From assembly GCA_032622095.1 (NCBI GenBank), contig CP136065.1:67795675-67859674 (forward strand): DNA of 64,000 nucleotides, read 5' to 3'. This DNA comes from Siphonodentalium dalli (lineage: Eukaryota; Mollusca; Scaphopoda; Gadilida; Siphonodentaliidae). Position 1 is the stretch's first letter. Each line of letters begins with the position of its first letter. A program made the position numbers and the translations under genes. Below the pieces are notes generated by a model. It made no database searches. It worked only from the letters and a program-made list of their open reading frames with translations, and was not told the DNA's origin. Of the stretch, positions 1 through 64,000 are shown in pieces.

Positions 1-524
1 AGTTCAGTAAAAGGTGTAGTTGTGACTTTCAATTTCGTCCATCCCAGAAATCTAGTATATTTTATAAAAGAGACATGTTCTGCACACAGATCTATACAAT
101 TTGCATGTTCATAAAAGGTATCTAGGGATTACTCAGATGGTGGGCCTATATAGACTTGAGTGATGTGTTTTGGCCTGTGTCATTTAAAATTAATTCGGGG
201 GGGGGGGTCAATGCATATTATTTTTCATTTGCGATTAAGCGCAAATGATTTTCGCTTATGCATAAACATTTGCGCTTAAGCCCAAATGATAGAGGTTATT
301 TGAACTTAAATGCAATATGTGTGCTTAAGCGCAAATATGTGTGCTTAAGCGCAAATATTTTCGCTCAAGCGTAAATAAATAATAAATGTGAAAAGGGCCT
401 CCCCCATATATATATGACCATGGCGGGAATTGCGCTGGTGCAGCATTAAAGTCTTAACAGACCATATGCTAGAGCATTCTCTTATATATGTGAGTCATCC
501 AAATGAAGCCTCGTATCATATATA
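1..524. repeat. Left copy of a long direct repeat flanking a LINE
   Basis: This stretch recurs at 6869-7400. By eye the two copies match base for base except for a poly-G run (11 G here, 19 G in the other), which explains the 524 versus 532 bp lengths. It contains a cluster of short repeats around TTAAGCGCAAAT (about 230-375). From about 412 it also contains the end of a hairpin MITE of the family found at 32201 and 55936. The copy ends exactly where the (TA)n tail of the minus-strand LINE begins. Its left limit is the window edge, so the true repeat may be longer. It could be a very long target-site duplication, a tandem duplication or an assembly duplication. Confidence 0.9.
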
Positions 525-1113
525 TATATATATATATATCTTTATTATCCTCCATATATGGAGATTCATATATAAATGTTTATATTATGAGAACAATTAA
601 CACAATTTGGTACATAACACAGTGTATAATAAATTTAAGATTACAAACATCTACAACACATGTCTCAATATGTATGATGAACCAACTACACATGCATATA
701 TACACACACTCATGCACTACATAATGTATATATTCCATTCTACAGCCATATCGTACTTACAGACAGAGAAATGGCATACTCCGAGACGACCAAGCCGAAG
801 TTGGACCCAAATCAGGGATCTCTCTCTCTGGAAGACCCACAAACGCCAATGCCTTTGTGCAGTCTTACCGACTCGGAGCCGACCATTTCCCCAGCACCAC
901 TCATGTATATATATATACAGCCATATCGCACTCACAGACATACAGACGACAGTCAGACAAGCAGACATACGAGACAAACAAACAAACGGCAGATATACAT
1001 ACAGACAAATGTACTTACTGGTAAAACAATACACAGATACATATGATATGAACAATTACAAACACGCTTATAACTGCATGTTATGATAGAGTTTACATGA
1101 GGGTTTGTGAGAT

Positions 1114-4100
1114 CTAGTCAGGACTTGGCGTCAGTCGATCAACATATACTCTCCAGAGAAATGCGGCTTTGTTCACGAAAAAGTCTATTAGTTCATTTTC
1201 TAATTCGGGATCACAGTATATGTTTTCATGTAGACATGTTAGTAGAACGCGCGTTTTGGATTCTACATCCAGTTTGTCATACTGCATATAAATGTCTACA
1301 TGAAACAAGTTTAGTAGCTCGAATTCAAAGGTATTTCGATCGTCGCAAATGGAAGAACATTCGATTAAGGCATGTTTTACAAGATCTTTATGTTTGTTGT
1401 TACATAATACGCAGGTTTCTTCATTTGTTTCCAGGATACAAATACGGCGTGCAATAAGTAGATATGATTTTTTATGGGCTGGGTATATGCGACAATTTTC
1501 CCATAGCCGGGACATGCATAACGTTGGATGGACGGCAGAGAACCTGGCAAGTCGATTATCCTCATTTACGCTCATGTCCCAATATTCTCTATTAACTTTT
1601 GACCATGATTCGTTTATGGCACATTTCCATGTGGATTTCTTAGGGAATATTGAATTTTCGATGTAGTTCTCAAGAGCTTCGGTCATGTCATATTTGTTAA
1701 GAGTGTCAATGATGTCAGACATGTAACTTGATGATGAACATGTAGTGCCAACGAAGTACTGGTATAAGCGCGTGAGAAATACTTGTTTCACAGTTTTAGA
1801 AGATTTTAAGTTGCACAAAGAACCGAAGAATGACATTTTACGTTTTTCGATAAGTGACACCATAGACGAGGTTCCGACTAATCCTTGCGCAATAACCGTT
1901 TTTGTACGACGGTGAAGGCCCTGGTAATATTTTAAACAAAATCTGTGTGTTCGTTCCAGGCGATCAACGTGTTTTTGGTTCAAATTCCAGATAAGTTCAG
2001 ACCCGTACAGCCCTTTAGGTATGACCACCGACGAATATATCAACGAGCAACTTGTTGGGGTCATACCACCCGGGTACAGGCCGGCGTTGTTGAGCATCAT
2101 AAACGTGCTACGAGTCTTATCGCATATATGCTCAGTGAATATTCCATTAAAGTCATACTTATCAATATAAATGCCCAAATGAGTTATGTTAGTGGTTTCT
2201 TTGACATCTGATGTACCAAGGTTCCAAAGTCGATCCTGACGCGAAAATTCGGATTTGGTTTCATTAAATACCACTACAGCGCATTTATTTGGGTTATATC
2301 GATACCGCCATTTGTTACTGTAATCGTAACAAATATCACATAGTGCTGATAAACCAGATTTGCTGAGAGACAGCAGAACCATATCGTCTGCATGTGTCGG
2401 GGACGTACAATTTACACCGAGCATGTTTAAGCCAAACGGCGAGTTTGCAAGGATATGTATCAATTCGTCAACGTAGATCATATAGTACAAAGGGGAGAGG
2501 ATTCCTCCCTGCCTGGCTCCCTGTCGTACATCAAACCACCTGGAAAAAACGTTGTTATGACGAATAGAACAGGTTACATTGATCAGAAGCTCGCGCATCA
2601 ATCGAAATAAGTTTCCTCTGAATCCACATGTGTGCAATTTGTATAACAATCCGTTAACCCAGACGGTATCGAACGCTTTCCAGACGTCTAAAAATAGGCT
2701 ATACAGCTTTTGTTTACTATCGGATACATATGCGATACATTCTTTCATTACATATGACGTCATTGTTGCGCTTATGCCCTTTTGGAAACCGTGCTGAAGC
2801 GGATGTACATTAATTAATTTTGGGGCGTATAATTCTATTCTAGCTTGTAAAATATTTTCGAGTAACTTGTATAAAGTGGGCATCAGCGTTATAGCTCTGT
2901 AACTATCAAAGTCAGTTCTGGATTTTGAACCGTCTTTGTATAGTGTTATGATTACACCACGTTTAATCTGTGAAGGGATAATTTGTGTTTGAATCATGAC
3001 TGTCATAAGATTAGATACCGTTTGAGTTAACTTCTGGCTTCCATATATCAGGTGTTCATTCGATATGGCATCCCAACCGGTTGCTTTTCCAACACTCAGG
3101 CTACGATAAGCAGAAAGTAATTCAAGTGGAGTTACACAAAAGAGTATGTCATTACAATTATCATCATGCTGATCGCTCGTGGTTTTTCGCGTAACAAATT
3201 CATTGACATAGTTGAAGTGCTGTGTGTCAAACTCGGGTCTATATAGCGGCGAATATAATTTTTCAAAGTAAGATGCCCATCCTTCTGAAATTTCGTGATC
3301 ATGGCGAAGAGTCTGTCCCTCATATGAAAAATATGCATTCTTATCGATGTGATTTTTCTGACGTTTCGTATGTAAAATGCGGAATAAATAGTTCTGATCA
3401 ATTTGAGCACGTTTATCGATTTCATCGTTTTGTTCGGCCAGGTATTTACTAGAGGCTTTTCTATATTCTCTACGGAAGTCACATTTCGCATGTTTATAAT
3501 TTATATAACTTTCCAAGTGAGTATCTGCGCGAGGCCTGCCTTCATTCACCCAAGATTGCCGAAGAGTCCGCATATTTGCATGCATAATTTTCAAATTTTC
3601 GTTCCAGAATGGTTTCAGGTATTTTTTGAATTTCTTTTTTGGCAGGGTTGTTTTAGATGCATTTGATATTGCACTTACTATTGAATCGTATAATATACAT
3701 GGATCGGTTTCCTGTTGATCTAATTGGTCAAATGAGTTCAATTCTGAATCAAGAATTCGGTTGTAATGTTCAAGAATTTCAGGGTGATATTTGGCCTTTT
3801 TCCAATCTACAATGCTGTGTCCGTCAATGTCTGATTTAACTACATGTCGATCTCGTAATTCAATGCTTATGCTCAGAGTAACTGGTCTGTGATTGGACAC
3901 ATTGATGGCATCATCATCTAAAACGCGCACCTCTCGAATGAAAGGAATAAGAGTGTGTGGGATCATAATGTGATCAACTATCGTTCCTTCGTGTAGGCCA
4001 TCACCAAAAGGGACGCATGTCGTACGCGGACAATCATGACAAAAAGTATGGTTCACAGACAACATTTCGATTCGCTTGACAAGTTTTCTGAATGCCATGT

Positions 4101-4707
4101 TTCGGTCATCGGATTTCTCAAATTGGCCATTAAAGTCCCCCATTACTATTACATTGCCGTATGCTTTGTACATATCACAAACGTCGCCAAGAGTCTTCGT
4201 GTATTCGTCGTAAAATTCGACCGAGTAATTTGTAGAAGGCAGGTAAATCTGCAATAGGTACAAAAAACATTCATCTGTTATTCTTATTTGTATTCCTATT
4301 ATTCTATCGTCGTCAATTGCAAGAGGGCTTATTCGTTCAGAAATTCTGGTGTGCCATAACAGTGCAACCCCGCCACTCGGTCTCCCTCTTTTATTGGGGA
4401 TCCTTTGGCGGGAATCACAAACTGCATGGTATTCATAATACTTGTCGAGCGAAGCAAGAAAATTTGTATCACATTGATAAAGCCAGTGTTCACTTAGACC
4501 TATTATGTCATGTATACCACTTTTGAGCAACTGACTCAAGTAATAACCGGACGACATGACGCCTGTAGCATTCCATGTAATCATATTAAGATTAGCGGTT
4601 TCCATTTTACAGTTACAATTGATTGGTGACAAGTAAACGTCCTGATTTCGTTTACCGCTAAAGCACAAAAATGCGGTGAATGCTAACAGTGCAAAAATTT
4701 TACACAT
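1114..4707 (-). CDS. LINE ORF2: APE endonuclease and reverse transcriptase
   Basis: The protein is about 1197 aa from the first ATG (4707); the same frame is open back to 4752, directly after the ORF1 stop. An apurinic-type endonuclease lies at about residues 40-290 (NMITWNATG, GLSEHWL, VMGDFNGQF). A reverse transcriptase follows at about 540-850 (GKATGWDAISNEHL, SYRAITLMPTLYK, QHGFQKG, FLDVWKAFDTVW, RQGARQGGILSP). The catalytic box reads HADD (residues 772-775) where F/YADD is usual. The Cys/His cluster CVLCNNKHKD near the C terminus is a likely zinc knuckle. Its role is target-primed reverse transcription, nicking DNA and copying the element RNA. The first 30 residues after the ATG are oddly hydrophobic. 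The ORF is intact, so it may be functional if HADD is tolerated. Confidence 0.9.
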   Translation of the reverse strand: MCKIFALLAFTAFLCFSGKRNQDVYLSPINCNCKMETANLNMITWNATGVMSSGYYLSQLLKSGIHDIIGLSEHWLYQCDTNFLASLDKYYEYHAVCDSRQRIPNKRGRPSGGVALLWHTRISERISPLAIDDDRIIGIQIRITDECFLYLLQIYLPSTNYSVEFYDEYTKTLGDVCDMYKAYGNVIVMGDFNGQFEKSDDRNMAFRKLVKRIEMLSVNHTFCHDCPRTTCVPFGDGLHEGTIVDHIMIPHTLIPFIREVRVLDDDAINVSNHRPVTLSISIELRDRHVVKSDIDGHSIVDWKKAKYHPEILEHYNRILDSELNSFDQLDQQETDPCILYDSIVSAISNASKTTLPKKKFKKYLKPFWNENLKIMHANMRTLRQSWVNEGRPRADTHLESYINYKHAKCDFRREYRKASSKYLAEQNDEIDKRAQIDQNYLFRILHTKRQKNHIDKNAYFSYEGQTLRHDHEISEGWASYFEKLYSPLYRPEFDTQHFNYVNEFVTRKTTSDQHDDNCNDILFCVTPLELLSAYRSLSVGKATGWDAISNEHLIYGSQKLTQTVSNLMTVMIQTQIIPSQIKRGVIITLYKDGSKSRTDFDSYRAITLMPTLYKLLENILQARIELYAPKLINVHPLQHGFQKGISATMTSYVMKECIAYVSDSKQKLYSLFLDVWKAFDTVWVNGLLYKLHTCGFRGNLFRLMRELLINVTCSIRHNNVFSRWFDVRQGARQGGILSPLYYMIYVDELIHILANSPFGLNMLGVNCTSPTHADDMVLLSLSKSGLSALCDICYDYSNKWRYRYNPNKCAVVVFNETKSEFSRQDRLWNLGTSDVKETTNITHLGIYIDKYDFNGIFTEHICDKTRSTFMMLNNAGLYPGGMTPTSCSLIYSSVVIPKGLYGSELIWNLNQKHVDRLERTHRFCLKYYQGLHRRTKTVIAQGLVGTSSMVSLIEKRKMSFFGSLCNLKSSKTVKQVFLTRLYQYFVGTTCSSSSYMSDIIDTLNKYDMTEALENYIENSIFPKKSTWKCAINESWSKVNREYWDMSVNEDNRLARFSAVHPTLCMSRLWENCRIYPAHKKSYLLIARRICILETNEETCVLCNNKHKDLVKHALIECSSICDDRNTFEFELLNLFHVDIYMQYDKLDVESKTRVLLTCLHENIYCDPELENELIDFFVNKAAFLWRVYVDRLTPSPD

Positions 4708-4752
4708 ACTGAGGCAGATAACATGTTTCACACAAATAAACAATAATATGCT

Positions 4753-5817
4753 TTACTCGTAGGATTTATGAACCCACATCCTGCAGGTGGCACCCCTTGG
4801 CCAGAATTGGTGCCCGAGAACATAGTCGAGATCATCATCACATATGTTTATGCGAGCACAGTTGCCCCTCAGCATTCGCAAAACCGTAAATCGAGCTTCT
4901 TTATAAATAAGGTGCTTCTTAATATCATGGATGGTAACTGAGTCAGCAAATCCTCCAAGGTACACTTGCGAAGTTTTAATCGGCCTGTCATGCTTATAAT
5001 GGAAGAAATAGTCGTCCTGTGAATCAACTGCTGATCGAGTAGGTGTCTGATGGGTGTGCTTGTCTTCGTGTAACGGGACTTCTGAATGATAGCTCACGTC
5101 ATTTGGTTTACTGGAATGTCTGGAATGCGAACTTCTGTCAGAATGAGCATCGCTCTCGTCCGGATAACAATCATCTGTAGCGCATTTCATCAATTCATTT
5201 AATGTTTCTGCGATATTTCGCTGTGTATTGGATACATCTGCCATGGATTGACCCACACACTCTACGAATTGTTGAAGATTGTTTGTCACTTGTGTTGTAA
5301 AGTTGCGGAATTCATCCTTCATAGCATTTACATTGTGTTTGATCGTTTCATTTATCATTTTATCACTCGAATTTGTTGGCTGAATGTGTTTTTTGTTAAC
5401 AATGTCTCTAAATGTTGCTAGTTGTCCTTCGAAACTCTTTTGCTTCTTGTCAAACTCGTCGAGACCTTGCACTACACCACACATATCACGTTTAACGTCT
5501 GCTATCTCACTTTTAAGTTGCTTCGCGCCCGAATATTTGTCATCTTGTATACGTTCCACTGTCATTATTTCTTGATTCAATTTTTCATCCAAACTTTTTA
5601 TTTTCTTGTCCATAAGAGAGAAATTCGTTTTTAGCTGCTCAACGTCTTTAATTATACCGAGTTTTTCTTCAATTTTGTCCAGCCGTGCTTCTAAATGCTT
5701 CACTGATGTGTCAATATTTGGAATCCGTTCATTAAAGTCTTTGTGAAATGATTCGTTTTCAGTTTTTATCAGAGAAATGTCTCGTAGTATTGGCCTACTG
5801 CTCTTTAGCCCTCGGTG
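4753..5817 (-). CDS. LINE ORF1: coiled-coil, RRM-like nucleic-acid-binding protein
   Basis: The open frame runs from the codon after a stop at 5818-5820 to TAA at 4753-4755. It has no ATG before 5613; the codon at 5703 is GTG, so either the 5' end is truncated or translation starts at 5613 (286 aa). The N-terminal half is a long charged coiled coil (LEARLDKIEEKL, KKIKSLDEKLNQE). A Ser/His/Asp-rich linker follows, then an RRM-like C-terminal domain (VYLGGF, then RMLRGNCARINI). This matches the usual LINE ORF1p layout, an RNA chaperone that coats element RNA. The frame is the same as ORF2, with a single stop between them. Confidence 0.75.
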   Translation of the reverse strand, partial: HRGLKSSRPILRDISLIKTENESFHKDFNERIPNIDTSVKHLEARLDKIEEKLGIIKDVEQLKTNFSLMDKKIKSLDEKLNQEIMTVERIQDDKYSGAKQLKSEIADVKRDMCGVVQGLDEFDKKQKSFEGQLATFRDIVNKKHIQPTNSSDKMINETIKHNVNAMKDEFRNFTTQVTNNLQQFVECVGQSMADVSNTQRNIAETLNELMKCATDDCYPDESDAHSDRSSHSRHSSKPNDVSYHSEVPLHEDKHTHQTPTRSAVDSQDDYFFHYKHDRPIKTSQVYLGGFADSVTIHDIKKHLIYKEARFTVLRMLRGNCARINICDDDLDYVLGHQFWPRGATCRMWVHKSYE

Positions 5818-6125
5818 CTAAAGAGCGGTCCAGGTTGGATGAGCGGCACGTGCGTTGCCAAGATATTTTGCGCATTGCGCCAACACATAACGTTATAATC
5901 CGTATCGCTCTTTAGCTCTCATCGCTAAAGAGTGGTGTGCCGTTCTTTAGCCCTCAGTGCTAAAGAGCTGTCCATGTTGGATGAGCGGCACGTGCGTTGC
6001 CAAGATATTTTGCGCATTGCGTGTAACGTTATAATCCGTACCGCTCTTTAGCCCTCACCACTAAAGAGCGGTATACCGTTCTTTAGCCCTCAGTACTAAA
6101 GAGCGGTATACCGTTCTTTAGCCAC
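5798..6125. repeat. Array of GCTCTTTAGC/GCTAAAGAGC hairpin repeats
   Basis: At least five copies of an inverted motif (CGCTCTTTAGC, a short loop, then GCTAAAGAGCG) occur, separated in two places by a shared spacer that includes GTTGGATGAGCGGCACGTGC and AACGTTATAATCCGTA. Each copy can fold into a hairpin of about 10-13 bp. The array sits directly 5' of LINE ORF1 on the minus strand, the place where some LINEs carry tandem promoter monomers. That role is inference; it may instead be an unrelated minisatellite. Confidence 0.75.
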
Positions 6126-6868
6126 TTCGTAACTAGAATGAATGGGCATTTTATTTTTAATATTATCAGGTTCACATTTGTTCAAAATTATTCTATGAAG
6201 AAGTACCTTTATATACAATTGCCTTTTAAGTTATATTTTCAATAATTGTGACCTTTCTGTTTTCCAACTATTGTCATATTAATCTCGACCGATAATACAG
6301 AGCAATTATGCATAGCTTTATGCCAGAATTTGATTTTTGCAGAGTAAAATTTGCCACTCACGCCGGTTACGGGATACTTTACTTTTATTTATCGTAGAAA
6401 TTAAGCACAAAATATGATTTAATAAAAAACCGATTTTGCAAAGTTTCCCAGTTTTGCGAATATTGTGGATGGGTACATTTATATACGAATGATCAATGCC
6501 ATATAATCATAGTCCATCAGATGTTACTATTTTAACATGAGAAATCATAACAAATACAAGCAGATTGAACGTATTCTAAAATATCGTACATATTTCACCG
6601 ACAGTAAAATTCACCATCATTTCATTTGTAAAATATGAATAAATAACGCACGTGTAATCGTAGTTCAATTAAGTATATCACTCGTAACAACATTTTCGTA
6701 AAGAGAAAACACTTTACAACAGTTAACTTACCTGAAAAATCAGATCAAATGGAGTTCAGCTGTTCATTTGCGATCTCGAAAAATGTGTTTTGTCAAAATG
6801 GCTGACCGTGACCCACAGAACAGGCGTGACCGAATGGCGGACACAATAAAAGTTGTAGTCCGAGTCCG
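6126..6868. other. Unassigned AT-rich stretch between LINE 5' side and right repeat copy
   Basis: I see no convincing gene or repeat unit here. Near the end, an ATG at about 6799 opens a 26-codon frame reading MADRDPQNRRDRMADTIKVV and running to a TAA inside the following repeat. I cannot support it as an exon. If the direct repeat is longer than 524 bp, this stretch should also occur upstream of the window. Confidence 0.4.
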
Positions 6869-7400
6869 AGTTCAGTAAAAGGTGTAGTTGTGACTTTCAA
6901 TTTCGTCCATCCCAGAAATCTAGTATATTTTATAAAAGAGACATGTTCTGCACACAGATCTATACAATTTGCATGTTCATAAAAGGTATCTAGGGATTAC
7001 TCAGATGGTGGGCCTATATAGACTTGAGTGATGTGTTTTGGCCTGTGTCATTTAAAATTAATTCGGGGGGGGGGGGGGGGGGGTCAATGCATATTATTTT
7101 TCATTTGCGATTAAGCGCAAATGATTTTCGCTTATGCATAAACATTTGCGCTTAAGCCCAAATGATAGAGGTTATTTGAACTTAAATGCAATATGTGTGC
7201 TTAAGCGCAAATATGTGTGCTTAAGCGCAAATATTTTCGCTCAAGCGTAAATAAATAATAAATGTGAAAAGGGCCTCCCCCATATATATATGACCATGGC
7301 GGGAATTGCGCTGGTGCAGCATTAAAGTCTTAACAGACCATATGCTAGAGCATTCTCTTATATATGTGAGTCATCCAAATGAAGCCTCGTATCATATATA
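6869..7400. repeat. Right copy of the long direct repeat
   Basis: This matches 1-524 across its whole length apart from the poly-G tract (19 G here). After 7400 it continues into AAAGAATGCATTGGC, the other arm of a hairpin typical of the MITE family at 32251, 56660 and 58770. In the left copy that hairpin is interrupted by the LINE tail. The arrangement repeat-LINE-repeat, with the hairpin completed only on this side, is what an insertion with a very long target duplication would leave. Confidence 0.9.
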
Positions 7401-7419
7401 AAAGAATGCATTGGCTTAT

Positions 7420-9660
7420 AAGGCTTGCCAATGAACTGAACATTTATCAGGTTATTGCATGAATTTTTAATACACAGCAAGGCAGGTTACATCATTTTAT
7501 AGATATTCTAGAATTTCTAGTTTGTGAAAACTATACTTAAAGCCATATTTTATGCACCCTGTCTAACCAACTGAACTATGAACTATAGACATGTTATTAT
7601 TTTTATTATCAGAGACATGCCTTCTGCAAAGATAGAGCCTTATACATTATAAACATGCAAATAGTTGCTTCATTTGGGCTAACTTCCATCATTTAGTGAG
7701 TCAAACGTGAGGAAATTCTCTTAGTTTGAAAGTTGGAGCATGCCTGGCCCTGTGAGTTGATGTCACAAACATCAAATATTAGTACTTCTTATCAGATGGA
7801 CATCTCTACCAATAAATTAAACATTTCTCATAGTCATTGCATTCATTATAATATACAGGACAAGGTAGACAACATCATTTGATGGATATTTTACTTAAAA
7901 TAGTCTGTGGAAACAACCTAAAAGCCATATTGTATGCACCCCTGTGTAGCCAAAATAAATTAAACTATGGATATTTTATTGTTTATTTCACCAGAGACAT
8001 GTATTCTGTTGAGATATTGCCTTATATATGTTATAAACATGCAAATAGTGGCTTCATTTGGGCTTGCTTCCATAATTTAGAGAGTCAAACCTGAAGAGAT
8101 TCCCTTATTTCAAATTTGTAAGATGTCAAGGCAACTGAAATGGTGTATCAAACCTCAAATGGCAGTATTTCTTATCAGATGGACATGTCTACCAATAAAT
8201 TAAACATTTCTCATGGTCATTGCATGCATTTTAATATACAGGACAAGGTAGAAACATCATTTGATGGAAATATTACTTAAAATAGTCTGTCAAATCTACA
8301 TAAAAGCCATATTGTATGCATCCCTGTATAGCCAAATGAAATTAAACTATGGATATTGTATTGTTTATTTCATTAGAGACATGCATTCTGTTGAGATATA
8401 GCCTTATATATGTTATAAACATGCAAATAGTGGCTTTATTTGGGCTTGCTACCATAATTTAGAGAGTCAAACCTGAAGAGATTCCCTTATTTCAAATTTA
8501 CAAGATGCCAAGCCAGCTGAAATGGTGTATCAAACCTCAAATGACAGTATTTCTTATCAGATGGACATCTCTACCAATAAATTAAACATTTCTCATGGTC
8601 ACTGCATGCATTATAATATATAGACCAAGGTAGAAAACATCAGTTGATGGATATTTTACTTAAAATAGTCTGTGGAAACTACATAAAAGCAATATTGTAT
8701 GCATCCCTCTACAGCCAAATGAAATTAAACTATGGGTATTTTATTGTGTATTTTATCAGAGACGTGTATTCTGTTGAGATATAGCCTTATACATGTTTTT
8801 AACATGCAAATTGTGGCTTCATTTGGGCTTTCTTCCATTATTTAGAGAGTCAAATCTGAAGAAATTCCCTTAGTTTTATATTTATGATCCCATAATCCCA
8901 TGAAATGGTATTTTAAACCTCAAATGTCAGTATTTCTTATCAGATGGACATATCAACTAATGAATTAAACATTTCCCATGGTCATTACATGCATTTTAAT
9001 ATACAAGGCTATGTAGAAAACATCATTTGATGGATATTTTACTTAAAATAGTCTGTGGAAACTACATAAAAGCAATATTGTATGCATCCCTCTATAGCCA
9101 AATGCAATTGAACTATGGATATTTTATTGTGCATTTTATCAGACATATATTCTGTTGAGATATATAGCCTTATACATGTTATTAACATGCACATAGTGGC
9201 TTCATTTGGGCTTTCTTCCATAATTTAGAGAGTCAAAGCTGAATAAATTCCCTTAGGTTTCAAATTTAAAAGATGCCAAGCCAGCTGAAATGGTGTATCA
9301 AACCTAAAATGTCAGTATTTCTTATCAGATGGACATCTCTACCAATAAATTAAGCATTTCTCATGACCATTGCATGCATTTTAATATATAGGACAAGGCA
9401 GAATACATCACTTGATGGATATTTTACTTAAAATACTTTGTAGAAACTACATAAAAGCCACATTGTATGCTTTCCTATATAGCCAAATGAAATTCAACTA
9501 TGGATAAATTGGATATTTTATTGTTTGTATCATCAGAGATATTAGCATTCTGCTATTATATAGTCTTTTGTGTGTTATAAACATACAATAGGTGCATGGC
9601 CTCATTGGGCTTGCTTTCATAATACAAGAGAGTCAACTCTGAATAAATACCATCGGTTTG
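7420..9660. repeat. 383-bp tandem satellite, about six units
   Basis: Unit starts marked by CATCATTTGATGGATATT-like sequence fall at 7490 (degenerate), 7873, 8255, 8638, 9021 and 9406, giving spacings of 383, 382, 383, 383 and 385 bp. Shared landmarks in each unit are TCTGTTGAGATAT, ATAAACATGCAAATAGTGGC and CTTATCAGATGGACAT. The first and last units are the most diverged, as expected at array edges. No ORF is conserved between units, so it is non-coding satellite DNA. Confidence 0.92.
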
Positions 9661-9955
9661 AAATTGGTAGCATCTTCCATCCTTATATAAGAGGGGTATA
9701 TACCAGCTTGAAGTACCGGTTTAATTAATAGGTTCAATGCAAGGGGCCACCAGAGAGGTTTGTCTAGTTCGGGATTGTGTGGCAAACCGCCATTTGGAGA
9801 TTTCAAGGGAGCTCTAGGTCTCCTCAATGGCGACCCACTATATTGTGCAAACAAAATTTTATTAAAATTGTATAAAGGTCAGCATGCCCTAAGAGCATTG
9901 AGAAATAGATAAAAACACTTACTGACAGATTGCCAATAACAAAATTACATCTGTT
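9661..9955. other. Unassigned sequence downstream of satellite
   Basis: There is a GC-richer patch (9760-9850) with a short minus-strand open frame (9633-9854) reading through GSPLRRPRAPLKSPNGGLPH. Its start is not an ATG. It may be a fragment of a repeat. TTATATAAGAGGGG near 9690 resembles a TATA box on +, but no donor-bearing exon follows it. I cannot assign a function. Confidence 0.3.
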
Positions 9956-10213
9956 GAAACTATTGTTATGTAAACAAAACTGTTACAGTGATTTGTCAAC
10001 AAATATATAATTATAGCTGTATTATTAGTTCAAATATTTAACTATGAATAACATTTTCAGAATATTTAATCAACAGGTTGGACCTTTTCCAATGTTATGT
10101 AAACAAAACTGTTACAGTGAGTGACTTGTCAACAATTATATAATTCTATAGCTGTAGTATTACATGTAGTTCAAATATTTAAGTATGAATATGAATTTTC
10201 AGAATATTTAATT
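9956..10213. repeat. Two-copy tandem repeat, about 130 bp
   Basis: The block beginning GTTATGTAAACAAAACTGTT and ending TTTTCAGAATATTTAAT occurs at about 9964-10072 and again at about 10094-10213, with small indels (for example an extra GAGTGAC in the second). No coding potential is seen. Confidence 0.85.
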
Positions 10214-10229
10214 TCTACATAACAATTAA

Positions 10230-10533
10230 TTCTTGGTTTAGAAATATTTTCTTTAAGTATTTCTTAACTTAGAAAAAAAATCTTGAAACAAGAAATATAT
10301 ATTTAATTTTTGAAGCCATTTTCTTAGTAAGAAAATTGTTTCTTGTTTCAAGACTAAAATCTATCTTATTTGAGAAAACTATCTCTTGTCTGGTGGGAGT
10401 TTCTTAAATTTTCTTGATGTAGCAGACTTGGGGGGTATATTTCCCAAAATAAGATTTATTTTCCTGTTTCAGGAAATAGTTTTTCTTGTTTCAAGATATT
10501 TTATCTTATTAAGAAATTATTTTTGGCAGTGTA
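10230..10533. mobile_element. AT-rich palindromic MITE-like element
   Basis: Repeated inverted motifs TTCTTGTTTCAAGA and TCTTGAAACAAGAA occur across the interval. It ends in TTTTTGGCAGTGTA, a terminal form I know from non-autonomous DNA elements in many animals. Its right end lies exactly at the outer boundary of the inverted duplication arm (10534). It therefore inserted at, or defines, the breakpoint on the A side. No transposase is encoded. Confidence 0.6.
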
Positions 10534-11611
10534 GCCTCCGATGCATTCGTCTTTGTTGTTGTTGCTACCGCTAACATCACTAGACCAATACTATTTGTTG
10601 ATATTATTACATACACGTATATCGCGCGTTGTTTCTTGTCTACACTAAGTCTTGGTGTGCATTTTTTTCTTTCACTTATATTTAAAATGATGTTGGACTA
10701 TCCCGCATATGAGCTCGTCATGTTATTGTACGCCGATTTTTTTTTTTCCGGGAGTACACAACTGAGCGGAGTCCTTTTGTCTGTCCTTTTGTTCGGCAGT
10801 TTTTTTTTAAACTACATGTAGGTGTGTGGTCTTAACAAATCCCAGTCAAGTGCGAAGTTGGGTCTGGTCCAAACATTTCTGACGAGGAGGTGCCCCTTTG
10901 CCACTAAGTATTTGCAAAATAGTTTGCTATTTTGATAATAACTCAAGTTATAGTTACATGTATCAGATAGATTTCACATTTATTATGTAGATTAATCACG
11001 TTAAAATACAAGGTCGAATTTGGGTCCGGTCCGACAATTGCTGATGTAGTTAATCCCATTTTCAACATATAATTTACTGACTATTTTGATATCAGGCGAT
11101 AACGTTAGCACTGTTATGGTATTGCCTCCATACGTGCCATGCTGATCAATCACAAGTGAATACAGTTCAAGTTCGAACGTGGGTCTGATGACTATGCCCC
11201 ATTGTGTTGACTCATAATGTGTTATTTTAATTTATTTTGGAGTCTGGGTGTCAACGTTATCCTATTTATTTCATATGCCGTGTCTGGATTAGTTACATGC
11301 AAATGTAGATTGCATTTTGGTCCGTTCAAATCATTTCAAACAGAGATATACCCGTAAGACCTATAATGTACTAACTAATCTGGTGTGTAAACAACATTTA
11401 GGGAGACGTATGGCCAAACGACCTTGTTATGTGCATTATCAATTACAATGCAACACACAAATAGGAGCTAGTTAACTCTTACCATCCGATACGATAAAAT
11501 GCTATACAGACAAAAGTATTAGGCTTGTTTTATCTATTTGCCGAAAACACTTAGTAGCTTGTATTTTTGAATAGTATGTTTTTTTTATCTATTTTCAGAA
11601 AAAGGAACAAT

Positions 11612-11669
11612 ATGGGTCGACTCTTCTCAACGTTAGTAGCGTATGCATTGGTAGCTTTACATGGTCAAG
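11612..11669 (+). CDS. VPV-repeat secreted protein A, exon with signal peptide
   Basis: The ATG is followed by 19 codons (MGRLFSTLVAYALVALHGQ) plus one base, then a GTGAGT donor at 11670, so the intron is in phase 1. A pyrimidine-rich acceptor ending TATTTTCAG lies 13 bp before the ATG, so an upstream 5' UTR exon is likely. Paralogues B and C have an exon of the same design (58 and 61 nt, same phase). The hydrophobic core LVAYALVAL marks a signal peptide. The likely cleavage site is in the next exon, after VCHA. No UTR exon or promoter could be found upstream; the duplication arm stops at 10534. Confidence 0.85.
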
Positions 11670-12185
11670 GTGAGTACAAACTTCGTCCATCAGGGTAATT
11701 GTAACCAATGGGGTGTAATTATCACCAGGGTGGTGTATAACGTGACCAATCTTTGTTTGTCTTTGGGACTATTCCCAATGAACTCGTATTTGCAATTTAC
11801 CATGTACCATAATAACGCTAAGTCGCTAAATAAATGTGCAACGAAGTCCACCAACTGAGTCAGAAATAATACAAGCATGACAAGTATAATACCCTTAGTT
11901 GAGAATGTTCTTTAAACAACTTGTTGAATGGTTATGTCTCAACTGAACCCAATAATTTCTAGCTTTCTGACATAAATGTCGAACGAAATTAAAGTAGTAT
12001 ATTATATTCACGAAAAACTACTAAAGAAACTAATTGACAACGTTCACTAGCAATTTTACGCACACGGTATAGCAAAATAAATTTATCAATAACGCTTGTT
12101 GTTTCCTTTGGGCAAAACTTTGGTAGTGAGATACGGAAGAACGTGCTGCTTAATGTGGATGTAAGTGATTACATGTATAATTATA

Positions 12186-12333
12186 GGCCATGAAGACCAT
12201 GACGCGTGACGCTCTCATTGAGAGCTTTCCGATGAATGGCAACAAGCCATATTTCCGACTAAATCCTGAAAAGTTACCCATGATTCTGCTGTGGTTAAGG
12301 AGTCGATTATTTAGGGTATTACTGTATAGCAAC
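12186..12333 (+). other. Coding-like insertion in the intron of gene A, absent from B
   Basis: Compared with the intron of gene B, about 140 bp are extra here, between AATTATAG and TATAGCAAC. The insert starts with ATG at 12190 and stays open through the end of the intron into the main exon, in frame (291 codons in all). It reads DALIESFPMNGNKPYFRLNP and onward, which looks protein-like and is not repeated elsewhere in the window. Splicing from the signal exon to the preceding AG would hit a stop within eight codons. It would therefore only work as an alternative first exon. It may be a transposon or gene fragment. Confidence 0.5.
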
Positions 12334-12376
12334 ATTTTCCCAACTTATATCAGTTGTTTTATCCATATCGTTGTAG

Positions 12377-13065
12377 TATGCCATGCTGACACCACGTCAG
12401 TTACAGTCATACAACCATCCGTTGGTAATATCAACATCGGAACACCAGACTTCGATCGTCAAAACATGCTGTCCACAAATGACCCTGCTGGTTTTGATCT
12501 CAACGTCAACTCAGGTAGCCAGTTCCACACAGGCAGCCAATTCATATTCGATGGCCCTGCCACGTTTGATCAACAACTCGCAGACCCTGCTTCATTCAAT
12601 GGCGCAATCGTTGGAAACCAGGTCAACCAATTCGCAGACCAGGCGTCATTCGGTGGTGCAGTCGTTGGAAACCAGGTCAGGCATGTCGCTGGGCCATTAG
12701 TCAGCATCCCTGTTATGGCTACAAGATTCGCTCGACCGGTCACTACCCTGAACAGCGTCAACCTCCTTAGACATGTTCCCGTCCGGACTGTCAGCACAGC
12801 CAATGTCGTTAGACCCGCCACCATTCAAAGAACAAGAATGATTCCCACAATGAGGCGCTTCCAGGTTGCTCGTCCAGCAAGTGTGCCCGTCGTCAGGCAC
12901 GTCCCAGTGAACGTCTACCAGAATTATCAGCAGGTACAACACATACCAGTCCAGACTCATCAACATGTGAACGTTGTGAACAGAGTACCCGTCACATCGA
13001 CACGATTGGCAACCACCGTACAACAGAAATTTGTCCCCACCGGGACAAGATTAGTTCCTGTATAA
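12377..13065 (+). CDS. VPV-repeat secreted protein A, main exon
   Basis: It is joined to 11612-11669 across a 707-bp intron (acceptor TTGTAG at 12376). The whole protein is 248 aa. After VCHA, the predicted cleavage site, comes an acidic Asn/Gly/Gln-rich part. Two copies of an 18-residue unit of the form xASFxxAxVGNQxxxxA follow. The C-terminal half of about 130 residues is basic, nearly lysine-free and built around recurring VPV or IPV steps (RHVPVRT, RHVPVNVY, QHIPVQTH, NRVPVTST, RLVPV). There is no cysteine after the signal region and no enzyme motif. It is probably a structural extracellular protein, by inference from secretion, low complexity and gene copies; the family is not recognised. 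Confidence 0.9.
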
Positions 13066-14180
13066 ATTATGATTCATATTGATATATAGTTTATACTAAG
13101 GATCAGAGTTGTGTACTAAAATAGCTATAGTCTCAGGGTAGCTGAGCGGTAATTTATATTTAAATGAGTATGATCTGTCAGTCCGTCTCTTTTTCTGTCG
13201 TTTCTTGTTCGTCCAGACTCCTGGCCGATTTCAACCAAATGTGGTGTGGTGAGTTTTTTCCAAAATGTTGTTTTAAAAATTGTCCATTTTCGATTTAGGA
13301 AGGAGTGCAAATTAAAACAAAAATAAAAAAATGGTGTATTTATTTGTTGACTCATCAAAATGTATTTATTTTTTGGGTAATCAAAATGTTGAAACAGGCC
13401 TCTATGTCGCTGAATAAAGGCTCCCTTCTGGAGCCTGTTTCACCCAGTATATTAATAAGATCTATATTTAGTTTTGTGGAAACTCCATAACAACTTTCGA
13501 AATAATCACACAGATCTACGCGCTCCACTATATATGCAAAGCGAAATAAATTTCAATAATATTCTGTTTCGTGTAAACAATATATTGTCTATCAAATATA
13601 TAGAGTGGTGCATATATATATGATCACAAAGGTCTTTGTGATTAATCGCGTTGTTTAAGTATAAATGGAACTGACATATAAAACAATATACCAATGCTTA
13701 TTATATGGGTCATCCCTTTTCTGAAGTTTATTGACATTAAAACATAATTTCTGCCCGCTAACAGAAAACAAGGAATCCCGTCTCGTATATGGTCAATACT
13801 AACCTGGTATTAGTGAGTGACGTTAGTTTTGTTATCATTAGGGGTATACAATTATTACATTCTTGAAGCTATTTATAAGACAGTATGACTCTGGTCTGGT
13901 GTGTGCATATGTATTATACTTCATCCTCATCAATGTGTGGCTGGTCCACTATTGTTTGTCATAACCATGTGTTGAAAGTTTTATTAATAAATATAATTGG
14001 TTCACAAAATGTTTACTTGTTCGCATTTGCTACTACAATATGATTTCGCCCCATCTTAAGGCTTAAATAGTGATTAGACGAGTTTGTTGCGTTAGGCCTT
14101 ATATGGCAATTAGATGTAAGCGCGTGTGTCATGGCGTTTCTTGCTTTCAACCCATAAGATAATTATGGAGGCTGGATGCT

Positions 14181-14186
14181 AATAAA
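14181..14186 (+). promoter_or_regulatory. Candidate polyadenylation signal of gene A
   Basis: AATAAA lies in a block conserved with gene B, where the same AATAAAGACTTTAT sequence occurs on the minus strand at 33791. It is close to the outer end of the homology between arms. It would imply a 3' UTR of about 1.1 kb, so an earlier signal (for example at 13413 or 13544) may be used instead. Confidence 0.35.
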
Positions 14187-14223
14187 GACTTTATACAACA
14201 TGGCATTTATTGCAACATTGAAC

Positions 14224-14573
14224 TTGTCAGGTAAACAATACTGCGTCCTGTTCTCGTGAATATAGGAACACATACCGGGTCTATTTCAATGAGCGAAACA
14301 CGCTTATGTTGGCATTATTATGATCGCCTCAAACGATATATTATGTATGGTTGTCGATTTTGAGGTTCTTGATTTTTCACCGCTCTTTTCAGAAATCCAT
14401 AATCCGTTACATTTAATACTGAAATTTTCGAGTCAGAATTAGTTCGGTAATACTGATGCCCATAGAGATGGAAACTGCTGACTTCCGCCGAAGATTAGGC
14501 CTTGGGATGAAAGTAAAGGTGTAGAGTTCCTTTACACTTTCAATAACATGTTCGCTGAGAGGGAGGGGGGGGG
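14224..14573. other. Unassigned spacer with poly-G tract
   Basis: No supported gene is seen. A minus-strand open frame at 14413-14616 has a protein-like stretch (PNLRRKSAVSISMGISITEL) but no homology I recognise. A G-rich tract at 14561-14574 marks the 5' truncation point of the LINE fragment that follows. Confidence 0.4.
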
Positions 14574-15173
14574 GACAAAATTTACGATTTACTTGGCACA
14601 CAAACATGTGATGCATCCGACGTAGAGCAAGCTTGTGATGAAATCAGAAATTTATTTATTGATTCCGCTGAAACGGTGCTTGGGCGCTATCGGAAGAATA
14701 ATCGTGTTCAGTCAAAAACAATTAACAAGCAATGGTTTGATGAGGATTGCAGAAATCAACAGAAGCGTGTTAGGAAAGCACGAGTAAAGTATACCCGGAA
14801 CAAAACTGGTAGAAATAAATGTGTGTTTAAAGAGGCGGGTAAGACATATACAAAAATAATAAACCAAAAAAATTACAAAAATAATGAAGATTGCATTCGC
14901 GATTTACGGTCAAGCACGACGGCTAAAGACTTTTGGAGAATACTGCGGCAGCATACCACTGGAAATTATAGGGACGATAGCGGGTCACAGATACCAATAG
15001 AAGAGTTTCTAGAACATTTCAAATCCATTAACGAAACTACAGATGATATGACTGATAACATAGATACATTATTGGATGAAATGTACGACGAATGTACCGA
15101 TGAGGGACTAAATGACCCAATCGGAGAAACCGAAATTCTTAAAATTATCGAATCACCGATTAAGTCGGGATAA
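14574..15173 (+). pseudogene. LINE ORF2 fragment (linker between endonuclease and RT)
   Basis: One open frame runs from the poly-G tract to a TAA at 15171. It contains KQWFDEDCRNQQKRVRKARV and DFWRILRQHTTGNYR, typical of the region between the APE endonuclease and the reverse transcriptase in mollusc-type LINEs. It ends before the RT core (ETEILKIIESPIKSG, where KSG would lead into the conserved GPDG-like motif). It is truncated on both sides and non-functional as it stands. It differs from both larger LINEs in the window. Confidence 0.75.
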
Positions 15174-15606
15174 TCATCGTTAAATACAATATATACTAAC
15201 ATACCTTGGTACGTGTGACCCGTCTGTACACAAATTACTATCTAAACCTGAACACCGATTAAGTATATTTCGATATTTACTCGTGTGCGTATTAGGTGGA
15301 CGAAATTATCCCAACCGCATATGTGACATGTCTTGGTGGTGTTCTCTCCGACCATCACTCCAGAACGGTTTGATGTGACGATCAAATTTGTTTGATGTAA
15401 TAGACAATCGAGCTGCCTCAGAAACAACGGATACCAGTTCATTGTAAGATGCATCTCAAGTTCATGCGTGTGACCATTTTATATAAACACATATACACTA
15501 AATACTGACATGACATGTTGAGTCCACCATTGTCTCGTGGAAAGAGTGCAGGCTCCCCTAACATTACACCACATCTGTGGCTACTAATATTGCAGCCTGC
15601 TCTCCT
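15174..15606. other. Unassigned spacer
   Basis: Short open frames occur only by chance. I see no motif, repeat or RNA fold that I can support. Confidence 0.4.
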
Positions 15607-15943
15607 AAAAATAGGTTCATATTGAACGTTTTTCAAAACCTAAATACGCCCATATCGGCGTTATTTGAATCTGAATTACGCTCTATATGAACGTAAATCG
15701 GTACAAAAACAGTCGTATATGAGCGTATTCATATACAAAATACGTCCGTATCCGTATTTGGTGTACCCTATACGAAATACGCCCTTACTGGCATTATTTA
15801 ATCTAACTTTTCCCATCGACATGCCTTACCAGATTCACGCGCTCTTAATTATGTGGTTTCACTGCGACCCGCGCCATTCAACGGAATAACGGGTATACGC
15901 CCATTACTGACTTATTGCAGAATAAACTGTGTTCGTGTTCCAT

Positions 15944-17511
15944 TAAGGCCCGTTCCAAACGACGGATTTTTGTCGACTCGAATCTAATTGTATTAAAACC
16001 GTCCGTGATGCGTCTGCGGTCGATTTTGTTACAGACGGACGCATCTTTGTCGCGTCGAATCTAATACATCGGTCGATTTATTTAAAGGTGGATTCCCGGT
16101 TACCGTCAAAAATTGGTCACGCGTAGATATAGAGGCCTATATATACCGGTATATGTTATACATATATATACTAAAATACAGTATAAATTATGTATATATA
16201 TATGCGCGACTGCAGCGCGAATATATGTGCTCATGTAAATGAGGATGTATATAGTGCATGCATGTATATAATATACTATAATAGGCGCTACAAATAAATG
16301 TTATATCGTGCAACCAATTGCCATCTATATATGTGTATACCATGCATGTAAATACCGGTATACAAGAATTATTATAAATCAGAGACTACCACCCCCTACC
16401 ACTTATAATAAGGATTACCGGAATATATTAATTATTATAAATCATAGGCTACCACCCTATATCCTTTTATAATAAGGAATACCGGTATATATGAATTATT
16501 ATAATTCATAGGCTACTATCCATACCCCTCATAATAAGTAATACCGGTTTATATGAATTATTATAAAACTGAGGCTACCACTCTGCCCCTTATAATAAGG
16601 AATATCGGAATATATTAATTATTATAAATCATAGGATACCACCCTATATTCTTTATAATAAGGAATACTGTTATCTATGAATATTATGAATGATAGGCTA
16701 CTATCCCTACCCCTCATAATAAGTAATACCGGTATATATAAATTATTATAAATCATAGGCTACAACTCTGCCCCTTATAGTAAGTAATACCGGAATATAT
16801 GAATTATTATAAATAAGAGGCTACCACCCATATACCCAGCATAACAAGTAATGCGGGTATATATGAATTATTATTAATCAGTGGTACCACCCCTACCCCT
16901 TATAATAAGTAATACCGGTATATATTAATTATTATACATCAGAGACTACCACCCCTATCCCTTACAATAAGGAATATCGGTCTATGTGAATTATTATAAA
17001 TCAGTTGCTACAACCCATACCCCTTATACCGGTATATATGAATTATTATAAATCATTGATAATATATCCATTATAAGATGTGAGTCAGTGACATGCCATG
17101 TTCGTTGAGAAATCAAACTGCCATAATAATAAATAATTTCACAATGTTACCTAAGAAATTCTTATAGATATATCTTTCTTTATAACAAATAAATAAGATA
17201 AGGGGAACTCCCTGATTATTATATCATTATCATATCATTATCATAGCATTTGCATTCGTTATTCGGAAACTTTCGGCTCTTCTCGTCAGATGTATTAGAT
17301 TCGAGTCGACAAAAATCCGTCGTTTGAAACCAAGACGGATTTCAGACGCATCACCGACGAAGATTCGTCTGAATTGGACGGATATTCGTCTGTGGTGCGT
17401 CTGAGACGGATCTAATTGTTTCAAACGTCGCATTTTAGACGCAATTAATACAATTGTGGGTCTGGAATTAGATTCGAGTCGACAAAAATCCGTCGTTTGG
17501 AACGGGCCTTA
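15944..17511. mobile_element. PIF/Harbinger-like non-autonomous transposon with 45-bp perfect TIRs
   Basis: The left end TAAGGCCCGTTCCAAACGAC and onward is the exact reverse complement of the right end for 45 bp. Further subterminal inverted blocks (15990-16068 and 17288-17440) share GACGGATTTT and GACGCATC motifs. The junctions fit a TTA or TA target duplication, and ends starting GGCCCGTT with TWA targets are usual for PIF/Harbinger. There is no ORF; the interior is a tandem array. It would have to be moved by a transposase made elsewhere. Confidence 0.75.
16354..17058. repeat. 62-bp tandem array, about 12 units, with trimer higher order
   Basis: Units begin with ACCGGTATATATGAATTATT-like sequence and end TTATAATAAGTAAT. 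Neighbouring units differ, but units three apart resemble each other: those with ACCACCCTATAT, those with CTACTATCC and those with CTCTGCCCCTTATA each recur. The array therefore grew as a three-unit block. It fills the interior of the PIF/Harbinger-like element. Confidence 0.9.
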
Positions 17512-17672
17512 CGTTCATATAGAGCGTAATTCAGATTCAAATAATGGCAATATAGGCGTATTAAGGATTTTGAAATAAGTTCAATGTGAACCAATTTGCA
17601 TCAGGATATGTTGAATACTGAGCTCTTGTTGGCGCTGTTGAATCGCGGTTCGGGTACTGAACCCACCGGCCC

Positions 17673-18108
17673 GATTCGTCATCTCAGGTTTAAACCTGGT
17701 CTACGTAAACCTCTAGGTTTAAACCACCGTGAGTCAGCAAAATCCGTGGTTTAAACCCGCGACCGCAGGTCTAAGTGACGCATTCGTCATCTCTGGTTTA
17801 AACCTGGTTCAGCCAGTCCAGTGGTTTAGCAGTAGTGTCTCTGTATCGTCGAGATAAATAATCGTACTTTCCTAATGCGGACCGCCTCGTTTTATTGATT
17901 GCGAAAATCAATAATTACGACAGCGACCATATTTTGATTGGAAATTTATAAGCGAGAAGCACTCACACCTATAAAGCATGTGGGGTTAAGTTTTTGTCAA
18001 TTTCGATATTTTGTTTGCATTTTATAAGCTTAAACCGGCAACTAAACCATCTAATTCGGCGGTCCAGCTAAACCAGCTTTACCGATGCTAAACTTGAGAT
18101 GACGAATC
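17673..18108. mobile_element. MITE-like inverted-repeat element
   Basis: GATTCGTCATCTCAGGTTTA at the left pairs with TAAACTTGAGATGACGAATC at the right. Internal AGGTTTAAACC-type motifs and a second GCATTCGTCATCTCTGG occur inside. It is about 436 bp and non-coding. It is probably a non-autonomous DNA transposon, with no clear target duplication. Confidence 0.65.
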
Positions 18109-19153
18109 CGTCTTTTCTTCATCGCGGTTTAGAATTATCAAACAATCAATCAAAGGGTGGAGCTGCAAATTATCTCGAGTGAGGGCGTGTCTGGGTGGCG
18201 ACTGCCGACTGGAGTTATCATGTCACAGTTGATTCGTTCGCACGCGAGCTTTGCTCAGATGTGGACATGTTCCTTCAATATGATTTTCACAACTATCTTC
18301 TGTGTTTTCTTTTGCTTGTGGCAATCACAAATACTGGTGTTTTCTATACGAATTCATTTGAATGGTTCAACGTTTTAATTTTGACACCAAAACCATGCTA
18401 CTGCATGAACAGATATGCTATACACATAGTTTGCAATCATAAACTTATATTGCTATATGAGTCAAATATATGATAACATATTTTGATGTAGATCAGGCCA
18501 CAAAGCTCTACTCTGGCTCCGTCCATAAATTCCCATAATATTCCACCAGTTCAAAACCTGGGAAATTTTTGATTTTCTCCACGACGGAAAATGTATTTAT
18601 TGAAAAAAAGCAACGCATGTAATATGATTGCCCACTTCAATCCGATCAGATGTCGCTTCTGGTGTGCACTCATAAGCAAATTGCTTTTGCTTGACTGACC
18701 TCTTGGTCCAGTATTGACTCGATTATGCAGCCTTTATCCAGCGTCAGAGGGGCCTGCGGCCCCTTCGTGTGAACGGAGCCTGCGTCAAATTTGCGCACAT
18801 TTTGAACATTTTAATTAAAAAAATATTTAAATATTGTTTCTTGTTAGAATTCCTTACTCAAATTAACAACACAATTTTTCATTTTTTTAAAATAAAGTTT
18901 TCTTATTTTCAAATCAGTTTTAGAACAGTTGCGAACAGACAGACGGACATACATATAAACAGCTCCTATACTCTTTAATATATACATATATAAATGTAAA
19001 TACACCAATATTTTTCTTTGCGAGTAAAGCATCGTGTAGAAAATCTATCACAAACAAAGTGATAAACAACGCGTGAAACTCGTGCTGATAGACATGCCCT
19101 TTGTCAGATGATTTAAACCAACAAAGAGATCGGATTAATGGTCAATGAGCGTG
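18109..19153. other. Unassigned spacer
   Basis: Two overlapping plus-strand frames (18157-18378 and 18195-18473) contain hydrophobic stretches but show no codon pattern or homology I can support. A small hairpin (GGGCCTGCGGCCC, about 18753) is present. Otherwise the sequence is AT-rich. Confidence 0.35.
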
Positions 19154-19158
19154 CACGT

Positions 19159-19319
19159 TGTTATGATATCACCAAGACAATTATCATGGAATAAGATGAC
19201 TTTAATTGAATTCTGTAATGAACGTGATACGGAAATAAACTTGTTAGAATCCCATCTAAATAATAGGTCGTTCATATCAGCGACTGATACAGAACGCTAG
19301 AATAATACATAGTAACACA
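19159..19319 (-). repeat. 3' LTR of the Gypsy element
   Basis: It is 161 bp, starting TGTTATGATATC and ending AACACA on the + strand. It is identical to 31319-31479 except at one position (T here, C there, in TTGAAYTCTG). The near identity shows a recent insertion. Confidence 0.97.
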
Positions 19320-19344
19320 TCTCTCTTTCTCTCTCTGTCTCTTT
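19320..19344 (-). promoter_or_regulatory. Polypurine tract of the Gypsy element
   Basis: On the minus strand an AAAAGAGACAGAGAGAG-type purine run ends directly at the 3' LTR. This is where plus-strand DNA synthesis is primed in LTR elements. Confidence 0.85.
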
Positions 19345-19410
19345 TGTGTGTGACGTAACGAAATTACAATGAACAGTTTTGTCAGTTACGTTCACACATG
19401 TCGTAACATC

Positions 19411-19878
19411 TTACAGTTCCTCGATCAGTCGTCGAGGTTGATGTCTTGTACGACCGCTCCGTCGAGGGACATCTCCCGTGGGTGGAGTCAGTGGGCCCGT
19501 TGAACTGATACTGATGTTAGCCGGTGATTGATTTGGGTGGCTTATCGCCATGCGTTTCAATCACTGTCCCGTATATGTCCCACCGCTTGGTCTTATGACA
19601 CTGAACTGCAACTTTACTTCCAACAGTTAATTCAGGTAAACACCTCGACTTCCTGTTATAGTGTTGCTCAAGTTTATCTCGAATTTGCGACGCGTTCTCG
19701 TCAGCGGTTTTGATTGACATTTGCCATTCTGGCGCAAAAGCGCGTTTATGGACAGGGAGCGTATCTCGAGCAGGGTGTCCGAAAACTATCTGCGCAGGTG
19801 ATCGTCCGTCGTTGCGTGGCGTATTTCTCCATTGTAATAGTCCTTTTTGCCAATGGTCCATATCAACTGATTTTTCAC
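19411..19878 (-). pseudogene. Gypsy integrase C-terminal part
   Basis: This continues the integrase reading frame broken at 27465. It includes DHWQKGLLQWRNTP, GRSPAQIVFGHP and QHYNRKSRCLPELTVGSKV. A basic tail (VPRRSGRTRHQPRRLIEEL) lies in a shifted frame after about 19520 and ends at TAA 19411-19413. This is the part of integrase that follows the catalytic core, plus the C-terminal DNA-binding tail. The segment also carries the left copy of the LINE's target duplication (19865-19878). Confidence 0.85.
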
Positions 19879-20391
19879 GTGACCAATATGGACGCCAGGT
19901 AACAAATTTTGTAAACAGTTCTGAAATTCCTTGTTTAGTGCGCAATATGATATTTCGAAAAACGGGAGTGTAGCGAGATTCACGAGGATTGTTCACACTA
20001 TTCCGATGTGATTGAAACGTGTCTGATAATTCGGCTCATGTGGATATTTTGATGATTCAAAGAGGATTATCTTTCATCTTTCGTAAGTTCGTCATTTCAT
20101 GCATAACGTCGCAAGTCGAATTTACCTGATGACATTCCTCTCACATATTAATGCTGAATAATCTACATTAACTCCTGTTGTGTTATGAACTGACAATTAA
20201 AAAAAAAATCATTTTGACCTTATGTGAAGAAAAACTGTGAAAATTTTCAAAATTGACCTTTCACCCCAGCATACCCAATTAGCTGGGTTGAACCAGCCAA
20301 TCACAATCGTCAGTTGTGTTTACGAGACATTCCACAGCTACAACTATATCGTAAAATTGTGCAGACAAGCTGAACAATCGCCATTTCGAGC

Positions 20392-21294
20392 ATGAACGAG
20401 AATGACAAACGTGCGCGCGGGTCTGACGACAGTTCATTATCACCAATGGACTCAAAGAAACAGAGAGAACTCAGTCGTGTGGGGAGTTCCCCTGTTTTCG
20501 GAATCGGCGATCCGTACGATAACAGTACGTTTGATGACGAAAACTCTCAGCCTCAAAAACCAACGGGCATGCCATACAGTTCCCAGGCTGGAGAATTACT
20601 GAGAGAGTTCAAAATAGCTCTCCAAGATCCCGAATTCCAAAATTCCATGCGCAGTATTTTCAAAAGCGTCTGTACTGAGTCCAACATCAATTTGCAGGCC
20701 AGAGTCACTAAACTTGAGGATTCGAATGCGGACATGGAACGAAGAGTGGGAATCCTAGAAGAAGGCCTTAAAATGAAGGACGCATGGATATATCAACTCG
20801 AATCCGACATTGATGGACTGAAACAGTACGGCATTCGCAACTCACTACGCATCACCGGGGTTGCGGAATCTCGTGGAGAGTCGGTCCAGGATATTGTGAA
20901 AAATCTTGGTGAAGAGATCGGCGTTACCGTGGAGCCCGAAGACATCGAAAGAACACATCGATCAGGGAAGATTGGTAGCCAAAGATCCATCTTGGTAAGG
21001 TTTCACCATTATAAGAAACGGGATAAATTCTATCGCGCTATAGCAGCCCTAAAAAACTCTAGGACATATAAGGGTGTCTTCGTTAACGAGCACACTACCA
21101 ACAATCGTTCTCAGATGGCCGGAGTATGTAGAAAGCTGAAGAAAGACCAGTTGATAGAGTCTACGTGGACATTCAACGGCATTATATTCGTGAAAGACTG
21201 GGCCGCGACAGTTCACAGGATCGACAGCTTTGGAGAGTTCGACGATTTCAGAAGGCAACTCTTCAGCCCACCTCGTAAGCCTCGTGGCACATAA
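20392..21294 (+). CDS. LINE ORF1: coiled-coil, RRM-type RNA-binding protein
   Basis: 300 aa from a good ATG. The N-terminal 90 residues are polar and Ser/Asp-rich. A coiled coil follows at about 95-145 (ARVTKLEDSNADMERRVGIL). Then comes an RRM (NSLRITGV at about 148; ERTHRSGK; RSILVRFHHYKKRDKFYRA) and a C-terminal domain. This is the trimeric ORF1p design known from L1- and CR1-like elements: it binds element RNA in cytoplasmic particles and acts as a chaperone during target-primed reverse transcription. The ORF is intact. Confidence 0.9.
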   Translation: MNENDKRARGSDDSSLSPMDSKKQRELSRVGSSPVFGIGDPYDNSTFDDENSQPQKPTGMPYSSQAGELLREFKIALQDPEFQNSMRSIFKSVCTESNINLQARVTKLEDSNADMERRVGILEEGLKMKDAWIYQLESDIDGLKQYGIRNSLRITGVAESRGESVQDIVKNLGEEIGVTVEPEDIERTHRSGKIGSQRSILVRFHHYKKRDKFYRAIAALKNSRTYKGVFVNEHTTNNRSQMAGVCRKLKKDQLIESTWTFNGIIFVKDWAATVHRIDSFGEFDDFRRQLFSPPRKPRGT

Positions 21295-22085
21295 ACATCA
21301 GTTATGACACTTTGACAGCCCACATATATTGTTCTGTCAGATTAACCCAGCATTGTCTGTATATGTGTTCCCCTGTGTCCACCGACGCGCACTAGTACAC
21401 ACTACAACCACCAAATTAATCGAATACGCACAGTAAGCCGTATACGATAAATAAGCACTTGAAACAAGTTCCATTAGCTGGCATAATTATAGGGACGAGG
21501 AAGTAAATAATACCATGCATAAACACCATATCATTATATATTATAATTCGATGCAATAGGGCATCAAACTAGCCATCTATGTCCTTGCTAATAAAAATCG
21601 ACATGCGATATTACTCCGCCAAATCAATCAAACGCTCACTTACGGTATACTATACATTCCAGCTCTCTTTTATCGGCCATCTTAGGATCTATCCGCATTA
21701 TATCGAGGTGCACCGACACCGATAGAGTTACTCTTCTTTGTGTCCGTGATTATGCATGATCACAATGTCCTCGCTATAATCAAGTCTACATATTGTCTTC
21801 AACAGCAGATGTTGTTACTGGGACCTGGAACCGTGATTGCATCTTTAAGAAATTTATGCTACTTATACACAAGCTTAATACTATTCCTGTAGTATATATA
21901 ACTCATGTGACCGACCTGTCCACTAAACACATTTTGATTAACGAAAGAATCCGACGGCATCAGACATGCCAATGGAGGTAACTCTATCCAAAGAGTTACA
22001 TCCCTAGCTCGAGTTACATTTATAGACATACTGACTGGCCAACAAAACACACATCGTTTAAAGTGACTGACGATTACTTGACTTG

Positions 22086-22128
<43 letters not shown>

Positions 22129-23129
22129 ACACATATAAACACACATGCGCATCAACGTGTTCGTTTACGCACGACACGCGACTTGCTGTCAACCACACCT
22201 CAAATCATACAATGTATCGATCTACTACACCTTGGCAATGATAGTTTAAAGCAAAATTTATTTTACTCTCGAATGCGCGAAATGCAAGCGTTATCGACTT
22301 CACTGTCACCTGATATTAGTGTTCTCATGAAAGCTCTTCCCACTGAAATGCCGGATGGCCTGGAAACTCCTAACTTACTCCACCGATGCAGTTATTCGCG
22401 GCGTCCATGCAGATCACTCTCCTTGTGAAATAATTTTCTCAACTGGCTGGCGACCGTAGAATTATCTCCCTTTCGACCGTAAGCCCATGTTGTGTTATCG
22501 TTCTTCGTACTCACGTAGAGTGACCGATCTTTCACCTGGTTATGCACGCCAAACACGAATACTATTATTATTGTAACCGATTGGTGATAAGTCTGGGACT
22601 GTATGTCTACGTACATTACGGTTGTGTTGTGATCAAGATGGAAGTCAACTGGTTATATAACCAGTGGACTTCCAATTTGATCACAATACATCCGTAATTT
22701 AATTACATAATATATTTACACACGGATGTCCGTCATTTACTACACATTGTAAGCTCACATCTGATCATTCTCATCCATAAACGCTCGCACAATCTGTACT
22801 AATATTGGTAGAATTAATTCACACGACAATATTGGTATCTTAGGTCACCGTTTTATATATTGAACTTACAAACAAACACATAAGTATTGCAGTGTATATA
22901 ATCTTTTTTTTTCAGAACTGTTTATGATTTTCTACTTTCATGTGTGTATATCTCTATACCATGCTTATCATTATTACCTTTATTCTTACATCCATCGCCA
23001 CACCCTCTCTATCCTTACATCTTTATGATTACTAATACAATCCCCGGCTATTGACTCAGGCCTCAAACCGACGAACCGATGACAGGAACGAACTGCCTAC
23101 CCGCTTAAAATATACTAAGATATACACCG
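21295..23129 (+). other. Long inter-ORF region of the nested LINE
   Basis: There are 1.8 kb between ORF1 and ORF2, unusually long for a LINE. It holds a (TA)n run at about 22088-22126, an 84-bp palindrome (22615-22698) and an open frame at 22063-22428 with no family I recognise. It may carry secondary insertions. No RT or endonuclease motif is present. Confidence 0.6.
22615..22698. repeat. Imperfect 84-bp palindrome
   Basis: The arms ATTACGG...GTGATCAA and TTGATCAC...CCGTAAT meet at ACTGGTTATATAACCAGT without a loop. About nine in ten positions pair. It could form a cruciform or be a minimal inverted-repeat element inserted in the LINE. Confidence 0.85.
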
Positions 23130-26100
23130 ATGATCCTGGCTGACGTGCACCGTTCACGGGTAGGCATGTTCTATACTCGCGCGCGTTATGCTAAGCGAAA
23201 ACATAGATGCGACCCATTGATATCGGAATTACTCATCTTTTACATTGGATTACAACTAAAGGGCGCTGGTAAAAATGAAATACTACTGGCCTTACTCATG
23301 CTGTTTATGGTGAGATACAACGACAAAATTGAAATCTCAACTACATCTACGCGAAAAAACGTCCGACACAATCTTTTGGCCAATACCCAAATTGGAATTC
23401 CCTTCTGGTTCAGGCATCTTCTCATCACTTCTGGTGATATTAAACCAAATCCTGGTCCCACCAATAATGGTCAACTGTCACTATTCCATTTGAACGTACA
23501 AAGTTTCCTCCCTAAAATCGACATACTTGCCACCGAAATACAAAATTACGATATATGCGGCTTTACGGAATCTTGGTTGAGCGATAAAACTGACCAGCAT
23601 GACTTACTAATACACGGATTTGACGAACCCGAGCGAGCCGACAGAGTAGGAACGGACAGTGTAGGTGGGGCGTGATCGCTTATATCAAAAACGATTTAGC
23701 CTATACACGCAGAAAAGATATCGAGAAACCTGGTTTAGAAAGCATTTGGCTTGAAGTTATATTACCGAGAGAAAGAGTGTTGATTGTTTTTTTTTACCGC
23801 CCCCCAAATGTGAATTGCTGGCACAACATATTAGAAAACATCGGTGACACCATAAATTCGAATCCCACACACAAACTAATTGTCTCTGGAGACTTTAATG
23901 AAAATCAATACAACCCTGTAAACAAGAAAGTACAAACCATAGTCGCAGAATGTAATCTGAAACAAGTTATTCACGACTCCACAAACTTCACAGAATACTC
24001 TGAAACCATAATAGATCTAATATTCATAAATGATCTATGTGAACTGAAAGGATCTGGTACCCTGGATCCCTTTTTTCCGACCTAGTCCGCTATCATGTGC
24101 CGGTATATGCCACGATAGAAATCGAAGACAAACAGAAAGGAAGCAAATCTTTTAATCGTCTTATTTACATGTATGATGAGGCTAATTTTATTTCCTTAAA
24201 CAATGAAATTCGTTCATGTGACTGGAACCGAATAATTGACAACCTGGGAACTGATAAAATCTGCTCAACATTCACATCATATATGAATAATCTTATCGTC
24301 AAATATGTACCCAGCAAAATTGTCAAATGCCGTCAGAACGAGCCTGAATGGATGACACCGAGAGTTAAGTATCTCATTAGAAAACGGAAAAGGGTACACA
24401 AAACTGCAAAAGCTAGGAACACCCCAGCCATGTGGCAAAAATATCGGACAATCCGCAATGAAGTAATTACTGAAGTACGAAACTCAAAGAAAATTCATAT
24501 ACAAAAAATGGAATCAATCCTTCAAGATCCAGAAACTGGCGACTCAAAATGGTGGAAGATTTTCAACAAACTGTCTCGCAAAAAAGTTAATTCGGTCCCG
24601 CCCCTCTCGAGGAATGGAATAGTTTCTTCCTCAGATTACGAGAAAGCAACTGTACTAAATGATTATTTTTGCAATATTGCCTCATTGAATATGACCTACG
24701 ATCTGCCAGACCCGCCTGTCGACGAGACAAACACCCCCATGCTAAATAATATCCTAATTAGTGAAATTGACGTTTTTAATGTCCTGAAAGTAACAAAAGC
24801 CGACAAAGCCTCTGGACCCGACCAAATAAGCCCGCGTATTCTGAAGAATTGTCTCAGTCTCAGCACCCCCCTTTCTGTAATATACAATCGTTTTCTTAAT
24901 GAAGCATATTTTCCAACTGAATGGAAACGAGAAAACGTAGTCCCAATCCATAAAAAAGGGGACCGCAGTAATCCAGAAAACTACCGACCAATCTCCTTAT
25001 TAGGAGTTTTTGGAAAGGTTTTTGAGAAGTGTGTTGCAAAGCATTTAATGTCATATCTCCAGTCAAATAATATCATAACCGAACGACAGTCGGGATTTGT
25101 GCCATCAGATTCAACATCATATCAGTTATGCGACATATACCATCACTTGGCGAAATCACTAGATGATGAACGCGACGCCCGCCTACTATTCTTCGACATC
25201 AGCAAGGCATTTGACAAAGTGTGGCACGATGGCTTATTATATAAGCTAAGCGCGGTGGGTATCCGCGACAATCTTTTAAAGTGGTTCGGATCGTACCTCG
25301 GTGGAAGACACCAACGTGTAGTTATGGGATCCGAAGCCTCAAACTGGGGAACCATTACAGCTGGAGTTCCACAAGGCTCAGTACTAGGCCCTATCCTATT
25401 CCTTGTTTTTATTAACGACATTGTTAATGACATATCATGTAATATCCGACTTTTCGCTGACGATACATCTATATCTCTTTCAATAGAAGATCCGACTGTT
25501 TGCGCACTAAGATTACAACAGGATGTCAAACGACTTGAATCCTGGTCAAACAAATGGCTCGTAAAATTTAATGTCTTAAAAACTGAAGCGTTAACTTGCA
25601 CTAGGAAGAGAAATCTAATCGACCACCCAACCCTTTATATGAACAATGAACCCATCACGGAAGTAAAACTCCATACACATCTTGGGGTCGTTTTAAGTAG
25701 CGACGGAAAATGGAAGCCACACATAGATAATTTATTAAGCTCAGCATGGAAAAGAATAGCCCTTATCAGAAAACATCGTTTCTCGTTGGATAGAGCATCA
25801 ATAGAAAGATGCTACTTTACCCTGGTACGCACTGTATTAGAATACGCTTGTGTTGTCTGGGATGGTTGCACCAAAGAAGAAAGCGATGACATAGAAAAAG
25901 TACAATATGAAGCAGCTCGTATAGCAACAGGTGCAACCCGATCTGCCAGTAACAAATCTCTCCTGACGGAAACCGGATGGGAACTCCTCGCCGTACGGCG
26001 GAAACGTTTAAAGCTCCGTCTCTTTTACAAAATGATGTCTGGCCAAGCCCCTCCTTATCTGCGAAATCTAATACCCCCAACAAACGTTGAAATAACAAAT

Positions 26101-26613
26101 GTTAACACCCGACAGGCTAATTCCCTGAGAGCCCCAAAGTTCGATTCCACTTCCTTCAAAAAATCCTTCATCCCCTCAACAACAGACCTCTGGAATAAAC
26201 TCGACCCGAACGCAACAAGTTACGAGTCCCTTGCATCATTCACAAAGTCCTTAAACTGTACTAGAGAGGGAGTACCCCGATATTACTATGAAGCTATTAC
26301 CAGAAAAACACAAATTAACCACACCCGCCTCAGACTCAACTGCAGCGATCTAAATTATCACAAGTACACAAATTTCATCGCCGATCACCCATATTGTTTA
26401 TGCGGACAATTAGAGGACAACGACCATTACCTAATGAATTGCGATAGATACACAGCTGAAAGAAACTCACTTCTCCAGTCATTAAATGATATATGCAACC
26501 TGACAACACACAAACTTCTGTATGGATGCCCCGAATTAACACCCAAAACCAACGCAAAATTTTTCAGAGAAGTACAGAAATACATCTCCAGGACAAAGCG
26601 CTTCGCCAACTAA
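23130..26613 (+). pseudogene. LINE ORF2: 2A-like leader, APE endonuclease, reverse transcriptase (frameshifted)
   Basis: The segments are 23130 to about 23668, about 23669 to about 24070, and about 24071 to 26613, in three frames. The first carries a leader of about 100 residues, the 2A-like stretch ending GDIKPNPGP (residues 102-110), and the start of the endonuclease (FHLNVQSFLPK, GFTESWL). The second continues it (FFYRPPNVN, SGDFNE). The third has the reverse transcriptase (ASGPDQISPRIL, YRPISLLGVFGKVFEK, FFDISKAFDKVWH, GVPQGSVLGP, FADDT at 25453) and a C-terminal Cys/His motif (YCLCGQLEDNDHYLMNC). Both frame changes fall in homopolymers (GGGG, TTTTTT). They may be decay or sequencing error. 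Confidence 0.88.
23406..23459 (+). other. 2A-like translational skipping motif
   Basis: It encodes FRHLLITSGDIKPNPGP. The 2A consensus is DxExNPGP; here the usual Glu is Lys (DIKPNPGP), while the hydrophobic run and NPGP are kept. Such motifs are known at the N terminus of APE-type LINE ORF2 proteins in several invertebrates, where they separate the leader from the endonuclease during translation. Activity with Lys is uncertain. Confidence 0.8.
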
Positions 26614-27464
26614 ATAAGTTTGTATATCGCTATGTTAAATGATCTAATACTCTCAGACATAAAAGAATGAATGTATACTTAGCAATAACTCGCGCGAGTA
26701 TCAATGCCATACAGTCCGTTGGTACGAGGTCACCGAGTCATTTAAAACACTAAAAACCCATTCTAAAACCCCTGAACCATATCTGACATAACCCAATTTA
26801 CTACTCTAAGCTCATTGCTTTCCTATTATTAACTTAGACTTATACCGTTCTACCATTACCATTACTGGTGATCTATCTTTTCCCATCAACATTGCCAGCA
26901 GCATTTCGAACATGAAACGTTATTGTTATATCCTTTAAAAATAGACTCAAAAGACCATAATTTATCTACTTATATATCTATTTAATATATAAACCAAACA
27001 TAATTGCACATTAATGAAAAAAGTGGAAAGAAGAGCCAGTGAAAAGAAATATGTTGGACGCTTTTGCGACACGAAGTTTATTCTACATGTACATATCTGA
27101 ATCTATACAGAAACATAGGGAAGAGATACACCATCATTATCTATAAAACATTAATTATTATTCATGCCTATACACAATTACATAATGCCATTACCTGACG
27201 TACCTACACCCACCCCACCTCGCGAGAGTAATAATCGGCTACATGGAACGACAGTAGTATCTGGATTACGGAATGTATATCGTACGACACAACATTATAT
27301 AAATCAGACAGTCGCTCTCTCGCTGGGTGGGATGGACAAAAACTGATTCCCGGAAACGACTCACATAAGCACACACGCTTGATGTCGAATCCGGTCCATG
27401 ATGTTATATTCTGATATGTTGTAATTTATGTTGTATTGTTCATGGAATAAATACTGTTTAAACT

Positions 27465-29318
27465 AACTGATTTTTCACCTGGTCGAAACGCCGACCGAAG
27501 AAGATGTTTCATTGCTTTGACACTTGCCTCCGCGTGAGAATTGGACTGCGGATATCGCGGTGACGAAGTAATGTGCCGAACACCCCAGTCTTTTAGAAAT
27601 GTCTGGAAAACACGAGATGCATACTGCGGTCCATTATCACTATAAAGAATTGTCGGATTTGCCGTATCAGTGAATGTCTTTTTGCAAGACTCGATCAGTT
27701 TAACTGAAGTTGCTTCTTTTCCCAAGTTAAAAATAGACGGCCAGCCAGACTTGACATCTGTTATTATCAGATACTGACATCCATTTGAGGTAAACAAATC
27801 TGAACACATGTGTTCAAACACTCGGCTAGGAACCGGATGTTGTTTTATTGGCTCCTGGCACTGAGAAGGAAGGCGTTCACTGCAAATCCTACAGGATCGT
27901 ACAGTCCTATCTATATCTGCATCAATTTCTGGCAAATAAACAGTCAAGCGAGCCCTGCGCTTCGAACGTTCAATCCCTTGGTGGCTTGCATGCAGTTTAG
28001 TCAGAATGTTTTTCCTCATTTCTTTTGGAATTACTAATCGGCAGCCACACACGATATAGCCATTGTCAACTGTAAGTCGATCGCGTACGGCCCAGTATTG
28101 ACGGAGAGCAAGTGATAAGTCTTTCTTGTCGTCTGGAAATCCTTTCTCGACAACTGAATACAGTTCCTGATATTCGCCATCGTCACTTGAAACGTTTTTT
28201 ACAGCTTCAAGATGGAGGTCCTCCTCGACAATATCATCTGATATAGGCTGGATCATAATGGATCTCAAACTGTACTCAACCTCTTGCTCTAAAATCTGGT
28301 CCTCGTTATCAGGGTCCTTTATTGGGTTACGGCTGAGAGCATCTGCAGCAGACAATTTAGTTCCAGGAATCCACGTCGTGTGGAATTGATATCGCATCAG
28401 CTTCATTCGCATAGTTTGTAGTCGAGGATTGTCAATGTTACTCAAACAATAACTATTTAATATTGGCACAAGTGGTCGATGATCCGTAACGAGTTCGAAT
28501 TTTGACAGTCCTTCCAGGAAAATTCGACATTTTTGAACTGCCCACACGGCTGCTAACATCTCCAGTTCAATCATGGCATACCGAGTTTCCGCTGCGGATA
28601 GAAATCTTGAGCCTGCTTGAACGACATGCCACGTTTTATTTGACGGTTCCTGTTGGAAAAGGACGAATCCTAAACCATTCAAGCGACTGGCATCGACATG
28701 TAATGCAGTAAGTCTTTGAGGCTCATAATACGAGAGAACAGGCACGGTACACAGGACATCTCTGGCTTTTCTGAACGCCGTTTCGTGAACCGAATCCCAT
28801 ATAAATTCGTTGCTCGACTTGAGAAGTGGTCGTAAAGGGTCTAGATATTTGGCAATCTGATTAGTAAAGCCAGCCAACTGGTTCGCCAGCCCAAAAAATG
28901 ATCTGAGATCAGTTATGTTCTTTGGAACTGGGAAGTCACTGATAGCTTCCGTAATATCAGAACTGATTGTATATCCTTTGTCGTTTATTCTGTAACCGCA
29001 GAACGTAACTTCGGATTCACCGACAACGAATTTATCAGGATTCAACGAAATGCCCTTCTGCGAACAACGGGTTAGAATCTGACGTACATGTGCCACGTGC
29101 GATTCGAGTGAGTCATCATATGCCACAAAATCATCAACAATTTTCCGATGTCTCGGTATTCCAGTGAGAGCTTCGTCCATCCGCCTATTGTAGTGTTCGG
29201 ATATAGAACAAATTCCAAATGGAGCCCGTAAAAACATAAACGTCCAAAAGGGGTGATAAATGTTGTCAGACGTTGACTGTCGGGAGACAGAGGGCACTGC
29301 CAGTAGCCACTGAGACAA
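27465..29318 (-). pseudogene. Gypsy pol: RT second half, RNase H, integrase core
   Basis: This continues RT after a frameshift near 29240. It has FMFLRAPFGICSISEHYNRR, then the catalytic VDDFVAYD, then RNase H (LHVDASRLNGLGFVLFQQ, IELEMLAAVWAVQKC, VTDHRPL). The integrase zinc region follows (HASHQG, CRICSE) and then the DDE core (SDLF, YSDNGPQYASR, AEASVKAMKHLL). The frame then enters the LINE insertion at 27464. The proteins copy element RNA and insert it into the genome. The catalytic residues that can be seen are retained, so the breaks are recent. Confidence 0.92.
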
Positions 29319-30985
29319 TCAAACGATGCGAAGAAACGAGCGTTTGTAGCTGCCATGTCCGCAACAGCTTCCTGTGGAGACGGGGATTGGTATCGCTCCC
29401 GTTGAACAAACTGGTTCAATTTGGTGAAGTCGACACATAGGCGAATATCGTCCGAATTTTTTTTCGGGGCCACTACAATTGGGGCACACCATTCGGTAGG
29501 ATCTGTTACTGGAACTATGATTCCATTTTCGAGCATACTATTCAGTTTATCTTGAAGTTTATCTCGATATGCATAAGGAATGGTGCGTGGTGCTTTTATA
29601 CAGAAAGGAATGTGATTGTCCTGGAGTTCGATTTTAAATTGCTCATCGGGCATAGCGCGGATCTCACGATCGAACACAATGGGAAATTCCGCCATGAACT
29701 GCTCTCGAAGAGTTACAGAGTCGCTTATTTCGCTGGTCGCATGCATACGGTCTGTGGTTATCGCGTTTGTCTCCGTAATCGCGTTTGTCACATGCGTATG
29801 GCCTGTTGATGCTCCGATGTCAACATGGTTCCGATCATTAACAAAAGTGTTCCCTTGTACACTGGTTATACTAGTAGAAGTCGTCGCTTCACAATAACCA
29901 TCAGGTAAAGCAGTAGTCGCATGCATATGGTCGCTCGCGAGTAAACTGTCGTTTTCCGCAAGATACATCATAGGTTTCAACATTTTACCTCCTCTCTGTG
30001 CTGGATAGTCCTCTGGAATGATGCCAAGGTCTCGTGACGTTATCCATGACATGTATAACCCTGTTGTGCCTTGCAACACGTGAATGGTATCTTTAACACG
30101 ATAAGATCCACACACAATTTCAGCATCAAATTCTCCCAGTTGCTCAATTTCTCGGTTATCTGCGGCACGCAAAGAAGCAGTAGTTGGTCGCAGATTCAGC
30201 GGATCAATCTCGAGTTGGCAAAGTACATCCAACCCACAGGCTGATCCCTCAGCCCCAGTATCTGGAACTGCTTGAATTATCTTGCCATTCGCTATTTTGC
30301 CTCCAACCAGAACATCAATCGTAGGTGCTTTTCTGTGCGATATTGGAGCTAACAGGGGCCCGAAATGTATGACAGAAACATGTTTTTGCGATGAGACTGT
30401 TCCTTTTCCTTGGCACAATTTTGATTTAGCCCAATGTCCCTTGCACAAGCAAACTGCGCAATGTGAATTAAACGCTGGACAACGAGCGTTCGGAGCGTGT
30501 TGTTTCGTACATTTTTCACAAATCGTCGTCTTCGGTGTACCTTTATAGTCTCGCGAAAATTGCTGTTTTTTATTGCGTTCCCGTTTATATTGTGATATTG
30601 CACAAATGTCATTGGAATCGCCAGTAATCTCTTTGCGGTGTCGTTTCGTAGCTTCCTCTGCGCGACATATAGCAATCGCACGCGTAAGGTCGACATCCTT
30701 CTCAACAAGTAACCGTTCTATCGTATCGGAATCTTGTATGCCCGTAACGATTCGATCTCGGATCAACGACTCTTCACATGCGTCGCAAAATGAACACGTT
30801 TTTGCAAGTTCCCTCAGGTCGGTAACATAGTCATCGAAATGTTCATCTTCACTTTGGGTTCGTAAATTGAAATTTCTGCGTTCTATAACGATATTCAATT
30901 GTCCATGCACATGAAGATGAAGGGCCTTAATGATCTCAGTTGGGACGTTCTTCTTATCATCTGGCAGATTCAAGTTTAAAACAAC
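29238..30985 (-). pseudogene. Gypsy gag C-terminal part, protease and RT first half
   Basis: Numbered from the leucine codon at 30973: the gag capsid-like part is at about 1-145. Zinc-knuckle sequences follow at 152-187 (ICEKC; CAVCLCKGHWAKSKLC, with an atypical H-x6-C spacing). The aspartic protease signature DTGA is at 238. RT starts at about 440 with WCAPIVVAPKK, IRLCVDFTKLNQ and SYWQCPLS-like SGYWQCPLSPDSQ. The frame departs from the RT pattern at 29238-29240, where one base is missing, and then runs into unrelated sequence. Confidence 0.9.
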
Positions 30986-31213
30986 TTACAACGTTTCATT
31001 TGAGAGGCATGACCCGAATAAAGCCATTTGAATTTCACCTGGCTGCTTGTCGAGGTTGGACAATTTACTATAATCGTTCCACCTTTGTTTCCAGAGAGTG
31101 AAACTTTCACCGCGGTCGATCGTGATGTCCAATTTTTGCGGCATTAGTGGAGACGTTGCATAATTGAAAGCAACTGCAGCGGGTGGTTGCTGGTCTGGTT
31201 CCTGTGCCATCAT
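30986..31213 (-). pseudogene. Gypsy gag N-terminal part, ending at an in-frame stop
   Basis: ATG at 31213, 75 codons (YATSPLMPQKLDI, SFTLWKQRWNDY, ALFGSCLSNETL), then TAA at 30986-30988. The frame after the stop continues with typical gag sequence, so this is a single nonsense change in gag. The YATSP/W-W-Y pattern is usual for the start of Gypsy gag in invertebrates. Confidence 0.85.
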
Positions 31214-31301
31214 AGACAGAGCACGTGGTCAATTAGAATGCAGTTTTGTCAGTTCAGCAAGGAAATTTAGATTCATGTAATCTATGAGTCCGTTATGATA
31301 T

Positions 31302-31318
31302 AACTGTAGACGACGCCA
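31302..31318 (-). promoter_or_regulatory. Candidate primer binding site of the Gypsy element
   Basis: Directly after the 5' LTR, the minus strand reads TGGCGTCGTCTACAG. TGG pairs with a tRNA CCA end. The tRNA itself is not identified. Confidence 0.5.
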
Positions 31319-31479
31319 TGTTATGATATCACCAAGACAATTATCATGGAATAAGATGACTTTAATTGAACTCTGTAATGAACGTGATACGGAAATAAAC
31401 TTGTTAGAATCCCATCTAAATAATAGGTCGTTCATATCAGCGACTGATACAGAACGCTAGAATAATACATAGTAACACA
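31319..31479 (-). repeat. 5' LTR of the Gypsy element
   Basis: 161 bp, one mismatch to the other LTR. In this class it would hold the promoter and the start of the element RNA. It is followed on + by the target duplication CACGT. Confidence 0.97.
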
Positions 31480-31484
31480 CACGT

Positions 31485-32200
31485 GTTCGCGATAATTTAT
31501 GACATGTCAATAACCATTATATCGGCGTGTCTTTTAGTCCAATTGGTAAGAGAGTAGTTTGACTGCTTGTTCATATCACCGAATCGAGTTGTCAATTAGC
31601 TGGAAATCCGGCCACCGAGTCTGATACCATGTTATGCCAGACAAATGGAGACACTATGACGTATTTACCTTGTCGAAAAGTTTATTTGTGACATTAGAAA
31701 CAATGGACCGTGCACGAGTTTCAATAAAGAATGTAAAACAGCAACACCAAACACACCGAACACTTTGTCCGACGTGAAATACACTTTATGATGGAATATG
31801 AAATACATGTATATTCCATAGGTATATTTCGTAAAATATCAATCACCAGTAAAAACGTACCAACACGTTTCCAGTGGAACGCAAAATAATTATCGTGAAA
31901 TAGCTTTCCACCAATGGTTCGATCAGGTCACATAAATAATGCACATTACCAGTTTTCTTGATTTAAGCTATGTGCGTTTCCCCAATTACACTATTCAAGT
32001 TACAAACAGTTAGTTGTCGTTATCAGTGCATATAATGACGTCATGATTGGATCTCTGGCCTCGTACTCCAATGATGGAATATAACACGGCCCACATGGCG
32101 TGCTGTCGTTAGAACACAACTCTTCAATATTCGAACAACAAATTATCTGTCAATGGAATTCGTTTTGTTTATCATAAAGATGTGAAATTAATTAACTGTC
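31485..32200. other. Unassigned spacer with tRNA-like SINE trace
   Basis: At about 31527-31600, TAGTCCAATTGGTAAGAGAG resembles a Pol III A box and CACCGAATCGAG a weak B box. This suggests an old tRNA-derived SINE. No cloverleaf can be drawn, and nothing else is supported. Confidence 0.3.
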
Positions 32201-32686
32201 TTAACCCTTTCATGGCGGGAGCTTCATGAAATTTTGCGAAAACCATGTGCCAATGCATTCTGTTATATATGCGAGTCGACCATACTAGGTCGTCTCGTAC
32301 ATATAAGAGAATGCACTGGCCTAACACATTTTATATTATTTTTGGTATAAATATTGTTAAAGAATGAAAGAAAAAAGAAAACAAAATGATACAAAACTGT
32401 TATATATGTAAGAAATAATGATGAAAAATCATAAAAACTGTTAAAGAATGTAGGAAAAAAATTATACAAATTGTTATAGAATGTAAGAAAAGAATTACAA
32501 GAATGTAAGAACAAATGATAAAAAAAATGGTAAAACAGATGATGAACATTTTTACAGAATGTAAGAAAAATTGATAAAAAATAGTAACAAATTGTCGATG
32601 GTCGACTCGCACATATAAGAGAATGCATCGGCACATGGTCTTTAGTGTTGCGCCATGCAGTGCAGCTCCCGGTATGAAAGGGTTAA
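32201..32686. mobile_element. piggyBac-like MITE (TTAA, 486 bp)
   Basis: TTAACCCTTTCATGGCGGGAGCT at the left pairs with a near-exact inverted copy at the right, and TTAA is at both borders as in piggyBac elements. Inside are a long hairpin (GCCAATGCATTCTGTTATAT to GAATGCACTGGC, 32251-32316) and an A-rich array of GTTAAAGAATGTAAGAAAA-like units. A single hairpin arm follows near the right end (32586-32634). Related copies are at 410, 7285, 55936, 56650 and 58740. Confidence 0.85.
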
Positions 32687-33748
32687 ATAATACATGTACG
32701 TGCGTATCGTATAGGTCTCCATGCGTTGGGTGATAATCTCCATTTAACCAATAGTACAGTTAATCGGGCGGATTGTAATCCTAACCGTTTAGAGCATTTC
32801 CCTATAGTGTTCACTCAATATTGTTTAGATTCGAGCGGATTGGACGGTATATGTTTGCGCGAATTCGTAGCGCTGCAGTTTTCGCAATGGCCATCAATAA
32901 TTTATCATCTGTGCAATTCACATTTCCGATTTTATAATTCATTAATTTCACTTTATTTCGTTCGAGGCGGAGTAAAATTGTATGATTTCAAAATGGTGGT
33001 TACTAACCTGACAATAAGACAACTTCCGATTTAGAGAACTGGTATAGTCTCATACCAGGTGAGTAATTATGATCGCTGATTGGTAAATTTGAATCGGAGA
33101 CATGGTAAATTACTATGGTTGATGACCGTTCCAGGGCCAGATATCTGAATATATACATGTACATGTGAAGTCAATCTTCACTTTTGTGTGTATATACTAT
33201 TGCTTCATAATGAGCTTAGAATCATCTCACTGCGAGTCCATAACGAACTGACATGGGAGACATTTTAGTACACTGTGGACTCATTTTGTCTTATTTTATG
33301 TTCATTGTGGGTTGAAAATAACGACCATATATACACCAAGACTCGACTTACCAGATGTACGCTATTTATGATGAGTTTTCAATGTGGCCTCCGACATAAA
33401 ACGGGATAACAGTATCAACTAAGTCCGATATGAAACTATGCGAATATTTATGTCCAATTAATGCGAACCCAATTGCCCGAGGTTATGTTGGCCGCATATT
33501 TGTAGTGATGTTCAACAAAGTTAATACATTACAATGCGTGCAAACAATTCGAGAATGATGATAAACTATCGCGTGGAAACGATGGGTAAACTTCATCTTC
33601 CAGAGATGACGTCATCGTAGGAGTCTAGTCTGGACATGTTTCGTAAGTGCGCGAAGTACGTGTATAATGTTTAAACTAGTACGCTGCGTTGGACCTTTGT
33701 GTTGTATCACATAGCTTCATATGCAACATATCCTCGTACAGATTGGAC
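32687..33748. other. Unassigned spacer
   Basis: Only short chance frames (for example 32726-33034) are present. I see no repeat or motif that I can support. Confidence 0.35.
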
Positions 33749-34678
33749 GTTCAATGTTGCAATAAATGCAATGTTGCATAAAGTCTTTATTCGCATCCAG
33801 CCACCATATGTTATGGATTGAAAACAAGAAACGTCACTATACACGTGCTTGCATGTAACTGCCATATAATGCATCACGAACACAACACAACGGATTCCTC
33901 TAATCACTATTTAATCCTTAGGACTGGGCATATTCATATAGTTTAGTAGTAATGAGAACAAGTAAACCGTTTATGATTGAATTATATTTATTTATCAAAC
34001 GTTCAACACATGGTTATGACAATCAATAGTGGACCAGCCACGCATTGATGAGGATGAAGTATAATAAATATGCACACACCAGACCAGAGTTATAGTGTCA
34101 TACAAATAGCTTCAAGAATGCAATAAATATATACCCCTAGTGATAAAAAGAACTAACGTCAATCACTATTACCAAGTTAGTGTTGGCCACCGGATTCGTT
34201 GTTTTCTGTTTACCTGGCAGAAATTATGTATTAATATCCATAAACTTCAGAAAAGGGAATACCCATATAATAAGCATTTGTATATTGTTTTTGTCAGTTC
34301 CATTTATCCCAAAAAATATTTTTAAAATAAATATATCTTTTTTTTTTAGATTGAACTCCATGCTCAATTTTAACAGATGGAAACTGTTTAAAACAAAATA
34401 AAAAAATATTTGCATTATTAAATCAAAATTTGGAAAAATAACTCCGTTTTAAACATCCGCCGTGGTACCCCGAGTCACCACAGCACATCTGGTTGAAATC
34501 GGTTCAGGTGTATGGGGAAACAAGAAACGACAGAAAAAAATAAACGGTCAGACAGATCATACCATTTTAAATCAGACAGATCATACCATTTTAAATATAG
34601 ATTACCTGACAGCGTCCCTGGGACTACATCTATTTTAGTACACTTAGCATGCTATGTATATATTATAATTTTCATAAC

Positions 34679-35421
34679 TTATACGGGAACTAATCTTGTC
34701 CCGGTGGGGACGAATTTCTGTTGTACGGTGGTTGCCAATCGTGTCGATGTGACGGGTACTCTGTTAACAACGTTCACATGATGATGAGTCTGGACTGGTA
34801 TGTGTTGTACCTGCTGATAATCCTGGTAGACGTTCACTGGGACGTGTCTGACGACGGGCACACTTGCTGGACGAGCAACCTGAAAGCGCCTCATGGTGGG
34901 AACCATTCTTGTTCTGTGAATGGTGGCGGGTCTAAGGACATTGGCAGTGCTGACAGTCCGGACGGGAACGTGTCTAAGGAGGTTAACGCTGTTCAGGGTA
35001 GTGACCGGTCGAGCGAATCTTGTAGCCATGACAGGGATGCTGACTAATGGCCCAGCGACATGCCTGACCTGGTTTCCAACGACTGCACCACCGAAGGAGG
35101 CTGGTCCGGCGATATGACTGATCTGGTTTCCAACGACTCCACCACTGAATGATGCCTGGTCTGCGAATTGGTTGGCCTGGTTTCCAACGATTGCATCATT
35201 GAATGAAGCAGGATCTGCGAATTGTTGACCAAAAGAGGCAGGGCCATCGAATGTGAATTGGCTGTCTGTGGGGAACTGGCTACCTGAGTTGATGTTGAAA
35301 TCAAAACCAGCAGGGTCATTTGTCGACATGATGTTTTGACGATCCAAGTCTGTAGGTCCAGTGTTGATATTACCAGCGATTGGCTGTATGACTGTAACAG
35401 ACGTGGTATCAGCATGGCATA
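34679..35421 (-). CDS. VPV-repeat secreted protein B, main exon
   Basis: It is joined to 36051-35994 across a 572-bp intron (acceptor ATTTGCAG before 35421). The whole protein is 266 aa. It has the same plan as A: VCHA cleavage site, acidic Asn/Gly part, 18-residue xASFxxAxVGNQxxxxA units, then the basic VPV-repeat half ending TGTRLVPV. It has three such units where A has two; the extra 54 bp accounts exactly for the length difference. The C-terminal half is almost identical to A, while the N-terminal repeats vary more. Confidence 0.9.
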
Positions 35422-35993
35422 CTGCAAATATATGGACAAAACAACTGATAAGTTGGGTAATTGTTGCGATACAACATGCCTCCTCCTGATATAATTTTTT
35501 ACATCCGCATTAAGCAGCACGTTCTTCCGTTTCTCACTGCCCCATGTTGCCCAAGGGAATAACGTTACTGATATAGTTATACCGCGTGCGTAAGATTGCC
35601 AGTGCATGTTGTAAAGTAGTTACTTTAGAACATAGATAGCTAGTTCGTGAATAAAACAACAATTTCGTTGGACAAATATATGGGAAAGCTTGACATTATT
35701 TGGTACATTTTGCGACATAACCAGCCAACAAGCTGGTTAAAGAACATTATCAATTAAAGGTGTTATACATATTGTGTTTGTATTATTTATGACTCTTTTG
35801 ATGTCCTTCATTGCACATTTATTTAGTAAAATTAGCGTTATGATAGTACATGGTAAGTTGCAAATGTGAGTTCATTGGGAATATTCCATAAGACAGACAT
35901 AGATGGGTTACGTTATACACCACACTAGTGATGATTGCACCCCATTGGTAATCATGTCCCCGATGTTCGAAGTGATCCGAAGTTTGTACTCAC

Positions 35994-36051
35994 CTTTACC
36001 ATTTAAAGCTATCAATGCACACACTACTAACGCGAGGAAGAGTCGACCCAT
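35994..36051 (-). CDS. VPV-repeat secreted protein B, exon with signal peptide
   Basis: ATG at 36051; 19 codons (MGRLFLALVVCALIALNGK) and one base; GTGAGT donor; phase 1. An acceptor ending CTATTTTCAG lies just upstream of the ATG, so the 5' UTR is spliced. The matching UTR exon is probably the one ending at 39221. The hydrophobic core is longer and stronger than in A. Confidence 0.88.
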
Positions 36052-36769
36052 TTTGTTTCTTTTTCTGAAAATAGATATACAAACATACTCTTAAAGATAC
36101 AAGCTACTTAGTTTTTCGGCAAATATATCAAACAAGCCTAATAGGGGTGTTCATATATCATTATATCCCTACGTGTGGTGCATCTGATTTGCTATTGTGC
36201 ATAAAAGTTCGCTTGACTATACACCTCCTTTAAGTTGGTTGTTTTAGCAAAGAACAATTTAATTCTGGTAACTATCATTCAGTTTGCTTATAACTGTCTA
36301 CCTGGTTAGTCACGCCAAGTTGTGTTTGATTACAAACCAAATTAGTCAGTAAATTATAAGTCTTACGGGGTATATATATGCTAGAAACGTGTGGAACGGA
36401 CCAAATGTAATGTATATTTGCATGTGACTAATCCAGACACGACACATGCAATAAATTGGATAACTTCAACATCCAGACTTCAAAATTAAAACACACAATG
36501 AGTCAACAAAAAGAGGCACAAGTCTGACAGTTGTGATCGAACCAACCCCGCGTTCGAACTTTAACTGCATTCACATGCCATTGATTAACATGACTGACAT
36601 GCATGAATGTAATAACATAATAGCTAACGCTATCCCCGGATAACAAAATAGTCAGCAAATTAATGATATGATGAAAATGGGCATAACTCCATCAGCAATT
36701 ATCGGACCGGACCCAATGCGAAAGCTATCTGATAACTACAATTTCAGTTATCAAACTAATTTGCAAATA

Positions 36770-38420
36770 CCCCACGTCCCAAAACCAAAGAAATGACGTT
36801 TTTTTGGGACGTTGACTTTGCTTAAGAACAAGAAATCAAATTGCTGATGTCTGACGCAGCAACAACAAAAACATAGACGAATACACAGGAGGTTGGCCCT
36901 GTTTATTCGTGCATGGAGATGGACCAAGTTATCATTGAGACAACACAAAACTTATTATTTCGAAGCCGAACAAAGCGCATGACTACGTCATAAATCATTA
37001 TATATAGGTCATGGCCAAATTATAAATGTATCTGTGTATTCTGATATGTAGACAGTTACCAAATATCAAGAAATTCCGTTATACTTTGTTCAAGTTATCA
37101 TCCGGACAAATTCGAACTTGGCTCTGTCCTATCACATGTTAACCACATATCGAACCCACGTTCGAACTTGAACTGTAAGCACATGTGCTTGATCAATATG
37201 ACATGTATGGAGGCAATGGCTAACGTTATCACCTGGTATCAAAATAATGTACATTATATGTTGAAAATGGGCACAACTACATCAGCAACTGTCAGACCCA
37301 ATATGACAGCTATCTGATAACTATAACTTGAGTTATCAAACTAATTTGCAAATATTTGGTGGAAAAGGGGCACAACGTCGTCAGAACTGTTTGGACCAGA
37401 CCCAACTTCTAACTCGACTGGGACTTTTTAAGACCACACACATATATGCATTTTCAACAAAACTGCCGGACATAAAGACGGACAAAATGATGCCGCTCAT
37501 TTGTGTATTTCCGGAAAAAAATATTTCAGGGTACAATATCGTGACGAGCTACTCATATACGGGATAGTCCAAACATAATTTACAAAATAAGTGAACGAAA
37601 AGAAAACAGGCACCGGAAACAACGCTCGATATACGTTTATGTATTAATATCTGAAAATAGTATTGGTCCAGTGATGTTAGTTGCTGATATCTGACGCAGC
37701 AACAACAAAAACATAGACGAATACATAGGAGGTTGGCCCTGTTTATTCGTGCATTTTTCCAAAAGTGCTATAATGCATTTCCGTAGGAAAAGTAGTATAA
37801 TTGTAACTGTTGACATAGTGACTGTTCACAAGACGCCATTCTTCGTAACACACATACAATCACGTATATAAAACACTATGTGTTGAGGTATTTGTTAAGT
37901 TGGTTTTCCCTTCTCATATTTTGTTCACAGAATATCCTTTAGTCGAGCGATCCGTTGTTGACTCGAACATTTGTGGAATAGCTGACGGTATAAGAATTCA
38001 TACTGAAATGTTGGCAAATTAAAAGGTCACATAACCCACATCCCAAACAAAGAAGTGACGTGTTTCGGGACGTTGACTTTGCTTAATGGCAACAAGTCAA
38101 ATTCTGGCAAACATTAATTTTGCCGTGCGTGTTCTTAAATGTGAACCACACGCCAAATGTCTATATATACGTATGAAGATGGATCTAGTTATCATTGAGA
38201 GAACACAAAACTTATTATTTCTAAGCCGAACACAAAGCGCATGACAGCGTCATAAAACATTTGGTCATTGCAAAATTTTAAATGTCCCAGTGTATTCTGA
38301 TATGTAAACAGTTACCAAATATCAAGACATTATGTTAAATATTGTTCAAGTTTTCATCCGGACAAATGAAAAATCGAACTTGGTCTGTGTCCTCTCAGTT
38401 GTTAACCACATAGCGAATAT
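36770..38420. repeat. Local imperfect direct duplication
   Basis: The block from GACGTTGACTTTGCTTAA through ACACAAAACTTATTATTT to CATCCGGACAAAT occurs at about 36770-37140 and again at about 38030-38410, roughly 1.26 kb apart. It overlaps the upstream edge of arm 2. The CATCCGGACAAA motif and the CAAATTATCATCCGG copies at 38440-38760 belong to a dispersed repeat style common in mollusc introns. Confidence 0.75.
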
Positions 38421-39220
38421 AAATTATGTTGAATATTGTTCAAAATTATCATCCGGATAACCCACAAATTAAAAATTAAAATTCTTAAGTCTAAAATTGG
38501 CATATGTTCATCAAAACTCATCTGACCATGACCAAAATGGAACTTGACTTTTGTCTTGTCAAATTTGAAACACATAGCCAATATCAAGAAATTTAGCTCA
38601 AGTTGTCATCTGGAAAACTCAAACATTAAGATTTCTAATTCGAGGAAAGGGCACAACTCCGTCACAAATCTCAGAAATCGACTCAATCCAAATAACATGG
38701 GATTAGGATTAATATTGTCAAAGTTATGATCCGGACACATGAGAAGGGTCACGATATTTTGATTATAATAGTCCCTGAACATTTTTCGGGGGACAACTAT
38801 TTTATCGCGATCCTTTTTGATAAGTTGTGTCAACACTTGCACGACTCAACGATTTATAGGTTTTAAATACTGGCAATGAACTCTAAAATATCTTGCCAAC
38901 GTCATAGCATTTATCAAACTGTTTTAGCAAAGATGAGAGACAAACGCTCTTTATGATTTATATATCAGAACAAGACGAAGGAACAATCGTTATTTTTATA
39001 CAGCAGAGAGATATGTTCTAAATGCTACTCTTCCCGATTGAGTCTCCTTGTATATACATTCCGCATTGCAATACACATGTATTAACGTATTTCTCGGCCT
39101 ATGTCGTTCCCAATTTCGGACCAGTAATTCCTCAACTACCATACATTGTTTAGTGAAGACTCGTGTGAATTATAGCCGCATATTAAGCAGTAGATTCAAT
39201 ATGATTGCAGTATGACTTAC

Positions 39221-39280
39221 CTATACTAGTGCAGCAAACTACCGACTTGTTGACGGGATCGCGCACCACCCGCTTATATA
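39221..39280 (-). promoter_or_regulatory. TATA box and 5' UTR exon of gene B
   Basis: On the minus strand, CGGTATATAAGCGG (TATA at 39280-39273) is followed after about 50 bp by an exon end reading ATAG and a GTAAGTCAT donor at 39220. Gene C has the same layout at 61325-61259: the TATA box with CGG and TGGT after it, the same donor, and a shared AATACTTG element upstream. The exon would splice to the acceptor 13 bp before the gene B ATG across about 3.1 kb. Confidence 0.6.
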
Positions 39281-39284
39281 CCGA

Positions 39285-40089
39285 GGTGTTCATGTAGGAT
39301 GTACGCAATATGTCACAAGTATTATTTCATCGTCCGTCCCCTGTCCGTGGTATATATGCCATTACATAATAACATAACATACACCACGATTTAAACAATG
39401 GTTTATCTGTCCGAGGTAATTTTACTCAGAACCAGTTTATTTCATGAACTGACTGGCCATCGACTAACACATAGGTATGTACAATTATACTCCTTTATAG
39501 CTTTTGTCATGGTCACTGCGAACATCTGGCAACTATATCAACTCAAACTAAGTCCCCTTAATGTCGGTCTGTAACATGTCAGATATAGCATACCGATAAT
39601 TTACTTGCATATATCTATTAAAATAATAATTCCAACGAAAAACTAACGGTAGCTAGTGAATAATAGTGTCGCAAAGATCACACATGACAGAACAGATAAA
39701 TCAAGTTGCATGTTAAATTAATAAAAATAACACGCTAAACATTAGGGGGACACACAAAAAGTCGCCCTAATTTAGAAGTCGCCTTAATGTGGCTTATTTA
39801 TCCACAAATGTCTCCCTGATGTGGCTTCTGCGAACATATATGTTACCCCACCCTTCGGATGATAACCGTGATATGTACTTTGAAGTTGTAATTAAGATTA
39901 CCAGTACGCATTACTACATACAATTCGTCGATTCACCATTACTGCCTTGACAAATTCGAAGCAAAAAAACACCATATGTACGTTTGCTATACCGGGAAAT
40001 AATTAGATTGTACCCATTAATATGAGGCTATGATGGCCACGTTTTACAAATGGTTCAGCTTAGCATACACTACGTTGATCGTCTCTTGT
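39285..40089. other. Unassigned spacer upstream of gene B
   Basis: AT-rich, no gene. AATACTTGTGACATATTG (minus strand, about 39315) is shared with the upstream region of gene C and may be a regulatory element of the family. Confidence 0.4.
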
Positions 40090-43000
40090 AAAGAGGGGTG
40101 TGACTAATTACTGCCCGGGCACGCCCCATGTGCACACGGACAGTATAATATGATGCATCATGGTGATGTCTTAATTGGTATCGATTGCAAGCTGTTTAAC
40201 ATCGTTTTGTACCCCAGGACTGGGTGATAGGAACAATTGTCCCTCTGTATAAAAAATAAAGGGAATTCAAACGACCCTAGTAATTAGAGACCTATCACGC
40301 TGCTGCTGTTTTGGAAATCTTTTTTACAAAGATATTATCAAATCGTCTGGGCCAATTTGCTGAAAAGTTTACATTATATCTGAAAACCAGACAGGGTTCA
40401 GAAAGCATTGTTCAACCGTTGATAACATTTTCGGCTTACTTTAACTATTTGAAATGAGTTGAAAACTGGATATAAAATTATTTTGTGCATTCATTGACTT
40501 CCAAAATGCATTTGATATGGTATGGATACAAGGGCTGTGATTCAAAATATTAAAAAAAGGTAATCAATGGAAAAACATACAGAGTCATTACGAATATGTA
40601 TACTCACATACACAATCTTGTGCTCAACTAGACGGCATCAAATCCATCTTCTTCCCCTGTTACGCCGGCGTTCGTCAAGGTGCGACATGTCCTCTACTAT
40701 ATACGCTATACTTAAACGATATTGGAGAATTTTTACTTGGAAACGGCATAACTGGCCTGAAAACAATTGACTCAGAAATAGAGAACCAACTAAGTTGTTA
40801 CGTCAAAATATTTATGATCCTTTTTGCTGACGATACCACAGTTATGGCTGAAACCACCCGAGTTCTGCAGTCCGAACTAGATTTTTTCGGAAAAATAGTG
40901 TAACAGTTGGAAACTGACAGTAAATGTGGACAATACCAAAATCCTCAATCTCTCTAAGACTAGTATCCCAAAGAAAATAATATTTATATTCAAGGGAGAA
41001 TTGACGAAGTAAACAAATTCAGCTATCTTGGTATCATATTTTGTAAATCAGGTTCCTTCTCAATGGCGAAAACAGATCTTGCAGACAAAGCAACAAGATC
41101 TATGTACACCATTATTGGGAATCAAGGAAGAACTGCCTGTCGATAAAAAAACAACTGGATTTGTTTGACTTGCATGCTATTCCAATGCTGCTGTATGGAT
41201 GTGTAACCTGGATTGTTTCCACCCAACATGCAATACTAAGCACGGTAACGTGACACCGCTTCGATTGATCAGCTGATTCGGATGTGTGTCCATAATAGCT
41301 ATTGTATATAACAATGTTAGCTATTCTCATTGTAAATATGTTATGTCTCAATACTCATGAAACTGTATAATATGAGTTTTAAGAGAATAAACTAATTGAA
41401 TTGAATTAGTAGGATACAAAATAAGCTTATATTATGAAAATTGACTCGCTGGGTCATCCAACGGCGGGTTTATTAACCCTTTAAAAACCAATATTGACTA
41501 CAAGAACACCGGAGAGCCCGGACAGACACAGAGACCCGACCCCATTACATATTGATGACTAATGGTAGCGATGCACTTACTAAATGTATACTATGAAGAT
41601 TCACTCGCCATCTCGTTCACGGTCGGCTTCATTAGCCCCATAATTGACGGCACGCGTCAGAAGAGCACAGCGGAGCCCGTTCAAGCCGGGACAGCCCCAT
41701 GGACAACATAATATGATGTGGGGTACATACTAAATATATATATGTTGCGAACGTTTATTTGCTGTGTCATCCACCGTCGGTTTTGTTAGCCATTTAAATT
41801 TCTATGTATACATTTATCGAATTTGTTAATTGAATTGTCAATAGGTAGATCACTTTCCATTGTGAATTGTGTCGAAAGTTGTACATGTATACCTATAGTA
41901 GACAGTTTTTTTTATCTATATTATAAAGTTGTTATACCCATAGTTGTGTGGTATTATACCTATAGTAGAGTACATACAAATATATCCAATATATGTTATT
42001 GGTGTAGTAAGCTATTGACGATCTAGCTTATACATATCGCCTATTTGATAGAATGTCAGTGGGGTACTCTAGAATACTTCAACTGCATGCATGCGACTAT
42101 TCGCTGAATTATCAAAGACCTGGATGCCACAACAAGACTAGTCATGAAGGCTGAAGCGAGTTCCGAGTCATGGCGCTGATTTTAATGAGCATATATAGCT
42201 AGGCTCAGTTTAATATGTTTGATGACATCCTCTCGTAATGCGAACACAATGACAGTTTTTTTCGCAATGAAATACTAGTAACCTGCAAGTTTGTGGAGTA
42301 AATTGTCCGATACATTGAGATTTTACACGTAGAACACTCGGTCCTAAGGTTTTTATCAAAATAACCAGAAAGGTCTATTCTATTCATATATCAAGAGACA
42401 AATACATTTGATCGTTGGTTATATCACAAGATGAGCTGTCATGTGCGACACGCTGTTTCTGACACTGGTGGGAGTAATATGAAGGGTATCTTTCTATATA
42501 TACCAAAATCGGTATTCACGTACGTATATATTCAGAGGGGAAATAGGACTACTCTCGTCGCTGTTTAATGCAGCCGTTGATGAGTCAATTTCGTAGATTG
42601 CCCAATAATCTGAAACATATGTTGGCACGGGAACTGTGGACTTGAAACTCTAGATCAAATAATAAATCAAGTTGATATTAGCAGATTACGCTCGGGCTCT
42701 CTCTGGTTCTTTTAGCCAATACCGGCATCAAATGGGCCAATAACGCCGGCGTTGGATGACACAGCAAGTTATTTTTACAACATATGCATTTTACAATCAC
42801 AAGGCATTGTCCAACCGGGTTACCCAGGTCCGCCCGGGTTACGCAGGCTCTCTTGTGCTTTTCTGGCCCATGTCGTCATTTGAATGGCAAATGAAGCCGG
42901 CCTTGAACGAGCTGATGAGCCAATCGCCACATTTTACGTTTAGTATAAGTGTCTCGCTACCATTAGTCATCGATATATAGTCTCTCGATATATATAGTCT

Positions 43001-43523
43001 CTCCCTGCTTCTTTTAGCCAATATAAGCATTTAGATGGTTAATAAAACCGCCGGTGGATGACACAGCAATTAACTGTTCACAACATATGCAATTATACTA
43101 CCACAAGGCATCATATATTATACTGTCCGCATGGGTCTGACCGGGTTAGTTGTTACCCAGGCTCTCTCGTGCTTTTGTGGCCCATGTCGTCATTTAAGGG
43201 GCAAATGAACACTGACCGTGAACGAGATGACGAGTCAATCTTCACAGTTTACGTTTAATAGGTTTCTGGCTACACTTACTCGTCGATATATAGTGTGATC
43301 GGGTCTGTGGGTCTGCCCGGGATCTCCCGGGTTCTTTTAGTCAATAATGGCATTTAAAGGGTTAATAAACCCGCCTGTGGATGACACAGCAAGTCATTTT
43401 TCACAACCTATGCTTTGTGTGTATCCTACTACCATAATGCATCATATTGTACAGCCCGTGGGCTCATTGGGGCCGCCCGGTCACATCGGGGCTTGCCCGG
43501 GCAGTAATTAGCCACACCGCTTT
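40090..43523. mobile_element. Foldback-type element with long repeated inverted arms
   Basis: The ends are inverted copies: GGTGTGACTAATTACTGCCC at about 40096 and GGGCAGTAATTAGCCACACC at the right end. The right arm holds three related units, 42718, 43019 and 43342 (spacing 301 and 323 bp), each with a GGATGACACAGCAA landmark. Inverted versions of these units lie at about 41440, 41600 and 41760. The structure could fold over hundreds of bases. No transposase is seen. A decayed LINE sits in the left arm. Confidence 0.7.
40205..41400 (+). pseudogene. Decayed LINE reverse transcriptase
   Basis: Translations in several frames give RT motifs broken by many stops and frameshifts: NYRPITLLSCFG (about 40275), CAFIDFQNAFDMVW (about 40485), GVRQGATCPLLYTLYLNDI (about 40670) and LFADDTTVMAETT (about 40819), followed by KFSYLGI. 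The 3' end has AATAAAC and a TTGAATTGAATT tail, a usual form for LINE 3' ends in molluscs. It is long dead and lies within the left arm of the foldback element. Confidence 0.85.
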
Positions 43524-44254
43524 GGACGGGAGTAGGCCTAGACTCCACTAATTATTAGCCTAATTTAGCTATTGGTTTAGGCATCGGCATTTGATAATAA
43601 AGGTCTACCATATAATAATGTATACAGTGAATGTTATACAATGTATGTCGCTGCAATTAATCCGATAATTAAGGATGCCACCATCAGACCTATAAGTTCA
43701 GCCTGATAAAGGCACACATTTAGGTAAAACATGACTATAGATGAGGGTCTACAGGGAAACGGATCCGGTAGATCGTATTACGAATATCCCATGTTAAACT
43801 GAAGAGTGCCTGTGTAAAGATGTAGGTCTAGTCCAGTGAGGTGAAATCAGTTGTCTGGAAACGACATGACAATTGCAGCCTTGTTAGGATTCTGGCCCGA
43901 CAAGACAAACAAGAAAACTAAGATGCATGCATCAGGTCGGCCGTGAACTATCTACCATAGAATTGTTGTAGCTATCGATTATACATTTTGGAACACCTGT
44001 CTGTATGTATGTGTGTATGCATGAATGCATGTGTGTATGTGTTATAGACTCTAACACTGCTCGACTGATCCGACTCGGATTTGGTATTTAACGTGTCAAC
44101 TTGACCTCGCTCATAGGCATGTTTCTGGACCTTGACCGATCCGACTAAACATTTGTGTGTAGGACTACTTCGATCCCGGGAGCAATATTGACGGGTCCAA
44201 TTTCACGTGGGACCATGTTCTCGAACGTGCTGATGTGGGCATGTTTCTGGACTA
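43524..44254. other. Unassigned spacer
   Basis: No gene, and nothing beyond a short TGTATG-rich patch (about 44000-44040). Confidence 0.35.
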
Positions 44255-44590
44255 TTTGGACGGGTCAAATCTTGATCCCGACCTGACTTTGACATTCAAA
44301 AAGATCAATTCAAGGTCAAATCTGGTAAAACGAAGTATTTCAACGAAATATAATACCTACTGTTACTTTTGTCCCAGGAGTGTTTCGGGTGGGTCAAATT
44401 ATGACCCTGACCTGATCTTGACATTCAAAATTGTCAATTCAAGGTCAAATCGGGTAAAGCCGGGCGGATTTCGACGGGTACTTTTGTCGTGACTTTTGTC
44501 CGGGGAGTGTTTTGGGCGGGTCAAATCGTGACCCGACATGACGTTCACCTTTAAAATGGTCAATTCAAGGTTAAATCGCGCAATTCTCCG
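44255..44590. repeat. Three-copy tandem repeat, about 128 bp
   Basis: GGGTCAAAT, GACCTGA, TTGACATTCAAAA and GTCAATTCAAGGTCAAATC recur in order, with unit starts near 44262, 44392 and 44517. A weaker relative is at about 44190. It is non-coding. Confidence 0.85.
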
Positions 44591-44839
44591 AAAATCAGAG
44601 GGGAACATCCCGGACGAAGTAGGGTCCACCAGCTACTATTATATATTTCTAGATTTAGTTACAAACTAAATACCTGTATATTGTACAAAGAAATGTTTGA
44701 CAAATATATCTGTATCAATATTACCATACGGGTCATTAAAATAGATACGACGAAACAAATTTTGAAGGGTGCATGGTATCAGGTAAATTTTTATATTTCA
44801 AATGATGACAGGAATGCGGAAAGTTGAAGTACCTACGTA

Positions 44840-46190
44840 ATACTGGCTATCCGAATGAAGAGATATACATGTATATAAAAACCAAAATAGAAGATGACTG
44901 CTGGCGACAATGTTTTCCAAAAAAATTCAAAGCATTCGATAGCTCCCATCTAGTTGTCAGCCCGAAGATCAATATAAAGTGTGGTGACTATCAGATGAGG
45001 AATATGACTGTACAGTTGCTAAACAATTCAGTCACGCAAAAGAGGATCAAACAGTAAGATACCAAATTGCTGCCTGTGGTAATGTTTTTTAACGAAATTC
45101 GGGAAAATTAGAAGATTACTCTCCCCCTGGTTATCCAGAAGATCATTGTGGAATCTGGTGACGATCGGACAAGGGGTGTCGTCTGTAGGATCAACCAAAT
45201 TATTTAGCCATAAAAATAGTAAAATTCAAGATCACCGCTGGCAGTGATGTCTTCACAAGGACAGCTTGAGAACAAAACATGGCTCACATCTAGCGGTGAC
45301 CCAAACAATCCACATGAGAAAAAGTTCTCCAATAAAAGCTGGCTGCAGGGTGCGCCAATTGATTCAAATTCGAAATTTAACAGGGTGTACTGCTTGTGGC
45401 CATGTTTTCCCCGCAAATTTGATAGACTGATGGACAAAACCACTGAATCCGTTGAATCAATATACATGTATACATGGATTAATGTATATGCATTGTTATA
45501 CACAGTACTGGTATATAAAGGTACTGAAAATAACAATATTACTAGTATACACAAAATAAACCATATATCATGGCTATGGGTTCTAATATCCGAATATGAC
45601 AGCTGATAACTTGGTGTGAATTGAAGAGTGGTGGTGTCTCACGCATATCTAACCCTCCATGTTAGAAACATGCCATTAAATGTCATAAGTATAATCTAGC
45701 TTGAGGACAGAAGTTATCCATAAAACCCCCCTTTATTCAACCAGGTCCTCGCGCGATGTATGGTCGATCACATGATGATCCAGGGGGGGGATTAGAATTG
45801 TTGTATAAAAACAGCACTGCATGTAAATATAAAATAAAATAGTGCTACATCTTATTACAGATTATTGCCATATATAATCAGTGACTATACAGACAGTCTG
45901 ACAAAATAAAGTTTCAGTGACACTCTATCCGAAGAGGGGAATAATTCCATCTGTTACAGTCAATGGAGCATTATGAATCTGGAAAGGTGAAATTTCTAAG
46001 TAATACTAGATATCGACATGACGCGATAACATATAACGTAAATGCAATATGGCCGCTGGCGACCATTTTTTCCTATAAAATTAAAAAACTATTTGATAGC
46101 TCTCATCTGATAGATCAATATCAAGATAAATATTAAGTTTAGTGATGATCGGATGAGTGAAGTGGACTGTGCTAAACGGTTTAGTAATGC
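44840..46190. repeat. Diverged copies of a dispersed repeat family
   Basis: Blocks with GCTGGCGACNATNTTTTCC, ATAGCTCYCATCT and GGTGACGATCGGACAAGG-type motifs occur near 44890-45180 and 46050-46180; a weaker one lies at 45230-45460. I know this motif set as an abundant repeat in mollusc genomes. The open frames here (44824, 45204, 45244) are by-products of it. Confidence 0.55.
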
Positions 46191-46492
46191 TTAAAAAGAT
46201 TTTTACCTTAATATTTTTATGTTCACTTTATAAACTTCACTGAGTCATCTTTGTCATGTATTGAGTTTGATATCTGTTGTTAACAGTTTATAAATCATGT
46301 ATGTCTCATGTTTGTTATTTTAATTTATGTGTTTATTATCATTAAATAAAGTTGAATTCCTTAAAAAGATTCTTACCTCAATGTTTTTATGTTCACTTTA
46401 TAAACTCCACTGAGTCATCTTTGTCATGTATTGAATTTGATATCTTTTGTTAACAGTTCATAAATTATGTATGTCTCGTGTTCGTTATTATA
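46191..46492. repeat. 170-bp tandem duplication
   Basis: TTAAAAAGATTYTTACCTYA starts at 46191 and 46361, and the two copies are about 93% alike. The first ends with AATAAAGTTGAATTCC, which looks like a LINE 3' end, so this may be two nested LINE tails. Confidence 0.85.
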
Positions 46493-47584
46493 TTATATAC
46501 ACTTTATAGTGTGTTTCAGAACGAAAACAAAATGAATAAAATCAACAAATTTGTAAATTTAAAAACAATTCAAACGTTGTTGTATTCCATGTCCCAGCCC
46601 GGACATATACACCAAATTTCAATAATATTCATTGAGAAACAACGGACCAAACGCCATATAACACCCCGTATGCATCTTTTATTCCGAGTTGGCCTTTTAT
46701 TCCGAGTTGGCACGCGCCGATTGGGCGAGTTAGCCCATGGGACGAGTACGCCGATTCCGACACCTTTTCTATTTGCAGCAGGTTAAGTTTACGCGTAATT
46801 TAATTTACAAAGTTCCCCAATTGGTATCGTAAATAGAGCGACCTTATTTGACAGAAAATGCCTCTGTTATTGATTATAAAGTTGCTATACATTAAAAACG
46901 ACAATTCACATGCTCGTTCAAGCGCAGTAGTCTATTTTCCCCATGTTAAAGGACATCCACAAATACTAAATAACGCTAACTTACTGCCGAATGTTTTACA
47001 CGACAACTGTTAACATATTTGGGCTGAATTCATCTGACGCGGTATTATTCCTCAAAATAAACAACAAAACCATCGTTACTTGGAAATGTAGTTTGGGCTA
47101 ACATTTACATAAATCCTCCATATCATTATTCCGACACACACGTCAGATGAAAAACTCACATGAAGTAACCGGCCAAATTGGCCGAAATGACAAATATGAA
47201 CTTATTTATTGATAATACATGTAACTGTCTATAAATATATACTTCAATTGTTCACAATTCCGATAGCTTATTTTTGAATACTGGCAATTATAAGACGCGC
47301 ATATATTTTCAGGATTTTCCGCTTTCGATATTAATGCTCTAAGCCCACCGATCTGCTAGTCTAGTAGACCTTTAACGGCATTTTGCGGAAAAGTGGTAAA
47401 TAACTTAGGTATGCTCCACAAAATTAGCCATGGTACCAGTCCGATTTTTGAGTGTTTGACCTTCAAATAGAGAAACGAAATGGCCGCCGAAATAATTAAA
47501 TTTGCGCCCGTATATCGGAATTAATCGCTTATATAGTTAATATAATATCACAAGCGGTTGTATTTTCCTCGCGATTTGTTATCA
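46493..47584. other. Unassigned spacer
   Basis: There is a short in-line duplication (TTTTATTCCGAGTTGGC twice, 46677-46711). No gene is supported. Confidence 0.35.
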
Positions 47585-47700
47585 AAGATGGCGGCACAAA
47601 TCTGAAAATGTGCTACATTTTTTATATTTTACCACACATCGTTTGTCTCTGTGGAAAAAATGGGCATTTTGGCGTGGTGTTTTACATTCAGCTTATATAA
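47585..47700. repeat. Dispersed repeat with AAGATGGCGGC motif
   Basis: It matches 63645-63755 (AAGATGGC, CATTTCACCACATTTCGTTT-like, GTTTGTCTCTGTG, GGGCATYTTGGCGTG). It is related to the tandem array at 49800-50420. Confidence 0.7.
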
Positions 47701-49560
47701 AGTAATTTACGCACACGATAGGATCATGCTAGCGAGTTTGCTATTTCAAACCGGTACGGGCAAGGGTACGCGTATACGTGTGTAATTGTAATTGTAATCG
47801 CAAAATATTTGACGGGTAGAATTCTTCACATCGACTGGTAATGTATGGTGAACCAACTGCAACAAAAACGATATTATGATATACATAGATTGTTATTCGC
47901 ATTCGATTTATTGGCTGGCTATGGATTTTTATTTAGATTAGTTGGGGCTCAAGATAATCAGTTTGCTTTCATCATGGACGAGGCGGCAGTTGGAAGGGGT
48001 TGGTGCCGTTGTTTCATTCCTCTTGGTATGATTTTCAACAATTGAATTCTACAACTCATAGACCGATAGAGTGTTGACTATAAATCGGTTGGAATTTTCA
48101 GACTTAGAAAATAGATTATGATAGCTCAAATGTAAAATTAAGTTATAGTTAAATTTTCCAAACAATACTCGGTGTAAAATGTATTGTCTAATAATGTCCT
48201 AATGTACTTTCAGTCAGATATTAGATCGAATTTGTCCCTTATTTTAGTTTGGGAATATCTAGTCATATTAAGTAAATATTGGTTTGAAATATTTCAACAG
48301 ATCGAAGGATCGGGTCAAGGGAATATTTATCCCAAGAATTTGGATTTTTGTTGGGATCTAAACCAGGAGGCAGGTTGAAAAGTTAAACTTGGTAACGATA
48401 AAAGGTGTTAAAATGTAGAGTGTTTATTTATTATACGAATAAAGGGCGTTTGCTTCACTTCTGTGCGAAACACAGAAAACAGCTGAGATCCGATTATGCT
48501 TAGATATTACAGAGTATGTATATGTATGTGTTGTCTTTAGCGACCTATATTATCCCCACTACAATATACACACGTCTTGCGGTTCAAATGCACTATGTCC
48601 GTTCAGATGGTAAATATATATTAAAACGAGAAAGCAGTCCCCATCTACAAGCGATAATGTAACTAAACGGTTGTTTTCAAATGTGCAATACATATATATA
48701 TATATATTCACGATATATTGATGCCCATGCACAAAGGATTGAGACGGGGATGTGACGACAGCACCGGTGTGTCTCTCCCTCCAACTTTTGTCAAATGTTT
48801 AACAGTTGGAAATTTGATATACTTGACACAACATTTGTTGGAAATTTCACACCACCAATAGGTTGAAATTGTTCTCGTAGTCTGATTCTCCAACAATTAA
48901 TTAGGTGAGAATTTGTAATTTTGAGACCAACATTTGCATGTTTTTACAATTTGGACTGAAATGGCTATCATTTGGACATTTTCCAGCCTTGTAGGGGGTG
49001 TCAGGTTTCAAAATTTCCAACAGTTGGAAAGCTTGATGCCAGTCTGAATGCTAGGATTTAGCAAATGTCATGTTAAGATTAAAAAAATCTCACACCGGGC
49101 CGAAAGAGGGTGGTAATCGGGGTGAATTTGCATGGCGTTTGACCACTTGACAGTAGGAATTTTAAATTTTGAGGCTCATATCTACACCTTTTCTTGTACA
49201 TGTCGGCCCAGTGGATTATGCCCCACCCGGTTATTGACAAGACGAAGGTGGTCACCCCTACTGGCGCAGAGACCATCTACATAGCCAAGTCACTGCAATG
49301 AGCAGAAACTGCGTCGGTAAAGCACCATCTACCCACTCTATTAACCACATCCTGTCATTAATGCAGTGCACACAGTGGTTAGTGAAAATATTGGTCTTCG
49401 GTACTTATCTAAGTGCTAGAAGGCGCCACGAGAATTTGAACATAAAACCTGACTTTAACTCAGAACTTTATTAAAGATATTTGCCGATAAAATCTTGCAC
49501 TAAATTGGTTAACGCATATATGACGACAATTTCATGGAATTCATTAACCTTTGAGTGAGA
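47701..49560. other. Unassigned spacer; one weak first-exon candidate
   Basis: At 47974 an ATG in good context opens MDEAAVGRGWCRCFIPL and reaches CTCTTGGTATGA, a possible donor at 48027. The patch is GC-richer than its surroundings. No partner exon was found. A (TA)n run lies near 48692-48708. Nothing else is supported. Confidence 0.25.
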
Positions 49561-49729
49561 AAATCGTAGTGAAAGGGATACCTGTGAATGGGGGACGTCT
49601 ATCCGTTCCAAATCGCTTTATCTGCTGCATTGAAAGTACCCAAGTGACCGTGACAGTGTTCACCGATTTACAAGTCGGACAGGTATCGCAAACTCGCTAC
49701 TATATATTCCTGGCCGAACAGTTTTGCCC

Positions 49730-50420
49730 GATATCACTTTTAATGCCGGTATTATCCGGTCAAAGCCGAATCGAAGCTAATAACGCAATGTCAGTCTGTT
49801 TCGATCAAAACAGTGTGAGTTATTTATATTATAATTCCACCCATGCATATATATGTGTAAAAGATACCCGTGTTAGGATTCTTCTTATATACTTGAGTTC
49901 AGGAATTTTCAACCAAATCCAAGATGGCGGTCCAGATGGCAGCCATAAACTGAAAAAACGTCGCAAATCGCAGATTTTTTAATTAGTGAACGTTACTGTT
50001 ACGACAACACCATCCATGCTTACTGTTGTGAGTTGGGAACACTGAGTCGAAGAATTGTCCTCATGACGCATAAAAAGAAGTCCAAAATGGCGGACAGGTT
50101 TTGAAAAATCACCGAAACTCCTCTCATATACACAACATTGGGCTTTGGTGTTATGGCAATTCTATCCATGCTTAAGAAATGGGAATACTGAACCAAGTAA
50201 TTGTGTTTTATCTCATGCGAAAGTGATATCCTAAATCCAAGATGGTGTCCAAAATTTGAAAACACGTCCTAATTTCTTTACTTTCTGGCAATGGGTGTTA
50301 TTGTTACAAGAATGATACCCGTATTTACGAGTGTCTAGGTAACATTGATAAGAAGTATTCGTTCGTGTTGGGCAACTAATATTCACAGCCAAGATGGCGG
50401 CAAAAATGTTGGTTAGGAAA
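49730..50420. repeat. About 157-bp repeats carrying CCAAGATGGCGG
   Basis: CCAARATGGYGG-type cores occur at 49919, 50083, 50237 and 50392 (spacing 164, 154 and 155). Each is followed by related sequence with TCCATGCTTA and GGGAATACTGA. The 49730-49930 part matches 63795-63995. The short open frames here lie in repeat sequence. Confidence 0.7.
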
Positions 50421-50757
50421 TGAATAGTCGTCGATATTTCCGCATACTGATTTCCACTGTTGTCATAATATCGATATGTATAGACGAAAATATGCATACA
50501 GTACATCATCTATCGGTTTATACATAAAGCGTCTTCAAACGCCTAACATAGGTAGAAGCTTTCGGAAAGACGAAATTCCACAGTTAATAATCGCGATGTC
50601 ACATTTCGTAATCCATTCTCCAGTAAGCGCCGATAATGGCCGTAACAGTAGGTGCGCCGAATAGCCATATAATGACTTGCACGATTCACAACAATTATCT
50701 GAGAACCGATTCTAATTAATTTTGCAGGAATCTATCTGCTCATTGAATATTATATAG
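50421..50757. other. Unassigned spacer
   Basis: No gene or repeat that I can support. Confidence 0.35.
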
Positions 50758-50845
50758 ATAATGAATGGCTTGGAGTTGACTATGCCAAAATAGTGGTCCT
50801 CGAGGACCACTATTTTGGCATAGTCAACGACAAGACATTCATTAT
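50758..50845. repeat. Near-perfect palindrome with a 54-bp perfect core
   Basis: From 50775 to 50828 the sequence equals its own reverse complement with no spacer, centred on CCTCGAGG (arms GTTGACTATGCCAAAATAGT and onward). Outside it AATGAATGGCTTG pairs with CAAGACATTCATT with one indel, then AT-rich sequence. It can extrude as a cruciform. It could be a tiny inverted-repeat transposon or a replication-born palindrome. Confidence 0.95.
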
Positions 50846-51535
50846 TTATTATATTATATCGAACATTGGTGCCAATTCTCACACAATTTATGTGTCTGAT
50901 TTTGTCACATTTTTATTTACCGTGAATTTTGGAAATTGGTCTCTGATTTTACAATTTTTGGCAATCTTTTGAGGATGGCAGGGGAGCATGACTATGTTAT
51001 TAGTTACAACTAACGGCATCTCTTCACGATTCATTCATGTATTTCTATAAATACGTCATTAGCAAAGACATTTTGGCGAAATGTTAGAAGTTAACTTGCT
51101 TAACTTCGATTAGAACGGTTCAAGGTTATAATTAACGTCCGCTGGCATTACAAAATTTGGACTGGCCGCTTGTCAACTAAACAGTCAAATTATTAAATAC
51201 ATTGGCTAGCTATGATCAGACATTTGTAAGATCATTACAATTCACCGATAAATCTAATCATATACCGATATTGCAACAAGTATCGTACAATGTATAGTTT
51301 AAGTTTGGCCGTATCTTCAGACGGCAACTCGATTTCGCGAAATTAGTTTGTTACTATAAATAGAAAAAGAATAGTAGGCATGTAGGACTCCTACTGGGGT
51401 ACTATCGTAAAATAGTATAGCAGTATGCAGCCAATCATAATGCGAGAAAGTCACGTGAGATATAATATATGCTAATAATGGTTGTGCGTCTTTCTCATAT
51501 CCCATGGGGCTAATCATGCGTATGCTCCTGATCTT
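50846..51535. other. Unassigned spacer
   Basis: AT-rich, with no supported feature. Confidence 0.35.
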
Positions 51536-51537
51536 CC

Positions 51538-51608
51538 CAGTTAGCTAGCTCAATAACTCTCCCCAGTTAGCTAGCTCATTAACTCTCACCAGTTAGCTAG
51601 CTCAATAG
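51538..51608. repeat. Minisatellite, about 30-bp unit, 2.4 copies
   Basis: CAGTTAGCTAGCTCAATAAC followed by TCTCMC repeats three times with small changes. The internal TTAGCTAGCT is itself close to palindromic. Confidence 0.85.
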
Positions 51609-51629
51609 ATGGTATGTCAACTAAAAAAG

Positions 51630-52453
51630 CAGCGAACGCATTGACGTACATGGGCAACTCCGGCAGTGTTTCGAAGGTTGCTAGCGTTCTCGTTCCCTTC
51701 GACTGCTAAGGCCACATAAGACCATAATGTATACACTTCTTGACCATGATCCTAAACAACATGTGTGACGTCTAGCAGTCATATCGTCCAGCAGAGAATA
51801 ACAATACATGTAGTGCTAGTGTGCGCCAACATTGCAAGATATCATCAACATTCTTCTATCTGCATGGTTAAATATTTTCACCCTTGTGTTGATGGCATTA
51901 ATATTTTCTTGAACCATACCGACAACTGCTAAGCGCGAGGATGATAACAAAACATACCTTCATTCTTTGAATGACATATACACAAACTGTCAAATACATC
52001 GTCTTGAAAGTAACACCCAATTATGGGAGAATGCTTACATAGTAGTACCCACAGGTACACGCCTGCTCAAGTTGAATCAAAACGACTTCCAAAAACAGGG
52101 GGGTGTGGAAATACAATTATAACAACGAAATCAGCGCCACGAGTGAAATTATGCCTGTACCTGAAACCTACCCGATGAATGTGCGCTGCAGTTCATGATC
52201 TTACTTCGTTTTCAATACCATGGCACATGCCCACAGACTTAGCGCTGTATGGTATTGTTGTTATCTGCTGGGAATTCGTCGACGAGACGACTGCTGGACA
52301 TCACACAAATTGTTTAGAATCATGTTCAAGACGTGTGGGTGCATTATGCATTATGGTATTCTACGACCTTAGAAGAGAGGCATTCTTCAAAAGTTAGTCT
52401 AGCAACCTTCGAAACCCCACAGCAGATGTCTATTTACGGCAATACGTTCGCTG
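51630..52453. mobile_element. Inverted-repeat DNA element, 824 bp
   Basis: CAGCGAACGCATTGACGTA...GTTTCGAAGGTTGCTAG at the left (51630-51682) recurs inverted at 52400-52453, with about 75-80% match over 55 bp and a perfect 17-bp inner block. No transposase frame and no clear target duplication are seen. It is likely an old non-autonomous DNA transposon. Confidence 0.65.
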
Positions 52454-53293
52454 TGTTTGTGAGTTGACGAATTATCGATTGAGAACGTGATTGGTGGTGA
52501 TTTTGGGGATATCACCTGGTGCACATAGTGTTGTACCCATCGGGTAACCAAAGCGAGAAAGACGTATATCGTGAGGAGCTTCTGAAAGCAATTATACTCA
52601 TCGACCGTATGCCTTTATAGTTTATATATGTTTCCGTTCACATTCTGTCACCATAGGTTTTTCTATGAGAAATGACTGCAAAACACGCTGTGCAAACTTA
52701 CAAGTGTAGGAAGATAACAATACAGGCGTAGTCAGAGTAATGATTCATGGCATTGAGCCATCACATGATATGCCCCGGGCGACAGGATTATAAACCGCTT
52801 TATCGGGGCCGTGAACTTACGTCACATTTGTTCTCGAAAACCAGCGGCAGGATATCATACTGGAAATTTCAACATTAGTGTGTGTATATATTGCAAATAT
52901 ATGAGCAAGTTATTGGACTCACGAGCTGATTCAATAGCTCATATCGGATACCATTCTGCAAACAACAGTTATTTATTTTATTTGGAAGAATTTGGCGTTA
53001 AGCTTCAATTTTTCACAACCTCGAAAAATGGTGACCGACTAATATATCTTCTCAACAGTCATATTTAAATGATAATGGGATTGGTACGTGGTGGGCTATC
53101 AAACACGATACATAGTCCATTCGATGTCTGTTGTTGTTTACTCGTTTATGTATGTGACGCAACCGGTGTATTATTCACTTATATGTGAGACAATTCAGCA
53201 CCTAAACGCTTCGAGTTTTTGCAGCATGATTCAAGATATTATGAAACTCGAATTTAATTGAAACATTATATTCATACATATGGTGCCCAATTA
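52454..53293. other. Unassigned spacer
   Basis: An 85-codon frame at 52811-53068 has no recognisable family, repeat or splice partner. I treat it as chance. Confidence 0.3.
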
Positions 53294-53790
53294 AAGGTAC
53301 GGTTGGCCTTGGCGGTGGGTATCCTGTAAAAATATTTCTACCTGTCAAAAACCGCCACAAACAGAAAGAACATAAAAATGTAGACAGACTTTGTCCGTAT
53401 ACAAATAAGAAATATCGCACAACAGTATGTTATTGTTATTTGTTTGACCATTGTTATGTAAACAAAAGCATAAAAAGTTAATTTTCTGGTGTTTGTTTAT
53501 ATTATGATAGTAAACATAAAGAGCGTTCTTTGTTGGTGAATTCCTGATATGGAACAAATAAAGAGCGTTTATGCCATTTTTGTGTGATTAGCCAGTAGCA
53601 TTGTGCTGTCTTCTGTAACACAATCAGGCTCTTGTTAGGTAAAATATAGTAGGTCTTTATGATAACATGCTGTTTACGCGATAGTCATGGTATATATGAA
53701 CGAAACTGTATGCATTTTAATGTTTTTCTGTTCACGGTGATTGGAACAAATATGAATATTTTCGACAACTAACGCCTCGCGTGCCTTTAA
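53294..53790. mobile_element. MITE copy 1 (AAGGTACGGTTGGCCTT ends)
   Basis: It is about 95% like 57891-58388 by eye and in the same orientation. Its ends AAGGTACGGTTGGCCTT and AAGGCACGTGAGGCCTT (reverse complement of the right end in copy 2) are similar 17-mers. It contains AAAGAGCGTTCTTTGTTGG twice in related form. Non-coding. Confidence 0.75.
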
Positions 53791-54583
53791 CCACCCAAGA
53801 CCACTTCATATGGGCCCGGGGACCGGGTGATCGGTCACAAATACTATATGATGTACTACGACAGCAAGAAGATACATACACATTGGAGTACATGTAGTTG
53901 AGTTGATTCGGACGAAAGCAGATGGTTATATGAAAACGCACCTGATATGTCGTGGTCTACGTCAAATTCGATGTACCAAAATTAATTAATTCATACGAAA
54001 TTTGCACGTACATTTAATAATTGTACGTTCAATTTACAACATCCGATAGTATGAAATACTTCTATGAGATGGTCACCATAAGCATCCTCTAAGGGCACGC
54101 TCATACACTGGCAAGTTTGCACGGCATATTGTGCACGCATTTTCTCATAGGAAACCATATGGTGCCACGCTATGAACAGAAACATGCATATAAAATGCAT
54201 CTATACCACAGCTAACTACATGACAAGAAAACACTATGCAGTTCCACTAGTAGCGATGATATCGACATTTGCCTGTAAATGGCATGCAATTGTCTCGCAA
54301 GAATCAACCAGACAGGCATTTTAAGGCAATGTGTTAGTAGCACCATTAAATGTGGAACTACCGAAATTTTCCTCCTCGTGTCGTTTTCTTTGGTAAATAT
54401 GCATTTTGTATGTATGTTGCCGTTCATGTTACTACTTGAACACTATCTGCAAATTCTTAAACTCAAGGTTTGGTTGGGAAAGGTGAAGATGTTTTTATTA
54501 AACAAATAACAGTGTGTCATTAGTACTGGCAGCATCCATGTATAGTTAGAATTTGACATATACGCCAGTTTGATTGTAACTGT
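53791..54583. other. Sequence downstream of gene C
   Basis: No gene is supported; short frames at 53991, 54212 and 54279 look like chance. It includes the 3' flank of gene C. Confidence 0.35.
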
Positions 54584-55122
54584 TTACACGGGAACTAGTC
54601 TTGTCCCGGTGGGGACGAAAGCCTGGTGTACGCTGGTTGCCATCCTGGTCGATGTGACGGGTACCCTGTTGACAATATTCACCGGTTGGTGAGTCTGGAC
54701 TGGTATGTGCTGTACCTGCTGATAGTTCTGGTAGATGCTTACGGGGATATGCTGAACGACTGGGACAGTTCCTTGACGAGCAACTTGGAAATGCCTCACA
54801 GTGGGGACAAATTGCGTTCTTGCTACGGTTCCTTGGCTAAACATGTTGGCTGTGCTAAGCGTCCTGATGGGGATTTGTCTAACGAAGTTAACTCTGTTGA
54901 GGGTGGTGACTGGTCGAGCGAATCTTTGAGCCATAACTGGAATGCTGACCAATGGCCCAGCGACGTGTCTGACCTGGTTTGCAGCGACTGCACCGTTAAA
55001 TTGAACGGAGTTAGGAACAGCGAACTGTTCGCCAAAGGTGGCAGGCTCGCCGAATGACATATGTCCAAACCGTCCCATACTTTGCTGTCGAACTTCAAAT
55101 GGTGTGGAATCTGCATTGCATA
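54584..55122 (-). CDS. VPV-repeat secreted protein C, main exon
   Basis: It is joined to 59505-59445 across a 4.3-kb intron (acceptor TTCTTGCAG before 55122). The whole protein is 199 aa. VCNA followed by D marks the cleavage site, as in A and B. The N-terminal variable part is short, with only about one xASFxxAxVGNQ-like unit. The basic VPV-repeat half aligns along its whole length (RQIPIRT, QHIPVSIY, QHIPVQTH, NRVPVTST, TGTRLVPV at the end). It is the most diverged of the three, so the A/B pair arose later. Shared lack of Lys and high Val, Arg, Gln and Pro point to one structural role. Confidence 0.9.
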
Positions 55123-55935
55123 CTGCAAGAAAATGCACAAATAAAATTGGTTTTATTTAATATGGTTGAACTTTATGTTGCATATATATGAGATATCGTC
55201 CGCGCATTCCCGTTTATGTCAGCTCTTGCGATTAGCCAACCAGCATCGATCAATAGTGACGGTGTATGAACCCATATCAGTTCAGTGGTAACCCCATGTG
55301 AAATCAATATAACGTGCTTATGCACCATCTTGTTTTTTTAGAAGTAAAAATCTCTATCGCCTCGGGTATATTTTGGCGCAAAGAAAATTTATATCTGCCG
55401 GAAATCATTTTCTGCGAATTTAAAGACATAGTACCATGTACTCAAACCTGCATGCGATATATTTGAGAAATTCTACAGACTCATAAATTAACTATCAAAC
55501 TCAATGTGTTGTCATACTTCTGGTGATCAGCCATTGACTCAATGCGTTGATGTTCAACGCCCATGGCGCGTCACTGTGACGTTACATAAGTTAATGGCCA
55601 TAGGCGACACATTTAAATTACCAAAATTAAAATAAATGAGAGCGACGATTAATTAAAGAGATATGCTGGATGTTGTCATCTGGCATAATAAATACGTTAC
55701 GGGTCGCTTAGTGGTCGGTTATGGTGTCATGTGAGGCGAAGTGAGATCAATATTAGGCGAGGCTGTAGGCGTAACTTATAATATATTTCCGGTGGACTTT
55801 TTGCTAGGCTGACAACAATTCGAGGTGTAGAAAATAAATATAATTCAAAAATTAAAATGTAATATCTCTGAACTTTGAAAGGGGTTTCCGCGATTCAAAT
55901 ATAATATGGTATACACCCGAATCAAACGAAATGGT

Positions 55936-56211
55936 TTAACCCTTCCATGACTGGAGTTTCCTGAAATTTTGCAAAAAACAGATGCCAATGCATTCTGTTA
56001 TATATGCGAATCTCCCATAGGGAATCTCGCATATATATGAGAATACATTGGCCTAACAATATTTACCTTGACATGGTAAGCCAGTGTATTCTCTTATATA
56101 TGTGAGCCTCCCTGTATGGGCCCCATATGTGAGATTCGCATATATAACAGAATGCAATGGCGCATAATCTTTAATGCTGCACAAGCGCAGCTCCCATAAT
56201 GAAAGTGTTAA
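55936..56211. mobile_element. piggyBac-like MITE, short copy (276 bp)
   Basis: TTAACCCTTCCATGACTGGAG at the left and CTCCCATAATGAAAGTGTTAA at the right, with TTAA on both sides. Inside are two hairpins with GCATTCTGTTATATATGCGA-type arms. Same family as 32201-32686. Confidence 0.8.
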
Positions 56212-56423
56212 TTCAGATAGGATATGCATAAGTACATCGCGTACAACTTATATTCAATCGGCCAATTGAGGAGGTTGCCAGAGCCAGAACCTATTTGCCC
56301 GAGTGACTATCTTTAAATTAAGTTATTGGTTCAAATCGAAGAAAGTTGATGCCCTATCCGTTATGGTGCAACGAACCCATTTGACACAGTGTCTGTATTT
56401 TAAATTAAGTTATTGGTTAGAAA

Positions 56424-56572
56424 GTGCGCATAATTTGATGACGTAGTTCTCTGAACGTAGTAACTCTGTCCTTGAATTTTGAGAAAGTGCGGATAATTTG
56501 ACGAGAACGTGCGCATAATTTGATGACGTAGTTCCCTAAACGTAGTAACTCTGTCCTTAAATTTTGAGAAAT
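56424..56572. repeat. 85-bp tandem duplication
   Basis: GTGCGCATAATTTGATGACG through AACTCTGTCCTTRAATTTTG occurs at 56424 and 56509. Confidence 0.9.
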
Positions 56573-56649
56573 AGATTCATAAAATTAGCAACGCACACTC
56601 TACGAAAAATATGTATACAAATGTAACTGAGACACCCGTCTTACATGGA

Positions 56650-56890
56650 GAATGGCCCTGTGCCAATGCATTCTCTTATATATGCGAGTCGACCATAGGG
56701 CGCCTCGCATATATAAGTGAATGCATTGGCTTAACACATATTAAAAATGATAAAATTGTCAAAGAATGTAGAAAAATATTATAAAAATTGTTAAACAATG
56801 TAAGAAAAAATTCTAAAATTGTTAAAGAATGTAAGAAAAAATGGTAACCTATGGTCGACTCGCATATATAAGAGAAGGCATTGGCACGTT
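56650..56890. mobile_element. Hairpin MITE, same family, lacking TTAA ends
   Basis: The long hairpin (GCCAATGCATTCTCTTATAT to GAATGCATTGGC, 56661-56732), an A-rich GTTAAAGAATGTAAGAAAA array and a closing hairpin arm (56855-56885) are present. It matches the interior of 58740-59138 and 32201-32686. Confidence 0.75.
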
Positions 56891-56939
56891 CTATACGTGG
56901 TATTTTGTGCAATGCTCAATTACAAAATGACCCGCAGAA

Positions 56940-57203
56940 ATTAATGGCAGTATACTCGGTAGCCCAATGGTTAGAGTATTCGACGTCCGACTTCTCAGCG
57001 CATGAGTCATGCGAAGAATCACAGTATGCTTCAATTCAAATTCAAATTATTTATTAGATATAACCATATTCTAGGTTATCCAAGAATAATAATAAAAATG
57101 AAATACATAAATAAATATCATCTTACATATAATTATTAATAATTTAAGACATTGATCGACTTTAAATATTCCGACAGTTAGTCGCTGCCAATAGACTATA
57201 GTA

Positions 57204-57234
<31 letters not shown>

Positions 57235-57245
57235 TTAATGTGTTG
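56940..57245. repeat. SINE/LINE-tail traces and a (TA)n run
   Basis: GGTAGCCCAATGGTTAGAGT (56949) resembles a tRNA A box of a SINE. TTCAATTCAAATTCAAATT (57031) is a LINE-tail-like repeat on the minus strand. (TA)n lies at about 57205-57231. Confidence 0.45.
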
Positions 57246-57463
57246 GTTATCTCACCCTATACCAACCTCTTGTTAATATTTACTCGTAATATGAGCTATA
57301 GCTCTATTCGTTAATTTAGTATAGATTAATTCGAGGGTATGTTTGAGTTACGTATATCTAGGGCGTCTTTGATGAAATTACATATTTGCTTTGTTGCAGA
57401 GAAGGTTTTTGGGTTCAGCAGCATCTTGGGGTTGTTAATATTTTCTCCCAGTTGAAATATGTC

Positions 57464-57605
57464 AATTCAATTAATTTTGTTTTATTCTGATTTCGTTTAA
57501 GCGCATGGTTTCCTCGCTGGCGGATTGGATCGCCATCTGATGAGTGCCATGTTTAATGGCCGGGGTAACAACCGATATATAGCTCATTGAACAAAATTAA
57601 TTGTT
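57464..57605. mobile_element. Small inverted-repeat element
   Basis: CAATTAATTTTGTT (57468) pairs with AACAAAATTAATTG (57590). About 140 bp, non-coding. Confidence 0.5.
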
Positions 57606-57890
57606 TACACATGGATCTACTATTAATGTATGTGACAAAACTCACTCAAGTAATTTGGAAGGAGGTACAGGATATGTTGATAAATACACGAAATACTGAT
57701 ATACAGGCTTCATATGCCCTGAACTATATTTGCCATTGACAGCGCCATTTTCCTAATGTCTTCACATTTTCGCACATAAGTGAAACAGACGCTCTTTATT
57801 TATATCAGGAACATACCAACAAGGAACGCTCTTTTCTTATCCATGGCGTGCACATGGGCGTTGTTTGTTTGGGGACCAAACACCGTGTTC

Positions 57891-58390
57891 AAGGTACGGT
57901 TGGCCTTGGCGGTGGGTATCCTGTGAAAATATTTCCACCCGTCAAAAACCGCCACAAACAGAAAGAACAACAAAATGTAGACAGACTTTGTCCGTATACA
58001 AATAAGAAATATCGCATATGCAGTATGTTATTGTCATATCTTTGACCATTGTTATGTAAATAAAAGCATAAAAAGTAACTTTGCTGGTGTTTGTTTATAA
58101 TATGATGGTAAACATAAAGAGCGTTCTTTGTTGGTGAATTCCTGATATGGAACGAATAAAGAGCGTTTATGCCATTTGTGTGTGATTAGCCAGTAGCATT
58201 GTGCTGTCTTCTGTAACACAATCACACTCTTGCTTAGGTAAAATATAGTAATTCTTTATGATAACATGTTGTTTACGCGATGGTCATGGTATATATGAAC
58301 GAAACTGTATGCGTTTTAATGTTTTTCTGTTTACGGTGATTGGAACAAATATGAATATTTTCGACAACTAAGGCCTCACGTGCCTTTAAA
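57891..58390. mobile_element. MITE copy 2 (AAGGTACGGTTGGCCTT ends)
   Basis: Direct-repeat partner of 53294-53790. Just upstream, at 57789-57838, lies an inverted copy of its inner ACGCTCTTTATT...AACGCTCTTT segment, so a second, opposite copy may be partly present. Confidence 0.75.
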
Positions 58391-58739
58391 AGTTGTATTT
58401 TAATGACTTCATTGTGTCTTTCTGTGACATATATAATGCCCACAGAAAGATAGCTAAAGTATTTATCGACCTATTTCGATACCAGGATAAATCAGAAGAA
58501 AATATTAAGGGTATTTTGGAGCGCAAATCGCCATGTACAATGCCTACTCTCACTGTTCTAACATATTCATTGTACATGCCTCGTAAACGTATAATTTGGT
58601 AAGAGGTATCACAAAACATACCTTCCGAACACATATGCTGATATATAGCGCTGGAAATACGTGTGCATTTTGTCTTATATTTTTCTTCCTGATATTTTCG
58701 ATAAAATTGAGATATTCTCGTTTGTGTTAGTTCAATGAT

Positions 58740-59138
58740 TTAACCCTTTACCCAACAGAACGGCCCTGTGCCAATGCATTCTCTTATATATGCGAGTCGA
58801 CCATAGGTCGCCTCGCATATATAAGAGAATGCATTGGCTTAACACATTAAAATTTATAAAATTGTTAAAGAATGTAAGAAAAATGTTAAAAAGTGTTAAA
58901 AAAAGATTTTTTTTAGGCCAATGCATTCTCTTATATATGCGAGGCGACCTATGGTCGACTCGCATATATAAGAGAATGCATTGGCACAGGGTATATCTGT
59001 AACTATCACAATGTGGTCAAGGAGCCGGTTCCAATGATATCCATATTTGTATGGTTCTATTGAGACAGACCGAAGATATTTTAGGCTGTTGAAGCTTTAT
59101 TTGGCCGGTTTTGGCCGGTTTGTTGGGTAAAGGGTTAA
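58740..59138. mobile_element. piggyBac-like MITE (TTAA, 399 bp)
   Basis: TTAACCCTTTACCCAACA and TGTTGGGTAAAGGGTTAA are perfect 18-bp inverted ends including TTAA. Two near-perfect hairpins of about 68 bp (58771-58837 and 58918-58985) surround an A-rich GTTAAAGAATGTAAGAAAA spacer. This is the best-preserved member of the family in the window. Confidence 0.9.
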
Positions 59139-59444
59139 TCAGGGATCGCGTAAATATTGCACATTTTAGACATGTGTTCCAATTGTGTTCACTGGGGTTT
59201 AACCCTGTCTATGCTAAGGCATCATTAATGAGCAGTTATCTCATAGGAAATGTTCAGATTAATAAGTTCAACAAAAACGCCCATTTGTTGAACTTATTAT
59301 CTTAACATTTCCCTCAATAAACATGAACCCTTCTGCAGAATGCACTGTTATGTATCTGTCGTCTGCTTTTATCACGTTAACATCCCGCCAGATCAATAAT
59401 GGACAATTCCGATGTACATACAGTGTTAAAATGAAGATACTAAC

Positions 59445-59505
59445 CTTGATATTTTAGCACTGCGAATACACAGGCTACTAACATCGTTACGAGAAACATG
59501 GCCAT
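59445..59505 (-). CDS. VPV-repeat secreted protein C, exon with signal peptide
   Basis: ATG at 59505; 20 codons (MAMFLVTMLVACVFAVLKYQ) and one base; GTTAGT donor; phase 1. Size, phase and position relative to a pyrimidine-rich acceptor (TTATTTTTTCAG) match A and B. It lies 4.3 kb upstream of the main exon and was found only by comparison with the paralogues. The strong hydrophobic core supports secretion. Confidence 0.85.
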
Positions 59506-61258
59506 ACTGTTGAGCTGAAATGTTCTGAAAAAATAACAAAATGGACTAATGTTAAATTATTTGCAAAAAGAGGCGACCTAGAGACCAATCAAGTCCAACC
59601 AGTATTTAAAGGCTTATTTATTATACCAAGTGGCAGATATTTTTCAGTTCGTTTCCCCGGCCATGTGTTCGGATTCTGATTTAACCGGACATCTGCACCA
59701 ATTTTAAAACAACTGCTAATGAACTTCTAAACAAACAAATATGCCAATCACATCACAAAACAGATGTGAATTATTTTACACACGTGAAGCAATGAACAAC
59801 CTTAATCGCTTGATGGGATTAAACTTATATATTAGTCAGGTTCAGCCGCATGTTCGTGTAACATGTAACGTGTGGTACAGTTGTAATTCTATATATGTAT
59901 GCACATGGCGGGAACAGTCATGCGATTTCACGCCGCCAAATCGACACGTTAAAAGATATCAGCCAATCTTTAGCAAAAATGGTAAATATTAGTCGGGTGG
60001 CGAGAACAAGCAGCCACTATATATGTGGCGCTTAACGATTTAACTGGATTTAATCAAATTAATATCATTCCGCGCAGGCAAATCTCTTGATGCATAGCGT
60101 TGATCGCTCAGTCGGTTATAAAAACATGGATTAATCCAAACTCCAGGCAGAGTTATCTCCCATCGCTCTGCTGACCTTAGATCTTAGTTCTTATGTTTTA
60201 GGATTAAAAGTGTCTATGTCTGGCTCAGTTCAAGTTGTTTTTATACATACCGAAAGAATTACCATTATTGTAAATTAGTGGTGGTCAAAATAAGATAATA
60301 GGTGACTAAATATAGTTCCGACGATACGTAAAAAGAGATGTATCGGTCTGGAAAGTACCATCATTGTGGCGGTGATATATCGCAGTGATAACGGACAGGG
60401 CGCTGCATAAGAGTTTGGAATTATTCCTCTTCACTACAAGTTTCGTATGCTACACGTTGGACACAAAACTGACAAAGGGTTTGATCTTGTGTCTGTATGC
60501 GAAATGTCACATGAGTCAGAAGACCTCCGTTGGCAATGGCAACACAAGTTACATGTACATGTGGCTGAACCTGTATACTATATTGATGACGCAGTGTGCA
60601 GTCTGGAAATTGCAACAACAAACATGTATCGACCGTTACCATGGTTATCAATAATATCCACTGTGTGCCAAGTTATAATGGCAATGTTCCTAATTTGACT
60701 CCCACTCCTAAACACGAGAGTAAGATTCTGCCATTGACAAACCACCGGGAACATTTTAATGTGCTATATCAAAATGCAAGTAAAACACGTTAGCGTTGAT
60801 TATCATCTTTGGTATAATACTAGTTATATTTTCGCCAACAGTCTACTTGAATGGAGTGCATTTACTGGAAACCTCCCAAACATCAAATGGCTGCCATGCA
60901 GTAATGAAATATGCAATGATAAATGTTTGATTGATATAACTCGCAGACAGTAATGAGTTCAGATGGTAGACTTAGCGCATCCACTCGTTCGGCTCATGGG
61001 CTACTTAACGCAGTCTGGTTTTTTTTATATTTCCTGTCACACTCTATCGACCTAACGCAAAAAGAGTTTATTTTTAAAACCACTTTGTTGTACATAATTA
61101 GAACATATATTCCATATTACAATGGTGGACAGGTGCTGTTAGAGTACTATATCATACACTGGTTCTAGAGGATAATAATTTCCCCCTTCAGTTTGAAATC
61201 GTGATTTTTTGAAAATTCAGGAATGAGTCGTCTCCTTAATATATATCTAATGACTTAC
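59506..61258 (-). other. 5' UTR intron of gene C
   Basis: It lies between the candidate UTR exon (61259) and the signal exon. Overlapping plus-strand frames at 60385 and 60447 and a frame at 59741 share a short inverted block (GGTTCAGCCRCATGT), which points to repeat sequence rather than exons. No other feature is seen. Confidence 0.45.
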
Positions 61259-61325
61259 CTTACTGGCCACACTTCCTTGTATACAACTCAACTGGCTGGC
61301 CTTCGGTTACCAGCCGGTTATATAC
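61259..61325 (-). promoter_or_regulatory. TATA box and 5' UTR exon of gene C
   Basis: Minus strand CGGTATATAACCGGCTGGT (TATA at 61325-61319), then an exon end CCAGTAAG and a GTAAGTCAT donor at 61258. It aligns with the start of gene B (39280-39221) in the TATA context, donor and upstream AATACTTG block. The transcription start is expected near 61290. Confidence 0.6.
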
Positions 61326-61329
61326 CGAA

Positions 61330-62470
61330 TGATCGTACAGAGTGGACACAACTCGCCTCAAGTATTACTGCATTAATTGGTCGTACGTATGTCCACTGAA
61401 TGATATATCTCCTATCGCGGAGGTCATGGAATTAAAACAAGGGTTCATCTGTTCAATGGTAAACTATTATTGTTCTCAGAACCGATTAATCCCATATGTC
61501 GACAGCTAACTATCAAATATTCGTCATGTCCACGTTTGTTGACAGCATGGCGGGTATAGGCAGGTTAGCTTAGCGACATATAATACGTTATTTTGACACA
61601 ATTACATTCATACGTGCATTCAACGGAATGACCATAGTGGTGATTTGGGAAATTATGTTACGGGTCAGACGCAGGTTTTGCCAAAATGTCCTGGTATTTC
61701 AAAATGATTTCTCAAAATCTGTCAGGAATTTCGTAGTGAAATTTGGTACAAGCGATTATTGTGATACAACATTTAAGAACAATCGACCCCATTGGATATT
61801 ATAACCTCAACTTCTTTACTGCTATGACATGAACGATATTTCAAATTTCACTATTTTCCGGTACCAAGAACTTCTGTAAAAAAACAATTAAAAAGTGCAG
61901 TTCATATATATCCATGATATCATAGCTGAAGATTATGAGAGGAGACTTAATTTTTCTTGATTTGTGAAATGTAATGATTAATTTCAAATAGAATGGCAGC
62001 TACCCATCATGTTCTATGTTACATATTTTTGTTGAAAATACCTCGCCATTTTTGGTTAGATTTAACCAAAACAAACGTGCGTCTCCCCTTAAAATATGCT
62101 TCATATTTCGATTTTTGACGCGACAATTTCTATCGCTTGAGGAGGGTGTCACCCTCCCCATTATTTGTCACACGGGATTCTGGTCAGGCGATTTCAGGCG
62201 TACGCGGGGTTCATACAATTTTGTTAGTTGGTATTTAGGACCCATTCCCCTTCTTAAAGGGTATTCCGGTGCAAATAAGAAGTTGGTATGCTTGCGCTTG
62301 TGGGATGAGGCCATATAGTCCGGAAATATTGGTCAACCTCTGCACCCCAAGGATTAAACTTCACCCCACTAATTTTCTTTCTTAATGTCTCCTCTAATTT
62401 GTTTCTATTGTTAACAAGAAAAAAGTGGCCGCAGAGACTCCAGACAAGATGACGTCCATCATGGCGGCAA
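61330..62470. other. Unassigned spacer
   Basis: A 100-codon plus frame (62016-62318) looks like repeat or chance sequence. AGTAATACTTGAGGCG (minus strand, about 61362) is the upstream block shared with gene B. Confidence 0.35.
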
Positions 62471-62607
62471 TTTGTGTTATATGCACCAGGGGCCTGTACT
62501 ATAGATTTCCAATAACCGTGTTTGAACACGTGGACAACGTCTCGAATACTATGGATACGGTAATTTAGAAGTGTGTGCGATTCCCCGTCATTTACAAGAA
62601 CAGACAA
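62465..62607 (-). other. Fragment encoding VVHVFKHGYWKSIVQAPG, repeat or exon relic
   Basis: The minus-strand frame contains a peptide that recurs on + at 63468-63530 (VVDVFKHGYWKSIVQGPG). Over the 55-bp core there are few differences and one is silent. The rest of the two frames does not match. It may be an exon of an unseen gene copied inverted, or part of a dispersed repeat. Confidence 0.45.
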
Positions 62608-63255
62608 AATCCAGTACGATGGATCTCCGTTTGCTGCGCGTGGAGGCGAACGCTTGTTAATGGGTAAATGGAACTTACTCTAATATTATACATTAATGGA
62701 TATAGTAATGCCTATATATATTTGAGTCAGTTGGCGAGTGGTTTAGTTGATGTATAAAGTCAATGTTATGATAGGAAATGGGGAAGATGAAAACTACTTG
62801 CGAGCACCATAATCCCAATGGCACAAGCATCGCGAAAATAAACAAACGCTTACAACATTTTACGCTGAACACGAGTACAAAATATCATAAGCGAAAACGC
62901 TCTTTATAAGAGATAGATGTTTTATTGACCTACATCATAGAAGACAATATATATATATAGCTTTTAATTGACTTTCCTTGTATTTACATGGTTCATGGTC
63001 AAATATATTTAACGATGTGTGTACGAACACAAAGGGATAGAGACGGTTAGAGTGATCACAAATAAACCCCATCGACAGAAAAACCTACACATGGTGATTA
63101 TATAGTGTCAGATTGAGCAGGGAACTTTAACTGGATGTCGTATACATACGATTTCGATAAATGTACAATGTAATTGAAAACAAACTGAATTGCCGGAGAT
63201 AATAGACTGATATAAATATTTCCAAGTTAAAATGGTGAACATATATATTTCAAGT

Positions 63256-63315
63256 ATATTTTCCAAAGGGTCGGTGCAATATTACATAAGAATATTTTCC
63301 AAAGGGTCCGAGAAT
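63256..63315. repeat. Short duplication with TTTTCCAAAGGGTC
   Basis: ATATTTTCCAAAGGGTCSG followed by AATATTAYATAAG occurs twice (63252 and 63289). Confidence 0.8.
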
Positions 63316-63454
63316 ATTATATAAGTCAGTTAACAACGATGTATGGTGTGAAAAAGGGTAATCGCCCATTGTTGAATTCCAATATACAATACAAGGAATT
63401 GACAAGAATACAATTGCTCGAGTACTATACAACACAAGTCTCGCTTTACAAGAC

Positions 63455-63550
63455 TAGGAAATTACCGAGGAACGTTGTCGACGTGTTCAAACACGGCTAT
63501 TGGAAATCTATAGTACAGGGCCCAGGTCTCTTTGATCGCGGTTATAGTTA
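63455..63550 (+). other. Inverted partner of the 62465-62607 fragment
   Basis: It reads VVDVFKHGYWKSIVQGPG in a 70-codon frame (63339-63551). See the entry at 62465. Confidence 0.45.
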
Positions 63551-63639
63551 AAATGTATCACACGCGGTATTGTACTCCGCATGGGTCGTTATGCTAATAT
63601 ACAACCCTTACAAATTAGCCGACATCAAAATACAACTTG

Positions 63640-64000
63640 GCGGCCAAGATGGCCGCCGAAGTGTGAAAATTAGCTATTTAATGACATTTCACCACATTTC
63701 GTTTGTCTCTGTGAGAAAAGATGGGCATCTTGGCGTGATTTTATACATTTATCGACCATATGGGACCATAATCAACATTCCTTGCTTGATATTATTGTCC
63801 GATATCACGTTTTCCCAAATGCCGGTATAATCGGATCAAAGCCAAATCGACGCTAATAACGGAAAGTCTGTTTCGAATCAATGAGTGTTATTGCTATCAT
63901 AACAACACACATGCATATATATCTGCAGGAGATACCCGAGCTAGATTTCCTCTCATACCTGAATTGAGGAATATTCACCCAATGGTTTTCCAAATCGAAG
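63640..64000. repeat. Dispersed repeat with CCAAGATGGCCGCC motif, runs off the window
   Basis: The first part matches 47585-47700. The second (63795-64000) matches 49730-49930: GCCGGTATWATCSGRTCAAA, CGCTAATAACG, CATGCATATATAT and GATACCCG all occur in order. It shows that these two blocks belong to one longer repeat unit. Confidence 0.75.

Follow-up and report, generated by a model that had tools for sequence, protein, structure and literature searches.

Three paralogous two-exon genes, referred to as copies 1 to 3, were located in the window, a stretch of 64,000 nucleotides from contig CP136065.1 of the scaphopod mollusc Siphonodentalium dalli (Table 1). In all three, a signal exon of 19–20 codons ends in a phase-1 donor and is followed by a single long exon. 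The phase-1 signal exons announced in an earlier note on this DNA were thus found in the three paralogues, and the bounds which that note had given, 11612 and 59505, fall on the ATG start codons of copies 1 and 3, respectively. The cleavage region that it had read as VC(H/N)A before D was likewise recovered, as VCHA/D in copies 1 and 2 and as VCNA/D in copy 3, and is created across the phase-1 splice. An acceptor-like tttcag lies directly upstream of the signal exon of copy 1, and a 5'UTR intron is therefore likely in this gene.

Table 1. Exons and basic cores of the three genes (window positions; the slash marks the exon end).
Feature	Positions	Strand	Details
Copy 1 signal-peptide exon	11612..11669	+	19 codons plus 1 nt; MGRLFSTLVAYALVALHGQ; donor CAAG/GTGAGT
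Copy 1 exon 2 with stop	12377..13065	+	mature protein from 12388 (DTTSV...)
Copy 1 basic core	12691..13062	+	eight 14-residue VPV-type repeats (core residues 12-123)
Copy 2 signal-peptide exon	35994..36051	-	
Copy 2 exon 2 with stop	34679..35421	-	
Copy 2 basic core of 14-residue repeats	34682..35053	-	
Copy 3 signal-peptide exon	59445..59505	-	20 codons plus 1 nt
Copy 3 exon 2 with stop	54584..55122	-	
Copy 3 basic core of 14-residue repeats	54587..54958	-	

Paralogues on the contig and constraint on their frames

The count of three copies holds for the window, but the family comprises at least 25 open-frame paralogues on a single contig; the basic core is complete in 18 of them and shortened in seven. 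Exon 2 is open down to one stop in all 25, and a signal exon with a phase-1 donor was found in 21 of them, with weaker candidates in members L023 and L025. The clustering, the secretion (judged from the signal exons) and the low-complexity structural character proposed earlier were all supported.

Alignment of copies 1 and 2 gave 93.6% identity over 688 positions of exon 2, interrupted by a single indel of 54 bp, whereas the intron, at 80.3% over 552 positions, is broken by ten irregular indels. The dN/dS of the core was 0.16 between copies 1 and 2 and 0.24 between either of them and copy 3. Core dN/dS, the 54-bp indel and the intron divergence make the coding status of the window genes well supported. 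Across the family, pairs with enough changes gave full-core values of 0.15–0.57, and values in the N-terminal part reached 1.55, which marks this part as fast-evolving. Chance open frames or repeat remnants would fit the low complexity and the repeat-rich neighbourhood, but such an origin has a negligible probability in view of the 25 open frames, the full-core dN/dS, the conserved splice signals and the contrast between exon and intron divergence. The gene family itself is a solid finding.

The basic core and the N-terminal block

The conserved VPV half consists of eight ungapped 14-residue repeats with the consensus V-[RQ]-H-[VI]-P-V-x-T-x3-[VA]-[NP]-V (example core peptide, FARPVTTLNSVNLLR). 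The period of 14 ranked first in all 18 full cores (z 3.2–6.9), and its z score was -1.6 to 1.5 in the controls, 12 chunks of LINE protein; the lowest value, 3.2 in L012, is no higher than the control maximum at any period (3.4). The motif [VI]P[VI] occurs seven times in each of the three window cores, against shuffle means of 0.67–0.82, and this was matched in none of 5000 shuffles of each. The VPV and IPV motifs described before are therefore real, and their "stepping" can now be refined to a 14-residue repeat in fixed register. VPV itself was counted 4–6 times in 15 of the 18 cores, three times in copy 3 and twice in L023 and L024. The TGTRLVPV end is common to the three window copies, but not to the whole family.

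The core is strongly basic through Arg and His and nearly free of Lys and acidic residues, which bears out the almost lysine-free basic half of the earlier description. Its pI is 12.0 in 24 of 25 members and about 11.5–12 overall, and its composition in eight representative members was V 20.4%, P 9.5%, K 0.7%, T 10.3%, A 6.5%, Q 8.8% and I 3.4%. Eleven of the 18 full cores contain no Asp or Glu, one contains a single such residue and six contain two; these six bear a C-terminal RRFW(R/Q)ED tail. Short-core members carry Arg-rich runs, which in six of the seven are of the type TRFVRPTRF(V/F)RRPRFVRPV. In L025, the most divergent member, the core is richer in Lys (4) and poorer in Arg (5).

The mature part lacks Cys in all 25 members. 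It contains at most one Lys in 24 of them, and 1–6 Tyr also in 24, L025 having 16 Tyr and 4 Lys. Its pI is at least 11.1 in 18 members, 10.5–11.0 in six and 9.2 in L025. In 21 of 25 members the pI of the N-terminal part lies at 4.1–6.0, from acidic to near-neutral. Since this block is basic in the other four (L002, L004, L023 and L024), and since copy 3 with its pI of 6.0 comes close to neutrality, the acid/base design is not universal. Self-similarity of the N-terminal part bore out the 18-residue units reported for the three copies in copy 1 (z 5.2) and copy 2 (z 8.9), whereas copy 3 showed no such peak. Nor are these units family-wide: most genes of cluster A have units of 18 residues, L022 has 11/22 and L025 has 17, and the other genes of cluster B gave periods of 28 and 12 with a weaker signal.

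Searches and comparison with known proteins

No Pfam match at E<=10 was obtained for any of the seven proteins scanned. An arthropod cuticle R&R protein was rejected, as no Pfam family, PF00379 included, was found in these seven. The PDB sequence search gave a single chance-level match, for copy 1 (E 0.99), Rfam gave none within the window at gathering scores, and the viral contig scan returned 33 pattern matches with no relative among them. In the genome, the profiles of Chitin_bind_4 (PF00379, R&R domain), haemocyanin beta-sandwich, big defensin and ELH had no match and were likewise silent in every control genome. The tyrosinase profile had six genome matches. The literature on peptide motifs and on shell, byssus, VPV and valine-rich proteins yielded look-alikes and no matching sequence, and the terms VPV, PVP, valine and basic are all absent from the main text of the Lottia shell proteome (PMC3374290).

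The articulin subclass of protist epiplastins has more than three VPV modules, and the epiplastin medial domain is built of acid-base dyads, with near-neutral or negative charge and G and A nearly excluded (PMC6212826). The VPV family resembles articulins in its low-complexity Val/Pro-rich repeats, with more than three VPV per core in 15 of 18 members. By contrast, none of the 18 has a dyad within its first 125 core residues; outside this count, among the six members with a C-terminal tail, one is present in the tail of those that end in WRED. In addition, T and A are abundant in the VPV core and its charge is strongly positive, and the family has a signal exon, whereas articulins and alveolins are sub-membrane proteins. 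The IMCp profile (PF12314) gave 13 genome hits, none at a VPV-family locus, and also rang in the control Caulobacter. Six of these hits lie on C2, one at 157.5 Mb of C5 and six at 212.7 Mb of C5; the first seven were rejected as genes, being by eye tandem-repeat DNA in which several registers hold long frames, and of the last six, four contain stops and two are 63-codon frames. Membership in the alveolin/articulin class was therefore rejected on the absence of dyads, the core pI, the Ala content and the lack of an IMCp match.

Look-alikes were also found among molluscan shell proteins. In the sections available of the study of Pinctada Alv (PMC6095885), this protein has a pI of 11.34 and contains K 12.0, T 5.1, A 1.4, Q 3.7 and I 10.1%, and antibody injection left prisms damaged and nacre tablets overgrown. 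Mytilus alveoline-like proteins are described as rich in Val, Pro and Lys in the excerpt of PMC4517812. Like Alv as presented there, the VPV family has a signal peptide, is Val/Pro-rich with VP repeats, contains His and is strongly basic, with a pI near or above 11 (12 for the core). The printed composition table of Alv has no Cys row, and the mature VPV proteins are Cys-free. Nevertheless, P. fucata Alv contains 12% Lys and about 6% acidic residues, in contrast with a VPV core of 0.7% Lys and nearly no acid. The acidic N-block and the 14-residue register are features of the VPV family that the available description of Alv, through which the comparison was made, does not mention. Valine-rich secreted proteins also occur in the mantle rim of Mytilisepta virgata (PMC5549309), and a shell valine-rich protein of Perna viridis has C. 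virginica XP_022307204.1 as its best match (PMC6641155). Both resemble the VPV family as secreted, valine-rich proteins of shell or mantle rim, but one Perna protein, compared by its description, is Gly-rich (Gly 18.3, Val 16.7, Pro 11.3%), unlike the VPV family. The earlier note knew of no described family with this pattern, and no homology to one could be shown; the kind of protein is not unknown, because alveoline-like proteins of Pinctada and Mytilus and valine-rich proteins of Perna have already been described.

Role of the proteins and alternatives

The VPV genes are best explained, with slightly better than even confidence, as a lineage-expanded family of secreted extracellular structural proteins, likeliest in the organic matrix of an outer covering. 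This explanation starts from what was observed, namely the anatomy of the genes, the constraint on their coding sequence, the register of the repeats, the layout of charge and the lack of Cys. After removal of the signal, each chain would be a block polymer, with a low-complexity, fast-changing and usually acidic N-terminal block and a C-terminal block of eight VPV repeats made strongly basic by Arg and His. The VPV block may form short beta-type or extended segments, although the AlphaFold2 models, built from alignments of three rows, do not support beta assembly, because their pLDDT is low (36 for the mature protein, 40 for the core) and they contain no strands. The same block may bind polyanions, supplied by the acidic blocks of adjacent chains, by matrix proteins of acidic character or by polysaccharide, so that an insoluble network would form without disulfide or lysine cross-links, the N-block adjusting solubility and spacing. 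Shell, periostracum, cuticle or sclerite would be the likeliest coverings. On the best reading, the working mode would be like that of the basic Val-Pro-rich alveoline-like shell proteins of bivalves, with a differing composition.

A true, divergent homology to the bivalve alveoline-like, valine-rich or MP10 shell proteins, with Lys replaced by Arg, is unlikely but compatible with a matrix role, and the VPV family would then be a member of that group and not an analogue. Both sets are secreted, Val-Pro-rich and basic, with VP repeats and neighbouring genes in the passages available from PMC6095885, PMC4517812, PMC3191542 and PMC4759782, and the shift towards Lys in the L025 core points the same way; the K, T, A, Q and I contents of the core differ from the Alv values given there, and the Pfam scan was empty. 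A structural protein of a soft product, such as an adhesive, byssus-like thread, mucus, egg case or reproductive fluid, appears about equally improbable: Cys-free low-complexity repeats with a fast N-terminal part fit many secreted polymers, but the few Tyr and almost absent Lys in 24 of 25 members are unlike the quagga mussel byssal proteins, which, according to the portion available of PMC6474901, together abound in Pro, Gly and Tyr and also contain notable amounts of Cys and Lys. The genome search found at least 13 C1q candidates, 10 of them matches, and set against the expanded families reported for bivalves in the excerpt of PMC4759782, this small number argues weakly against a byssus setting. 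A cationic host-defence precursor, cleaved into Arg-rich peptides, would suit the tandem clusters and the Arg-rich runs of the short cores behind an acidic pro-like block, but it is very unlikely, since the full core is constrained in a 14-residue register that a released peptide would not need.

Returning to the structural matrix protein, a more specific joint reading is possible, albeit doubtful. The core would be a repeat domain not described so far, in which a VPV unit of 14 residues recurs eight times with no gap and practically without Lys, Cys or acid, and it would supply the basic half of block copolymers whose acid and base blocks share one chain and which assemble by charge pairing without covalent cross-links. 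The partner block of the core would have been exchanged between subfamilies (units of 18, 17, 11/22 and perhaps 12/28 residues), and the domain would be a convergent, extracellular animal counterpart of the articulin VPV repeats.

Lineage-specific low-complexity secreted proteins are common, and as a kind of protein the VPV family is ordinary; its 14-residue register and charge layout are unusual. If the matrix reading is true, the family illustrates how a secreted covering evolves, with a basic scaffold repeat kept under purifying selection while the attached block is rebuilt from different units and clustered gene copies increase in number. Being free of Cys and nearly free of Lys, such acid/base block proteins would then offer a clean test case from nature for charge-driven (coacervate-type) assembly, in which a covering forms with no covalent cross-links.

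Genes, exons and genomic arrangement

When the genome that contains the window (9 contigs, 2.23 Gb in total) was searched with the mature copy 1 protein, 37 exon matches were obtained, all of them on contig C5 and none with an internal stop. Reading of the loci one by one yielded 25 genes, 18 with a full core (the C-terminal basic VPV block) and seven with a shortened core. Therefore, the "three copies" of the earlier note become at least 25 genes, which is a lower bound because the scoring covers the best candidates only. Two more genome searches with the most divergent members gave no further convincing member, the matches on other contigs having E >1.

Positions of the VPV-repeat genes and of repeats (nucleotide positions are those of the window unless otherwise stated)
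Feature	Position	Strand	Remarks
Copy 1	ATG exon 11612-11669; exon 2 12377-13065	+	donor CAAG|GTGAGT
Copy 2	ATG exon 36051-35994; exon 2 35421-34679	-	
Copy 3	ATG exon 59505-59445; exon 2 55122-54584	-	
Nine full-core genes	C5 67.63-67.85 Mb		includes the three window copies
One full-core gene	C5 68.66 Mb		
Five full-core genes	C5 194.74-194.92 Mb		
Single full-core genes	C5 7.40, 8.46 and 66.82 Mb		
One shortened-core gene	C5 67.61 Mb		
Six shortened-core genes	C5 68.55-68.65 Mb		
LINE-type element	1114-4752; 4756-5817	-	endonuclease + reverse transcriptase frame; second frame
Direct repeats	1081 bases left of window to 524; 5787-7400		1.6 kb, 99.5% identical
Satellite	7428-9506		383-bp units, 5.4 copies
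Second LINE	20374-26613		856-codon open frame
Ty3-like element	27426-30985		RNase H, integrase, partial reverse transcriptase in one frame
65-bp palindromes	58772-58836; 58919-58983		near-perfect, in copy 3 intron (CAATGCATTCTCTTATATATGCGAG...)
Related palindrome copies	near 32250-32612, 55985-56141, 56663-56865		
Separate palindrome	50771-50832		62 bp, loop-free, inner 54 bp exact
Dispersed repeat	53291-53790; 57888-58389		500 bp, 94% identical; second in copy 3 intron
Tandem-repeat array (L032/L033)	C2:174440000-174456000		~15 kb, IPSVQCTDYIVG-type 12-codon unit

All three window genes were found where the earlier note had placed them, and the VCHA|D or VCNA|D sequence arises at the phase-1 splice that it described. 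Each window copy has an acceptor-like tttcag no more than ~25 bases before its ATG, so each probably begins with an additional non-coding exon. The similarity of copies 1 and 2 extends, in inverted orientation, to their introns and flanks, and the two are therefore the product of one segmental duplication. Over 688 positions their second exons are 93.6% identical and differ by a lone indel of 54 bp (18 codons); their introns reach 80.3% over 552 positions and are broken by ten indels that vary irregularly in length. The genes at 67.71, 67.74 and 67.77 Mb are spaced by ~29.4 kb, and dS is 0 between the first two. The genes at 7.40 and 8.46 Mb (L023 and L024), 1.06 Mb apart with a dS of 0.008, either duplicated recently or are a single locus entered twice in the assembly.

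A signal exon of 19-20 codons with a phase-1 donor, similar across genes, was found in 21 of the 25: the three window copies plus ten, four and four from three script searches. These accepted a candidate if it had an ATG, a run of hydrophobic residues and a phase-1 donor, hence phase 1 was a precondition and not an outcome. The signal exon of cluster B (MTRFIIVIVASLIAGLHTQ type) has the length and ending of that of cluster A, another subgroup of the family. The candidates of L025 and of L023, the latter 14.5 kb upstream and obtained with a looser hydropathy limit, are of weaker standing, and unrelated candidates also passed at L020 (a microsatellite), L007 and L009. No signal exon was detected in the upstream stretch examined for L011 or within the 3.6 kb covered upstream of L024, and an all-phase search in 11 loci gave one candidate, which was unrelated. 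From these signal exons, we infer that the family proteins would be secreted.

The LINE-type element adjoins the satellite on its right and is flanked by the direct repeats, the left one of which extends into the adjoining 7,675 bases examined beyond the window's left end. This layout is LTR-like and not one usually seen in non-LTR elements; it could also result from a head-to-tail copy truncated after its 5' region. The 65-bp palindromes are likely to be a short palindromic mobile repeat, and their 20-bp end motif, with up to 2 mismatches allowed, was counted 15 times in the window and detected in 11 of 40 loci, one of them overlapping the window. The array on C2 has open frames of up to 1372 codons, the long ones occurring in different registers, and parts of it match the alveolin profile weakly.

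Composition and repeat structure

The mature proteins lack Cys in all 25 members and contain 0-1 Lys in 24 (four in L025). The core has a pI of 12.0 in 24 members (11.5 in L025); of the 18 full cores, 11 contain no D or E, one contains a single such residue and six contain 2. The scarcity of Lys is not an effect of base composition, since the window is AT-rich, as are Lys codons, Lys makes up 6.3 and 7.6% of two LINE proteins from the same window, and each of the three window genes uses AGA most often for Arg. The N-part, the variable block before the core, has a pI of 4.1-6.0 in 21 members, copy 3 being the least acidic of these (6.0); L002, L004, L023 and L024, with a basic N-part (pI 9.4-11.3), are exceptions to this acid/base layout.

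In shuffle-based self-similarity, a period of 14 residues ranked top in 18/18 full cores (z 3.2-6.9), many with additional peaks at 28 and 42. In 12 chunks of a LINE protein used as controls, z at period 14 was -1.6 to 1.5 and the maximum at any period 1.7-3.4, so the weakest member, L012 (z 3.2), would not stand out alone; as the members are related, 18/18 does not amount to 18 independent tests. The period was seen individually in copy 1 (z 6.8) and in the distant L025 (z 5.4). Residues 12-123 of the copy 1 core, written in rows of 14, form eight gapless units of V-[RQ]-H-[VI]-P-V-x-T-x-x-x-[VA]-[NP]-V. Thus, the "stepping" through VPV or IPV motifs of the earlier note was refined to a gapless register in copy 1. 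[VI]P[VI] is enriched in 16/18 cores, where no more than 2 of 5000 shuffles reached the observed count; L023 and L024 (318 and 332 of 5000) show no clear enrichment. In the N-part, for which the note gave 18-residue units in the three copies, units of 18 (or 36) residues were recovered in 9/10 full-core cluster A genes but not in copy 3, and unit lengths differ elsewhere: 11/22 in L022, 17 in L025, and 28 and 12, weakly (z 3.4-4.7), in the four remaining members of cluster B.

Selection and history

Among 20 pairs picked by hand, core dN/dS was 0.16 between copies 1 and 2 and 0.24 between copy 3 and either of them, and full-core values spanned 0.15-0.57 in pairs with enough changes. N-part values ranged from 0.24 to 1.55, with alignment across subfamilies unsure, and exceeded those of the core in most full-core pairs. 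The pair copy 1-L006 was near even (0.31 N-part, 0.29 core), and the short-core pair L013-L014 was reversed (0.24 versus 0.48). L007-L009, L014-L016 (core 2.75) and L023-L024 (core 0.62) had too few changes to inform, and copy 1-L011 and copy 1-L023 were partly saturated.

The midpoint-rooted core tree (18 rows, 17 different; 7 of 14 inner branches weak) gave support for a group of the ten cluster A genes with a full core (95/97), for the pair at 7.40/8.46 Mb (97/85) and for the three window copies (97/95). It did not resolve cluster B, and L025, on a long branch, is of unsure place. From this grouping, cluster A seems to have multiplied after its split from the rest.

Comparison with known proteins and possible role

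Motif and family searches of the open-licence literature, covering few subscription journals, did not find the family in print. Articulins are marked by VPV enrichment, and PMC6212826 defines the class by acid-base dyads, mostly neutral/negative charge and near-absence of Gly and Ala. More than three VPV occur in 15/18 cores; however, articulin membership by that definition was ruled out because the first 125 core residues hold no dyads in any of the 18 members. Transcripts of Pinctada maxima mantle have been named a possible extracellular articulin family (PMC3191542).

The nearest working analogue would be Alv, an alveoline-like shell matrix protein of Pinctada described as secreted, with 23.0% Val, 12.9% Pro and a pI of 11.34. 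Its expression is highest in mantle, it is EDTA-insoluble in prism and nacre, and antibody injection led to damaged prisms and nacre overgrowth (PMC6095885). The Lys content, 0.7% in the VPV core versus 12% in Alv, speaks against membership, so the family may at best work like Alv-type proteins. Seven alveoline-like Val-rich proteins are listed for the fibrous prism of Mytilus (PMC4517812), and alveolin-like and MP10 genes lie in a tandem neighbourhood in P. fucata (PMC4759782). Additionally, tyrosinase and C1q genes were found in the genome; searches for haemocyanin beta-sandwich, Chitin_bind_4, big defensin and ELH gave no genome match, and these four matched no control genome either.

Two AlphaFold2 runs on three-row alignments gave pLDDT 36 and 40 and no fold, which suits a disordered or assembly-dependent polymer and proves nothing. 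The genes are of secreted type and encode a conserved basic repeat block and a variable, mostly acidic one, with no Cys and almost no Lys. The candidates for the product class are shell, periostracum, cuticle and thread. Outside the cell the chains would form a network through pairing of the basic VPV block with polyanions and acidic blocks, held together without disulfide or lysine cross-links.
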